Positions 1 to 64,000 of a stretch of 64,000 nucleotides of DNA are shown in pieces. The position numbers and the translations under genes are program-made. The notes below the pieces were generated by a model. It saw only the letters and a program-made list of their open reading frames with translations, was not told the DNA's origin and searched no databases. Numbering within the stretch: position 1 is the first letter of the stretch; the number at the start of each line of letters is the position of its first letter. This DNA comes from Paracentrotus lividus (taxonomy: Eukaryota > Echinodermata > Echinoidea > Camarodonta > Echinidae): assembly GCA_940671915.1 (NCBI GenBank), contig CALNVZ010002974.1, forward strand, positions 36,670,483 to 36,734,482, written 5' to 3'.

Positions 1-90
1 CATAGCATTGTTCTTGGGAACAAAAGCAAGGTAAGAGAGGGTCATGTGATTATCTCGTAAATAATAAAATTAGTGCTAATTTTACTAATT
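1..90 (+). mobile_element. Right terminal repeat of a DIRS-like retroelement, cut by the window edge
   Basis: Bases 2-90 match 54471-54559, the right end of the DIRS-like element further along, almost base for base, and both matches stop at ...TTTTACTAAT. This is therefore the end of a second copy of the same family, entering from the left. The rest of that copy, if real, lies outside the window. Confidence 0.7.
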
Positions 91-410
91 AATGATATTG
101 ATATATCCCAATGGATATCTATGGACCTGTAAGAATCTTGAATCTGTAAGTACAGTTAATGTAATTATGAGCAATGGATATAATACAAAGGGGAATAATT
201 ATGCTCTCAAATTGTAAACACAAATCTTTCTACATTACATTACAGCTCCCTCATTACTTCATCGAAGAACTACATGTATTTAGACTCAAGGTAGAACTAT
301 ATGGGGAAAAACATCAACAGGGTCACAAAGGGTCAGACCCTATGTTATTGCATGTAGAGTATGCATACCTATGAATGATAAATACTAATGTTTTGTTATT
401 TGTTTGGCAG
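91..410. other. Intron tail, no gene seen
   Basis: AT-rich intron sequence between the DIRS-like end and exon 1, finishing in a pyrimidine-rich tract and TTTGGCAG acceptor. A short open frame at 174-374 has no recognisable content. Confidence 0.6.
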
Positions 411-496
411 GGGAGAAGATACTCCTACTAACCGGCAGGCTGGTGGTGGATCTGGGGGCAGTATCTGGTTGGAATGCACAAAAATTGATTCTTCAG
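411..496 (+). CDS. Exon 1 (in window): glycine-rich module, GGGSGGSI strand
   Basis: 86 nt after a TTTGGCAG acceptor and before a GTAAAC donor. It reads ...AGGGSGGSIWLECTK..., the GGGSGGSI.I signature repeated across the gene. It enters needing one base of a codon and leaves in phase 1 (final G completed by exon 2). Too short to stand alone; the call rests on the signature and phase fit. Confidence 0.8.
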
Positions 497-866
497 GTAA
501 ACAACATTTAAAGTGATATTCCTGTTGTGAATGTCAAATTGAATTGTGGAAGAAATTGTGTTGGAGTCAATGGAAATGGTTGATTGTACTCACCTAAGTA
601 GTGTTGTATGCTGTAAGTTTTCAGAATCATCAAATGATAAAAAAAAAATATGAATCCCATTCACAGGGAAGAATAATGGTTAATCAGTGAATCTACAAGT
701 GAGATCCCAGAAAAATTTCATTGTTTGAATTTGGTTTTTAATCACTTTGAAATGAGAAACATGTTGATTAATGCATGGAGTTGAACTCATGTGTCGTCGA
801 CACAATCTCTCAGGATTACAGGCATGATTTTCTCCGCGGATCCGCGGATTTCGCGGATTTTGAATT

Positions 867-908
<42 letters not shown>

Positions 909-3900
909 ATGTACATAGCGGAGGTGTTTTTTTCGGCGGTGTTTTTCATTGTGTATTCTGGAAATATTTTCCGCTCTCACTGTGTGTAGAACTTGGAACA
1001 CAAGATTGCTTTGACGAAGTTGCAGCCAAAGAAATCATGAATTTTCTATACCTAAATTTGCAAAATTCGGTCGCTCCGCTCCCTCACTGGTAGCAATTTT
1101 CCTCTTTTTAAAAAATTTCTCTGTCTCATGCCTGGGATTAACGTCGAGAAGTGACGTCACAATATGTGCACAACTAGCACGCATGTATTATGTAATGCAC
1201 AAATTGATATATGTCTGTTTAAACCAAATTATTACCTACCAGGCACCATAGAAGCAGGTGGTGGTGATGGCTATGGATTGGGGGGAGGCGGAGGTGGTGG
1301 TCTCATCAAGGTTTCATATGAAGTTGGCTCCATCATACAAACTCCAAGGTCTTGTGGAGGAATAGGCTACCAGACAGGAGGTCCAGGAATAGTCTTGATT
1401 GAACAGAAGATGACCGGAACCTTTCACAATATGGCAAGTGCTAATTGAGCTATTGTCCTTATTTTTTACAAACCCTGTAGTCCATCTTTCACCAATCACC
1501 TTTCTGGGTCACCTTTGTAATATTTGAATGTGGTCATATGTTTTTCTTTCTTATTTTAATTCTGATGAAAGAGCTTCCTGTTGTATGAAATTAGAGCAAT
1601 AATATATTTTTGAGTCAAAAGTGTGTAATTGTTATATTGAAGCAGAGGAATTTTTCACATGTTGATGTAATGTAATTACATAATATTAGTGAAATGATAA
1701 ATGATCCTAAATATAGAGGAATTGTGATCCAGTAGATGATTTACAGGTCTGATGTTCAAAAGGGTTGTAGTTTAAGTCACTGCTTCTTCACGCATGTCCT
1801 TGTGCAACACATTTACCTTCATTTGCCATACTTGATCCAGTTGAGCTAAATGGGTACATGTAGAAAGAAATTCTATGGCTGATATTCATATAGATATAGA
1901 TAGTCTAGCTAAAAAAGCTGGTTATGATGGAGAGCACGCTTATAAATTTGCAAGGTGGATATGGCCGACTTACATTACAAGAAACATGTAATATTTATTA
2001 TGAAATTAATTTTAGAGATTAGACATTATGTGTCATAAAACGTTCTTTTTATTTCTTTCAATTTTCTTTCATGTAGATGTACATTTCAAATTGTGGGAGA
2101 GAAACAGATCGCTCTGCTCGTGTAGCTGTGCCATTCCCATCTCTCAGCCTGCAGACACTCAATATTCAAGATCAAGGAAGAGCCATCATTTTCTGCACTC
2201 CTGGAGATGTAGAAGTCTGCATGAGTGTTGGACGTGTCGTTGGAGACCGAACTGGCACAATTGAGTTAGACGAGAATGCATCAATGTTTCTTGAGGTTTG
2301 TGGTATCTCTGGCTGTGAGTACGAACACCAAACAGAACTGGATCTCACAATCAGTGTTATTGTTCAGTATGGGTCTTATATAAAGATGCCAAGTCACGTG
2401 ACATTGAGAGACGGTGTGACCTTTGACCTATGCGGGACAGTAGATGGTATTCAAGATGGAAGGGTTGATGTTAAGAGTGGTGGTAGGTTCCTTTCCAACT
2501 ACCCTGCAAGGACTGGACCTCAATCCTCGGAAGTCAGTGATCTTGGCATCCTGCGAATCAACAATGTACACATCTATCAAGATGGTACATTTGATGCATC
2601 ATCGATGTGTTCATATCCCAACATAAAACTTGATCTTGATTTTGCCACCTTTGAAACTCTCTATGGGTCATATTTCAATGGAGGACCCTTTAACCTTATC
2701 ACATCAAATCCAAGCATGGAACCTGCTGGGGATCCGTTACCATACAGCAATTGCACAGACAAAGGAACACTTGAATTGCTGTCGGGTCAGAATTGTACAT
2801 TGTCCCCAGGAATCTATGACTATGCATCCATTGTTATTCATGGAGGAGCTTTCCTGAAGATATTAGGAGATGAAAACGGCACCACGCTGACAGAGATTTC
2901 AGTAGTAGAACTTCACATTTTCCCTGGAGGGCTGATAGATGGAAGAGGTGCAGGGTTGAAATCGTTTGAAGACACATCAACAACCAAAGGCGGCAGCTAT
3001 GGTGGATATGGAGGAAACACTGAACAACATCCTCACGGGAGTGCAATCAACCCAATGGATTATGGCACCTATGGCTCAGGGAGCAGGGGAGGAGCACAGG
3101 TCAAGATAGTTGCCTCCAGGTGTGCTGATATTGATGGAGAAATTATCATGGACGGTGGTGATGTTAGCTTACCTAACCAAGGAGCTGGAAGTGGTGGTAG
3201 CATTTTCATCCAAACACCCTGTCTCAAAGGTTATGGTATCATCTCAAGTCAAGGGGGTAATGCAGCCACAAATGGAGGAGGTGGCGGTGGTGGAAGGATT
3301 TCTGTTCAATTTACAGATGATGGCAACAGCTTTATGGGATCAATGGATGTGGATGGTGGAAGTGGTGGAGGCTCTAGTGGTACTATCTACCTGCAGTCAT
3401 ATAGTGGAGAAAAGCATCTAGTCTTGGCAGGCTTGACTAATACCCCAACCCTCATAACATCTGATATATTGGATAATGTTGGTGAGATTGATATCCTGCA
3501 AATTACTGGTGGATACCACGTGGAATTGGACCTCAACATCACGATTGGAGAATTAAGAGGGGATCTAACCGGTCATGTTATGCTACATAGCAATTACACC
3601 ATCAAGGTAGATTCTGTGGAAAGTCAGGACCTGGGTGCAGAGTGCTCATTTGACATTGGAAAGCATGCTAGATTGATTTTCCCACATTCCATAATCATTC
3701 CCAGAACTTTGAACTTAGAGGGCATATTAATGACTGAATTGTTTATTCTAGGGGAAGGAGCATCTGCTACTCTATCAGGTACCCTCATGACAATATCTAT
3801 TGAATTACGAATGAACTCTGATCTCACTGTGAATAACAATGCCACCATTGGTCAGATGGCTTCACCTGGAAACATGAGCCTTACCAGTCTTATCATCGAT

Positions 3901-6900
3901 GTTAATGCCCATCTGGCCCTAAGTGAAAGCTACTCTATCAATGCACTAGACTTTGAAATGCACGAGAATTCAGCATTGAGTGTCAATTCGGACATGAAGA
4001 TTTTATCCATCAACTGTCAGGATGTCTACATTGCTTGGGGTGCCCATATTTCTGTAGATGCTGGTGGACATATCGATGGAATGGGTAGTCCTCCAGACCA
4101 TAGATCTGGTGCCAGTCATGGTGGTGAAGGAGGTGTATATGCAGGAACAGCTGGTCCAACTTATGGTTCTACATCCTCACCTTCTATGTTAGGAAGCGGA
4201 GTCACGTATGGCTCTTCAGAAGTTCGCGGAGGAGGAGCAATTTCTATCGAGGTAGAATTTGATTTGATATTGGAAGGGATGTTATCTGCAGATGGACAAA
4301 GGTCTCTGAGTGGCATTGGTGGTGGCTCTGGAGGAAGTGTTAACCTCAAAGTGAATGGTGTCCTAGAAGGTCATGGTACAATTAGTGCCAATGGAGGTGC
4401 AGGAAGTAACTCGGTAGGTGGAGGAGGAGGAGGTCGAATTTCAGTTTCATCCCGCCATGATAATTTTTACGGTATCATGGAAGCTTATGGAGCTAATGGA
4501 CACTCCAACGGTGCCGCTGGTACAATTTATGTAACCACTCTGACAGGTACCTTCACGTCTACATCCTCCTTTGTTGTTGATAATGCAGGTATCATTGCCA
4601 CCGGCAGTACAGTCTTTGATACAAACGAGGTAGAAGTCATTATTGATAAGGTTGTCATAAGGCGATATGGCCAGCTGAAGGTTAACAGTCCCCCACACTC
4701 TGCTGTTCGATTCCTGGACTTGGAAGGAGATAATACAGGAATACTACATGCTTCTGCTAACCAGACACTGTTTGTAGCATTAGAACAAGCGATTGCAACC
4801 TTCTACTACCTGACATGTGCCCTTGAAGTAGCGGAAAGTGCTGAGGTATACCTACCTCCAAACATTTACATCTCAAAATCGTTGGCAACAGAAACATCTT
4901 TTAATCTTGCTGGTCAATTGACAGGTGTGGCAAACCTTGTGATTGGAGCAAGAGCATCTATGAAGGTTTCCACTGCAGCTCATTCTGCAATTGTTGTTCC
5001 TGGTAGTGAACCAAATATTGACCCACCAGGAACTTTCTCTGCAACATCAATTCAGGTTCATGGACATGGCCAACTAGAATTTGAGTACTCTACAGAAACA
5101 TCAATCAAACTGGAATTGTTGAGTGGGTTGCATGTCAGATATGGTGGAACAGTTAAAGCTGGATGGTTGGAGATTAATGCTCCTTCTGTGGAAGTGGAAT
5201 ATGGAGGAACGATATCATGTACTGGAGGAGGATTTGGACCTGGTTTGGGTCCATGCCCAGGTCAGAGTAATCCAGGAGGTGGTTCTGGTGCTTGTCATGG
5301 TGGCTCAGGTGGACGGGCATCCAGTGGGGCAACAACCACTAATCTGGTAATAGGTAGCCTGTATGGTACCAAGGACTTTGGAAGTGGGGGTGGCAGTAGT
5401 GGTTCTGGAACTGGCGGGATTGGTGGAGGAGTGGTTTCCATTTCTTCACAGGCCATACGGATCGATGGCACAGTTAGCGCTAATGGTCAGGGAGGAAATG
5501 GAGCAGGTGGTGGAGGAAGTGGAGGTGCTGTTCACATCACATCAGAATCATGCACAGGATCAGGTCTTGTCCACGTTATTGGTGGTAATGCGATTGGAGG
5601 AGGTGGAGGAGGAGGGGGTCGCATTGCCATTTTCCTTTCTTCTGCAAGCAATTTCAAAGGCACCTTTGTCACCCATGGTGGAACTGCAACAAGGAGCAAC
5701 CAAGAAGGATCATCTGGCACAGCTCTCCTGCAAACTAAAATTGGAATCACTACTTCAAATGAACTTTACATCAACAACGAGGGTGCTCTTTCAGTTCTCC
5801 CGCTTGTAACCTTGATAAATGAGACACAGGATGAACCCCATACCTTCTCCATGTTGACCCTTCTAAACAATGTTCGTCTAGAAGTTGATGGGGAGGGTGT
5901 TGAGGTTGTGGTTGACAGTCTTATAAGTGATGCATCCTGCCAGATTCAGGTCCATGACACCATGATCCTGAGCTTGGAGACTGAACAGGATGCAGGTGTC
6001 TTCCATTGCAGCTTCCTTGTGGATACTGAGGGTGAACTCAGACTTCCATCCAGTGTGACCTTTCAGGGTACAAGCAACAACTTTGCTGGTAAGAAATGTT
6101 GCTAGATGGTTAGTGCAATGTAGGGATACATTAAAAGATTTGAAGAACCCCAAATGCATAATAGTTGGAAATTATAATAATAGTAAGGTCTTGATAATAG
6201 TATGGTCACTTATAATCTGAATCTTGCTTCTAAATACCCACGATGTCATTGAGACAGCTAGGGTATTTGTGTGACATAACTTATCAGATGCTTTCATACT
6301 ATGAGCAATGATATCTTGATGTCCTGATATCCTTGCCTGGTGCTGGAGGCATTATGTTTATTGAATCCATAATAATAATAATAATAATAGTTACATTATA
6401 TAGCGCTTAATACATATATCCACCTTGGTGTTTCTAAGTGCTTATAGTGTTGACTAATCCATCCTTCTTTTTTTGTCACAGACACTTTATCCCTGCTATA
6501 GCTTTTAAACATAAAATGGACTTCAGTCAAACAATCTGAAGTATGACTAAAGACAGAATATGTCTTTGTTTGATTCTCCCAGTGTCCAAATTTATGGATT
6601 AAACCAAGCTTATTATTCATGGTGTCTTCCCCAAGCTGTTGATATTGAGTATTTTAATAAGTAAGCACTTCAAATATTTGTGCAACCGGTGGACCTTATC
6701 CTTTGAATTCATATAGAAAAGTATTATCATATTACAATTCTTTCTAGAATTTGTTAATGTATCAGAAATCTGTAGGAACAATACATTCACATGTCTTCTT
6801 TATTTGATAGGTACTTTAACCAACATCTTTGAGCTTGTGGTTGGTAGCAACCAAGTTCTCTCGCTCTCCACTGAGGCTCGTATAGCCGTGTATGTTGGGG

Positions 6901-9900
6901 GTAGCTATACCTTCATCTCACCTCGCGGTGTCTACAGCCTTGCATCTATCATCATCCAGGAGCACGCTACTCTATCCCTTTCTGGAATGAGTGCTAACAT
7001 GTCTGTAGGAAGACTGCAGATAGATTATGGAGGAACTCTTGAAGTGCCTAGACTGTACTTGGAGGGCAGTGAGGTTATGGTTAATCCAGGAGGAGCTATT
7101 GAATTGACAGGAGGCAGCTTAGGTGGACCAGGACAGGGTGTGGTATGTAATTTACCTTAATTACCTTACCGTAATTTACGTTAATAAGTATTACCTTTCA
7201 AGAGTTGTACATGAATATCCAATGCAGGAATGTCAATTGTAGGACGTCGATCGTTGTCATACAGGTCATGACTGACCCTTTGTAACCCTGTTGATGATTT
7301 TTTTTTTTCTAAACAATTGGTCTTGAGCCATGCATTGAGCTGTGACAAGGGGTAGGCCTGTCAATTGTTTTATGCCATCTGTCAATCTGAGTGGGATGTA
7401 TGAAGCTATAGAATGTACTCTAAGATCATGAACAAGAAACAGAGTCAATTAAAGCAGGAGATGGAGGAATTGCCTTCAAGAATATTGGAGCACTACTATG
7501 ACCAAAACTGCATGGGATGTATTAAATTGAAGAGGAAACCTTCCTTAGATACCCAGAACTAGGTAGATATATAGGATATAAATGTCTGTAAACTGAATCT
7601 CTAAATGATTAGATATCCATAAACAGCAAACCAATATACAGCAGACCTATTTTGATGTTGATGTAAAAGAAGAGCATGGAGCGTCGAACCTTTCATGTAT
7701 GTTGAACAGTGATTTAACTTAACTATTTTGTATGTATTTATGTATTACTGTTGGATTACCATATTTTTCCTGGCCTTCTCACTTTCATAGAACGGAACTG
7801 GCGGAGGTCATGGGGGTTATGGAGGGTCACCTGAGGGTGTCAACATGCCAGGAGGCGTGGCCTATGGTGATGTCATGAGACCTGAAAGAGGGGGTAGCCA
7901 AGGAGGAAATGGAAGCACTGGATCAGGTGGAGCTGGAGGGGGATTTTTGTCCATTATTCTTACAGGAGTTGCGACCATTAATGGTAAGATCAAAGACATA
8001 GACATATAAAAAATATTTTAAGACAGAAAGCAGTACATGTGAGATAAATCTGTGGTTATTCAAAAAATTCTTTTGGAATGATAGGCCTACACATACGTAT
8101 ATTTATGTTTTTGAGATTATTAGTATTCATTGTAGGTATTTATTTATAATTTTGAGATATAAGAGGAATGTCACTTAATGTGGAAACATTAATTATGTAC
8201 TTGATGATTGATGTGTTTATGTTGTGGATGAATTTTATTTGTCTGATTGCAACAAAGAACTTTGTGGACCATACACCATCTACCTGCCTTTGGTAGTTGC
8301 TGTTTGCTACTTTAATACACATATTATACTGTCTTTTTGTAAAGAACCACACAGAAACTTCATGCACATTACTGTAGTATATTTTATAGGATTATATGCC
8401 ATGGATACTTCATGATTAATGAATTGCAAATTTGCCATCTCCAATTTCAAAAACAACTACTGAGCCATTGATATTCAATGCATCCTTTTTTTTCCACCAT
8501 GCAGGCATGATCACAGTTGATGGTAAACCAGGAGTAGGATCCAGTGGAGGAGGCAGCGGAGGTGGTATCATCATGGACGTACAGGATTTGAACGGATATG
8601 GTTCTATCAGGGCACAAGGAGGAGCAGGAGCTGGAATCGGTGGTGGAGGTTCTGGAGGAAGGATTTCCATTCATTCTCAAAACATGTGAGAGTTTTTTTT
8701 CTTCAATATCAACAAAATTGAATAAAAATGTATATCCCTGTCCTAATGAGGCTTATTGCATTGAAATACATGCATATCTTTTTCCCAGTTGGGCTTATTG
8801 TAGTCAAATACATATATATCCTTGTCCTAATGGGGCTTATTGCAGTCAAGTACATGTATATCCCTGTCCTAATGGGGCTTATTGCAGTCAAGTACATGTA
8901 TATCCCTGTCCTAATGGGGTTTATTGCAGTCAAGTACATGCATATCTCTGTCCTAATGGGGCTTATTGCAGTCAAGTACATGTATATCCCTGTCCTAATG
9001 GGGCTTATTGCAGTCAAGTACATGTTTATTCCCTGTCATAGTTGGGCTTATTGCAGTCAAGTACATGTATATCCCTATCCTAATGGGGCTTATTGCAGTC
9101 AAGTACATGTACAGTTGTCCGCAAAATTGTTCATACCCCTGTCATTTTTCAAGTTTTTTTAGTCGTACTCCTAAATGAATACGTTTCGTCAAAATTTCTG
9201 TTGATAAGTTTGTTACTAACAATAGAACAATTAGGACAATTTGAAATTGTGATAAATTTGGTATTCTAGGGGTATTTTGTTCACAGATTTACTAAAAACG
9301 CCATGTTCATAATTATTAATACCCTGTAGGGGTGCCAAATCTAATTTATTATTTAATCATCTCGATTATAATTATTTATTTAAACTTCAACCTAAAATAG
9401 TTCTTGTGAATGTCCAGAACCATCATTCATGTCTTCCGGGGTTTTTGACCAATGCATCCTCTGGAAAACGTCCAGGCTGTGTAAGGTTGCATGGTCTTTG
9501 AGCTATTTTGTGAGTCTTCAACTTCCCAGACGCATTTCTTAGGGGATTCTTGTCAGGTCATCGAATTTTCTTCACCAGATCATTCATTATGATTGTCCTT
9601 GAACTACTTCTTGACTAACTTGGCCGTATGCTTCTGCACTTCGTCCTGTTGATATGTCAAATGCTGTCCAAGGTAACATTAACAAGCATACTTCTTCAAG
9701 TTTTCATCCGGGATCTTAATAAAAATGTCTTCACCGGGATGCCTCCTATTCTGAACAGATTCCCAGTGCTACCCGCACTGATAATCCCCCATCGCAGTTC
9801 TATGTGAATGCCACTTGCTAAAATCGGGACACTGTTCTTTAGATTGAAGGATTCATCTTTGTTTTGCCAAATTGAAGAAAGTCCATAGCACTAGTAAATT

Positions 9901-12900
9901 CTTATTTTCTCTCATCAACTTTTATAATTATGGTCGAAAAAGTAAAATTCTGGTTGGAATGAGGTCAGGAACTGTCCAGAGGCCTTACAGTGGGTCTGAC
10001 TGCAAAACTGGAGTCTGTATTGGGAAATGTCTGTATAGATATCCTCTATGCAGTATTCGCTCATTGGCACCTTCGTCTCTGGGAGGTCAGTGGTATCCAT
10101 TCCAACTTTGGTTGTGATCTGGGGGTTGTTGTAGACCTCTCAGTATACTTATTTGGCAATTCAAAGAGACACCTTGCACTTTTAGTCTTGCCCATGGAAG
10201 CTTTTTCCAAATTATCTTACATCTGGTGCACATAAAAGAAGCATTTGAGTGTCAAATCAGGGACTAAAAAGTGTGGGTAGAGTGGTTATTTTATTTCAAT
10301 AACATTCATATGAATGTTCCTAAGTGAAAAATTCAAAGTCCTGACAAGAAACCAACAACAAAGGGGTTAGGACGCTGAAGACTCACAAGATGGCTCAAAA
10401 ACCATGTAACCTGACTCAGCCTGGAGGTTTTCCAGAGGAGGTTCTAGGCCGCCATTTGCAATTTTCATGGCCCAAAAATTATTTGTACACTTCAAAAGAT
10501 GGGTTTTTGAAGGAGTGTTTAAAATTTTTGGGGGACTTCTCTGACTTCCAGGGCAGTCATCAACCTCCTTGGCATACTGTTGACCAATTTAGCACTCAGT
10601 TCACCGCCAATATCATTCCAAGTTCGCTGGAGCGTGTCCTGGAGCTGCTGGAGGTTGGATGGTGAGTCAAGAGGGCGCTGTCGCTTCAGATGACCTCTCA
10701 TGTGCTAAATGGGGATTAAATCTGGGATCTGAGGTGCCTTTTCTAGCTTCTTAACAAGTTTCTGCTAAAATAATGCTTTAATATGCTTCGCCGCATGCTT
10801 GGGGTCCCTATCATGTTGGAACACAACTTGAAGACCACTCAGCCTTTACGCCAGTGGGAGCCTCTAAGAGGCAAAAATAGTCTCATGGACATCGGTTTTC
10901 ATGATGATATTGATAAACAGACAGTAAGCAATTAAATATTGCAATTTGCGACCAAAGAAAATTGCATCCAAGGCCACAGAGGCTGAGGAATGACTGGGTT
11001 CCCTCAAGAGTGTCTGCAATAGGCTAAACGGCTACATGACTATTAGTGGAATAATTGGCAAGAAAGAAGCCAAATGTAAGGGACAGTTTTTGCAAAACAA
11101 CATGTGAACAAGCCTACAGATTTCTAGCACTCTGTCATAAGACCTAATAAGCGCAAAAGTGATTGGATATGATGCACGGGACCATGTGTGTCTTGTAGGA
11201 AGCTTTCAGTCAGTCATGCTTGGAGCCAAGAGTGAGGTATAGTGGAGGATGTTTCATGATTTTGAGTTGTATGTCAGCCAGTAGAGTTGGAGAGATAAAT
11301 TTTATAACATGGCATCATGAATTCTGAAGCCATTAGGATATCCTTGCCCCTCAGAATGGCTCAGATGCTCCCATCTGCCTCAAGTCTGAATGGTCGTCAA
11401 TTTACGGTCCAATATAACAATGACCCCAAGAACACAGCAAGCCATATTAAAGCAATATCGCAACACAAACATGTTAAGCTGCAAGACAGGGCACCTCTCA
11501 GCCCAGATTTAGTCCGCATTTAGCACATGAGAGGTGATCTGAAGCGACAGCGCCCTCTAGACTGACCATCCAACATCCAGCAGCTCCAGGACACGCTCCA
11601 GCGAACTTGGAATGGTATTGGCCGTGAATTGAGTGCTAAATTGGTCGACAGTATGCCAAGAATGTTGATGACTGTCCTGGAAGCCAAAGAAGACCCCAAA
11701 GTTTTAAGCACTCCTTTAAAAACCCATGTTCTAAAGTGTACAAATAATTTTTGGGCCATGAAAATTGTAAATGGCGGCCTAGAACTTCCGAGACTGGCGG
11801 AACATTTGAGATTTAGTGTTTAAGTGATAGTAACATTACCTACCATTTGATATAAATAGTAAGTAAAATTTCAAACCAACGTCGATTTATGGTAATTCCA
11901 TTTTTTCAAAGTGTACAAATAATTTTGGGGACACTGTATATCCCTGTCCTATGGGGCTTATTGCAGTCAAGTAACATGTATATCCCCATCATAATGGGGC
12001 TTATTGCAGTCAAGTACATATATATCCCTGTCCTAATGGGGCTTATTGCAGTCAAGTACATATACCCTGTCCTAATGGGGCTTATTGCAGTCAAGTACAT
12101 GGATATCCCTGCCTATGGGGCTTATTGCAGTCAAGAACATATACATCCTGTCCTAATGGGGCTTATTGCAGTCAAGTACATGTATATCCTTGTCCTAATG
12201 GGGCTTATTGCACTCTATTACATTTATATCCTTGTCTTTGCAGTCAAGTACATGTATATCCTGTCCTAATGGGGCTTATTGCAGTCAAGTACATGGATAT
12301 CCCTGTCCTAATGGGGCTTATTGCAGTCAAGAACATATACATCCTGTCCTAATGGGGCTTATTGCACTCTATTACATTTATATCCTTGTCTTATTGCAGT
12401 CAAGTACATGTATATCCCTGTCATAATGGGGCTTTATTGCAGTCAAGTACATGTAATCCTGTCCTAATGGGGCTATTGCAGTCAAGTACATGTATATCCC
12501 TGTCCTAATGGGGCTTATTGCAGTCAAGTACATGTATACCCCATCATAATGGGCTTATTGCAGTCAAGTACATGATATCCCCATCATAATGGGGCTTATT
12601 GCAGTCAAGTACATGTATACCCTGTCCTAATGGGGCTTATTGCAATCAGGTATATGTATATCCCTGTCTGGCGTAATGGGCTCATTGAGCGATTTCACGT
12701 TCGGTGTTATAATCGGTGTTAGTGTTTATTTTGGAGCAGAAGTCTGATCTAACACGAACGTGAAATGGAAATAAAATCAGTCGGTGTTAGGTGTTGACCT
12801 CTAAATTTTGATGTATTCCGTTGGCTGGTGTTTCATTTCGTGTCAAATGTCGTCTGCTGAACCGAGCTCTGCAGCCGGTGTTAAATTTCGTGCAAATTCC

Positions 12901-15900
12901 ATTGACTAACACTAAACCCTAGGGATTAAGAAAAAGTTCATTTCACACTCGGTGTTAGTGTTGGTGTTGGCCAACGTTTGGTTTGTCTGGTGAATAATAA
13001 GGGCAGTGGAGGCTCGAGTGGCAGAGTATGAAAATCTTATTTTACATAATAATTAATCAATTAATATATTAGACCAAAGAGGGTACTTCAAGACCTACAA
13101 AATTGGTTAGTTTTGGGGTTAACGAGATGGATTCACAAATTGGCTACTTACTCTTCAAACCTGACAAGGGTCCAAGAAATTTCATCTAAATTCTTTGCAA
13201 AAAATGATTAGAAAATATAAAATAAGATATTCCGTAGTAAATCGTATAGGGAATAAATATCATCAACATGGATGGATTCTCAATCTATATTTTAGGAACA
13301 AAAGGCATGATCAATCACTGCTAATCTGAACCGATGTACTAAATTATAGGATCTGGGGGCTACGCGCTGCGCGGCCCGGCCTGGCTTTGAAGTGAACTAG
13401 GTAACGCTCCATTTCCTGCTGCTTGCAAAAAACTGCCCAAGATGTGAACTGTAAACTTACTGTTTTATCAAAAAATATCCATCATGAGGTAAATTTGTAT
13501 CAAAGAGAGGTTTGAAGAAGGATTAATATTCAATTTACTGGTATGATTCTAACCTTTTAGAGCCTTCTTCAGGTATATTCGAACAGTTTTAAACAACAAA
13601 ATCGGTACTTCGCTACGAATTGCGTCGACGCCATTTTTCTTCAGACGGTGTTAGGCTATCGATCCGCGCCGCATGTTGGGATATCGGTATCGACTCTCAT
13701 CTTGATCTGAGCTCGGTGTTTGAGCTCGATTTTAGCAGAATTTAACTCTGCTAACACTAACACCAACACCGAAAGTGAAATCACTCATTGCATATACAAG
13801 AACTGCTCATTTTGTGTTGGAAGTGTGCATGCAATTTTATTCAGTAGTTTTTAGAGGACACCTTTACACATACAGTCTGTGTAAAAAAAAATGGTACAGT
13901 CAGAAAAAAAAAATTTAGGTGTGAAATCTTTTCAAATAATTTGTGTATGTGGTACCAAATTAAAGCCATAAGATTTTCTTGCTGGTGCGCTTTGGTCTGT
14001 ATAATTTGCTTTCATAAAACAAAAGTTATGCTAAATTTTGTGCGATGAGGAACAAATCAAAATTACTCACTTCCATTGTTCTGAGGCGCTTAATTCATGG
14101 CCATTATGCGAAACCTATATAAAGGCATGGGAGTGTGTGCGAAAAATGGATTTTTCTTGATGTAGAAAACTAGTCATATCTCAAAACTTACAGCACCAAA
14201 TGTGATGAAAAAAATATTAGAAGAAAGTCTGATTTTCCTGCTTTATGAAAGTACCAAACAATACCAGGATGTGATCAATCTTCATACTATAAAAAAAATG
14301 TTTTCCACTTGTACCATTTTATCTGATACAGACTTTAGTTTGAATCGCAGTACATTCTTTTTTAATGTTTTTTTTTTTATTTAGTACATTCATAAACTTT
14401 ATCGAACTAAGTCTTTGACATTGTTGTCATACAATGTACCTCTTAATGCCTTTAGTATTCAATTGTCCTAATGATACTCATACTGATTAAAGAAATCTTT
14501 GTCCAATTGCAGTTTGAGCTATGCAGGAACCTATGACACCAGGGGAGGAGAGAGCAGTATCTCAAGTCCAGAAACTCACCTAGGGGCAGCTGGTACCACT
14601 TACCTAGCAGACAAACTGAGTGACATTCCAAGACACAGGATGATTGTTGATGGTTATCAAACAAGAAGTACACCGAGGCATGCTGTCACTGTCCTCAGAT
14701 CAGATCATGGCATCAGGGATTTCTTTTTGGATTCTCTTGATATTCGAGGTAAAATTGTGTTTGTGTAATAGAATATATTCAAGATTATTTTATGGATGTG
14801 GTTCTCTGTTTACCAAGAAGCACTGTTGGTACACAAACTTTAACAAATATACCTCTAGACAACAGGCACATGATGATGCATGAACAATAATTTGTAACTT
14901 GTATGTCGCACATAATCCTATATTGTGGCTTCATTGTTTATAGAAAAAGATTGATAATGCAAGGTCCACATATCTGTTTTTTATCTCACTTTTTTCTCAG
15001 GATATGCATACCTAGAACTTGGTCATCCAACTTCATCTTTGGATGTTGCCACCATGATTGGAGACAAATCAGCTACTGTCTTCCTAAGAAGTGGACACAT
15101 ACTACTAGTCGACACAGCACTTACAAGTAACACAACATCCTTGACACAATCTAACTTTGAGGTTGAAATAGAAGGTATCTTGTCATTCCCTGGAAAGCTC
15201 TCCATTGATCAGACAACTATGGTTGTATCTGGACAGCTTGCCGTTGAGAATGTGGAAGTGGAGGAGGATAGCAGGCTCGAGTTTCTTGACAGTGCCATCA
15301 TAGTTAGCAGAAATGAGAGCATCTTTGTACCGCTTTCACCACCAGGGGAGTTCTTTTTTGCATCCCTAACTCTGAAACGAGGCTCAAGCTTTATGACTGC
15401 AGGAGGCTTGTTAATCAGAGGTGGGCTGTTCCACTTGAAGATCGATGTTCTTGTGGAATTTGACTTCATCCGTGTAATGACCAATGAACTGATTGTTGAA
15501 GAAGGCGCTACATTGAGTGTGAGTGGTAAGAGCATGTCCAATGTGGGTCAAGACATTGGAGGAGCATGTAATGGTGGAGGTTATGGTGGTCCAGGAGGTG
15601 TTGGCAATGAACAGGATCCCACAGAGGCGAATCCTTCCTTTGGTACCATCTATGAACCCACGTTGTTTGGAACAAAAGGTGAGGGAAGTCAAGGTGGGTA
15701 TGGAGGTTCTGTGATCACAGTCAATAGTGAGGATATCAGGATTGATGGAACCCTAGAGGCTAATGGAAGGGATTCCACTCAAGGAGCTGGAAGTGGTGGA
15801 AGTGTATGGATTCGTGCCAAACGTGATCTTAGTGGTAACGGTCTTGTCTCAGCATCAGGGGGATCTTCATCATCCTCCAACTGTGGAAGTGGTGGAGGTG

Positions 15901-18900
15901 GGCGCATAGCCATACATGTATTACCAAGGGCAACTTTACTGTATCATGGAACTTACAGTGCTGCAGGAGGAAGTGGTCATGGGGGACATGGTGGTCCTGG
16001 ATCCATATACTTCAAACGGTACAAAGATGAAGACTACACTGATGAACTTGTTATTGACAACAGCAATGGTCAGTCTCTCTTGTACTTCACCCTCAATGAA
16101 ACCTGGACTGAAGGTCATCTTGATATCTTAGAGCTGAATAACAATGTTCTATTCCATCTGCCTGTGAGGAGCCTGGAATTGTATTTTAATTTTAATGTTA
16201 TACGCATTGTCTAGCGTGGCGGCGGCTTTATAACCTGTGACTCATCCGCTTTTCTCTCCGTAGGTAAAGGTACCTCTATTTATTGTTCTCGTTAAATTTT
16301 ACCTAATTTTTAATTTGAAGATTATGTCAGTACAATCGGCTGTAACAGAAATGTGATTGTTATACAAGGAAGAAGATAGGGGAAATAGTTCTTAATGTAT
16401 TTTTGAGAAGATGTGGTTTGATATATTATGTTAATGTTATACGCACTGTGACCCTTGGCGGCAGGCGCTTATGACCTGTGACCTCACTCCGCTTCTTCTC
16501 TCCGTAGGTAAGGGTACTCTATTTCTTGTTCTCGTTATTTTTACTAGTTTTATTAATTGAAGATTATGTCAGTACAATACGGCTGTACAGAAATGCAATT
16601 GATATACAAGGAAGAAGATTAGGTGGAAATAGTTTAAATATGTATTTGAGAAGATGTGTTTTGAAGTGGTTTTGACCTGCTGTCGGTGCTATGCGGTAGG
16701 TGCGGTCTACGTACACACGCATAATAACATAGTTTAATTGTAGAGTCTGACAATACGTCTGACGTCTGACAAAAGTGATATGTCTTAAGATATTAAGTGT
16801 TCTTTCCATTCAGTATTATTCAGTTAGTCTTCTTGTTCTGCTAAACAAAATGGTTATTTACTGTTGTTTATACATATTACTTAAGATATTCTTTTGACTC
16901 CGCTTCTTCTCTCCGTAGCGGCTAGTCCATGTGTTCCAAGAGAGGCTTCTCAGACTGGAGAAGTAATAAAGCCTGAGACCTGAGACCAGTGTCCGTTTGT
17001 ATTTCTTCAGTGATGTGAGTGACCCTACCCCCTTCTCCCTCTAAGTCCTTACCATTCGGCCCTCTTTACAACTCCCTTATGGATAGATCTTGAATATGGG
17101 CTCTGACCAACTGGTACTGCGTTGGGGAGGGTCTATGCGCTCTCTGAATGGAATGCATCACCGGGTGTTGATCTGGTGTTTCACTTTATCAGTATATCCA
17201 AAGTCTTGGTCATGGGTCGAGACACTTCTTTATGTTCGTTAACCTTTTAATGCTCTCGTTTGGGGCGTATCGAGTTCACTCCAATTGCATCTACTGCCAG
17301 GGCTGTGAAGGATCTATCCTTCCTTTTTCAGATCTGTATCCCTTCTTAACCTCGGCGTTATAGATGTGCCACTCGAGTGTCTTAGGGATCACTATATCTC
17401 TCCTTATTGTCGCTTAGAATTACACCGTGAATTTTCCGTTTTTCTTTTACTATGCAGGACTGGACTGTCAATCCAATGGATGGTGTCACCTCGTTTCGTC
17501 GTTCAAGAGAGAGTTCGACAGGTTCCCAACTTGTCCTGCCTGACTGTTAACTTCCATCACTCTGCTTGGCGGGCGAAGTACGAAAAGCAAGCTTCTGTTG
17601 AATATAGGCTTTACCACGGCACGCTTTTCTGAGCCAACTGCTCCGTTCATCCACTGCTAGAGGCCTTTTGCCAGACTTGTTGAGGACTTGGCCACGGAAT
17701 CTTAGTCAGGAAGTTTTGACTGCAGACCCATTATTGTTCCCAACAATTCTGGAGTACGTTCATGCCTAGTACAGCCATCAAGTTTTGCCCCCTTCTCTCT
17801 GCCTCTCTCTCCGCCAACACTAGCACGACCCTCGACGGGATAAGACGTCCTAAGGCGATTACGTCCGTTTCAAACACCCCATCATGGTATAGTCTGCCAA
17901 ACCGGCTGATACTAAGTGAAAGAAGACGGAATAGTTGCAACTTATTAACAGCCGGCTGTAAGTGTTGTTTAAAGAACGATTCTCCCAACTGTCGTTACCT
18001 GAGATCCGATGTCGAGTAGACAGGGAACATTTATCCTACCGAACTGTACTTCCACAGAGTAGCATATCCCCAACGGCGGAAGCATGAAATTCTCACCATA
18101 TCATCCGTGGTGATTGCTGCTACCTCAGAAATATTTCCGAAAGTTTCACTCTGTCCGCTTCGTCGTGGTCTAGCACCCTTGATTAATTACTGGACCAATC
18201 GTAGGGTTCTGAGCTTTGGGCGGTGGTGACTGGGGCGAGATTCCACATCCTGGAGTCTAACCGGTGTCTGGTTGGGGACCAAGATCCTTGAACTCCATAA
18301 ATGGACCAGACATCAGCGGGCAGCCGATTGTGAAGGATACAGGGGAAATCTGCTTCCTGATTCATGGGTTGCCCAGCTGCATATGGAACCGGCTCTGCTC
18401 TATACCTCCGAATGATTCCTACCTCCTGAATTCATCCTGTGTTGAAAACCTTCAGGGTTGTATTCCAGTTTCTTTGACGTCTCCTACGAGGCACTGACGA
18501 GGAGAAATGGCCCATTCTCCACATTGAAGCATGAGTTGTCTCGAGGGGTTACCTGTCCAACCATATAAGACGAAGGAGGATGTTGGTTCTTTATTAGCTC
18601 CTGTACGGCTCCAACCACCCTATCCGCTCTCTTTTACTACAGATATGACAGAAGTAGGATCCTCCATCTGTAGAGTTGATGATGCACTAGTGGAGTAGCA
18701 CTTCCTCTTGTCCTCGCTTCCTCTTGTTGTTCCCTTTTAATGGCAATCTCCCTAAGTTCCCTGAAAGAGATCGATTTGTTTACTTCGAGCATATCTCGTA
18801 GGGTATTCCGTAGAAATAGTCTCCACTCCTCTATAAATTGTTCAGCCAGGGTCCTTCCGGGTCAGAATATATTTTTTGATCTCTCGTTGTCAAACGTAAG

Positions 18901-21900
18901 AACCTACGTTCTAGCTCTACTGCATAATCTCTTATATTCTTCTTCTTCCTTGTTTCCTTTCAGGAAGTGGCGCTGGAGCTCGCCCAGGGGCATGTAGTCC
19001 TTGTACGAGTGCCTCAAAATTCACCAACTCTTCTCTACCGACTTCCCTTCTGCTAGTAACGCCTTTACTTCGGCCCTGGGACCTTCTTTTAATAGTCAGG
19101 AGAATACTCCCCGTTGGTCGACTGGTACAGCGTAACGTACAAAGCAGACTTCATAGCTTCTAGGAACTCCGATACCTCCCCCACTTTTCACTGAAATCGG
19201 GAGTCGTTTTTCAGGAGCATAACAATTTGTGTGAGGCGGTTGGAACTTTAATTCTCTTAACTGGCTTCTGGGTCATCTATTCGACTTTCCTGTTCCACAA
19301 TTCTCGACTTTCCAGATCCAATAATGGCGTGTACGGAGACTCTTTCCATTCACCTTGTGGTGGATTATCCCATCAATTTCCGGGAGAACAGTCTTTTCCC
19401 ACCAACATCTGTACAACCAGACCGGTGGCAGTAGGGAACCTAGTTTGTAAACACTTAAGATCGAGGGTCCATCCTCCTTTACCAAAGGAAATTTCCAGAC
19501 TCGCTTGTAGTCTCATCCCATATTTTACAAACAACCCATGACTATTAATGCGTTTAATTATTTATACCAAAATTCTATATTTTTTGTGTACATTACAGCA
19601 TTGTACCAACATAGACCATGAGATAAAGTAAATTTATATCATCAACTACATCAGCTAAATGAAATGAATAAACATGTAAAATGTAGTGATATTCTAAGCA
19701 AATCAGATAAAACACATGTTTCACTTTCCTGAGTAACTGTGTCTTGCTTCTATTCTGTCCGGGGCGGGGGCGGGGCTTGCATCTTTGGTCCGAGATCCAT
19801 CCTCGTCGCCAGTTGTAAAGAGGGCGAATGGTAAGGACTTAGAGGGAGAAGGGGTAGGTCACTCAGCTCACTCGAAGAAATACAAGGACACTGGTCTCAG
19901 GTCTCAGGCTTTATTACTTCTCCAGTCTGAGAGCCTCTCTTGGAACACATTGGTAGCCGCTACGGGAGAAGAAGCGGAGTCAAAAAGATTTCTTAAGTAA
20001 TATGTATAACAACAGTAAATAACCATTTGTTTAGCAGAACAGAAGACTAACTGAATAATACTGAATGGAAGAACACGTTAATCTTTAAGACATATCACTT
20101 TTTGTCAGACGTTCAGACGTATTGTCAGACGTCTACAATTAAACTATGTGTATTATGCGTGTGTACGTAGCCGCACCTACCGGCATAGCACCGACAGCAG
20201 GTCAAAACCACTTCAAACACATCTTCTCAAAATACATATTAAACTATTTCCACCTAATCTTCTTCCTTGTATATCAATTGCATTTCTGTTACAGCCGTAT
20301 TGTACTGACATAATCTTCAAATTAATAAAACTAGGTAAATTAACGAGAACAAGAAATAAGGTACCCTTACCTAGGGAGAGAAGAAGCGGAGTGAGGTCAC
20401 AGGTCATAACGCCTGCCGCCAAGGGTCACAGTGCGTATAACATTAACATAATATATATCGTGGGTTCATAATCATGGAGATACAGCCAGTGAGACCAGAG
20501 AAGAGGCCATGACAACGCCAACCTACACTATGCACCAGTCTTCTGTGCAAATGAAAACCAGACCTTATCTTCAGAGAGGGAGGTATTTCAGGCTATCAAG
20601 GTTATGACGGATTTTCTACTAGCGACAATAGGAGAACTTAAGCAGTTGGTTCAGCTAAAGAGTCTACAAGGGCGCCGTTCAGCTTATAGACAGCAAAGAG
20701 GGGACCTTGTTTCTATTGTGGGAGGATTGGCCATTTTCAGCGCGAATGTCATGTGAAGAGACGTCAAAGAGCCTGGGACGAAGGTACTTCGAAGGAGTTC
20801 GGGCAACAACGGAACAAAGAAGGGAGTTCTTCCAGATAAACCAGGGGGACACCGGATGGAACACTCTTCTTACTCGCCACAACCACAAACACCTTGGCCG
20901 GAAAGAGTAGATCAGAGGCAGTTTGCTACCAATTATCAGTCAGATCTCCTACGCGAGTTGATAAGATTGATGGTCTTTGCTTGCCTAAAGAGGAAGGAGG
21001 TGTTGCGCAAGCAGAACCCTTCACGTCCCGCAACATGCTTATGCATCAGAGAAGATACAGAACAAAGAACGCGCACCACTTTGTGTAAGGATGTCGTCTG
21101 TCCATGTAGTTCCTCATCCAAGTAAAGTGGCAGATACTGCTGCCGTGCATCTTGCAGAGACGCACCATCCTCCATCGCAGGCTCGGAGTGTGGATTTAAG
21201 CGGGAAGAGCACCCAGGAACCAAGATGAGGTTCGGAGAGGTCCGTCACAGTCTGTACAAGGGCTTCGACTCGACTCCGCAAATTTAGTGAGGCAGGGGGG
21301 AACTCTCATTATCTCCAGAAATTCAGCGTCGTCCATGTCAACATGAGAGCTTTGGTACTAGGATAGAGTCACGGGGACTGAGTTTGTAATTCAAAGTGGT
21401 ATCCTGGGTATTCTGGGCATTTGGTTCCAGCTGGTACTTCAGAGGAAAGATAAAGGGTATTAGGAGAGTTGCGAGGTGGGAACGTCCGTAACAGTGTGAG
21501 TAAGGTGCTTTTTAGCTGGAGCACATAGGAAATATACCCTGCATGATGAAATGTTGAAATGTTCTCATTTTTTAGCAGATGTGTTTGCTTAATTATGTCG
21601 ACAGATTGTCTATTACGTGACAGACAGGGGTTCTAAAAAGGAATAAGAAATAGTAGAAATGTTGACAAAATGGTTTTCTTTCCTGAACCTTTACCTGTCC
21701 TGGACATTTACTGTTTTTGTTATTTGTTATGATTATTGTGGCTTACAGGCAGACAGGCGTACGTACTACGGTATTTTACTGAGTGGGGTAATCATGATAG
21801 GAAAGACAACAATTGGAAAAAAATAGTTGGGTATTGTTGTTGATAGTGTGTAAGTTAGTAAAAAAAAGTTAGTAAAGTAGAATGGTATGCATTGTTTTAA

Positions 21901-24900
21901 GAAATTTGAAGATGCAAGGTTTTGACATTGAAGAATTGAAGTTTGGGTTGATTTTAAAGACCTAATCCCTAAGATAAGTTTTAAAGTGTACTTTTGAAAG
22001 GGTGATGGTTGCTAGCTGAAAGCGCGGTTATTTATATATATAGTGTCAGTAGTTAAATGTGGGTTAGAGTAGTATTGACAGTGAGATTTGGTTCAATGCT
22101 ATTGTTAAAAGCTGGTGTTCTTTTGAGTGAACTACCGAAACAGAAGACTTCCAAGGTGCATATTTGTTGCAGTATCAGATAATATGTATGTTTGGAGCTG
22201 CTTGATGCCTTATGGTCATTTGATTGTGGCCAAGATTAGTAAGTAATTTGGACTCTATGTTATTTTGGGTATGTGTTATATTATCATTCACAAACAAAAT
22301 TCTTTATTCCATTTGGATTTCGACATTCGGATTTATTTCATAGGTTAAGGTAAAAGGGGAATTAGTGTGTACATTTTGAATAGGCTTAGAATGTGATAGG
22401 ATTCATATGTTGTTAAAAGACTATTTGTTTAATGTTTTAGTAGTCATCAAGGGACGATGACTTGGAAGCGGGGAAGGTTGTGAGGAGCCTGGAATTGTAT
22501 TTTAATTTTAATGTTATACGCATTGTTAGCGTTGGCGCGGGCTATTATAACCTGTGACCTCACTCCGCTTCTTCTTCTCTCGTAGGTAAGGGTACCTCTA
22601 TTTATTGTTCTCGTTAATTTTCCTAATTTTATTAATTTGAAGATTATGTCAGTACAATACGGCTGTAACAGAAATGTGATTGTTATACAAGGAAGAAGAT
22701 TAGGTGGAAATAGTTCTATATGTATTTTGAGAAGATGTGGTTTGAAGTGGTTTTTGACCTGCTGTCGGTGTTATGTCGGTATGTGCGGTCTACGTACACA
22801 CGCGTAATACACATAGTTTAATTGTAGACGTCTAACAATAGGCTGAGCCGACCGGCACAATGGTGTCGCAAAAAGAGATATGTCTTAAAGATATTAACGT
22901 GTTCTTCCATTTAGTATTTTTTATTAGTTTCTTGTTCTGCTAACAATGAATTATTTACTGTTGTTTATACATATTACTTAAGATAATTCTTTCGACTCCG
23001 CTTCTTCTCTCCGTAGCGGCTAGTCGATGTACACCAAGAGAGGCTTCTCAGACTGGAGGAGTAATAAAGTACCAAGCCTGAGACCTAAGACCGGTGTCTG
23101 TTTACATTCTGTTCGGGTGCTGATTGTCCCCATCCCTTCCCCCAAGTCCTTACCATTCGGCCCCCCTTACATGCCTGACGATGATCAAACCCGAAATCTT
23201 GATTTAAGGAAGGTAGAAGGGGATGGAACAGGACTCCTGCATATTCATGCCAGCCAGACAATTCTCTACGAACAGACTCTAGGTGAAAATCAAACCCATA
23301 CTACTGTCAACGTTAATCTTGACATAGATGAGCAAGGCATTATTATTTTCTCACCCTTGACGTTCATAGCAGGGAAAGGATCTGTACATACAGCTCTTGA
23401 TCTCCGTGGGCGAATGTTAGGGGTACACGACCTTGTCCTTACCGAAGGTCGCACCATGAAAGTATCAAACACCGCTGTGGCTAGTACTGACACCAACCAA
23501 GACGACACAACAGCTTATACTCCTGGTCGGTTCGTGTTCGGTAGTGTAGAACTTTACGCTGGCAGCCGATGGGAATTTGAAACCAACATGGGAGCTGTTC
23601 TTAAATTGGGCTCACTTGATGCTAAATTCGGCGCAACACTCTCAGCAGACTTTGTCATTGCAGAAATAAGTTCTCTGGATATTGAAATCGGAAGTGTTAT
23701 CACGTGCTCAGGTACAGAGAGGTCCGATTCATCTTCAAAAGAGATTGAGGGAATTGCTTTAAGTGCAGATGCTGGTGCGGGACATGGATCTTTTGGTGGT
23801 GCTGGTGTGGATGGTGTTACTCCTGGTGGACGTCCATATGGATCCCTCTATTGGCCTGTGAGGAGAGGCAGTGATGCAAGCAGCGGCGGAGGAAAGGGAG
23901 GAGGTAAAGAATTTAAGCTCTTTCTATATTTATTTAAATTGGCATTTAAAAACATTCATTTTATTGTGTTTAGGTTTCATATTTGTTGGATTCAATAAAT
24001 GAGCAGACAACATGTTAAAAATGAATTCACTTTAAATAGATGATAGAATTTATTGGACTTTATGTCAAGGGCATTTTAATTTGTTGTTCGCACACACAAA
24101 CAGTAGAAATGACTCATTGTTCATTGTCTGGTTTCACGTTTGATTGGAAGCAATTGATAGGAAGTCTACTTAGAATTAGCCAGGTCAAGTTAATGTGGCA
24201 GAGGGGGATCACGGACGTGGCATGCAAAGAGTTAAATTTTGTTTGTTTGCACATTTTGACCACCTCCAGGCACAGTGCACATTATGTCCAATGACCTCAT
24301 AGTAGACGGTAGTATCTCAGTCAGTGGTGCGGAGGGTGGAGCCAGTGGAGGAAGTGTCATTGTCCAGGCATACTTATTTACAGGTGAGCAAACCTTTCAA
24401 ATACACATCCAAATAATTCAAATAATATATTATTATGCTTTTCACCAAGTGTCCCAAAGCGCTTACAAAGACTATTCGCGCTTTAACAGCATTTTAGAAG
24501 TTTGAATTATTGAAAATAGATTTGGTGAAAATTTATTCAAAGATGATACAAATTTTGGTCATGGTTATGGAATATGTCGGAATGTTTATTCCTAAGGGTA
24601 TGTAGATATTTATGTAACATTTAAAGAATGCTTTACATAATGTTTTAGGCCTATGGGGTTGGTCTACTTTACAGACCAAATTGATTTTGACTTTTCTTCA
24701 AAATGTTTCTCCAGATCAGCCTTTCCACTTTAGACACATGAAAATACAGTCATACACAAGCAGAATTTTATTGAGTCGTGTTCTAAGTGAATTTACTATC
24801 AATAACTGTAATTTGATAAATGAATCCCTTACATTTTTTCAGCATGTATGTGAAATACGCTGTCATATTTTTTTGTTTTTTTTACAGGGAGTGGTGAGAT

Positions 24901-27900
24901 AGATGCCAATGGTGGGGCTGGGAGCAATAACCATGGAGGTGGTTCTGGAGGTCGTATTGCAATCTACACCAATGTCACAAACCTATTCTATGGCTTTTAC
25001 AATGCTCTTGGTGGCAGCGCAGCAAATGAGTTACAGCAACCCAGGGGTGGTGGCAGTGGTACAGTATACCTCTGGCAACCTCAGAATGGGTCTCCATTCC
25101 AAAGCCTGCTCATAGATAACCAGAACAGACCCCATTCCCAGTTTGTGATGCTAGACGAAGGCAGAGCGATGTATGAGTTTGATGAGGTTCATCTTCCAAG
25201 GCAATCCTCACTTCATATCAATGAGTCAGTGCCTGCAGAGTTTGTGATTCACAAAGTATTGGGGGATCGTACAGGTCTCCTTCAGTCTCATGCAGGACAG
25301 ACATTCTTTGTAGAGGTTGTAGAATCTACACCAACTATTGGCAAGTCACCTGTCAACTTCATTATTGATAGCCAATCAGAAATGATCTTTGCTCCCACAT
25401 TTCACATACTGGGACGTGGTGTCCAAACTGCTACAGGAAGAACCGCATCTTTGGATCTCGATGGTCGATTGACCAATGTGGTGAACATTATTGTAAACCA
25501 ATACTCAAGTATGCAAGTCAGATCGAATGCTCACACTGCAAAGCTTGAGAATGGTGAATATGTGGAGATCAACGAGCACTTAAACTTCACTTTTGGGACT
25601 GTTCAGCTTCTGACAGATTCATCAATGTACTTTGCAGCAGATTTGGGGATGCTATTCCTTGTTACTAATCTCCATGCGAGGTACAACTCTTTCATATTAG
25701 CAGAGCATATAGAACTCCTTGCATCCTTTGTCAGTATAGAGAATGGGGCAGTGTTGACCTGTAGTGCAGAAGACAGACCTGAGGATCAGATGTCATCAAG
25801 CATTGGTCAGGGTGCACCTGCAACATCATCTCATGGGGCAGGTGGTGCCGGACATGCAAATCTTGGTGGTAATGCCTGCACTGAATCTTCACAAACTGGT
25901 GGGGGTGCATATTACGGAAGTATTTACCTAGCCGAGGAACGTGGCAGTGACGGTGGTAACGGACCTAACAATGCTGGAGGGGGTACAGGTGGAGGATACA
26001 TGAGAATTACTGTTGGAGATACCTTGAGACTTGATGGTGAGTTTAGAGTTGATGGATCCAGTGGTGCCTCTGGGAGTGGAGGTGGAAGTGGAGGATCTTT
26101 ACATCTATCTGTCCCAGAATTTGATGGTCTTGGAAGAATTACAGCTCATGGTGGCAGCGGTAGTGGAACATCCGGTGGCGGTTCTGGAGGCATTATCACT
26201 GTGTACACTACATCTGTCAACAACTATCAAGGCCTTTATGAGGCACATGGTGGCGAAGGAAACCCATTTGATAACACACAGAGATGTCATGGCAGTCCTG
26301 GGTCTGTATATCTTCACCATTTATTTGAAGGCTACCCACAAACAAAGCTCCTAATAGACAACCAGTACAGGTCCTGGGCACATTACTTCACCCTCAGAGA
26401 AACTGACATCATGCATTACTACTTTGACCAGATTCATTTAAACAAGAATGCATCACTCCATCTCTTGAACAATGGACTTCCTCAGACATTGTATACTCCA
26501 GAGCTGCTTGGTGATCTGACTGGTTTGATACGTATACACAGTAATCAGACCCACACGTGTGACGTTATTGAGGGAGAAATAACAAGTATGAAGCTCCCAG
26601 TGAATCTTCAGATTGATCCTGATGGTGTAGCAGAACTGGCAACTACAGTGGATGTAATTGGCATCGGTAGTCCTGCGTTCTTGTGGGATGGCCAACTGCT
26701 TGGTGTGAGACACTTAAGGATATCACCAGGCAGGGAAGTCATCATCAGTTCCAATGCTCACACTGCGCTCAAGGTAGATGGAGATTTTGTGCTATTGGAT
26801 GAACCTGGTACTTTCCAATTCTCAAGCATGGAGTTTGGATCGAAGACATCCATCAGTTTTCCACCACCTTTAGGAGTTACCTTCTCAGTTGGGTTTCTGG
26901 TAAGTAGGTGATCTCCTTCCCTTTTAAAAAAATCTCATATTTCTTATACAAATAGATTTCAACATAAACAAAATCTGAATGACTTCTTATAGAGGAAAAA
27001 AATACAAATTAAGCACTGTTTTTCATATGTGGTAGTATAATAATCACCACTACGCAGACTTATTTTATATACCTATATTGTAGATAATTTTAAAATAGAA
27101 CTAGCCTTTTTAGGACTTTTCTGCAATGACATTTTCATTTTCCTAAACATTTACTTCATTTTTCCCCTCAAAGGATATAAAATGGGCCTCAGTCTTCAGT
27201 GCAGAGTACTTCAACATTACATCGTCTGACTTTAACCTTGAGATTGAAGCTACCTTGGATTGTTCTGGACGGGGTCTGGAGAATGACGGTCCAGGACGAG
27301 GGTTGGTGCCTGGTGCAGGAGCTGGTCATGCAACAACAGGAGGCTCTTGCTCATGTAAGTGTAAACCCTTCCGGGATGTGTTTCGCCAAGTTATGCTAAT
27401 GACTTTACAAACAACTGGAACATGTTCTTGTGTGCTGTACTAATCACATACAGCAGAGGAACTGATCTCCAATTGTCCATAAAATCATGCATAACTTTAT
27501 GAACGACTTGGTGAAACACCCCCTGGGCTACCACAATGTTGGAAGATAAAAATAATTATTTGATGTCTTGTTCATGTATAATGCTTATATCTTTCTATCT
27601 TGCTCTAGTCATGCCACTCTTCATAAAGTACATTCAGTTTCTGCTACCAACAGCAAAGGATGGAATAAGAAAGAGCTCATATTCAAATGTGTCCCAGGAG
27701 CAATACCCACAAAAAACGAAAATGGGTCACTAGTAATTGTGGCATTCGGCCTGGATAACCACCTGTAAAAATAAAATAGTACACAATGAAATAAATTGAC
27801 ATAGTATAAGGCCCCCAGGATTATAGTATACGGGCCACAGGATGATCAATTTGGCTGCCAGAAAAAAAAATGTTACAGGCAAACCCTCACATGTTTGGAT

Positions 27901-30900
27901 CTTTTCCTGGTTATTACCTTTATTTATTTTAGCATCTGCATAGAAGATCTAAATGATAATAGTTGCTCTGGTCATAGTTCTCAAACATTTCTTCTGTCAT
28001 TTTTAATGCTTGATTATTAGAATGTGTGCTGTTATTTCCACATATTTAAAATGAAGATATAGTTAATGGGATTCTACTTTGTTGATCATTCTTGTTTCCA
28101 TTAGCTACTGATTGTGAAGGAGGGACCATGTATGGCTCTCTCTATGAGCCAACTGATGCAGGATCACGAGGAGGAGACGACAGCCATGGTAACCCTGGCG
28201 CTCGAGGAGGTGGGCACATCCGAATCCGCGTTGGATCTATCTTCCATCTGGATGGCATCTTGGATGCAGATGGTCTTCAGGGAACTAATCTTGGAGGAGG
28301 AGGTAGTGGTGGCGCTATTTGGATTTCAACAGGTACGTTGTATCGTTCCAAAGAGTGTGTGATATCACTCTCGGTGTTACATACAAATTAAATGATTTGT
28401 CATTCGTTAAGTGGTAGAACCCATACGTTTTAGCGGAAGATTTAGTGTTATATTCAACCAAGCTTAACCTCATTTAATTCGGTAATAATCATAATAGATT
28501 ACATGTAAATAGCGCTAATACAATAACACCCTTGGAGTTTGTAAGCACTTAATAGTGATAAGTATTTATTACAGGGCTTAGCTAGCCTACCCTGATAGGT
28601 GCAAACAGCTTTCAAAGAAAGTCTTTCTGCCAGGACCCATTTACATCACCTGGGTCGTGTGGGGCAAATTAGAAAAGGAAAAGGTGTTTAATGGAGAACT
28701 TTTTTCATTTGTTGAAAACTTTGTCATTCGTAAAGTTTGAGCATTTGAAAGATTTAATATTCTACTAGTATCCAAACTTCTTTGGCCTCATTCAATATAA
28801 GGCTCCATTTTTAAATTCCAAATAATCCCAATAAACTCATACATGATTTAATTTACTATGCTGAAGGTCACATCAGAGGTCACGGTGAGGCAAAGGCATC
28901 AGGGGGGCATGGAGACCAGTCCTCTGGTGGAGGGGCAGGGGGCCGCATCGCTCTCCACATTTCAGACAAAGATGAGTATCGAGGTGCTCTCATCGCCCTT
29001 GGTGCTGGTGGAGGTGACCATGGAGGTACAGGAACTGTCTACGTGGAGGAGTACAGGAATGGAACAGCCAGGACGAGACTCTACCTGGATAACCAAGGAT
29101 TTACTCCAGCCAAGCCTTTCATCTTGCAGCAAACTAATCCGAGGGTTCTCTATGAAGGTCTGTTGATCCACAGCAATGCTCCCTTCGCGTTTGATGAAGT
29201 TACTCTACAGGGAGGGGTAAGTGTGTTCATTTAGTTTTTAGTAGTTAAATTGAAATAAGAAAAAATATTTCCATGAGCAAATCTATAACAACATGTCTGG
29301 TATTTTCTGTTGGTGAATATATAAAATTAAAAACAAATAAATCTTTACCAGGTTCTCTCTTACCCCATTTACCTTCCCTTATTGCACACAGATTGAATTC
29401 CAGCTTTCACCTGAAGGATTTGACTCTCCTCAGTTGTCGATCTTAACCATCTTAGGCGATGCTAGTGGACTCCTATACATCCAACCCAATCAAACGTTCT
29501 ACATTGAATACACATCTACTGTCAACCGACGCTCTGTACCACCTGTGAACTTCCACGTTAGCCAAGATTCCACGGTGTATCTGCCGGCTGACTTTAGGAT
29601 AGTTGGAGATGCAACCCCTCCATTCTACCTTGATGGCATCATGGTGGGTGTTTATAACTTAACTATTGGAGATGGGAAGGTGATGGAGATTGGACATCAT
29701 GCAACCAATCGTCATATCAACAATGGAACAATTATTTCATCACTCAAGGAAGGTAGGACATGTGTTTTTATTTAAACTTAAATTTATTAATTAAGTGAAG
29801 CTTAGGGTCATTGGTATTCCATTTAAGATGCCTATACACATTGATATATATTCATACATATATTTATGTATTAACACATACAAATGTTGATCGATTTATT
29901 AAAAGAGAGATGGATTTATCACAAAATCAATTAATTGATGCTTTGTACATTTATCCTCTGGAAGCAGTTAACAAATACAATGGATTTATTAGGGAATTCA
30001 TTGATTAACAGGTTGCTTAATGAATATGGTATTTGTGTTGCTTGATACATGTATATACAAAATAGCAGTGAGCAAGCCAATGACTCTCACCAGATATTCG
30101 AGAACAAATTCTTATTATGGGCATGTACTATGAGTGCTTCTGTGCTGTGCCTTTGCGTGTTGCAGGTCACATTCGTGTAGGTCACATTGAGTTGGAATCT
30201 TGGTCAGGTTTTGTCAGTCCCACCCACCTCATCTTAGATGCTGCAAGCGTCATCATGCACTACCAATCCTACATCACAGCCGAGTCTCTGCACATGACAA
30301 TCAATGACCTATCCTTAGAAGGAGATTCCCGCTTGGACGTGTCGGCCCGAGGACCAGGACAGGAACAAGGACCTGGCGCTGGTTCAGAGGCATCTGGTTC
30401 GGGGATCGGAGCTGGACATGGAGGTTATGGTGGAGGTGCTGAACATCTCAATTACACATACGGTATGCTTGGGAGCAATATGTTTTAATTGTATGATGTT
30501 TTATTCATTTACATGTATTGAATCAATTTTCCTGGGTGGAAATAGTAAAAGATTGTACATATGAGAATGATCATGATGGTATTCACATATAAAGGGAGGT
30601 TTCACTCTTTACTAGAAAAATTTGGAGCTGTCTTTTTGTGGGAAATATTTGGATTTCTATGTCATGAATCAATATATCATGATTATAATGTACATGTATA
30701 ACCAAAGTTGCCTTTGGCAGAGCTTACATGAAACTCGATATTCTATGATTGTATTTGTGTTATTTATTCTCCTTTATCTTTTACAGGTGTGCCGTACGGT
30801 TCCTACATAACCCCTACCCACCCTGGAAGTGGTGGTGGTTTGTCTAGTGGTGGGTCTGGTGGTAGCACAGTCAGACTTGAAATAGGCAATCACTTGCACA

Positions 30901-33900
30901 TTGACGGATCGATCCTGGCAGAAGGGGGCAATGCTGATACCTCATCCACTGGTGGAGGGGGCAGTGGTGGTAGTATCTGGATAGACACGTTAACCTTCTC
31001 TGGCCATGGAACCATATCAACAGATGGGGGAGATGGAAGTAACGGAGGTGCTGGTGGCAGGATTGCAGTGCATGTTTCTTGGCTGAGGGAATTCTCTGGA
31101 TCATACATGGCTGTTGGTGGGATAGGGAGGAATGCAGCCAGTGGCGCCTGTGGGACTGTGTACTACACAGACACCAACCAAGGACTGACCTACAGAATGG
31201 CAATGCTTGGAATCGATAATGAGACTACCTGGGAAGACGGATACACCAAGCTACTTCTTGATAACCAAAACCGAAATCACTTTCTACCTACTGTCATTGA
31301 GAATGACAATGGTACAGGGTACTTTGAATTTGATGAAGTGGAGACTAAAAATCATGTGACAATGTGGCTGTATGAGCCAAATGCTACTCTGGTTGTGCAT
31401 AATTTCATAGGAGATCGAACTGGCCGTCTTCATTTAAGGTCCGGTCAGACAATGTACAACGAGTTTGTGGAATCTGAAAGTGGAATATCTGTAGCACCCG
31501 TTAGCTTTGTTATTGATTTTGGTGCTGAATTGATTTGTCCATCTACATTTATAATGTTAGGAACTAGAACCACTGTCAATGGACTTTTAGCAGGTGTTCT
31601 TGATCTGTTTGTGGCTGAAGGAGCCAATGTGGTGTTTTCCTCTACAGCTACAACTGCATTCTTGATCAATGGTTCTTATGAGTCACTAACCAATCCAGGA
31701 AACATCACTTTTAGCCAAATGACCATCCAGAAAGATTCCCAAATTGAGTTTCAGGAACTTGAAGCTGATTTCACCCTAACAGCTAGTAAACTTACCATCA
31801 AGTATCATGGAGAGGTGGACATGAACAGAGGCAGCATCCACACTGGAGATGCAGTTATTGAGAGTGAGGGATACTTGAACCTGAACAGGACTGGGTTTGG
31901 ACCCGAGTTAGGTTTAGGCAGAGGGACGACTATTGGAAATGGGATAGGTCTTGGTGGTGGTCATGGAGGTGCTGGTGGTGGACCAGAACCAATGGAAGGT
32001 GGTCTTGCCTATGGCTCACTTTATCAGCCATTGCAGATGGGAAGTGGTGGTGGCAATGGTGGAGGAGTTGGAGGAACAGGTGGAGGACTTCTGCACTGGA
32101 TCAACGGAAAGACAATGCAGATTGATGGCTACGTCTACATAGCAGGGTCAGACGGAAATGGAGCTAATGCTGGTGGAGGCAGTGGTGGAGGAATTCTGAT
32201 TGAGGTCACTGACTTTGATGGCCATGGTGAAATCAATGCTCAGGGTGGTAATGCTGCATCACCTAATGGAAATTATGAACATGGCTTTGGTGGGTCAGGT
32301 GGACGTATAGCTATTCATGCCAGAAAATCATTCTTATTCCCTGGAAACTTCCAGAATGCTGGGGGTAAGAGTGCTTATGGAGGCTATGGTGCTGCCGGCA
32401 CTGTATACGTGGAAGAAAATGACAGGGGCCCTCAATATGCAGACATCAAGTACAATAAGGACACAAATTCATCTTTCATAGTAGCTGATCATCGATATGT
32501 TGAGGTGGACAATGAAGACATGCATGCTTCATGGATCTTCACCATGCTCTCTGAGGGAGATTTGGCAAATTGGGAACTGGACGAGCTGCATGTTACCAGA
32601 CATGCTAATATAAGATTCTACCATCCAGGAAATGCAGAGAATGTCACAGTCATCATCCATAGGTTTCTTGGTGACAGAACAGGCCTCGTGAACATCCGTC
32701 TTAACCAGACAATCTATGTAGAGTTTGTGGAATCTCAAAGCAATGAAACAGTTGCACCATGCAGTTACCAAATAGATACTGGAAGTGAAATTGTTTTTCC
32801 TACTACTGTGTACATCTTAGGGACCAGGTCATGGTTTGCAGGACTTATAACAGGCATTCACCACCTTAGTATTGCAGAAGGAGGAAATGCAGTATTCCTT
32901 TCAACAGCACAGACAGCATTACTTGAAAATCTGCAATATGTAGACATCACTCCAAAAGGGAATTTCAGCTTTGCTACCTTCACAGTTGAAAGGAATTCAG
33001 AAGGAAACTTTCAGCAAATTACCCATCCTCTTGGACTTTATGTCAATGAGTTTAGAGTGAAATACAAAGGGCAACTGTACATGAATACTGCAGAAATCAA
33101 ATCTACATTTGCATGGGTTGAGAGTCAGGGAAGGTTCCATATGGATGAAAGGGGCCACAATGCAGAAACTGGGTCAGGTGCAGGAAATACTACTGAGGAT
33201 CAAATCGGCACTGGAGGGGGGCATGGAGGACAGGGAGGAGGACCCCCAGCAGATTATGGAGGTATGCCCTATGATTCTGTGTACATGCCACTCCAAAGCG
33301 GCAGTGGGGGTGGTAACGGTCAAGGTACAGGTGGAACTGGTGGAGGATACCTGTATTGGGAGGTGGCCGAACGGCTGACATTGGATGGAGAACTGGCACT
33401 TCGTGGAGGAAATGGCATAAATATGAATGCAGGGGGTGGGAGTGGTGGAGGACTGCTGATCGAAACGACCAATATGACAGGTCATGGAGTGATTGACATC
33501 AGTGGTGGTAATGGCACTGGACGTGGAGGAGGGGGTGCAGGAGGCCGAGCAGGGATTCACTGCAGATGGCGTTATCAATTTGGAGGGAAATTTATTGATC
33601 ATGGAGGACTAGGAGATAATGATGAAGTGTTGAGTCATGGAGGTGCAGGAGGAACCATCTATAAAGAGGAGAATCTCCGTCCTCTTCCATACCGTATTCT
33701 GAAACGAGACAAGGTACACAACAATACATTCCTTGATGTTGATCACAAATTTGTCCACAGTGACAATGATGGCAATGTTGTTCCTCCAGCTGCAATGATC
33801 AGTGAAAGAGCGACCATTGCTTACTATTTTGATGAGATGGAACTCACTGGTGCATCAAGGCTCTTGATCTATCACCCCGATAATGAAACTCAAGTCAACA

Positions 33901-36900
33901 TCACTGTCCATCTCTTCATAGGTGATCGAACTGGACAGCTGCATTTGCGCACAAATCAAATAGCATTCGTCGAGGTAGAAGAAACAGAAACAAACAAGAC
34001 AGATGCTCCCTGTAGTTACATCATTGATCCTGGAGCAGTTCTCATCCTGCCCACAGAATTCCATGTCCATGGAACAAACAGCACAATCAAAGGCCTCATT
34101 GCAGGAGTACATCATCTATACATTGAGAACATGGCCAGGATGATATTTGAATCAACAGGAAACACCGCCTTGTGGATGCAAAGACAGTTTGTTGATATGA
34201 CTCCGTTGGGCAATTTTGCATTTGCAACTCTTACTGTGAAGGAAGGGGGTACAGCCGGATTCACAAGAATAACAGTTCCTATGAATTTAGAATCAAGCGA
34301 AATGAGAGTGAAGTATGGTGGACAGCTCTTCATGAATGAAGCAATATTGTATTCGTCCTATGCCTGGATAGAGAGTACAGGCACCTTTCATCTGGATGGT
34401 GGTGGCTATGACTCTGAGTCTGGACCAGGGGCTGGTTTCAGTGTGAATGGTGTTGGATACGGTGCAGCACATGGTGGAGAAGGAGGAGGAATTGATATCA
34501 CTCTGGTCTCCCAGCCTTATGGTTCCATGTTTCAACCCTTTCAACCAGGGAGTGGAGGAGGTAATGGGCAGGAACCTGGTGGTAAAGGTGGTGGACTTTT
34601 GCATTGGACTATAGGACATCACCTTGAACTGAATGGATTACTGTCTCTGAAAGGACTGAATGGGGGCCAAAACGCAGGTGGTGGAAGTGGAGGAAGTGCT
34701 ATAATAGAAACCACCAACATGACTGGCCATGGTGAAATCAATGTTCAAGGAGGCCAGGGTTCAGGGCAAGGATGTGGAGGTGCAGGTGGTAGAGTTGCCA
34801 TACTCTGCAGATGGAGATATACCTATGGGGGTCGATTTACTGACTTTGGAGGCAGTGGTAGTACAAACCTTAGAGGAGCCGCAGCTGGAACAGTATACAA
34901 GGAAGAGAACTTGCGGCCCTTGGAATATCGTAAGAGCAAGTACATCAAATCCTTGAACACCACCTTGCTTGTTGCAGACCACACTTACCTCCATGTGGAT
35001 AACAATGACCTTCCTGTTCCTGTGGCTACTATGATCCGAGAGGATAACACAACAGTTTATGAACTAGATGAACTTGAACTTACTGGCCTTGCCCGTTTGA
35101 TCATGTATCACCCAAGTAACGAAACAAAAGTCCAAACAACTGCCCATCGTTTTATAGGTGATAGAACAGGGCAGTTTCATCTGAGACAAAATCAAACCTT
35201 GTATGCTGAGGTAGTCGAATCTGAGACCAATCATACAGAAGCACCTTGTAGTTTCAGAATTGATGATGGTGCAGAGATAGTCTTTCCTTCAGAAGTCCAT
35301 TTACATGGCACCGAAACTGAAATCTATGGTCTGGTTACTGGAGTTCATGATCTTTATATTGAAGATGACAGTTATGTTGTAGTGTCATCAACTACACAAA
35401 CAGCTCTTTTGGAAAGGCAAGAGTATGTACACATATCTTCGAATGGCAACTTTTCAATTCCTCGTCTATATATCAAACAAGGTGGCGACATTTACTTCAA
35501 TCGTATAGAGACGGATATTCTAGTAGATGTGGCATTTTTGGAAATTAAGTTTGGAGGTCTTTTTGAAATGAACCATGGTTCCATTTACTCTGATGTTGCT
35601 GACTTGGAGAGCAAAGGAGTTCTCAGTCTGGATGGACGAGGTTATCATGGAGGAACAGGACCTGGTGCTGGACAAATTGTTAGTTCTCGTGGTTCAGGAG
35701 CTAGCCACGGAGGAATAGGTGGCAATCCATCTGTAAATCAAGATAAGTCTTATGGATCTGTCTTCAACCCGGTGAACCTAGGAAGTGGGGGTGGTGCCAG
35801 CAACTCTGAGTCAGGTGGAGCAGGGGGAGGCTCCCTCCAGTGGCTTGTAGGCAAGGTTATCCACATTAATGGTCTCATCTCTTCAGATGGTTTAACTGGA
35901 AAAAGTGATGCAGGAGGAGGAAGTGGAGGTAGCATCTTGATACAAGCACTGAATATGACTGGTCATGGCGAGATTAGATCTAGCGGGGGTAATGGTTCTC
36001 GGTATGGATCAGGTGGAGCTGGTGGGCGAATGGCAATACACATTCATTATCAGAACAACTTTGGTGGTCTTTATACCTGCAGAGGAGGCTTTTATGGAGG
36101 TGGCTCTGATGTTGATAATACTGGGAATGGAGCAGCAGGAACAGTATACAAATATGAATCCAGAAGAGGTCCTCAGTACAGAGACTTGAAATATAGTGAT
36201 CCTGCCTTGAATATCACCACCATCAGACCAGAACATACCAAACTGACAGTGGACAATGGAGTAATTAATGTTGACCATCCAGCAGTTGTCATGGAAGAAG
36301 ATCGCTGGTTCTATGAATTTGATGAAATCCAGGTTGAAGGATATTCTTATCTTCATTTCTACCACCCAGACAATGCCCTTAATATCACTGTCATCATACA
36401 TGAGCTGACCGGCAATAAGAAAGGCGTGATACGAGTTCAGAGTAGGCAACGTCTTTTTGTCAATATCGTTGAGTCCACCCACACCTATCTGGATGCTCCT
36501 TGTGGATTCCATGTGGATTGGGGTGGTGACCTTGTCCTCCCTACGACTGTCATCATCCTAACGGAGAGAATCTTAGTTCAAGGACAGCTTTCAGGAGTGG
36601 AGGAACTCACTGTGGAGAGGGATGGAGAGCTTCAGTTTGATGGCAGAGCATTTACATCTCTCCTATCGCCCAGCTCAGAGTGGTATACAGATGCTCCCTA
36701 TAACCCTTCAAACACCAGCTTTGTTGCTGTTGGAACTATTTATGTCAACAATCGGGGTGTTGTCCGTCTGACATTTTCTTCAGGTGAACCAGTAGTGGAT
36801 GCCGGTGTCTTGAATGTCAAGAAAGGTGGATCCATCATTGCTGAATGTCAGAAGATCAACATTAATGCAGGGGATGTAAGCATTGAGAGTGATGGCAGGG

Positions 36901-39900
36901 TGTCGTCTGTAGGATCAGGTTACTCAACTGGACCTGGTGCAGGAAGCGGTACCAGAGGTGCAGGACATGGCTCTCGAGGTATGTTAATTGACTGTTAATA
37001 TCAGCAATACTCTATCGTTTTACACAAACACCCACTCACACATGTGCACACACACATGCGCACACACACACACAACACACTTTCATACTCACACACATAA
37101 ACACACACTTCAAGCAAGAGATTTATAGGCCTATAATTTTGATTATTATGATGTTACTATAATACTTCATTATTATGAAATATGAACTATTATTATAACA
37201 TACATTATCTTATTGTGATAAAATGTATATTAATAGATATCAAAAGTAATGCTTAGAGTTTTTATAGTTATGTCAGCTAGTTTGAATGTAGAAAAATATT
37301 TCTATATACTTTTATTTAGAAATCCATCGAATTACATGAGAATTTGTTAGTGTAGTGTTTTATATGTGCTATAATATTTTCATACTGAAATTCTCTATTA
37401 GTCTAAACTTTTGTCCAAGATATTTGGATGTAGTACCACAGATATGTTCTATTCATTTCATTAATTTAAAGGTGGGAATAATGGCGGCTCTGCGTACGGT
37501 GACCTGTTCAACCCCAACTCACCAGGATGTGGAAGTAGCGGGGGCAATGGGGGTGGAGTAATCCATCTTAACATTGGAACGGTAAGCCATTACACAATGA
37601 TTTCTTTGTGGATATTGAATTTTGATGATTTTATTGCAGTAAGAAAAACAAAGTGGTGTTCATGGAATATTGGATATGAGAATACATTGCCAGAAATGGA
37701 TTATTATAAGGCAATAGTACAAGTTTTAACTAATTTTCAAGTTTTTCATTGTTAAGCATGTCTTAGAAAGTAGATTGAGGTAAATATAAATTTCATTTTT
37801 TCAAATCTATAGAGAATGGTCTGTGATGGTACTATCTCCGTCAATGCCCTCAGCCAAAGCATTAACTATCAAAGTGGCGGAAGTGGTGGGAGTCTGGTAC
37901 TCAAGACTAACATATTTAGAGGTCATGGAGCAGTCATTGCTAATGGTGCAGTCGGAACTAGTGGTAAAGAAAGCAGACTTGATTTTTAGTATTGCAATTA
38001 TAAAAAAATAAATAAATTTAGCATGAAAAGCCAGTTATGCCAAGGTCTCTATTATTTCTGTAAGACTTTAATTTTTTTAGTTGAAAAACAGTAAGGTTCT
38101 AATAATTCTCATATGCTGTATAGATTCTTAACATCAAATATTAAGTTTATAAGAGACTACCATGATGTAATGTATATGATCAGTTTGATGCATATAGTAA
38201 TAACATATTATAGTAAATAGTGGTAGTATTTTAAGAGTTGTGATTGGTTGAAATGATGTCACGTGTCATTCACGTTTTTGTTATAGTGAACGGTTTTTGT
38301 TATATTGAACGTTTTTTTTGTTATATTGAACGGTTTTTACCTGTGTTAAAATGAATGGCGAAATCGATTGCCTTGTTGTGCAAGCACGTAATAACAGTAA
38401 AATGGTGCGCACAACAATAGATACGCGGAGCGACAATATACTTCACAATAGCTTAATTAGCACCAAAAGTTTGGCAAACATTTGCAAAGATAAAACCAGA
38501 TTAGGCAAGGTCAAAGATCTAGGGGTCTATTTACTATAATAAATAGTGCATGCTTCTATTAATGTAACGTTACTGACTATGAGAACTCCAAATACTAAAT
38601 TATCCCTCGTGCACATCTGTTTCACCTCGGCCTATGGCCTCGGTGAAATAAATGTGCCCTCGAGATAATTTAGTATTTGTCGTGCACATAATCTAGTATG
38701 TTGCATGGCAAAGCATGCACTATTTATATAATATTCAATGGATTTTCAATATACCTCAGGGGCAAATATTTACCTTTTATGGTAATGGAAAGTGTCATGC
38801 TTAATACAAACAGAGATCTCAACTCTCAAATACTCATAACTTCTTCATTGTTTATCAAAATTTTACCAAATCTTCACAGATGTACTTATTTGATTTTTCT
38901 GCATCCAGAGTAAGCCAACTAGCTGTCTTTAAATGTCCAATAATCCTTTAATCATAGTTGATTTCATTTAGCAATAAAGGAATACTTTTCACTGTGTCTC
39001 GGCATTACTTGTATGTGTCATTATTTTGTAGGATCAACCTCTGGGTATGGCGGAGGAAGTGGTGGACGTATAGCACTGTACATCAATGAACAGTACAGGT
39101 TTCGGGGCACAGTCCAAGCCTTAGGTGGTCTAGGCTCACACACTGGATATGCTGGCGGGCCCGGTACTGTGTATCGATACATTGAGGCGGAAGATCGAAT
39201 AAGCAGAGAGCTGGAAGTGGATAACAGTGGCCATTCGGGCAATGCACACACAGTCACACTTACAGGAGATGCTCCGTACGAGTTTGACAATGTCATGCTT
39301 CTGAGAGGTGCAAAGTTAACTCTGCAGGTAAATTTGTGTATATTTGAGATTTAGTGTTGTTTTGTCATTACGAACTGGGTAGTGATGACCCCTCCCCCTG
39401 TAGACCTGCAAAGACATTGTGACCAATTAGTAAATTTAAATTTGTTCTTTCTTGAATATTGCATATTCTTCAAAAAGATTTCACTAGATTTATTCAATCT
39501 TTCATAGTACATACATCCTTTTATCTTGATTGCGCTCAGATCATACAAAATAGGTTATACTCCTGCAGGTTAAAAAGAGAAAGATTTTTGTTCAAAATTT
39601 AAGCTGCATATTCGGGACATCTCACATGTGCACTATATCCTCATCTTCTAAGCAAATGGTATATATTGAACATGCAAAGTGATTTGTTTCTATAATGTGT
39701 AATAATGTGTATCAGGACATTCCACATTTTTTTAAATCACAATTTGCATCAGGTTTAGAAATGTATGTTTTTTTTTACCTCAGGAAATGTAAATTTTAGC
39801 TTGATACTAGGGAGGAATGATAATAATAGTAATAACAATACACGCTCAATTTGCCTTTGCGTGGCAATTATAACTTGTTTTCCATATGTGATCTGCGATT

Positions 39901-42900
39901 ATAATGTTTCTTAATGTTTAAATTATCTTATAAATGTCTACTTCATTAATTGATATTTATCATAATATTAGTAGTAATTCATGTTATAATGTGACCTTTT
40001 GTGATGTCAACTGTTCTATCAATTTTACACATGTTTTATTCAGCCTGTGGCTGCGACACATGTTTTTATGAATAAGCCATTTTTTAATTGAATTGAATTG
40101 AATTGAACTGAACAATAATAATATTTGGGATTTATATATGACCAAACATTTAGTTAGACTGCGTCTCTAAGCACTTTACAGACATATTATTACTCATTCA
40201 TTAATGGCTTGAAATGACTTTCAAATCTCAAAATTCAAATTCTCACCAAGTATTATGCATTGTGCAGCCAGTTTGTATGTGGGATCCCACCGCTGCCACC
40301 ATATTTTTGTGAATTTCATGAGTCAGAAAACAAATGTTAACTTAACACCATACAAAAATTATGTAATATGTGTGCAAAAAGTTGGTGAGAATACAAATGT
40401 TAAAGAGATGCAAATGTTGGGTAAATCTTCTACTCGTGAAAATTTATGTAGTAAAAAATAACAGCATACGTAGAATGTTAAATACGATGTTACAATCTAA
40501 TAAGATATTCATGCACAGGTTATTGAGGTTTTGTATTCTGATGCCAATTCCCAGAAGCTTCATGCATTTTTTCTTCATTGCACAAACTTCTAATTAGATC
40601 AGCCTACACTGGATATGTTACACTGTCTTCTCATTTTCTTTTCATAGGGTTCCACAGGGGTTGTTCGCAAAGGAACTATACATGAACTCAAAGGAGATGG
40701 AACATGTGAATTAATTGTAGGAGATGACACAGAGATTCATCTGGCCCCAGCAGCCAGCAGATCAAGGCCTACTACACGCATATCAGTACAGCCCAGGGGA
40801 ATCTTGGTGGCACCACTTCACCTAGAAGTTGTTGAAATACTCTCAGTTGAGGGTGGCATACAAGGATTACAGGTGCTCATGACCAGTGGTATAGTTAACC
40901 TCCACAACTCTGGTTTCTCAGTTTGCACCAACTGCTCAACCACTTCAATAGAACGAGGTCAATATCGCCTTGGTAGCATTCATGTCCGTAATACAGGAAC
41001 CCTGCGAGGTAGAAGCAGCAGTTACAGCACACAGTCTGAAACAGGCATTCAGCTATTCCTGTCTAGAGTGCTTGAGGTGGAATATGGAGGGATAACTCAA
41101 ACCGACAAGAGTCTTGAAGGATACACCAGATGGCTGAAGGTGGAGCTGTCAGGAAATATTGATGGCATTGGATTAGGCTACCTGCAACAGGCCGGTCCTG
41201 GAAGAGGTTACACATGTAGTAGCTATACTGGTAGTGGAGCTGGACATGGTGGGATGGGGAATAGGAGATCTTGCACTTCTGGTAGTAATATCTATGGTGA
41301 GGCTTGCCTACCAGTTTATGCAGGAAGTGGTGGTGGTTCTGGATGCTCAAGTGGTGGAAGTGGTGGAGCTGCTGTCAAATTGATATCTTCCATCCTTTCA
41401 CAGGTCGAAGGAAATATAAAGATGGATGGTACCAATGGAAAGTCATCATCTGGAGGTGGCAGTGGTGGATCAATCTGGCTTGACAGTGATTACATTGAAG
41501 GGTGGGGTATTCTTTCAGCTTATGGTGGGACAGGATCCACAGGATATTGCTATCATCATACCAGATATGGAGGTGGAGGAGGAGGGGGACGTATCAGAAC
41601 CTTCTCTCCAAATCCATATCCCATCTTGTCGGGAAGGCGAGCTGTAGAGGCAAAAGTGTCAAGTTATAGAGGAAACTCTGGAACACTGTGCTCTGAGCCT
41701 TTGCTATGCAACTGCCAAGGTTCATCACTGTGCAGTAATCATGGATATTGGGACTCTACAACTGAAACATGTACGTGTGAAGAAGGATATGTTGGTAGCA
41801 GGTGTCAGGTACCATGTTTGTCTAGCTTCACCTGCAATGGACATGGCCTGTGTACTGAATCTGGTGACTGTCTATGTGATGCAGGTTTTGTTGGCTATCG
41901 ATGTGAACATGAATGCGACAGAAATGTAACTTGTAGTGGACATGGGCAATGTACAGTGTTCGGAGAATGCCTGTGTGGGGACTGTTTCCATGGTGAAGAC
42001 TGCTCTCTGGAGTGCAGCGGAGAGGGGATCTGCTCTCAGGATGGTACTTGCCAGTGTAACAGCTGCTACGTTGGACAATACTGTGGAACTGTTTGTTCAG
42101 ACCACGGATCATGTGAACTTGGGGTCTGTTCCTGTTACATTGGTTGGAGTGGTGAACATTGCTCCATTGCTGGCTGTCCTGGTGACAATAACTGCTGCGG
42201 GAATGGAATCTGCAATACCGCAATTCATCAGTGTTACTGCAATCCAGGTTGGATGGATGAAGACTGTTGTACACCCGACTGTCCAGGAGATCCAGATTGC
42301 ACTAATAATGGAATTTGCACAACTGTGAGTGATCCCCCTCAATGTGCATGCTTTGAGGGATGGATGGGACTAGCATGTGAAGAGGAATGCCTGAATGGCA
42401 ATGTGGTAGTTCTGAATGGAGAGTACACATGTGATTGTGATCCATGCTGGGTAGGTATGGGATGCAACATCTTATGTTCAGGAAATGGCATGTGCAATAA
42501 CCAAACACAAATATGTGATTGCGATCCATTAAAAGGTTGGAGGGGAGATCTCTGCAACATTCCTGGGTGCCCCGGTTTCGGAGAAGATTGTTCTGGACAT
42601 GGTGACTGCAATAGTGCAACTCATGAGTGTACTTGTCATCCTGGCTGGTCTGGTGTGGGATGCCATATACCAGACTGTCCAGGTGAACCAGACTGCTATG
42701 ACCGTGGCTACTGCAATTCAACGTTCAACCCTCCTGAATGCCGAAACTGCTCTGTGGGGTACATGGGACGTGACTGCAATGAGCCATGTGTCAATGGATT
42801 ACAGCAACCAATGGACAGTGGAATTTGTGTTTGTGATCCAGGATGGGTTGGAACAAGTTGTGATTCTGAATGCTCCGGTCATGGAACAATTATTGATGGA

Positions 42901-45900
42901 CAGTGTGAATGTGACGAAGTTTGGCGTGGGATGCTCTGTGACTACCCTGGTTGTCCAGGGGATGATATTGACTGCACTGGACATGGAGAATGCGACAGCT
43001 CTCAACATGTATGCACTTGTGATCTTGGGTGGAGAGGAGATGGCTGTAACATACCAGACTGCCCAGGTGAACCAGATTGTAACAACAAAGGCACTTGCAA
43101 TGGAACATTTGATCCACCAAGGTGCCTTGATTGTCAGCCGGGATTCATGGGACTTTCCTGTGAAGAACCCTGTATCAATGGAACCCAAAATCCTCCCAAT
43201 AGTGGAATTTGTCAATGCGATCCTTTCTTTGCTGGAGTTGGATGTGACGCCGAGTGTTCTTTGCATGGAAAAATTGTTGGTGATCGATGTCATTGCGATC
43301 CAACATGGTGGGGACCACTATGTGATGAACCTGGATGTTACGGCAATGGCTCACCCTGTACAGGTAGAGGTGAATGCAATGCAGCCACACATATCTGTAG
43401 TTGTTGGAGTGGATACACAGGAGATGGTTGTGAGTTCCTAGATTGTCCTGGAGATCCTGACTGTTATGGACGTGGGAGTTGCAGTGATGACTTTGAAACA
43501 CCCCAATGTGTCAACTGCACCTGGCCTTTCATAGGACGAGACTGTAACAGCATTTGCCAGAATGGCACTGAAAGTCCTGTCAACAGTGGAAACTGCATCT
43601 GCGATGCCTGTTTTGCAGGTATTGGATGCAATGCTGAGTGCTCTGGAAATGGACAATGTCTCACCAACCCTGATGGATTGGCAGAATGTTCTTGCGGTAC
43701 TAGTTGGCGTGGACAGCTATGTAATGTACCGGGATGTCCTGGTATTGGTGAAGACTGTAGTGGCAATGGAGACTGTAATACTGGTGTAGGACTGTGCTTT
43801 TGTTACCCAGGCTGGAGTGGTGATGGATGTGAGGTGCCAGACTGCCCAGGAGAACCTGACTGCAATGACCATGGTGTGTGTGGAAGCTCTTCTGATTCAG
43901 AACCAGTAAGTAGCCATGATTGCATTGCTGGTATTGAGAATTTGGAAAGATTAAGAAATTTATTATTTGTATTGTATGTAGGCCTACAATGTATTCTGTG
44001 ATAAATCCATTCAAACAGCTGTAAACAGCCACATTAATTTAAACCATATTTAACCAAGGAATGTGTACCACTATTACTGTGAAACATGTTCTTGAAAATT
44101 AGATCCTTGTTGAATGTATCTGAGCACTTTATCATGATGGAACTTAAAGATATCTTGTTTAGAAATGTAAAATAGTTAGTATAATTTTTTGTAGCACTTG
44201 TTTTCTGCATAGATTTTCAAATTTGCTTTTAATCTGAGAAACTCATCTTTTCCTCTATATACAGACCTGCATTTGTGACAATGGCTACTTTGGGAATGAC
44301 TGCAGTTTCTTTTGCAAAGAAGGTGAAGTACAACCCGACCAATCTTGTCAATGTAACCCATGCTATACTGGATTTGAGTGCAATGTGGTCTGCTCTGGTA
44401 ACGGACAGTGCAAATCCGGTGAATGCGTCTGCACCAACAATGAGATTGAATCCTTTCTTGGACCGTCGTGTGAGTTCCGTGGATGTCCTGGAGAGGACAG
44501 TTCTTGCAATGGTCATGGCACATGCAATGCAGGTAGCCAGGAATGCACTTGTTACCCTGGATGGAGTGGGAAGGACTGTAGCACACCAGACTGTCCAGGA
44601 GTTCCTAGTTGCTCTGGTAAGTCCAATCTCTTCTCTTAGACTCTAGTTCATTCAATAACTTGCCAATGATTGGAATATTCAGTTGTATATGAATTCAGGC
44701 TCTTCCCCACATACTCATATAAGTCTGTTGAAGTAAAGAAATCTCTAATTATGGTATAAGGCAGGGGTTTATTTTATTGATATACTATCGGACAGTAATT
44801 TCAATAAAATATTTTTGGAATGCATATTCTGTGCTGATATAAATTCAACATACATGTACATGTTAGAGGCCATATAAGTCCAATAGTGTGGTTGGAGTTC
44901 CACGATTTACCATTTCCCAAGCTGTATAAATTTGTTTTGTGCCTACTTGGGCAGACTCTATTAAGCATATTGTATCATTCTGTTGCTCCAAGTTTAGGCT
45001 TTAGTTAAAATTACTTTTTTTCTGTTTCCTCTTGGTTCAGACAACTATTTCTGAATTTCTGAATCTATTTACATTTTCCCATACATTATACATTTAATTT
45101 ACTGTTAGTTGTAATTAATTTCTCTTGCAGGGAATGGAGTATGTGAGGACAAGCAACCAAGACAATGTTCCTGTAGTGAACAGTGGACAGGCTCAGCTTG
45201 TGATATACCTTGTGTCAATGGCAAGAACACTGATGGAACACGATGTATATGTGACCCTTGCTACACAGGAATAGGATGCACTGAGATCTGCAATAGCAAT
45301 GGACAATGTGATGATGGGTAAGGTTTGGTTGTATTCTTCCGTACAATCATGTACTCATTGATCAAAATATCAAAATGTATTAATATAAGGTTTAGTTAAG
45401 TGCCTATGACTTTTATGCATTCAAAGGAATATTTTCTTTGAGAAGAGGGAAGGGAAAATGGCATTTAAATAATTATATTTCCTGCACTTACACACTTTTT
45501 TGAGAGGAAGAATCATATTATCAAAGTATTTTCTAATAGAAATACGATTTTTTTTTTCCCCTTACGTATGTGTGTGATTCAGGACCCGAAATAAGAATAA
45601 TGTCCCATGGCGCATGTGCATGTTTTAGATAAAGAGTTATAATTGTTTTATTAAATCATATCTCATTCCGTGTATCTTAACTTAATGTCATTTCTATGGA
45701 CCTCACAGAACTTGTATCTGCGACTACAAAAGTGGTTTTCGAGGTGAGCGCTGCCAGATCTTTGGTTGTCCTGGCAACCTAACAGACTGCAGTGGTCATG
45801 GGACATGCAATACTGGAAGCTGGGAGTGTGTTTGTGATCCTGGATGGCAAGACATCGGATGTCAGTTTCCAGATTGTCCAGGTACTCCTGATTGCTCCAA

Positions 45901-48900
45901 CAACGGTAACTGCCATGTACCTTCAACTGGAGAGAACCCCTTCTGCCTTTGTGAGAACACATACATGGGATACGCCTGTGAGCTAAGGTGCTTCGAAGGG
46001 ACACCCTCTTTGATCAACATGACATGGGTTTGTGAATGTGACCCATGTTACAGCGGACTGGACTGTGGTTCTTTCTGCAACAACCAAAGTGACATTTGTG
46101 ATGATGCCGGCATCTGTGACTGTGGGTTTGGCGGATGGAGAGGATATGTTTGTGACAAACCAGGTTGTCCAGGAGAAGGGGCAGACTGCAGCAACCATGG
46201 TCAGTGCAACCTTGCAGATGGCTTCTGTACATGCAATCCTGGCTGGACTGGTGTAGGATGTCACATTGCAGACTGTCCTGGAGAACCGGACTGTAATGAT
46301 CGGGGTACCTGCCTTCCAGAAGAACCAGCTCCTCGGTGTGTCAACTGCACCGCAGGTTGGATGGGTGTAGCCTGTGATGTTCCTTGCATCAATGGTAACC
46401 AGGATCCACCCAATTCAGGTATCTGTGCCTGCCAGCCCTGCTTCAATGGATTTGGTTGTGACCGCCTTTGCTCAGACATAGGTGTGTGCTCTCCAGATGG
46501 TATGTGTAACTGCACTTACGCTGCTGGGAAAGGTCCTTTCTGTGAAGTTCCTGGATGTCCCGGATTATTTGATCTTGATTGCTCAGGACGAGGGTCTTGT
46601 CTTGAAGGTTTGTCTAAAAATGATTTAATAATGAAAATGATTTTATCAAAGTGCCAAGTATCCATATTAATTTCATTTCATTAAAAATTAGACCCCAAAA
46701 AAACGTATGTAAGACAAAACGATTTTAATGTTAGTAAGCTTCTTGGTTAATATAAGAAATATGTTTCCTTTTAGGAGGCTTACCAAAATATATTGTCCAC
46801 GTCCTGATGTGGAAGAGTGGATACATTTATCACAATTTTTTGGAAATACTTGTAGATTTTTGGTTGCTCAAGATACAAAGACAAGAAATTTAATTATTGG
46901 ACATCTTTCCATTATTGGGTTATTCATAGAAGGTGCGAGTTTGGTCAATATCCCTTTGAAGGGTTGCATTTGGAACACTCTGTATATTTTGACTAGTTAC
47001 CTAAGAGATTTACAATTAGTCTTGATAAAAGACCATATAAAACAATTTTTTAATCCAATGTTTATCAGGAACCTGCCTGTGCAACCAGGGTTGGACTGGT
47101 GTGGGTTGTGAGATAGCAGACTGTCCAGGTGATCCTGACTGTAATGACAGAGGATCGTGCTTTACTGAGGTGACAATCCCTGAATGTAGGAGCTGTGATG
47201 TAGGATGGATGGGGGAAGCATGTGAGATACCATGTGGACCAGGTAAGTTAAAGGATGACCCGGCATATACTTCACCCATCCCTCCCACATACATGTATGC
47301 TCATTCCAGAATCTTAGAGGATACCCCCTATCAAAAGATTTTGGAAAGGAAGCTGCATCAAAATTACCCCCCCCCCCCTATTACAGGCTTTTGGAAGGTA
47401 AGCTGCATCAAAATTACCCCTTATTACAGGCTTTTGGAGGGGAAGACTAGCTGCAGACTAAGTAGAATATTGTACCATTATGCGCTTTTAGACACTGACA
47501 GCCTTACAGTAAATGGGAGCTAACCTGATAGCTTTATAAGGTAAGAAAATAATCAAATATAATTTAAATGAAATAAACAAATAAATAATATATAATAATA
47601 ATAATATCTAAAAATAGATAATATCTCCTTACAAGCAGAGCTCAAAATTGTTTTTTATTCGACTTCCATTTTTTACTAGATCATGGGGTCCAGTTCCCAA
47701 TGGACAGCGGGATCTGTAACTGTACCGACCCCTGCTGGCATGGGGTCAGCTGTCTTGACCTGTGCAGTGGTCCTGAGCAGGGATCCTGTATGGATGGCCA
47801 ATGTGAATGCCAGAGCGGCTACTGGGGAGAATTCTGTGAGATAGAGAGCTGCTTTGGTGATGGTGAGCCATGTTCCGGGCATGGTGTGTGCCAGGAAGAC
47901 AGGACCTGCAAGTGTGACGGGGAATGGCAAGGGCTAGGATGTGAGACACCCCTCTGCATCAACGACTGCAATGGATATGGTGTCTGTGACGGGGCGAGTG
48001 GAATACCTGTATGTCAGTGCGATGACCACCATTTTGGCAGGGATTGCGGATATCCCTGTATGAATGGGACTGTACTTAATGACACCTGTGTTTGTGACCC
48101 CTGCTCCTCTGGACCAGCTTGTGATCAAGAATGTGCTGGACATGGCAACTGTGTGGGTGGTGTCTGTCAATGTGATCAAGCCTGGTGGGGTAAGTGTTTG
48201 TCCTTAGAATACAAGAGCTGCATTGGTTATTTTAGACCTGTCCGCACATGAGATGGATAGATATATTACACTTTATTTAGGAATAATATCTATATTAATT
48301 ATACCTTTTTTGGAATGCTTAAGATATTGGTCACAAATAAGTTAACATTTTTTCTTTATATCATATGATCTGTAGAATGTCTCTATTCAGCAATGCAATT
48401 GACAATAATTAAGCATGGTCAAATTATATCAGCTTAATTTTCTGATTGGTTCCCATCAATGACATCTTTTTCATAGTGCTAAATTTGCACTTTTGTTATA
48501 AGTGACTTTCCTGCATGTTATTACCTTTTGAGGTTTTGATTTACTTCAATAATCACATGACCCTCTCTTACCTTGCTTTTGTTCCCGAGAACAATGCTAT
48601 GACCGAACCAACAAAGACACCAAACATTTTCCTACTTCCTACCCCTCCATAATACCCTGCTCAACCCCTGACACGAGGTGGCGCTAGACCACTAAAGGCA
48701 TATATCTTCATTCTGATTTTTCGAGTCGTGCTGATCCGGACCGTTCCTGAATTTTCGGGTGAGATCGTTCCTATTTACGATTTTGAATTATATTATCAAA
48801 TATTTGCGCTTCCTAAAGCCTCCTTTTACGCCTAGCGTAAATTTGGGTGCTTTAGTTTTACTGCGCCCCTCCTTTGGGCCTAGAATTACGTCCTTTTCCG

Positions 48901-51900
48901 GACGTTTTTCTTCCGTTCCAACCCAGTCCGCCCGTTCTTTTAACGTGGTTGTTTTTGGTCGTCCGGTTTGAGCGCCTGTTTTTCTTTTGAAACTCAGTCC
49001 GCTCCTTCTCCGACTCTTCTCTCTGTGGTTGTTCTCTTTAGGAGGGTTTCCTTCTTCCTTTCTAGAACAATTTTGACATTTTAAGTACGTTTTTGTTATA
49101 TTATTGTACTTTTCCCGCGGCCACGTGCCTTTTTGCGGGTGTCTTCCGGGTCTTTGGACTTCCGGTCTTTGTTCGATCCATCTAGTGTTTTGTTGGCGGT
49201 GTGTGTGTATGTGTGATCGAGCGCCTCTTTGTAAGTCGCTCTTCTGGTGCATACTCTTCCTTTTGGTCGTTTCTACGGAGGTTCGTCCCCGTTTTCGTCA
49301 AAAAAAAAAAAAAAAAAAAAAATTATTTCTTCGTCTAGCCTGTTCTAAGGGGGTTTTTTTTTTTTGGAGTTCTCCAGAGCCGCCTAAGTAGCCGGTCTCG
49401 CTCGTCTTGCCTTAGCTTTTCTAAGAATTAGGTTTAACGCTTACAAAGACATAATTTTGTTCTTTTCTTTTCAGAGGCGTTCTAACCATGGACAGCAGAG
49501 GTCTCCTCTGACGACTCAGACGACACAGAGCTGGCGGCATTGGTCTCTTCGAAGTCGTTTTCGCCGGGATCGGAAGCATGCCCCGGCGGAGAGTCGTCTC
49601 GACCGCCAGGTCGTTCGCCTCTCCCTCTAAGTAAGGGGGCACGCCAGTGACACTTGTGTCCAGCGCTGGCTCCACCTCTCTAAGTCCAGCACTAAGAAAA
49701 GGTCTTGTAGCTCGAAGAGCACCATAGCAAAAACGTGCGTCCACGTTTTCCGGGTGCCTAAGACCTTGTCGTCTCGGTTGTCTCCGGCCCAAGGGAGCGG
49801 GTTCGTCTATCCAGACGTCTTGCCCCCGCCCCCCCCGAGTGTAAGCCAGAAAATTGTGGTTTCTGTCTCACTTAGGATGAGAGTCGTGCGCCACGTCTCG
49901 CTCAGGCATGCCCCGGGGGGTGCCGATACGGTTTGGACCCCGTGCGCCGCAGTTTCTGCAGCTGGCGGACCACTCCAACCTTGGGACCTCCACGGGTAAC
50001 CGAACCCCAGGTTGGCGGCTTCGCTTCCCGTCCGGAGTGCCTCCACCCCGTATCACGGCTGGTGGCTTCGCAGGCTATTAGGCTATCCTTGGGATACGCC
50101 AATACGCCACCGGAGTTCGTTCCGACGCACGAACACCCGGGCTCCTCGGACCCGAGTGTACAACAGAAAATTGCGGTTTCTGTCTCACTTAGGGATGAGA
50201 GTCGTGCGCCCAAGGCCCACGTCTCGCTCAGGCATGCCCCGGGGGGTGCCGAGTAAGGTTGGACCGTGGCCGCAGTTTCGCCATTGGCGGCCGCCTCCCT
50301 TGGTAACGGCCCCAGATGCGGATCCCTTCCCGTCTCGGAGTAGCCTCCACCCGTTTCACGGCTGGTGGCTCGCAGGGCTATTACGGCTATCCCTTGGGAT
50401 ACCGCCCAACGCCGGCCCCGGTATCGGGGAGTCGTTCCACCACAACCACCCGGGCTCTCGGACCCCCGAGTGTAGCACAGAAAATTGTGGTTTCTGTCTC
50501 ACTTAGGATGAGAGTCGTGCGCCACCGTCTCGTCGAGGCATGCCTGGGGGTGCCGAGTACGGTTTGGGACCCGTGCGCCGCAGTTTCTGCATCTGGCGAA
50601 CGCAGGGACTCCGCTTCCACGTCCGGAGGTGTCTCCACCCCCGTCCAAACGCTTTATCGTTCACGGGCTGGTTGGTCCACAGGCTATTACGGCATCTTTG
50701 GTATCGCCCAAGCCCACCGGGATTCGTTCCAAACGAACACCTGGTCTCTCGGACCCCAGGATGTTCTACCCGAACGTCCGGGGATATTCGTTATCCGTTC
50801 AGGATGCAGCTGCTCGGCCTGCGTGGTCAGACCCCGAGAGCTGCCGGATATCCCGATCCTTGGTGGGTGCTTTCAGCACCCTACCAAGCGGGTCTCGCTC
50901 CCTATCCCTTGGGCTTCGCCCCAGAGGTGACGGGATATGGTACCCCTCGTGGCAGAGTACACCCGGCCCTCGTCCCGTGACACTGGCCTGGTCACTACCA
51001 CCCGCCACATCGGCCTCTGGCTTGGATCACCCGCCTAGGGAGTCCCAGCCGAGCGGCCCCCGGGATACGGGATCGGTGACTGACTCCGAACATACTTTGG
51101 AGTTCTCGCTCACCCAGCCCAGTCTGCCCCGGGAGACCTCCCCGTCTCGTCCGCCCCTTGTGGAGCCCAACTCGGATGGGTCGGAGCTACGGCTATCCCT
51201 TGGATACCCTCATGCGCCCGCCGGGGGTTTGTTTCAATGAACACCCGGCCTTCCGGACCCTCGGGCGTTCTATCAGAACGTCCGGGGAGATCCGTTATCC
51301 GCTCAGGACACCGGCCTGGTCACAACCACCCTACCAAGCGGGGTTTTCGCTCCCTATCCCTCGGGCTTCGCACCAGAGGTGACGCGACTAGCTACCTCTG
51401 GTGGCTTGGATGCCTGGCCCCTTTCACACGACACTGGCCTGGTCTCAACCACCCGCCTCATCAGATACTTTGGTGGTTTGTGCCTGCGGCACCCTACCAA
51501 GCGGGGTTGCGCTCCCTATCCCTCGGGCTTCGCACCAGAGGTGACGGGACTAGCTACCCCTCGTGGCTTGGTATGCCTGGCCCTTGTCACACGACACTGG
51601 CCTGGTCTCAACCGCTCGCCATATCAGATACCTTGGTGGTTTGCGCCTTCGGCACCCTACCAAGCGGGGTTTTCGCTCCCTATCCCTCGGGCTTCGCACC
51701 AGAGGTGACGGGACTAGCTACCCCTCGTGGCTTGGTATGCCTGGCCCTTGTCATACGACACTGACCTGGTCTCAACCGCCCGCCAGTTCAGGTACCTGGA
51801 TGGGTTATGCCTTTCGCCAGCCTTTACCTTCGGTATGGATGGCAAGGCGAGAAGTCCTCCCGGGTTTTTCCCCCTCCCAGCCTGCAGCTCTTGGGATGTG

Positions 51901-54900
51901 GGATCGGTGACCCGCTCCGAGCTTACATCGGAGTTCTCGTTCACCCAACCCGGGCTGCCCGGGAGGCTTCTTCGTCTCGGCCGCCTACAGCGGATCCCGA
52001 GTCAGATTGGTCGGAGGAGGTTTTTGTTGGCTCCGAGTCGAAGTCTATTTCAGACTCTGTTGACACGGAAGCCGATCCGCATACCAGCACCTCGGCAGGA
52101 TTCTTCCTTCCCTCGGCTCGGAGGATTGGGCGATATATCTCGATTTGTAGAGATGCGTACTTCCATGTACCTCAGACTTGTCGTCTACCTGACGATTGGC
52201 TCGTAGTAGCCAACTCCAGGGAGCGGCTCCTTCTCCGACTCGCACACCAGTTTACCTGGGAGCCGAGTTGGATTTTGATCGGGAGCGCGCTGGTTCTAGA
52301 GTGTTGCGCAAAAGAGGAAGGGTTGCTCCCAGAAGGGCCCCTGCCCAGGTATTAGCGGATTTTTAATCCACCTTTTGACCGAAGGGCCGTTATCTCTTTC
52401 GACTTACGAGGCTATCGTCTTCTGCCATTTGCGGCATATTCACCCGACATGCGGTTTTATACGGGCTCTAACAGTACTAACTCCTCCCGAGTTTAAGCCG
52501 CTTGCTTAGGGTCTTTCCTTTTGCGAAGACCCTCAGTCTACTCCCTTTAGCTCCTTCTTTAGGATTGCCTAAGGTTTTTTTGGAGGCAGGCTTCGCCACC
52601 CCTCCTTTCGAGCCGTTGTCTGGAAGCATCGTTTCACCTGCTTGACAGTCTAAGACTGTCTTCTTTACTGGTGGCGGTGGCCTTTAGGCCACAGCACGAA
52701 GTTCAAATTTCGGTTGCCTTAGTGTTGTTGAGGGCCACATTCAGGTTCGAAAACTTCGGAGTACGTCTTTCGCCCCTGAACTCTTCATTTGGTCGAAGAA
52801 CACCACGACGCCTCTTCGCGGACCCGTGAGAGCTTCTCACCCCTACATGCTTCCTCCTTCTCTTTGCGTCCCAGAGGGCATAAGTCAATAATAAATTGTG
52901 CGCTTGTCGATCCGGTTAGGGCCCTTAAAAGGGTACACCTCTCCAGATCCGATTCTCGATCGTATTTAGAGCTGAAATTTAAACTCTTTCTTCTCACTTT
53001 TTGACAGATTCCTATCTGTACCCGTTTCCCTGACTCCATACTCCAGTTGGGTCGTCCTTGGATGGGACATTACATAAAGGCGTGCGAGGTCCCTCGATGC
53101 CTTGATTCGTCAGGAAGGGGCCCCCATAAGCCTTCTCCTGATGATACCAGTACAGGTATTCAGCGCTTCAATGTATCGTATCTGCGGGATGTTTAGTAAT
53201 AGCGACATATACATCACTCATATATACATTGGGCGCTCTTTGCAGGCTGTTTGCCCCAACTTGGGGATGTTTTGAAGGCAGCGTTTTCTGGCGCCCCTCT
53301 AGTTTTCCTTCATTTCATTTTTCCACGTGACGGTTTGCCAGCCTTACCGACTTATGGGCGATGGATACAGTGTTTTGGCTTGTTCTCAGGCGGGTTGTCG
53401 GCGGCCACCGCGAGACTAACTCTAAAGTCCTCTTATAGCCCCCCCCCCTCCTCCCCCCCCCCATGCCTCCGTTTTTGTAATTCCACGCATAGTTGGTGCT
53501 CGGCGAGTGTCTGGTCTCGTTTGGATACAGCAAGGTAAGAGAGAGGTCAATGTGGATTAATTTGAAAGTTAAATAAGTAAATTAGCACTAATTTTATTAT
53601 TTACTGAGATAATCACATGACCTCTCTTACCCGCCGCCGTCCCTCCGGCCCCAACCTTGTCCATTAATGACTCGAGTGTCGATGGATTGGGCTAGGTCAG
53701 AATGAAAGATTATAGTGCCTTCAGTGGTCTAGCGCCACCTCGTGTGTCCGGGGCAGCGCTGATGGGCAGGGATTATGCGAGGGGTAGGCCGGAAGTAGGA
53801 AAAATGGTTTGGTTAGGTCATTATTGTTGTTTCTGGTCNNNNNNNNNNNNNNNNNNNNNNNNNNNNNNNNNNNNNNNNNNNNNNNNNNNNNNNNNNNNNN
53901 NNNNNNNNNNNNNNNNNNNNNNNNNNNNNNNNNNNNNNNNNNNNNNNNNNNNNNNNNNNNNNNNNNNNNNNNNNNNNNNNNNNNNNNNNNNNNNNNNNNN
54001 NNNNNNNNNNNNNNNNNNNNNNNNNNNNNNNNNNNNNNNNNNNNNNNNNNNNNNNNNNNNNNNNNNNNNNNNNNNNNNNNNNNNNNNNNNNNNNNNNNNN
54101 NNNNNNNNNNNNNNNNNNNNNNNNNNNNNNNNNNNNNNNNNNNNNNNNNNNNNNNNNNNNNNNNNNNNNNNNNNNNNNNNNNNNNNNNNNNNNNNNNNNN
54201 NNNNNNNNNNNNNNNNNNNNNNNNNNNNNNNNNNNNNNNNNNNNNNNNNNNNNNNNNNNNNNNNNNNNNNNNNNNNNNNNNNNNNNNNNNNNNNNNNNNN
54301 NNNNNNNNNNNNNNNNNNNNNNNNNNNNNNNNNNNNNNNNNNNNNNNNNNNNNNNNNNNNNNNNNNNNNNNNNNNNNNNNNNNNNNNNNNNNNNNNNNNN
54401 NNNNNNNNNNNNNNNNNNNNNNNNNNNNNNNNNNNNNNNNNNNNNNNNNNNNNNNNNNNNNNNNNNNNNNATAGCATTGTTCTCGGGAACAAAAGCAAGG
54501 TAAGAGAGGGTCATGTGATTATCTCGTAAATAATAAAATTAGTGCTAATTTTACTAATCATAGGGAATACTTACAAGTAAATGTTTGCTCAATTTAATGG
54601 CATTATAATTCTACACTTATTTAGTTGCACATTACACAGTGAACCTGTATTATACAATTTGACCAACTCTTGGAAATTTTGTCCTTTATTTTTTATTCAA
54701 TGTATCTTGTGTTCATCAGTAGGAAAGAGGGTAGTTAATGAATTCTTTCACCTCTGACTTGATTCAGGTCCGATTTGCAGTTACCGTGGGTGTCCTGGAG
54801 AGGGTACTAACTGCACAGATCATGGTTACTGTGATACCCAGCGTCAAGAATGCAGCTGTAGGATGGGATGGAAGGGCCAAGGTTGTGATGTTCCTGATTG

Positions 54901-57900
54901 TATTGGAGAGCCAGATTGTGGAGGAAATGGTATGTATAGTTGTTCATTTGTAACCTGTCTGCATGTATGTCTATTTATACTAAAACAACATGCCTCTCTC
55001 CTTTAAAAACACTTACAGTGCTAGTTCTGCCTTATTCAACATAATTATACAAAGTTTCCCCTAAAACTTATGTATTACCAAGTACAAAGTAGGGGAGAGT
55101 GGGGTTAGTTGGAACACAGGGTTAGTTGAAACATTACAATTTTCTTTAACGGCTATAAATATATTTATGCAAATCTACCCTCAAGTTGTTGCTATTAGTA
55201 ACTGCCATCCACCACTTTTTAGACAGCACACATGTTTCAAGCCTCGTGAAGTTAGAAAGCAATGTTTGTTTTTTCACTCTCTGAGTAAATTTTGTCATTT
55301 TTACAAATGTTTTATTAACTCAGAGAAGATCATAAATTACGTTGGCCAGTTTTTGACTACCGTATTCTCTGTTATTTTCGCGCGATTAATTTTTCGCACT
55401 GAGCAGCCTCAAAGAATGTTCACAGGTTCTTGAATTTGCGCTGCATGTTTAAAAGCATGTAATTGAACCATCCCAATACATGCATAAAAAAGCAAGCTCA
55501 TATATTCGCGGGTTTTTAAATTCGCGGCTGCCGATCTTCGCGCGAAATCCGTGAAAATTAATGTATCGCGTATATTTCCACGTTTACAGAATAACAAACA
55601 GTTATATCAAGCTACAAAACAAAGTTAAATATATGACATGTTGTTGTCCCTTTTTTGTGCTGTAAGCTTACAAATGTCAAATAGGCATCTGGGGTTATAG
55701 TTGGAACATTTTGAACGGGGTTAGTTGGAACATGTACTAAGTAAATAGGTTTCAGCTGAATAAAAAAATAAAAATCATATAATTCAATTAAAGCCAAACT
55801 TGAGTTCTTACCGCCAAAATAATTTGAGACTAATCTCTAAGATATGTCCTCACATTGTTCCATTGACATATACATATGCCAACACAAGATTATATTCACG
55901 TTTCGATAATGATTTCAGAAGAACTATTGAAAAAATATTGAAGCAGTCCGTCAAATTGAGACTTGGAGTAGACCGCTATATCGCCACAAGTCACGGCACA
56001 ACACACACACACACAGATCCGGTGCGAATCACGTGCACATGATATACCCGTAGACTTTCCACGTGGCCGTGTTAATCACGCATGTGCGTGGACGGGCCGT
56101 CGAGATACAGAAATTATGCTAATTTTGCTCTTTTCCCAGCAAATACGCAATTTTCTGTAAATTCCTTTGGTGTGTAGTATTTATTTCCTATGCTTGAGAT
56201 TCTGGTATGAACAAGAATTTTTGATTATTTCATCATTACTACTACTTCTTATACCTGTATATTAGTGCACATTGGACAATTTTATTTTGGTTTAAACAAA
56301 ATATATTGCAGAATGCTATTTCACAGGACTTCAGAATTTCTGTTTGTGACTAGATGCTATTAAGTGTATAATAAAACGTGAAGTACAAAAAAAATTGAAC
56401 ACCAACCTTTAATATTTTAATTGGAATCGATAAAGCAAGTTAGCTGAACCCATGCACTAATGTTGTACGTAGTTTAAATATAATTCTAAAGATACCACGC
56501 ACAATGTTTCAACTTACCCCATACCTTGTTCCAACTAACCCCGTGTGTGGGGTTAGTTGGAACACTTGACATGGTCTTGTTGAAGATGGATTTTTTTCGG
56601 AACCATCACTAAGTTTAAGAATTTTATGGGGTATATTTGTAGCATACAAATATACACTCAAGCTGATTGTTTATTGTTTCTTGAAATAAATCCCCTTTTG
56701 TTTTACGGCCATTTTTGTGAAAAATGTTCCATATAACCCCGCTCTCCCCTAATATCTTGTGATATATCTCTTGAATTTTTAGCAACCAAATACACAATGT
56801 AGCGACTTATTTGTGGTGTTGGCCCTACAGATTGTTATGATATCAATTTTCAGGAAGTACAATAAGATTTATAGCCTATTCACCTCTTCTTTTGTCAGGT
56901 TACTGCAATGGATCTTACAACCCTGTGCCTCAGTGCGACTGCTACAACGGCTGGATAGGAGGGTCATGCATTGTCCCTTGCATCAACGGAACCCAACATC
57001 CTTCAGATCCCAACCAATGTGTGTGTCACCCTTGTTATGGTGGGTTAAGCTGTGATTTAGAATGCAATAATAGAGGGGGCTGTTCAGAAGACGATGTCTG
57101 TTTGTGTGACCAGTTCTTCAAGGGGTCGCTGTGCGAAGACTTTGACTGTCCTGGAGAGCCAGACTGCTCGGATAGAGGCTCCTGCATCTTCAGAGATGAA
57201 GAAGCTTTCTGCCTCTGTGATCCTGGATTCACATCAGGAAACTGCAGTGAACTTGTGTGCCCTGGACAACCTCCGTGCTCTGGCTTTGGTGAGAATTTTA
57301 ACATCATTTTATTCTTATGCTTTATTTCTAGTTTACACAGTGCCAATTCTTCTGGTCCCTATTTCACTTTTCAGACAGATCTTGTATCCATAATGCTGTT
57401 GCATATAAAACGTACTTATATAACAACTTTGCAACTTAACGGTAACTTTCGTGAAATACTGACTTTTGACTGGCTGTTCAGTACCTTTACAATATAAGTT
57501 ACATGTAAATACAATTGGTGGCAAAAGTATTATGATAGCAACTGTTTCTGCAATGGCGCCCATGTCATAAATCCTTTTTGTCCCACGATGCTCCAACAGA
57601 AGTGGTTTTTATTCAATCTGCAATTTGTATGAATTTATGTCCCTCCCTCCAGAAACTGATTTTCATCATACAACTTTATGGTAGTGTTTCCAAGTTTCAT
57701 TCCATGAGAGCCACTCGTGGGGGCTGGCTGTTAAAATAAATTGTTGCTGGTGACAAAGTGTCATATTGCCTTTACAAGATTATAGCCTTTGTGTATTGTT
57801 TAATGTTTGTTACTATGGACTCTTTATCGTATTGCCTAATACAAAATGCATGTTTCTTTCTGTTTCATTCCAGGGACATGTACCCTGATCGGTGACACGC

Positions 57901-60900
57901 CCCTCTGTATCTGCAAACATGGGTTTGATGGTGATGCCTGTCAGACCTGTCGTCCTCGCTTCACAGGAGATACCTGTGACAGTTGCATCAGTGGCTACAT
58001 CGGTTACAACACCAGCTGCAGTATCTACTGTCTGCATGGCTATGCTTCTGAGACAGGAGGGACTGAATGCGAGTGCTATGATGATGATGAGCACGGTCAT
58101 TGGAGTGGAGAGAGCTGTCTTCAGTGTATGGATGGATTCGCCTTGCCTGACTGTAGATATTGTGCGGGAAGTAAGTACAACTGGAATGGTTCAAGAACTC
58201 TTTGGTTTTAAATTCTAAAGATTAAATGGAAGCAATTTATATCCTTGTAGTAAAGCATCATGGCAGGTCCAGTGGAATTTATTGCTACAGAACCAAACTT
58301 CTACAATGTACATCTCACCAGGGTAAGGATATTATTGAAGTACAGTCCTCCGTTCCTGTTTTAACGAGGTATTCTACCAAGCCAACTACTGTACAAGTGT
58401 TTTTTTTTTCGCGTACAGATATTTTCGCGGGATGTTAAATTCGTGGTCGGCAAAATCTGGAATTAAAAGTAACTAGAACTATAGGTATTCCATCTTTTCC
58501 TATTTGAAAAACGAGACATTATATTTATAAACAGACAGTAAAGTGGAATAAAGACTTACTACCTGAATTTATTTGACCTACATACCAGTCATCCACCCAT
58601 CGCGCTGTATCATTGTGTGTGCTATAGCGCTGCAAAGACAACTCTGCTCTGCGAGCGCATGGAGTTCAAAACATTTTCTATCGTTAATAAATTTGTGGTA
58701 CTGCTCGAAATCTCTTCACGCGATGTTAAATTCGCGGTCGCATCCCAATTCGCGAAAATGAAACCTTCGCAAAAGAAACCACTTATAAAATATGTTATTA
58801 TCTATAAAATTTTTCCTGTTCAGCATAACATGACCATTATCTAGTATTTATTCTTATTGTACTTGTAATCTCCTAGACTACGTTGGTGATTGCAGTATTG
58901 CATGCATCGAGGGTCAAGGTACTTACTCCGATGACCAGGATGGGTCAGGAGGTGAGGGCGCCCTTCAACCAATCCTGCAGTGTGTGACACCTAGGAATAG
59001 CACCTTTGATGGTGTTGCCTGGTTTGGCTATGAGAACCTGAACACTCACAATGTCTACCTTCCTATTGGCCCTGCCAATCACTTTGATTTCCATGACAAT
59101 GGAGGCCAACCAACTAAATTCAAGCCAGGGCGCCACTACAGTTCAGCCAGAATTACGTAAGAAATATGTTCTTGATTCCTATTTACTATATGTACTATAT
59201 GTATTTCTTATTCTCTTCACTCCTTCTCTCCTCCTTTTCTCCATTGCGCCTCGAGCAATCCTCAAAGTGGATTTGGCGCATTACAAATCTTATGTATTAT
59301 TATGATTATAATCGTTAAATGAAGTACATATTTTTTTTTTGCCAAAGTCTAAAAAATGTTTGGAGACCTGTATCTTAAAATGGTTTTACCTTAGCTCCCA
59401 AGGTTACGACACATACCTTAGTTAGAGCTATCAATAATATCATATGCAGACAAACCTGCTTCCCCTGCCATTTGCTCTGTTGTTATATTTGCATTTTATT
59501 GGTGTCGTTTTAGGCGGCATATCGCAAACATGTATTGCCAAGATTGAAATGAGGTATGCTTTGGAAATTATGTCTTTGTCATCTACATTTTTTCATTTCA
59601 TCCTGTTTTCTTAGGTTTGGTGATAAGGAATCAGCAACATGGTTCTTATCGTACAGTCCTTCAAACACACAGTTCATAGAGACTGCCTCAGTGCTAAACA
59701 GTAATGTTCGTCTGTGCACATCACAAGATGAAGACATGGCTCTAGTAAGTTAATGGGGATGGAAATATGTCATATAAACTAGATATTTCTTTGATATATA
59801 GTCCAATATTTTTTTTTGTATCTTCATACATTTAAATGTATCTCAGTACTTTTATGTATTAATACCTTTTGATAAAGTACGTAAATATGATGTAGGAAAC
59901 ATGCATGTGTACTAATATTAAACATGATAAATGTTAGTCAATCTTTTCATACAACATGAACATATTTTATTTGCTTACCCTGAAATAATTTTGGCTAGAA
60001 CATTAACAATTTAGAAAATGGAATAATTTTTATTTGAATTAGATACGTCCAAAACTCTTGATCATTTCATGCAACATATTTTTAACCAGGAATCAAATTT
60101 CAATAGTGTGGTATTTCTAATCGTAAATGTAAATATTATGATACATTTTATTTCTTACCATATTTTTTTTTATAATACTAATACTTTCCTGTCATTTTAT
60201 TACAGGAGGCCCAACTGCAATCAGTGAATGATAATCATTGCATCTGCAACCATGGGTTCTGGGGATCAGCCTGCCAGTATGAGTGCATGGGAGGGTCAAG
60301 TAACCCTTGCTTTGGCAACGGAATCTGCAACTCAACATCAGGATTGTGTCAGTGTAATAGTGCTGTTGAACAGGCTCCTGCGAACTGTACCTTATGTTCT
60401 GATGGAAGATTTGGCATAGATTGTTCTGTGGCGTCATGTACTAGGCTTGAAGATGAGAATGGAATGCGCTTCGCAGCTGCATACGGACCTGGACACTTCA
60501 CAACATTTGATGGATCATCGTACAGCTATCGCGGGGAAGGGGAGCATTACTTGATAAATGGTACTGTGGAGTTACAGGCTAGATTAGTACCATGCATACA
60601 AGCAAAGGCAGCAACCTGCATCAATTCATTAGCTTTTTCTGCGGGAGGTGGAAAAGCAGTAGTCATCCATGGAGGTTACACTGACGAAGATCTCGAGTTC
60701 AAGACCTGGATTGATGGAGCGTTGAGAAGCATAGAAAGAGATCTCCTGCTTGGCCATGGATTTTATATAAGTCACCTTTCGTATGACCACTATCTGATTT
60801 ACAAAACTGGCCTAATGGACATTGATGTTCACATCAGAGGGCGTTACATTGATGTCTTTATCAAATCAACAGCTGCTGCCTGTATTGATACACATGGACT

Positions 60901-63900
60901 CCTAAGTACTTGCAATTCAAACCCCTATGATGACTTTGTCCTATCTGACGGAAGCCGTCTTGACTTGCACAGAAGTAGTGTTAATCCTTTAAGTCAAGAC
61001 ACCATTCACAATGTATTTGGACCATCTTGGAAGATTAGAGACTCTTTCATCCTGTCACCAATTTATCTGCATGGCGATTACCAAGAAGTTCATGATGTGG
61101 AGGGCTCAGATGCAGGATATGCCCTTTACTTTGAAGATTCCTCTGTGAAATCAACTGGCCAAATCAACACTTTTACAGGACCAGACGTCACATTTGAACT
61201 CAATCTAAAGTCAGCAGAAGTATCTCCAGATTGCTCTGTAGTCTTCTCATATTCTCTTAAAGATACCTCGGGATTACTGTTGTGCAACAACTTTCTCACA
61301 ATTTCAATTGGCCCTCATTATGTCATACCATTCAGTATTGAGCTTCAGGTCGACACTTGGTATCAGATCTCTACGCTTTGGCTTAAATCGGTGGAAAGGC
61401 TTCAGTTGTATGCCTTATCTGATTCTTCATTTCAAACAGATTTCTTTGTAGTCAATGCCAACCATTCTGAGTTTCTTGATCCAGGTGGAGCCTTGGTGTT
61501 TGGACAATGGCAACTACCACCGGGTTATAATGGGCCATTTTTGTATGGAGGCTTCTCTGGATGGTTAGATGAAGTCAAGATCTGGAACTCTTACTATTTT
61601 GAAAGTGATATAAGGTCTCGTTTTGGTGTTGCTGCAGATGTCGCAGATTCAGCTCTGTCCAGTTACTGGATGATGAATGAAGGCCAAGGATCAGTGATCA
61701 AGGATGCGAAGTCAGTAATCACAATGACAATGCTCCCAGAAATGTGGAATCCACCTCAGTGGCAGTTCTCTTCATCTACTGTTCGTAGATCCAGTATTTC
61801 AACAATCAAAAGTATTTATGACCCTGCCTGGTTCGATTCATCTATCCAAGTTACTGCAGAAGACTTCTGCTCTAGTATCATTACTGATAGTATTTCATCA
61901 CCCTTTAGCATTTGCTCAAGTCTGCAGATTACATCCTACTATGCAGAACTATGTGCTGCAGATACGGCTCTCTACGATACAATCTCCCATTCCATGGAGG
62001 TTATTATTGCTTATTCTACACATTGTAGATCTATTCTAAATCTGGAAGATTCTCCTGCACAGTCGTACTGCAACTATTTCCAAGGAAGGCGCTTTCCTGA
62101 CTGGATAGGTGAATCGTGCAACATTCCATGCTTATCTGGAGCAGGGCAATACAACTGCACCTGCTACACTGGCTATTGGGGTGAAGCTTGTGAGCAAACC
62201 TGCCCAGGAGGTGGTGGCTCATTTTCATGTGGAGGTGTCGGTGTATGTCTTTCAGACAATGGTGATTGTGACTGTCCGCTGTCCTATGATCCATCAACAA
62301 ATTGTTCCTCATGCAACTTTGGATGGTCTGGAAAGGACTGCTCAGTGACTACTGTGAACAGTACAAACATAGTTAAGCCTGTCTGTACCATGTTTGGGTC
62401 TGGACGCATTGTAACCTATGATGGACTCACATTGACTCTAGACAGTCCTGGTGAATACCATTTAACTCGGGTTGGAAACATTGATGTGTATGTCAGACAT
62501 ACTCCACAGCCCGATCTGTCATCGAGGATAACCTCCATTTGGTTGATGCTGGCAGAAACCAGTTTAACGTTTCAAGTTTCTGCATCGGGTGATGGATCAG
62601 TAACACTGTACTTGGATGAAGAATCTTTTACCCCATTATCAGACACAATTTTTCCATCTGGACATATCCTCCACATATCTTACGATAGTTATGAGGTGTA
62701 TGACAACAACAGTGTTGTGGTCATTGTACGTCATCAGACATATCTTGACATCCAGGTAACAACCACTTTTGAAACTTGCAGGAATTTGACTTTGACAAGA
62801 GCTTTTATCGGTGGTAACTGTGACAAAGACCCATCCAATGATATTCATATCAGTTTGAATGAATCTATTGACCCAGCAGATATAAGTTATGATATCATAA
62901 ATGGGCCATGGGCTAAGTATATAAGGCTGCCTGTTGACTTTCCAACAAAGTTTAGGTATCACTTTGACAATCACATCGATGCACAAGACTTGACACCTGG
63001 TGGATACGGATTATACTTCAATAATTCAAGATGTATTAGCAATCAACTGTCCGATGTTATTTTCAGTGAGGACCTTGATGTGACCATTGAATTCCTGTTC
63101 TTTCCCTTTGACAGTGAACCAGGTTGTTTGTTCTCATACCTGGACCTCTCTGGTAGCAATTTCTTGGCTGTGACCATTGATATAACCTTACACATTCATG
63201 CATCTTCATCTCCGGTCATTGATACAGGCATCCAACCTGACATTGGTCACTGGGGTTTCATATCCTTAGCATATCACAGAGAAATAGGAGGCTGTACCAT
63301 TGTTTATGTGAGCAACAACCAAAATATGAGTGGGGGGTCATTTGATATCGGGACAGGATACTTCTTAACAGGAAGTAATGTTGCTTTTGGCACCTGGCAA
63401 AGCAATTCAGATTTTGAATACCCATATGCAACTGCATTCCAGGGTCACATGGACGAAATTCGAATTTGGAAAAGAACATTTGATCTGACAACAATATGGC
63501 ATAATGTAAACCTTAACATCGAAAGTGAAACTTCTGAGCTTGTCGCTCTTTGGAAGTTTAATGAAGGAGAAGGAACAAAGGCCACAGACATAATCAGCCA
63601 AACTCAACTCCAGTTTTCAAACAATGAAGGACCATTCTTTGCACTTTGTGGTGCCCCAATTGATTCTAGTGCCAAAACATTTAACTACCTTGAGGTTTAC
63701 AACAGATACAAAAGTTCAGATTCAAAACAAGAAATATATGACCATTGTGCAGAAATAATCTTTGATTTAGACTTGATTTATGCATGCAGTTTTTTAGGTA
63801 GTTCTGTTTCTCAGTTTTTCCTGCAGAATTGCTTCTATGACTCCTCTCTATCCCCAGACAATCTTTTATCATATGTAAATGCAAGACTTTACTCCTCGTA

Positions 63901-64000
63901 TTGTGCAGCAGCTTTAGAACTAGAAGAATCGCCTAAGACTGAATTGTGCTACAAGGCTAGTAGCCACCCTGATACTTTCTTTGCCCTTGGTTGCACCGAA
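411..64000 (+). CDS. Giant multimodular extracellular protein gene, 31 exons, both ends outside the window
   Basis: This entry is the whole gene; exons are listed one by one below. All 30 introns have plausible splice sites, and reading phase is kept at every junction (19 phase 1, 8 phase 0, 3 phase 2). That gives about 9,280 codons, counting one exon without its LTR insertion. Order of parts: at least 15 glycine-rich modules (0.4-41.7 kb), an EGF-like cysteine-rich array (41.7-58.2 kb), a beta-sandwich-like domain (58.9-59.7 kb), then EGF, VWD-like, LamG-like and C8-like segments (60.2-64.0 kb). Known biology: EGF, VWD and LamG domains occur in secreted or cell-surface proteins, and phase-1 introns are typical of shuffled extracellular modules. 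Many NxS/T sites fit a glycosylated secreted product. Inference: a matrix, coat or adhesive protein. No signal peptide or transmembrane segment lies in the window, so anchoring is unknown. An alternative reading as two adjacent genes is unlikely, because exon 20 encodes both the last glycine-rich module and the first EGF repeats. Confidence 0.88.
497..1242. other. Intron with a poly-T tract and CG-rich palindromic repeat
   Basis: No gene seen. At about 830-860 there is a run of CCGCGGATCCGCGGATTT-type sequence followed by an uninterrupted poly-T (about 871-906). It could be the tail of a minus-strand retroposed copy, but I cannot name the family. The small open frames here are made of this low-complexity sequence. 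Confidence 0.5.
1243..1433 (+). CDS. Exon 2: end of a glycine-rich module, GC donor
   Basis: 191 nt, acceptor CTACCAG. It reads TIEAGGGDGYGLGGGGGGG then LIKVSYEVGS and GGIGYQTGGPGIVLIEQ, matching the usual GG.GGGGGGRI..., GG.GG.GTVYL pattern of the module end. It ends in phase 0 at ...FHNM. The donor is GCAAGT rather than GT; the next exon continues the expected YISN.GR pattern, so a GC-AG intron fits best. Confidence 0.78.
1434..2076. other. GC-AG intron, no gene seen
   Basis: Starts GCAAGT and ends TTTCATGTAG. AT-rich, with no repeat or open frame of note. Confidence 0.55.
2077..6088 (+). CDS. Exon 3: 4.0-kb exon with three glycine-rich modules
   Basis: 4,012 nt open throughout, entering in phase 0 after TTTCATGTAG and leaving in phase 1 at a GTAAGA donor. 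The frame opens with MYISNCGRETDRS; that Met is probably internal, because the module pattern continues from exon 2. GDRTG lies near 2239, and GDNTG followed by NQT near 4728. Three glycine-rich halves are clear: about 2986-3410 (YGTYGSGSRGG, GAGSGGSIFI, GGGGGGGRISV), 4110-4550 (GASHGGEGG, GGGSGGSVNL, GGGGGGRISV, GAAGTIYV) and 5230-5745 (GFGPGLGP, GSGGGSSGSG, GGGSGGAVHI, GGGGGGGGRIAIF). Between them are strand-rich stretches with N-glycosylation sites. It is the second largest internal exon in the window, with no intron at positions where other modules have one. Confidence 0.93.
6089..6810. other. Intron with AAT microsatellite and a dispersed AGCGCTT repeat fragment
   Basis: No gene. An (AAT)n tract at about 6371-6390 runs into TATAGCGCTTAATACA and then CCTTGGTGTTTCTAAGTGCTTA (to about 6440). 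Related fragments occur in other introns of this window near 28486 and 40108. Confidence 0.55.
6811..7142 (+). CDS. Exon 4: strand-rich half-module
   Basis: 332 nt, acceptor TATTTGATAG, donor GTATGT. Phase 1 in, phase 0 out. It reads TLTNIFELVVGSNQVLSLS, then YTFISPRGVYSLASIIIQEH and LQIDYGGTLEVPRLYLEG, and closes with GGSLGGPGQGV. This corresponds to the G.FSF..L.V..GS and L.I.YGG.L stretch just before the GHGG.GG block. Confidence 0.88.
7143..7790. other. Intron, no gene seen
   Basis: AT-rich intron between GTATGT and CTTTCATAG. A poly-T is present near 7301. No supported feature. Confidence 0.55.
7791..7983 (+). CDS. Exon 5: GHGG block of a glycine-rich module
   Basis: 193 nt. It reads NGTGGGHGGYGGSPEG, VAYGDVMRPERGGSQGG and GSGGAGGGFLSIIL...TING, the GHGG.GG / YG...P..GGSGG order seen throughout the gene. 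Donor GTAAGA; the final G is completed by exon 6. Confidence 0.88.
7984..8504. other. Intron, no gene seen
   Basis: AT-rich intron ending CACCATGCAG. Short open frames on both strands look random. Confidence 0.55.
8505..8685 (+). CDS. Exon 6: GGGSGG strand of a module
   Basis: 181 nt. It reads MITVDGKPGVGSSGGGSGG, GIIMDVQDLNGYGSIRAQG and GGGGSGGRISIHSQN. Phase 1 in, phase 2 out; the last two bases AT pair with T at the start of exon 7 to give Ile. The following intron, 5.8 kb, carries most of the repeats of the left part of the window. Confidence 0.88.
8720..9111 (+). repeat. 42-bp minisatellite, left array
   Basis: Tandem copies of a 42-bp unit (TATATCCCTGTCCTAATGGG, then GCTTATTGCAGTCAAGTACATG), about nine copies, the first two more diverged. 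Because 42 is a multiple of three, the array is open in several frames and yields false ORFs such as (CPNGAYCSQVHVYP)n. The array resumes after the Tc1-like insertion. Confidence 0.9.
10400..10930 (-). pseudogene. Tc1-like transposase remnant
   Basis: Read on the minus strand it contains FQHDRDPKHAAKHIKA, the second catalytic Asp region of Tc1-type DDE transposases, then an open stretch (10519-10701) with HLKRQRPLDSPSNLQQLQ and ELSAKLVNSMPRRLMTALE, the family's C-terminal end. In-frame stops lie between the two blocks. It is a mirror image of the plus-strand remnant at 11310-11790. Confidence 0.75.
11310..11790 (+). pseudogene. Tc1-like transposase remnant, opposite orientation
   Basis: It reads YNNDPKNTASHIKAISQHKH and APLSPDLVRI, then a stop, then RGDLKRQRPL and LSAKLVDSMPRMLMTVLEAK. 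This is the same C-terminal region as the minus-strand copy at 10400-10930. The Asp of the D.DPKH motif is replaced by Asn, so this copy would be inactive even without the stop. Confidence 0.75.
11937..12670 (+). repeat. 42-bp minisatellite, right array
   Basis: The same unit as 8720-9111, about 17-18 copies, many with small insertions or deletions and some truncated (for instance near 12230). A higher-order duplication is visible: the block around 12120-12260 recurs around 12330-12420. The last copies give way to the TIR element at 12688. Confidence 0.9.
12688..13783. mobile_element. 1.1-kb TIR DNA element, no transposase seen
   Basis: Left end AGCGATTTCACGTTCGGTG and right end (minus strand) TGATTTCACTTTCGGTGTTG are inverted copies, rich in GGTGTTAGTGTT. 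CTCATTG is found on both sides (12681-12687 and 13784-13790), a 7-bp target duplication. Internal sequence has no transposase-like frame, so this is a non-autonomous copy. Family not identified; the exact end is uncertain by one or two bases because the duplication and the TIR overlap in sequence. Confidence 0.75.
13791..14512. other. Intron tail, no gene seen
   Basis: AT-rich sequence with several homopolymer runs up to the TCCAATTGCAG acceptor of exon 7. A 60-codon frame at 14202-14384 has no recognisable content. Confidence 0.55.
14513..14748 (+). CDS. Exon 7: module end (GGAGTTYL) and VDN linker
   Basis: 236 nt, acceptor AATTGCAG, donor GTAAAA. It reads LSYAGTYDTRGGESSISS, then HLGAAGTTYLADKLSD and RMIVDGYQTRSTPRHAV, then FFLDSLDIRG. 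This matches the F.G.Y.A.GG / GAAGTVY / L.VDN pattern. The first base completes an Ile codon with exon 6. Confidence 0.86.
14749..15000. other. Short intron
   Basis: 252-bp intron from GTAAAA to TTTTTTCTCAG. Nothing else seen. Confidence 0.6.
15001..16162 (+). CDS. Exon 8, left part, cut by an LTR retrotransposon
   Basis: Acceptor TTTTTTCTCAG. It reads YAYLELGHPTSSLDVATMI, GDKSATVFLRSGHILLV, ... SVSGKSMSNVGQDIGGAC, GGYGGPGGVG, PSFGTIYEPTLFGTKGEGSQ, GAGSGGSVWIRA, GSGGGGRIAIHVL, GHGGPGSIYF and ELNNNVLFHL. Coding is interrupted after the first two bases of a Pro codon at 16162, where the LTR begins. The host reading resumes at 23176. Leaving out the element and one copy of the 4-bp duplication, the exon is 1,890 nt and its end phase matches the next exon, so the break is due to the insertion and not to a wrong exon call. 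Confidence 0.9.
16163..17070 (+). repeat. Left LTR
   Basis: Begins TGTGAGGAGCCTGG and ends CCTCTTTACA. At 908 bp it is longer than the right LTR (693 bp), because the segment starting TTAATGTTATACGCA occurs twice (near 16194 and 16435). It retains the shared CTCCGTAGCGGCTAGTC and GAGGCTTCTCAGACTGGAG blocks near its right end. Confidence 0.85.
17731..17988 (-). pseudogene. Retroelement protein remnant, possibly protease region
   Basis: An open minus-strand stretch of 85 codons with IPSRVVLVL and LMAVLGMNVLQNC. The LGMN(V/F)L pattern is common near the end of aspartic proteases of Gypsy-type elements. It fits the minus orientation of the internal LTR copy at 19814. Weak call, based on a short motif. 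Confidence 0.35.
19814..20455 (-). repeat. Internal LTR copy in reverse orientation
   Basis: On the minus strand it carries the same GAGGCTCTCAGACTGGAGAA, GACTCCGCTTCTTCTCCCGT and GTTATACGCAC blocks as the outer LTRs and ends in CTCTTTACA, followed by ACTGGCGACGAGG. It shows that the element is not a simple single insertion; it has a nested or inverted second copy. Confidence 0.8.
20470..21130 (+). pseudogene. Gag-like remnant with a CCHC zinc knuckle
   Basis: Plus-strand fragments in different frames. The knuckle CFYCGRIGHFQREC at 20708-20749 has CX2CX4HX4C spacing, typical of retroelement Gag proteins that bind RNA. Orientation agrees with the right LTR and its purine tract. The region is broken; it is treated as a fossil. 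Confidence 0.6.
22479..23171 (+). repeat. Right LTR
   Basis: Begins TGTGAGGAGCCTGGAATTG directly after a purine-rich tract and ends CCCTTACA. Its start and end match the left LTR. It is followed by TGCC, the target duplication, and then host coding sequence. Confidence 0.88.
23176..23903 (+). CDS. Exon 8, right part, after the LTR insertion
   Basis: The host frame resumes with DDDQTRNLDLRKVEGDG, then TGLLHIHASQTILYEQ, the GD.TG...NQT signature that follows the VDN linker in other modules. Later come VNLDIDEQGIIIFSPLTF, LDLRGRMLGVHDL, GAGHGSFGGAGVDG, RPYGSLYWPVRRGSD and SSGGGKGGG. Donor GTAAAG at 23904; ends in phase 1. Confidence 0.9.
23904..24269. other. Intron, no gene seen
   Basis: AT-rich intron ending CACCTCCAG. 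Confidence 0.55.
24270..24383 (+). CDS. Exon 9: I.GSI strand of a module
   Basis: 114 nt. It reads TVHIMSNDLIVDGSISVSG, GGASGGSVIVQAYLFTG, the L.IDG.I...G...GGGSGGSI.I signature. Phase 1 at both ends. Confidence 0.88.
24384..24887. other. Intron with a dispersed AGCGCTT repeat fragment
   Basis: No gene. Near 24428-24490 TATTATTATGCTTTTCACC and AAAGCGCTTACAAAG resemble the short repeat also seen near 6371 and 28486. Ends TTTTTTTACAG. Confidence 0.5.
24888..26899 (+). CDS. Exon 10: 2.0-kb exon, module end plus one full module and the next start
   Basis: 2,012 nt, phase 1 in, phase 0 out at GTAAGT. It opens SGEIDANGGAGSNNHGGGS and continues GGGSGTVYLWQPQ and SLLIDNQNR. One whole module follows: VLGDRTGLLQSHAGQT, PVNFIIDSQSEMIFAP, ... 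GAGGAGHANLGG, AYYGSIYLAEERGSDGG, GGGSGGSLHL, GGGSGGIITVY. The next module starts with LLIDNQYR, LLGDLTGLIRIHSNQ and LPVNLQIDPDG. Several NxT sites are present. Confidence 0.93.
26900..27173. other. Short intron
   Basis: 274-bp intron from GTAAGT to CCCCTCAAAG. Nothing else seen. Confidence 0.6.
27174..27354 (+). CDS. Exon 11: strand half and GAGHG block
   Basis: 181 nt. It reads DIKWASVFSAEYFNITSSD, then LEIEATLDCSGRGLENDGPG and GLVPGAGAGHATTGG. This is the usual E...L...GRG...GPGAG.GAGHGG sequence. Phase 0 in, phase 1 out. Confidence 0.86.
27355..28104. other. Intron with a hairpin (MITE-like) repeat
   Basis: No gene. The hairpin at 27369-27530 is listed separately. The rest is AT-rich and ends GTTTCCATTAG. 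Confidence 0.55.
27369..27530. repeat. Hairpin, MITE-like
   Basis: CCGGGATGTGTTTCGCCAAG followed by TTATGC is inverted against GCATAACTT...CTTGGTGAAACACCCCCTGG. About 160 bp in all, with an imperfect stem. Shape and size suggest a non-autonomous fold-back element. Family unknown. Confidence 0.6.
28105..28332 (+). CDS. Exon 12: YGSLYEP block of a module
   Basis: 228 nt. It reads TDCEGGTMYGSLYEPTDAG, SRGGDDSHGNPGARGGG, HIRIRVGSIFHLDGILDADG, then GGGGSGGAIWISTG. Phase 1 at both ends, so the exon is symmetric. Donor GTACGT. Confidence 0.9.
28333..28866. other. Intron with a dispersed AGCGC repeat fragment
   Basis: No gene. About 28486-28600 reads AATAATCATAATAGATTACA, then TAGCGCTAATACAATAACACC and TTGGAGTTTGTAAGCACTTA, the same short repeat type as at 6371. 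Confidence 0.55.
28867..29216 (+). CDS. Exon 13: GGGAGGRIALH block and linker
   Basis: 350 nt. It reads HIRGHGEAKASGGHGDQSS, GGGAGGRIALHISDKDEYRG, GGGDHGGTGTVYVEEY, RLYLDNQGFTP and FAFDEVTLQGG. The last is the Y.FDEV.L signature that opens the strand half of the next module. Phase 1 in, phase 0 out. Confidence 0.9.
29217..29391. other. Short intron
   Basis: 175-bp intron from GTAAGT to TTGCACACAG. Confidence 0.6.
29392..29752 (+). CDS. Exon 14: GD.SG...NQT strand half
   Basis: 361 nt. It reads IEFQLSPEGFDSPQLS, ILGDASGLLYIQPNQTFYI, VPPVNFHVSQDSTVYLP and MVGVYNLTIGDGKVMEIGH, the standard strand half. Phase 0 in, phase 1 out at GTAGGA. Confidence 0.88.
29753..30165. other. Intron, no gene seen
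   Basis: AT-rich intron with TATA-type simple sequence near 29850. Ends GTGTTGCAG. Confidence 0.55.
30166..30462 (+). CDS. Exon 15: strand half and GAGHGG block
   Basis: 297 nt. It reads HIRVGHIELESWSGFVSP, YITAESLHMTINDLSLEGD, LDVSARGPGQEQGPGAG and GAGHGGYGGGAEHLNYTYG. Phase 1 at both ends. Confidence 0.9.
30463..30786. other. Intron, no gene seen
   Basis: 324-bp AT-rich intron from GTATGC to TATCTTTTACAG. Confidence 0.55.
30787..36978 (+). CDS. Exon 16: 6.2-kb exon with four complete tandem modules
   Basis: 6,192 nt without a stop, phase 1 at both ends. It starts VPYGSYITPTHPGSGGG. The GD+TG signature recurs at 31410, 32670, 33921, 35157 and, as GNKKG, at 36411, so the coding repeat is 1,236-1,260 bp (412-420 residues). 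In each unit the order is VDN linker, Y.FDE..L, PDN...V..H.FIGDRTG.LHLR.NQT, E.VESE.N.T.APCSF.ID.GAEI.FP, GT...I.GLI.GVH.LYI, SST..TAL, GNFSF, E.K.GG.L.MN, ES.G...LD.RG, GPGAG, GAGHGG.GG, YGS...P...GSGGGNG, GGGSGG, NMTGHGEI...GGNG, GGAGGR.AIH. A single conserved Cys sits in APCSF. Units two to five are more alike to each other than to modules elsewhere, which suggests recent tandem growth. Confidence 0.95.
36979..37471. other. Intron with a CA microsatellite
   Basis: No gene. An impure (CA)n tract runs at about 37021-37110. The rest is AT-rich and ends ATTTAAAG. Confidence 0.65.
37472..37581 (+). CDS. Exon 17: YGDLFNP block
   Basis: 110 nt. It reads GNNGGSAYGDLFNPNSPG, then GCGSSGGNGGGVIHLNIGT. 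Phase 1 in, phase 0 out at GTAAGC. Confidence 0.85.
37582..37812. other. Short intron
   Basis: 231-bp intron ending CAAATCTATAG. Confidence 0.6.
37813..37963 (+). CDS. Exon 18: GGSGGSLVL strand
   Basis: 151 nt. It reads RMVCDGTISVNALSQSINYQ, then SGGSGGSLVLKTNIFRGHG and AVIANGAVGTSG. Phase 0 in, phase 1 out at GTAAAG. Confidence 0.86.
37964..39031. other. Intron with a hairpin repeat and short tandem copies
   Basis: No gene. About 38278-38340 holds three copies of GTTATATTGAACGGTTTTT-type sequence. The hairpin at 38541-38726 is listed separately. A 62-codon open frame at 38351-38539 has no recognisable content. Confidence 0.55.
38541..38726. repeat. Hairpin, MITE-like, with CTCGGCCTATGGCCTCGG centre
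   Basis: AAATAGTGCATGCTT at the left is inverted as AAGCATGCACTATTTA at the right. Inside, CAAATACTAAATTATC..CTCG and CGAGATAATTTAGTATTTG continue the stem around the near-palindrome CACCTCGGCCTATGGCCTCG. About 186 bp. A fold-back element of unknown family. Confidence 0.7.
39032..39327 (+). CDS. Exon 19: module end and linker
   Basis: 296 nt. It reads GSTSGYGGGSGGRIALYIN, FRGTVQALGGLGSHTGYAG, GPGTVYRYIEAEDRI, ELEVDNSGHSGNAHTV and YEFDNVMLLRGAKLTLQ. Phase 1 in, phase 0 out at GTAAAT. Confidence 0.9.
39328..40647. other. 1.3-kb intron with simple repeats and a dispersed repeat fragment
   Basis: No gene. A (TTGAA)n tract lies near 40088-40110. AATAATAATATTTGGGATTT... CTAAGCACTTTACAG (40108-40190) is another copy of the AGCGCTT-type short repeat. 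The remainder is AT-rich. Confidence 0.55.
40648..43905 (+). CDS. Exon 20: last glycine-rich module fused to the EGF-like array
   Basis: 3,258 nt (1,086 codons), phase 0 at both ends. It starts GSTGVVRKGTIHELKGDG. The final glycine-rich half (about 41161-41690) has GPGRGYTCSSYTGSGAGHGG, NIYGEACLPVYAGSGGG, GGGSGGSIWLDS and YGGGGGGGRIRTF. From about 41700 it turns into EGF-like repeats: CSNHGYWDSTTETCTCEEG, CNGHGLCTESGDCLC and so on. From about 42160 a composite unit of several EGF-like motifs recurs: GCPG...DCSGHGDCN..THECTCHPGWSG.GC, then IPDCPGEPDC...G.CN, NC..GFMG..C.EPC.NGTQ.P..SGIC.CDP.F.G.GCD.ECS.HG. EGF-like folds are extracellular and disulfide-bonded. This exon physically joins the two halves of the protein. 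Confidence 0.93.
43906..44264. other. Intron, no gene seen
   Basis: 359-bp AT-rich intron from GTAAGT to CTATATACAG. Confidence 0.55.
44265..44616 (+). CDS. Exon 21: EGF-like repeats
   Basis: 352 nt. It reads TCICDNGYFGNDCSFFC, CQCNPCYTGFECNVVCSG, GQCKSGECVCTNNEIES, then GCPGEDSSCNGHGTCNAG, ECTCYPGWSGKDC and DCPGVPSCSG. Phase 0 in, phase 1 out. It continues the composite EGF unit of exon 20. Confidence 0.92.
44617..45130. other. Intron, no gene seen
   Basis: 514-bp AT-rich intron ending TTTCTCTTGCAG. Confidence 0.55.
45131..45317 (+). CDS. Exon 22: EGF-like repeats
   Basis: 187 nt. It reads GNGVCEDKQPRQCSCSEQ, WTGSACDIPCVNGKNTDG, RCICDPCYTGIGCTEIC, NSNGQCDDG. Phase 1 in, phase 2 out at GTAAGG. 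Confidence 0.9.
45318..45708. other. Intron, no gene seen
   Basis: 391-bp intron ending GGACCTCACAG. Nothing else seen. Confidence 0.55.
45709..46607 (+). CDS. Exon 23: EGF-like repeats, almost two composite units
   Basis: 899 nt. It reads TCICDYKSGFRGERC, GCPGNLTDCSGHGTCN, CVCDPGWQDIGCQFPDCPG, CLCENTYMGYACELRC, CECDPCYSGLDCGSFC, then a second unit GCPGEGADCSNHGQCN, CTCNPGWTGVGCHIADCPG, CVNCTAGWMGVACDVPC, CACQPCFNGFGCDRLC and the start of a third. Phase 2 in, phase 1 out at GTTTGT. Confidence 0.92.
46608..47068. other. Intron, no gene seen
   Basis: 461-bp intron; the plus-strand open frame at 46728-47111 is intron sequence running into exon 24. Ends GTTTATCAG. Confidence 0.55.
47069..47242 (+). 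CDS. Exon 24: EGF-like repeats
   Basis: 174 nt. It reads TCLCNQGWTGVGCEIADCPG, DPDCNDRGSCFTEVTIPEC, SCDVGWMGEACEIPCGP. Phase 1 at both ends. Confidence 0.91.
47243..47679. other. Intron with a short tandem repeat
   Basis: No gene. About 47333-47445 holds two to three copies of a unit of roughly 45-50 bp containing CTTTTGGAAGG, AAGCTGCATCAAAATTACCCC and TATTACAGG; one copy has a run of eleven or more C. Ends TTTTTTACTAG. Confidence 0.6.
47680..48189 (+). CDS. Exon 25: EGF-like repeats
   Basis: 510 nt. It reads DHGVQFPMDSGICNCTDPC, WHGVSCLDLCSGPEQGSC, GQCECQSGYWGEFCEIESC, CSGHGVCQEDRTCKCDGE, NDCNGYGVCDGASGIPVC, CVCDPCSSGPACDQECAGHG, NCVGGVCQCDQAWWG. Phase 1 at both ends. The intron that follows carries the DIRS-like element. 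Confidence 0.93.
48545..48695 (-). repeat. Left inverted terminal repeat of the DIRS-like element
   Basis: Inverse of two stretches at the right end (54484-54530 and about 53718-53750). It lacks the outermost AT-rich 40 bp found at the right end, so the two termini are not of equal length. The left boundary is approximate. Confidence 0.7.
49837..50650 (+). repeat. About 315-bp tandem repeat inside the DIRS-like element
   Basis: AGAAAATTGTGGTTTCTGTC, or a one-base variant, occurs at about 49848, 50164 and 50479, each followed by CTCACTTAGG, GAGAGTCGTGCGCC and CAGGCATGCC. Three or nearly three units of roughly 315 bp. They lie in the part expected to hold the first open frame of the element. 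Confidence 0.75.
51300..51800 (+). repeat. Tandem repeat with GGGCTTCGCACCAGAGGTGA in the DIRS-like element
   Basis: CGCTCCCTATCCCTCGGGCT followed by TCGCACCAGAGGTGACG occurs at about 51347, 51508 and 51676, with a diverged copy near 50898. The period is about 160-170 bp. Each unit also holds TACCAAGCGGGGTT and ACACTGGCCTGGTCTCAACC. Confidence 0.8.
53530..53640. repeat. Internal complementary region of the DIRS-like element
   Basis: Contains CAAGGTAAGAGAGAGGTCA, then AAATTAGCACTAATTTTATT and GATAATCACATGACCTCTCT. The first part matches the right terminus and the second its reverse complement. In DIRS elements such a region guides circle closure during replication. Confidence 0.6.
53839..54470. 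other. Assembly gap (632 N)
   Basis: A run of N inside the right terminal repeat region of the DIRS-like element. All open frames drawn across it are artefacts. Confidence 0.99.
54560..54767. other. Intron tail
   Basis: Host intron sequence between the retroelement end and exon 26; ends CTTGATTCAG. Confidence 0.6.
54768..54929 (+). CDS. Exon 26: EGF-like repeats
   Basis: 162 nt. It reads PICSYRGCPGEGTNCTDHG, YCDTQRQECSCRMGWKGQG, CDVPDCIGEPDCGGNG. Phase 1 at both ends; it continues directly from exon 25 (DQAWWG, then PICSYRGCPG). This shows the DIRS-like insertion lies in an intron and leaves the coding order intact. Confidence 0.92.
55092..56749. mobile_element. 1.66-kb TIR DNA element with GGGGTTAGTTGGAAC ends, no transposase seen
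   Basis: Left end GGGGAGAGTGGGGTTAGTTG, right end (minus strand) GGGGAGAGCGGGGTTATATG, with TA on both sides (55090-55091, 56750-56751). Further inside, GGGGTTAGTTGGAACA recurs directly near 55715, and inverted and direct copies stand side by side near 56525-56565. No transposase frame was found, so it is non-autonomous or too decayed. TA duplication suggests a Tc1/mariner-type mechanism, but the family is not identified. A CG-rich TTCGCG-type repeat is nested at about 55360-55570. Confidence 0.72.
55360..55570. repeat. TTCGCG-rich dispersed repeat, nested
   Basis: Contains TTTTCGCGCGATTAATTTTT, then TATATTCGCGGGTTTTTAAA and ATTCGCGGCTGCC. It resembles sequence at 58420-58790 in another intron (ATATTTTCGCGGGATGTTAA, AAATTCGCGGTCGC). 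Family unknown. Confidence 0.5.
56899..57288 (+). CDS. Exon 27: EGF-like repeats
   Basis: 390 nt. It reads YCNGSYNPVPQCDCYNGWIG, CINGTQHPSDPNQCVCHPC, YGGLSCDLECNNRGGC, CLCDQFFKGSLCEDFDCPG, EPDCSDRGSCIFRDEEAFC, CDPGFTSGNCSELVCPG. Phase 1 at both ends; donor GTGAGA. Confidence 0.92.
57289..57873. other. Intron, no gene seen
   Basis: 585-bp intron ending TTTCATTCCAG. Confidence 0.55.
57874..58170 (+). CDS. Exon 28: last EGF-like repeats of the array, laminin-type look
   Basis: 297 nt. It reads TCTLIGDTPLCICKHGFDG, DACQTCRPRFTGDTCDSC, ISGYIGYNTSCSIYCLHGY, GTECECYDDDEHGHWSGESC, LQCMDGFALPDCRYCAG. The C..C...F.G..C..C...Y.G pattern is closer to laminin-type EGF than the preceding units. Phase 1 at both ends. 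Confidence 0.9.
58171..58876. other. Intron with TTCGCG-type repeats
   Basis: No gene. About 58420-58480 and 58710-58790 carry related GATGTTAAATTCG(T/C)GGTCG segments; the second adds AATTCGCGAAAATGAAACC. Probably one decayed repeat with internal duplication. Confidence 0.5.
58877..59156 (+). CDS. Exon 29: EGF remnant, then a beta-sandwich-like domain (first part)
   Basis: 280 nt. It reads NYVGDCSIACIEGQGTYSDD, GALQPILQCVTPRNSTFDGV, AWFGYENLNTHNVYLPIGPA, NHFDFHDNGGQPTKFKPGRH. The FGY.N.N...V.LPIG..N.F......GQPT.F.PG.H pattern is one I have met in secreted bacterial and animal proteins as a small beta-rich domain, but I cannot give it a family name. It ends in phase 2 and continues in exon 30. 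Confidence 0.88.
59157..59614. other. Intron with a dispersed repeat tail
   Basis: No gene. About 59245-59315 reads CATTGCGCCTCGAGCAATCC, TGGATTTGGCGCATTACAAA, then TTATTATGATTATAAT, a common style of short retroposon tail. Ends CTGTTTTCTTAG. Confidence 0.5.
59615..59744 (+). CDS. Exon 30: end of the beta-sandwich-like domain
   Basis: 130 nt. It reads FGDKESATWFLSYSPSNTQ, FIETASVLNSNVRLCTSQD, EDMAL. Phase 2 in, phase 0 out at GTAAGT. The final Cys could pair with the QCV Cys of exon 29, a point for structure prediction. Confidence 0.87.
59745..60205. other. Intron, no gene seen
   Basis: 461-bp AT-rich intron ending TTTTATTACAG. Confidence 0.55.
60206..64000 (+). CDS. Exon 31 (runs off the window): EGF, then two VWD-like / LamG-like / C8-like cassettes
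   Basis: 3,795 nt (1,265 codons) open to the last base, phase 0 at entry. Order: EGF-like (CICNHGFWGSACQYEC, CFGNGICNSTSGLCQC, about 60230-60430). VWD-like 1 (about 60440-60960): YGPGHFTTFDGSSYSYRGEG, EHYLINGTVELQARLVPC; the usual GDPH is GPGH. LamG/ConA-like 1 (about 61107-61720): GYALYFEDSS, GALVFGQWQ, GGFSGWLDEVKIWN, SYWMMNEGQG. C8-like 1 (61860-62095): EDFCSSIIT, FSICSSLQITSYYAELC, STHCRSILNLEDSPAQSYC. EGF-like (62115-62345). VWD-like 2, more diverged (62385-62860): CTMFGSGRIVTYDG, GEYHLTRVG. LamG-like 2 (62997-63600): GYGLYFNNSRC, GHMDEIRIWKR, LVALWKFNEGEG. C8-like 2 (63730-63960): DHCAEIIF, FFLQNCFYDSSLSP, YCAAALELEESPKTELC. VWD-type domains help secreted proteins bind or multimerise. 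No stop codon is reached. Confidence 0.92.

What the first reader, a model, noticed from the sequence alone, without database searches (positions are those of the whole stretch)
411..64000. Giant glycine-rich module / EGF / VWD-LamG protein, possibly undescribed
Seen: about 9,280 in-frame codons over 31 exons with at least 15 copies of a roughly 400-residue module, then an EGF array and VWD/LamG/C8-like cassettes. Neither terminus is in the window, so the full protein is larger still. The module's glycine-rich half (L.I.G.I...G...GGGSGGSI.I, G.G.I...GG.G, GGGGAGGRIAIH, GGAGTVY) has the look of a right-handed beta-solenoid, each I.G.I...G forming one turn. I do not recognise the combination in any named matrix protein.
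Basis: partly seen in the sequence, partly recalled or inferred. Interest (0 to 1): 0.8.

Follow-up and report, generated by a model that had tools for sequence, protein, structure and literature searches.

The report
Giant animal protein with bacterial-type repeats
A huge, probably animal, extracellular-protein gene is built from at least 15 copies of an unnamed ~410-residue beta-solenoid repeat whose complete two-part form turns up otherwise only in giant proteins of Chloroflexota bacteria, which suggests that an old bacterial surface-protein repeat was captured and multiplied.

Summary
An independent splice model gives one + strand gene of 32 exons and 9,292 stop-free codons, open at both window ends. 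A ~413-residue module runs head to tail in 14 full copies, one diverged first copy and a terminal fragment. It is followed by about 34 teneurin-type EGF repeats and then VWD cassettes. Single uninterrupted exons contain both the module-EGF and the EGF-VWD junctions, so this is one gene. The module is absent from Pfam and NCBIfam and has no sequence match in the PDB.

The guess that the module is confined to a few marine lineages is wrong. Its glycine-rich half is widespread in bacteria: Verrucomicrobiota 29/288 genomes, Planctomycetota 14/199, rarer elsewhere. The whole two-part module was found only in Chloroflexota: 156.5 bits over 386 of 394 positions, against at most 1.1 bits in 200 shuffles. 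Those bacterial proteins are giant PA14/Ig/RHS proteins. Best reading: a secreted rod-like matrix or adhesive protein whose rod derives from a bacterial module, probably by ancient horizontal transfer. Direction of transfer, host species, eukaryotic distribution and function are not shown.

The parts
411..1433 (+). exons 1-2 of the model (411-496, 1243-1433): start of a diverged first module copy; the gene is open at its 5' side
   Evidence: splice model; module HMM iE 3e-7; the 1243-1433 exon uses a GC donor
2077..6088 (+). exon 3, 1,337 codons: rest of copy 1, copies 2-3 and part of copy 4
   Evidence: ORF, model, module HMM
6811..16163 (+). exons 6811-7142, 7791-7983, 8505-8685, 14513-14748, 15001-16163: module copies, model aa 1430-2131
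   Evidence: HMM coordinates run on across introns
23147..30462 (+). exons 23147-23903, 24270-24383, 24888-26899, 27174-27354, 28105-28332, 28867-29216, 29392-29752, 30166-30462: module copies, model aa 2132-3564
30787..36978 (+). 6.2-kb exon holding five tandem copies (module HMM 480-657 bits each)
37472..39327 (+). exons 37472-37581, 37813-37963, 39032-39327: module copies continued
40648..43905 (+). one exon that carries the end of the last module copies (to about 41640) and then the start of the teneurin-type EGF array: shows that modules and EGFs are one gene
   Evidence: translation; Pfam EGF_TEN 2.4e-66; module HMM
44265..58170 (+). EGF array exons 44265-44616, 45131-45317, 45709-46607, 47069-47242, 47680-48189, 54768-54929, 56899-57288, 57874-58170
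58877..59744 (+). exons 58877-59156 and 59615-59744: short segment without Pfam match, with NTHNVYLPIG..NHF..GGQPTKFKPGRH
   Evidence: weak match in Chloroflexota genome G764, E 4e-5
60206..64000 (+). last exon seen: EGF, VWD, possible LamG, cysteine-rich segment, EGF, second VWD, weak LamG; runs off the window
33042..34298 (+). rephased full module used for the AlphaFold2 model (glycine-rich half residues 1-210, non-glycine half 235-419)

Best explanation
This is one gene for a very large secreted extracellular-matrix or adhesive protein, most likely of an animal. Each ~413-residue module folds as a parallel beta-solenoid (predicted). At least 15 modules in series would make a stiff rod of very roughly 100 nm (inference: about 14 rungs x 0.48 nm per module). 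The rod is joined to a flexible disulphide-rich EGF stalk and to VWD cassettes that could bind, or link molecules, as in other VWD matrix and adhesive proteins (inference). The module is an unnamed domain family: its glycine-rich half is a bacterial surface-protein domain, and the complete two-part module is shared with giant Chloroflexota proteins. The simplest history is ancient capture of a bacterial module, then tandem amplification and fusion to animal EGF and VWD parts (inference; direction not proven).
For: Stop-free 32-exon model with modules continuous over introns. Junctions module-EGF and EGF-VWD lie inside single exons. AF2 pLDDT 92.5, pTM 0.91 with 40 rows. VIA-align matches over most of the model are parallel beta-helices: VacA p55 Z 10.6 over 266 residues, antigen 43 Z 8.9, tailspikes and pectinases. 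Glycine-half profile hits 12 bacterial loci at 105-141 bits with no hit in shuffled or reversed controls. Non-glycine half: the top 11 of 73 bacterial linkers, scored with the animal-only profile, are all Chloroflexota (hhalign 41-111; best from another phylum 28); combined Chloroflexota profile score 91 against at most 16.8 for column shuffles. Full module 156.5 bits over 386/394 positions, blastp 28-30% identity over about 350 aa, E 8e-16; 200 shuffles at most 1.1 bits. 13 of 14 animal modules group together (96/92), nearest to Chloroflexota L041.
Against: No transcript or expression data. No signal peptide or C-terminus in the window. Host species unknown, and no eukaryote collection could be searched, so the module may be old and widespread in eukaryotes. 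Foldseek gave no PDB match better than E 0.19, and Z 8-10 can reflect only a common arrangement. The glycine-domain tree does not resolve the place of the animal copies, and the full-module tree has no outgroup, so direction of transfer is open.
Confidence: 0.6

Rival explanations
1. The module is an old domain of both bacteria and eukaryotes, inherited vertically or passed from eukaryotes to Chloroflexota; no bacteria-to-animal transfer took place.
For: Animal and Chloroflexota modules are only about 28-30% identical; trees have no usable root; eukaryotic distribution could not be tested.
Against: The glycine-rich half occurs in Chloroflexota, Planctomycetota, Verrucomicrobiota, an alphaproteobacterial MAG and an Aminicenantes MAG in varied giant proteins, which points to a bacterial home. 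Intron positions are scattered and largely unshared between copies, compatible with an intron-poor start.
Confidence: 0.35
2. Two or more neighbouring genes (module gene; EGF/VWD gene) are wrongly joined.
For: No transcript evidence; three introns of 5.8-7.0 kb, one of them with an assembly gap.
Against: One uninterrupted ORF in 40648-43998 holds module end and many EGFs; 60182-64000 holds EGF and VWD; several intron-bearing module copies are complete only when spliced.
Confidence: 0.04
3. The bacterial similarity is convergence of glycine-rich low-complexity sequence, not homology.
For: About 17% glycine in the module region; beta-solenoids converge easily.
Against: Window-shuffled, fully shuffled and reversed controls give no hit at all or at most 1.1 bits; the non-glycine half also matches, specifically in Chloroflexota.
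Confidence: 0.02
4. A decaying or assembly-damaged locus rather than a working gene.
For: A 632-N gap at 53839-54470; repeats invite assembly error.
Against: 9,292 codons without a stop; neighbouring copies are diverged (34-51% identical to one copy), so collapse or chimera is unlikely.
Confidence: 0.04

Closest known systems
Giant Chloroflexota proteins with the same two-part module (L001, L002, L005, L022, L040, L041, L044, L045)
   Same: Complete module, glycine-rich plus non-glycine half, 2-3 in tandem, about 340-360 aa period
   Different: Intron-free; in the two examined the module sits with PA14 or LamG, Big_1, DUF6531 and RHS repeats, not with EGF and VWD; fewer copies
Verrucomicrobiota and Planctomycetota surface-type proteins (L003, L004, L008, L010, L011)
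   Same: The ~190-aa glycine-rich domain in tandem
   Different: The linkers between copies do not match the animal non-glycine half
AgmC N-terminal domain, NCBIfam NF047640 (named for an adventurous gliding motility protein)
   Same: Weak profile matches to bacterial relatives of the module (best 56.7 bits, cut-off 275)
   Different: The window's own modules give no match
Teneurins
   Same: Teneurin-type EGF array; [quoted passage not shown]
   Different: No YD/RHS shell in the window; beta-solenoid array and VWD cassettes instead
VWD-type animal adhesive proteins such as sea star Sfp1 and flatworm or Hydra adhesive proteins (PMC7037938)
   Same: VWD plus EGF in a large secreted protein
   Different: None in that paper's table is listed with a solenoid array of this kind

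Membership tests
NCBIfam NF047640 AgmC_N | score above curated cut-off of 275 bits | tested here: not met
   No match for P0001 or P0003; bacterial relatives at most 56.7 bits
Teneurin | EGF_TEN / EGF_Teneurin repeats | tested here: met
   PF25024 2.4e-66 and PF23106 1.5e-48
Teneurin | C-terminal YD/RHS shell and N-terminal transmembrane segment | not testable with these tools
   Both termini lie outside the window; none reported in the parts scanned
Gel-forming mucin / VWF D-assembly | VWD domain | tested here: met
   PF00094 8e-14, two stretches
Gel-forming mucin / VWF D-assembly | C8 and TIL after VWD | tested here: inconclusive
   Neither reported by Pfam at E<=10; cysteine-rich segments follow VWD
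Parallel beta-helix / solenoid fold (module) | stacked parallel beta rungs | tested here: met
   AF2 pLDDT 92.5 all-beta model; structural matches are mostly beta-helices; prediction only, handedness inferred from the matches
Chloroflexota two-part module family | both halves present and alignable over full length | tested here: met
   156.5 bits over 386/394 positions; hhalign 98.3% for the second half alone
Any Pfam-A family for the module | score above gathering threshold | tested here: not met
   None for P0001, P0003, other module exons, or A4 members

The most novel reading that the evidence does not exclude
An animal, or a unicellular ancestor, captured the entire two-part beta-solenoid module from a giant Chloroflexota surface protein of the RHS/PA14 type. 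It multiplied the module to at least 15 copies and fused it to teneurin-type EGF and VWD parts, creating a new class of giant extracellular rod protein.
Probability: 0.45. Interest if true: 0.75.

Novelty: new variant of a known kind. Interest (0 to 1): 0.62.

Why it matters
It adds an unnamed domain family, absent from Pfam (2025 copy) and NCBIfam (2026), that links bacterial giant surface-type proteins with a giant animal matrix-type protein. If the transfer reading is right, it would be another case, beside teneurin, of a bacterial large-protein part being built into animal adhesion machinery. The module profiles built here make that directly testable in eukaryote proteomes. The rod could also be of material interest as a very long natural beta-solenoid.

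Tried and rejected
No whole genome is held for the window, so host, paralogues and flanks could not be read. The 11-row alignment A1 was too diverged for pattern scans. IMG/VR scan with A2: 363 pattern stretches, none a relative. Plasmid and phage tblastn: no match. PHROGs: only phrog_13336, no function, best E 2.3e-7. The first AF2 job cut the module inside the glycine domain and gave pLDDT 69.6; rephasing and adding bacterial rows solved it. Foldseek against the PDB gave no E below 0.19 for either model. A tree on the glycine domain alone, 126 rows, was unresolved. The first splice model, with a weak intron penalty, made spurious micro-exons. HMMER of the animal non-glycine half against bacterial loci was only suggestive (11.6 bits against control 5.5); profile-profile comparison made it clear. 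The searches of Verrucomicrobiota and Planctomycetota with A5 were empty, but A5 itself contains Chloroflexota rows, so the animal-only comparison is the fairer test. Rfam: nothing. Literature searches found no described protein of this build.

Full report
OBSERVATION. The window holds very long + strand open frames with one run of 632 N at 53839-54470. I wrote a splice-aware Viterbi gene model (codon-position Markov model plus donor/acceptor scores, retrained from seed regions). Introns number 31, median 514 bases, and 19 are phase 1; coding GC is 0.46 against 0.39 in introns. A profile of the ~413-residue module, built from five copies in the 30787-36978 exon, maps onto the spliced protein as 14 complete consecutive copies, a diverged first one and a terminal fragment. 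Most copies that are split by introns become complete only when spliced, which supports the model. The exon 40648-43905 encodes module end and EGFs in one frame, and the exon at 60206 encodes EGF and VWD in one frame, so the parts belong to one gene.

DOMAINS. Pfam finds nothing in the modules, EGF_TEN and EGF_Teneurin in the array, VWD in two stretches, and only a sub-threshold Laminin_G_3 near the end; C8 was not found. NCBIfam and PDB sequence searches of the module give nothing credible.

BACTERIAL RELATIVES. A scan of one genome per prokaryote species with a five-copy alignment found 12 loci in Chloroflexota, Planctomycetota, Verrucomicrobiota, an alphaproteobacterial MAG and an Aminicenantes MAG. 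These are mostly tandem copies in long open frames. A profile of the ~190-residue glycine-rich half, built only from the window, scores 105-141 bits on them and gives no hit on shuffled, 20-residue-window-shuffled or reversed versions. Non-glycine positions are shared as well, such as the YGS...P...GSGGG and GGRIAI stretches. Samples of whole genomes: 29/288 in the phylum of G009 (Verrucomicrobiota, from the record title of L011), 14/199 in that of G003 (Planctomycetota), 2/398 in that of G005 (Pseudomonadota), 2/251 in that of G001 (Chloroflexota); cut-offs were 1e-15 or 1e-20. Orders containing Chloroflexota carriers gave 6/201 and 2/5.

THE SECOND HALF. Bacterial copies are separated by linkers, mostly of 55-190 residues. 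With the animal-only profile of the non-glycine half, 73 linkers were scored one by one: the top 11 are all from Chloroflexota (scores 41-111), and the best from any other phylum is 28 over 26 columns. Five Chloroflexota linkers combined score 91 at 98.3% probability, against at most 16.8 for 40 column shuffles and 15.1 reversed. A full Chloroflexota module (L041, genome G1257) aligns with the full animal module over 386 of 394 positions at 156.5 bits; blastp gives 28-30% identity over about 350 residues at E 8e-16; 200 window-shuffles reach 1.1 bits at most. Whole-genome searches with a combined profile found the second half in Chloroflexota carriers and not in 402 Verrucomicrobiota and Planctomycetota genomes; that profile includes Chloroflexota rows, so it leans their way. 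The two Chloroflexota proteins examined are over 5,000 residues long, with PA14 or LamG, Big_1, DUF6531 and RHS repeats.

STRUCTURE. The rephased module with 40 rows gives an all-beta AlphaFold2 model, mean pLDDT 92.5, pTM 0.91. VIA-align places it among beta-helices: VacA p55 Z 10.6 (rmsd 6.7, 266 aligned), tapirin 9.1, antigen 43 8.9, tailspikes and pectinases about 6.5-8.6. Foldseek has no significant match, so the fold class is supported but no close relative is known. From the DSSP string, strands in the glycine-rich half recur about every 33 residues with long glycine loops; the other half has short rungs of two to three strands.

HISTORY. The glycine-domain tree is unresolved. In the full-module tree 13 of 14 animal copies lie on one side of a branch (96/92), with the two L041 copies next to them (88/98); the fourteenth has a branch of 3.05 and is not placeable. 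Introns lie at scattered, mostly unshared places in the copies, and several copies lack them, which fits introns gained after amplification, but unequal loss is not excluded. A bacterial home for the family is likely from its spread; transfer into the animal line is the simplest reading, but with no eukaryote collection and no root it is not shown.

FUNCTION. Inferred only: secreted rod plus EGF stalk plus VWD binding or multimerising end, as a matrix, cuticle, mucus or adhesive component. 96 N-glycosylation sequons in the model fit an extracellular protein.

Noticed in passing
window 8728-9111 and 11935-12668: Two intronic arrays of the same 41-42 base unit (TGTATATCCCTGTCCTAATGGGGCTTATTGCAGTCAAGTACA), 9 and 18 copies, about 3 kb apart in one intron.
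   Followed up: no
window 50001-52000: GC-rich island (0.625) with a 164-base unit repeated 2.9 times, in the 6.6-kb intron that also holds the N gap.
   Followed up: no
window 16192-16664: 242-base unit duplicated in tandem just after the exon ending at 16163.
   Followed up: no
window 58877-59744 (model aa 7920-8015): Short segment with NTHNVYLPIG..GGQPTKFKPGRH, no Pfam match; weak matches in Chloroflexota genome G764 inside 2,710- and 5,985-residue frames (E 4e-5 and 1.3e-4), so possibly another bacteria-animal shared piece.
   Followed up: partly
L058, L059 (Chloroflexota): The module sits in giant proteins with DUF6531/RHS repeats; teneurin's shell has an RHS/YD-type origin and this gene has teneurin-type EGFs. 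The coincidence is unexplained.
   Followed up: partly
genome G005 (alphaproteobacterial MAG): 32 copies of the glycine-rich domain in a 2.1-Mb genome, spread over many contigs.
   Followed up: no
genomes G109, G419, G961: Open frames of 14,967, 12,772 and 12,929 residues carrying the glycine-rich domain.
   Followed up: no
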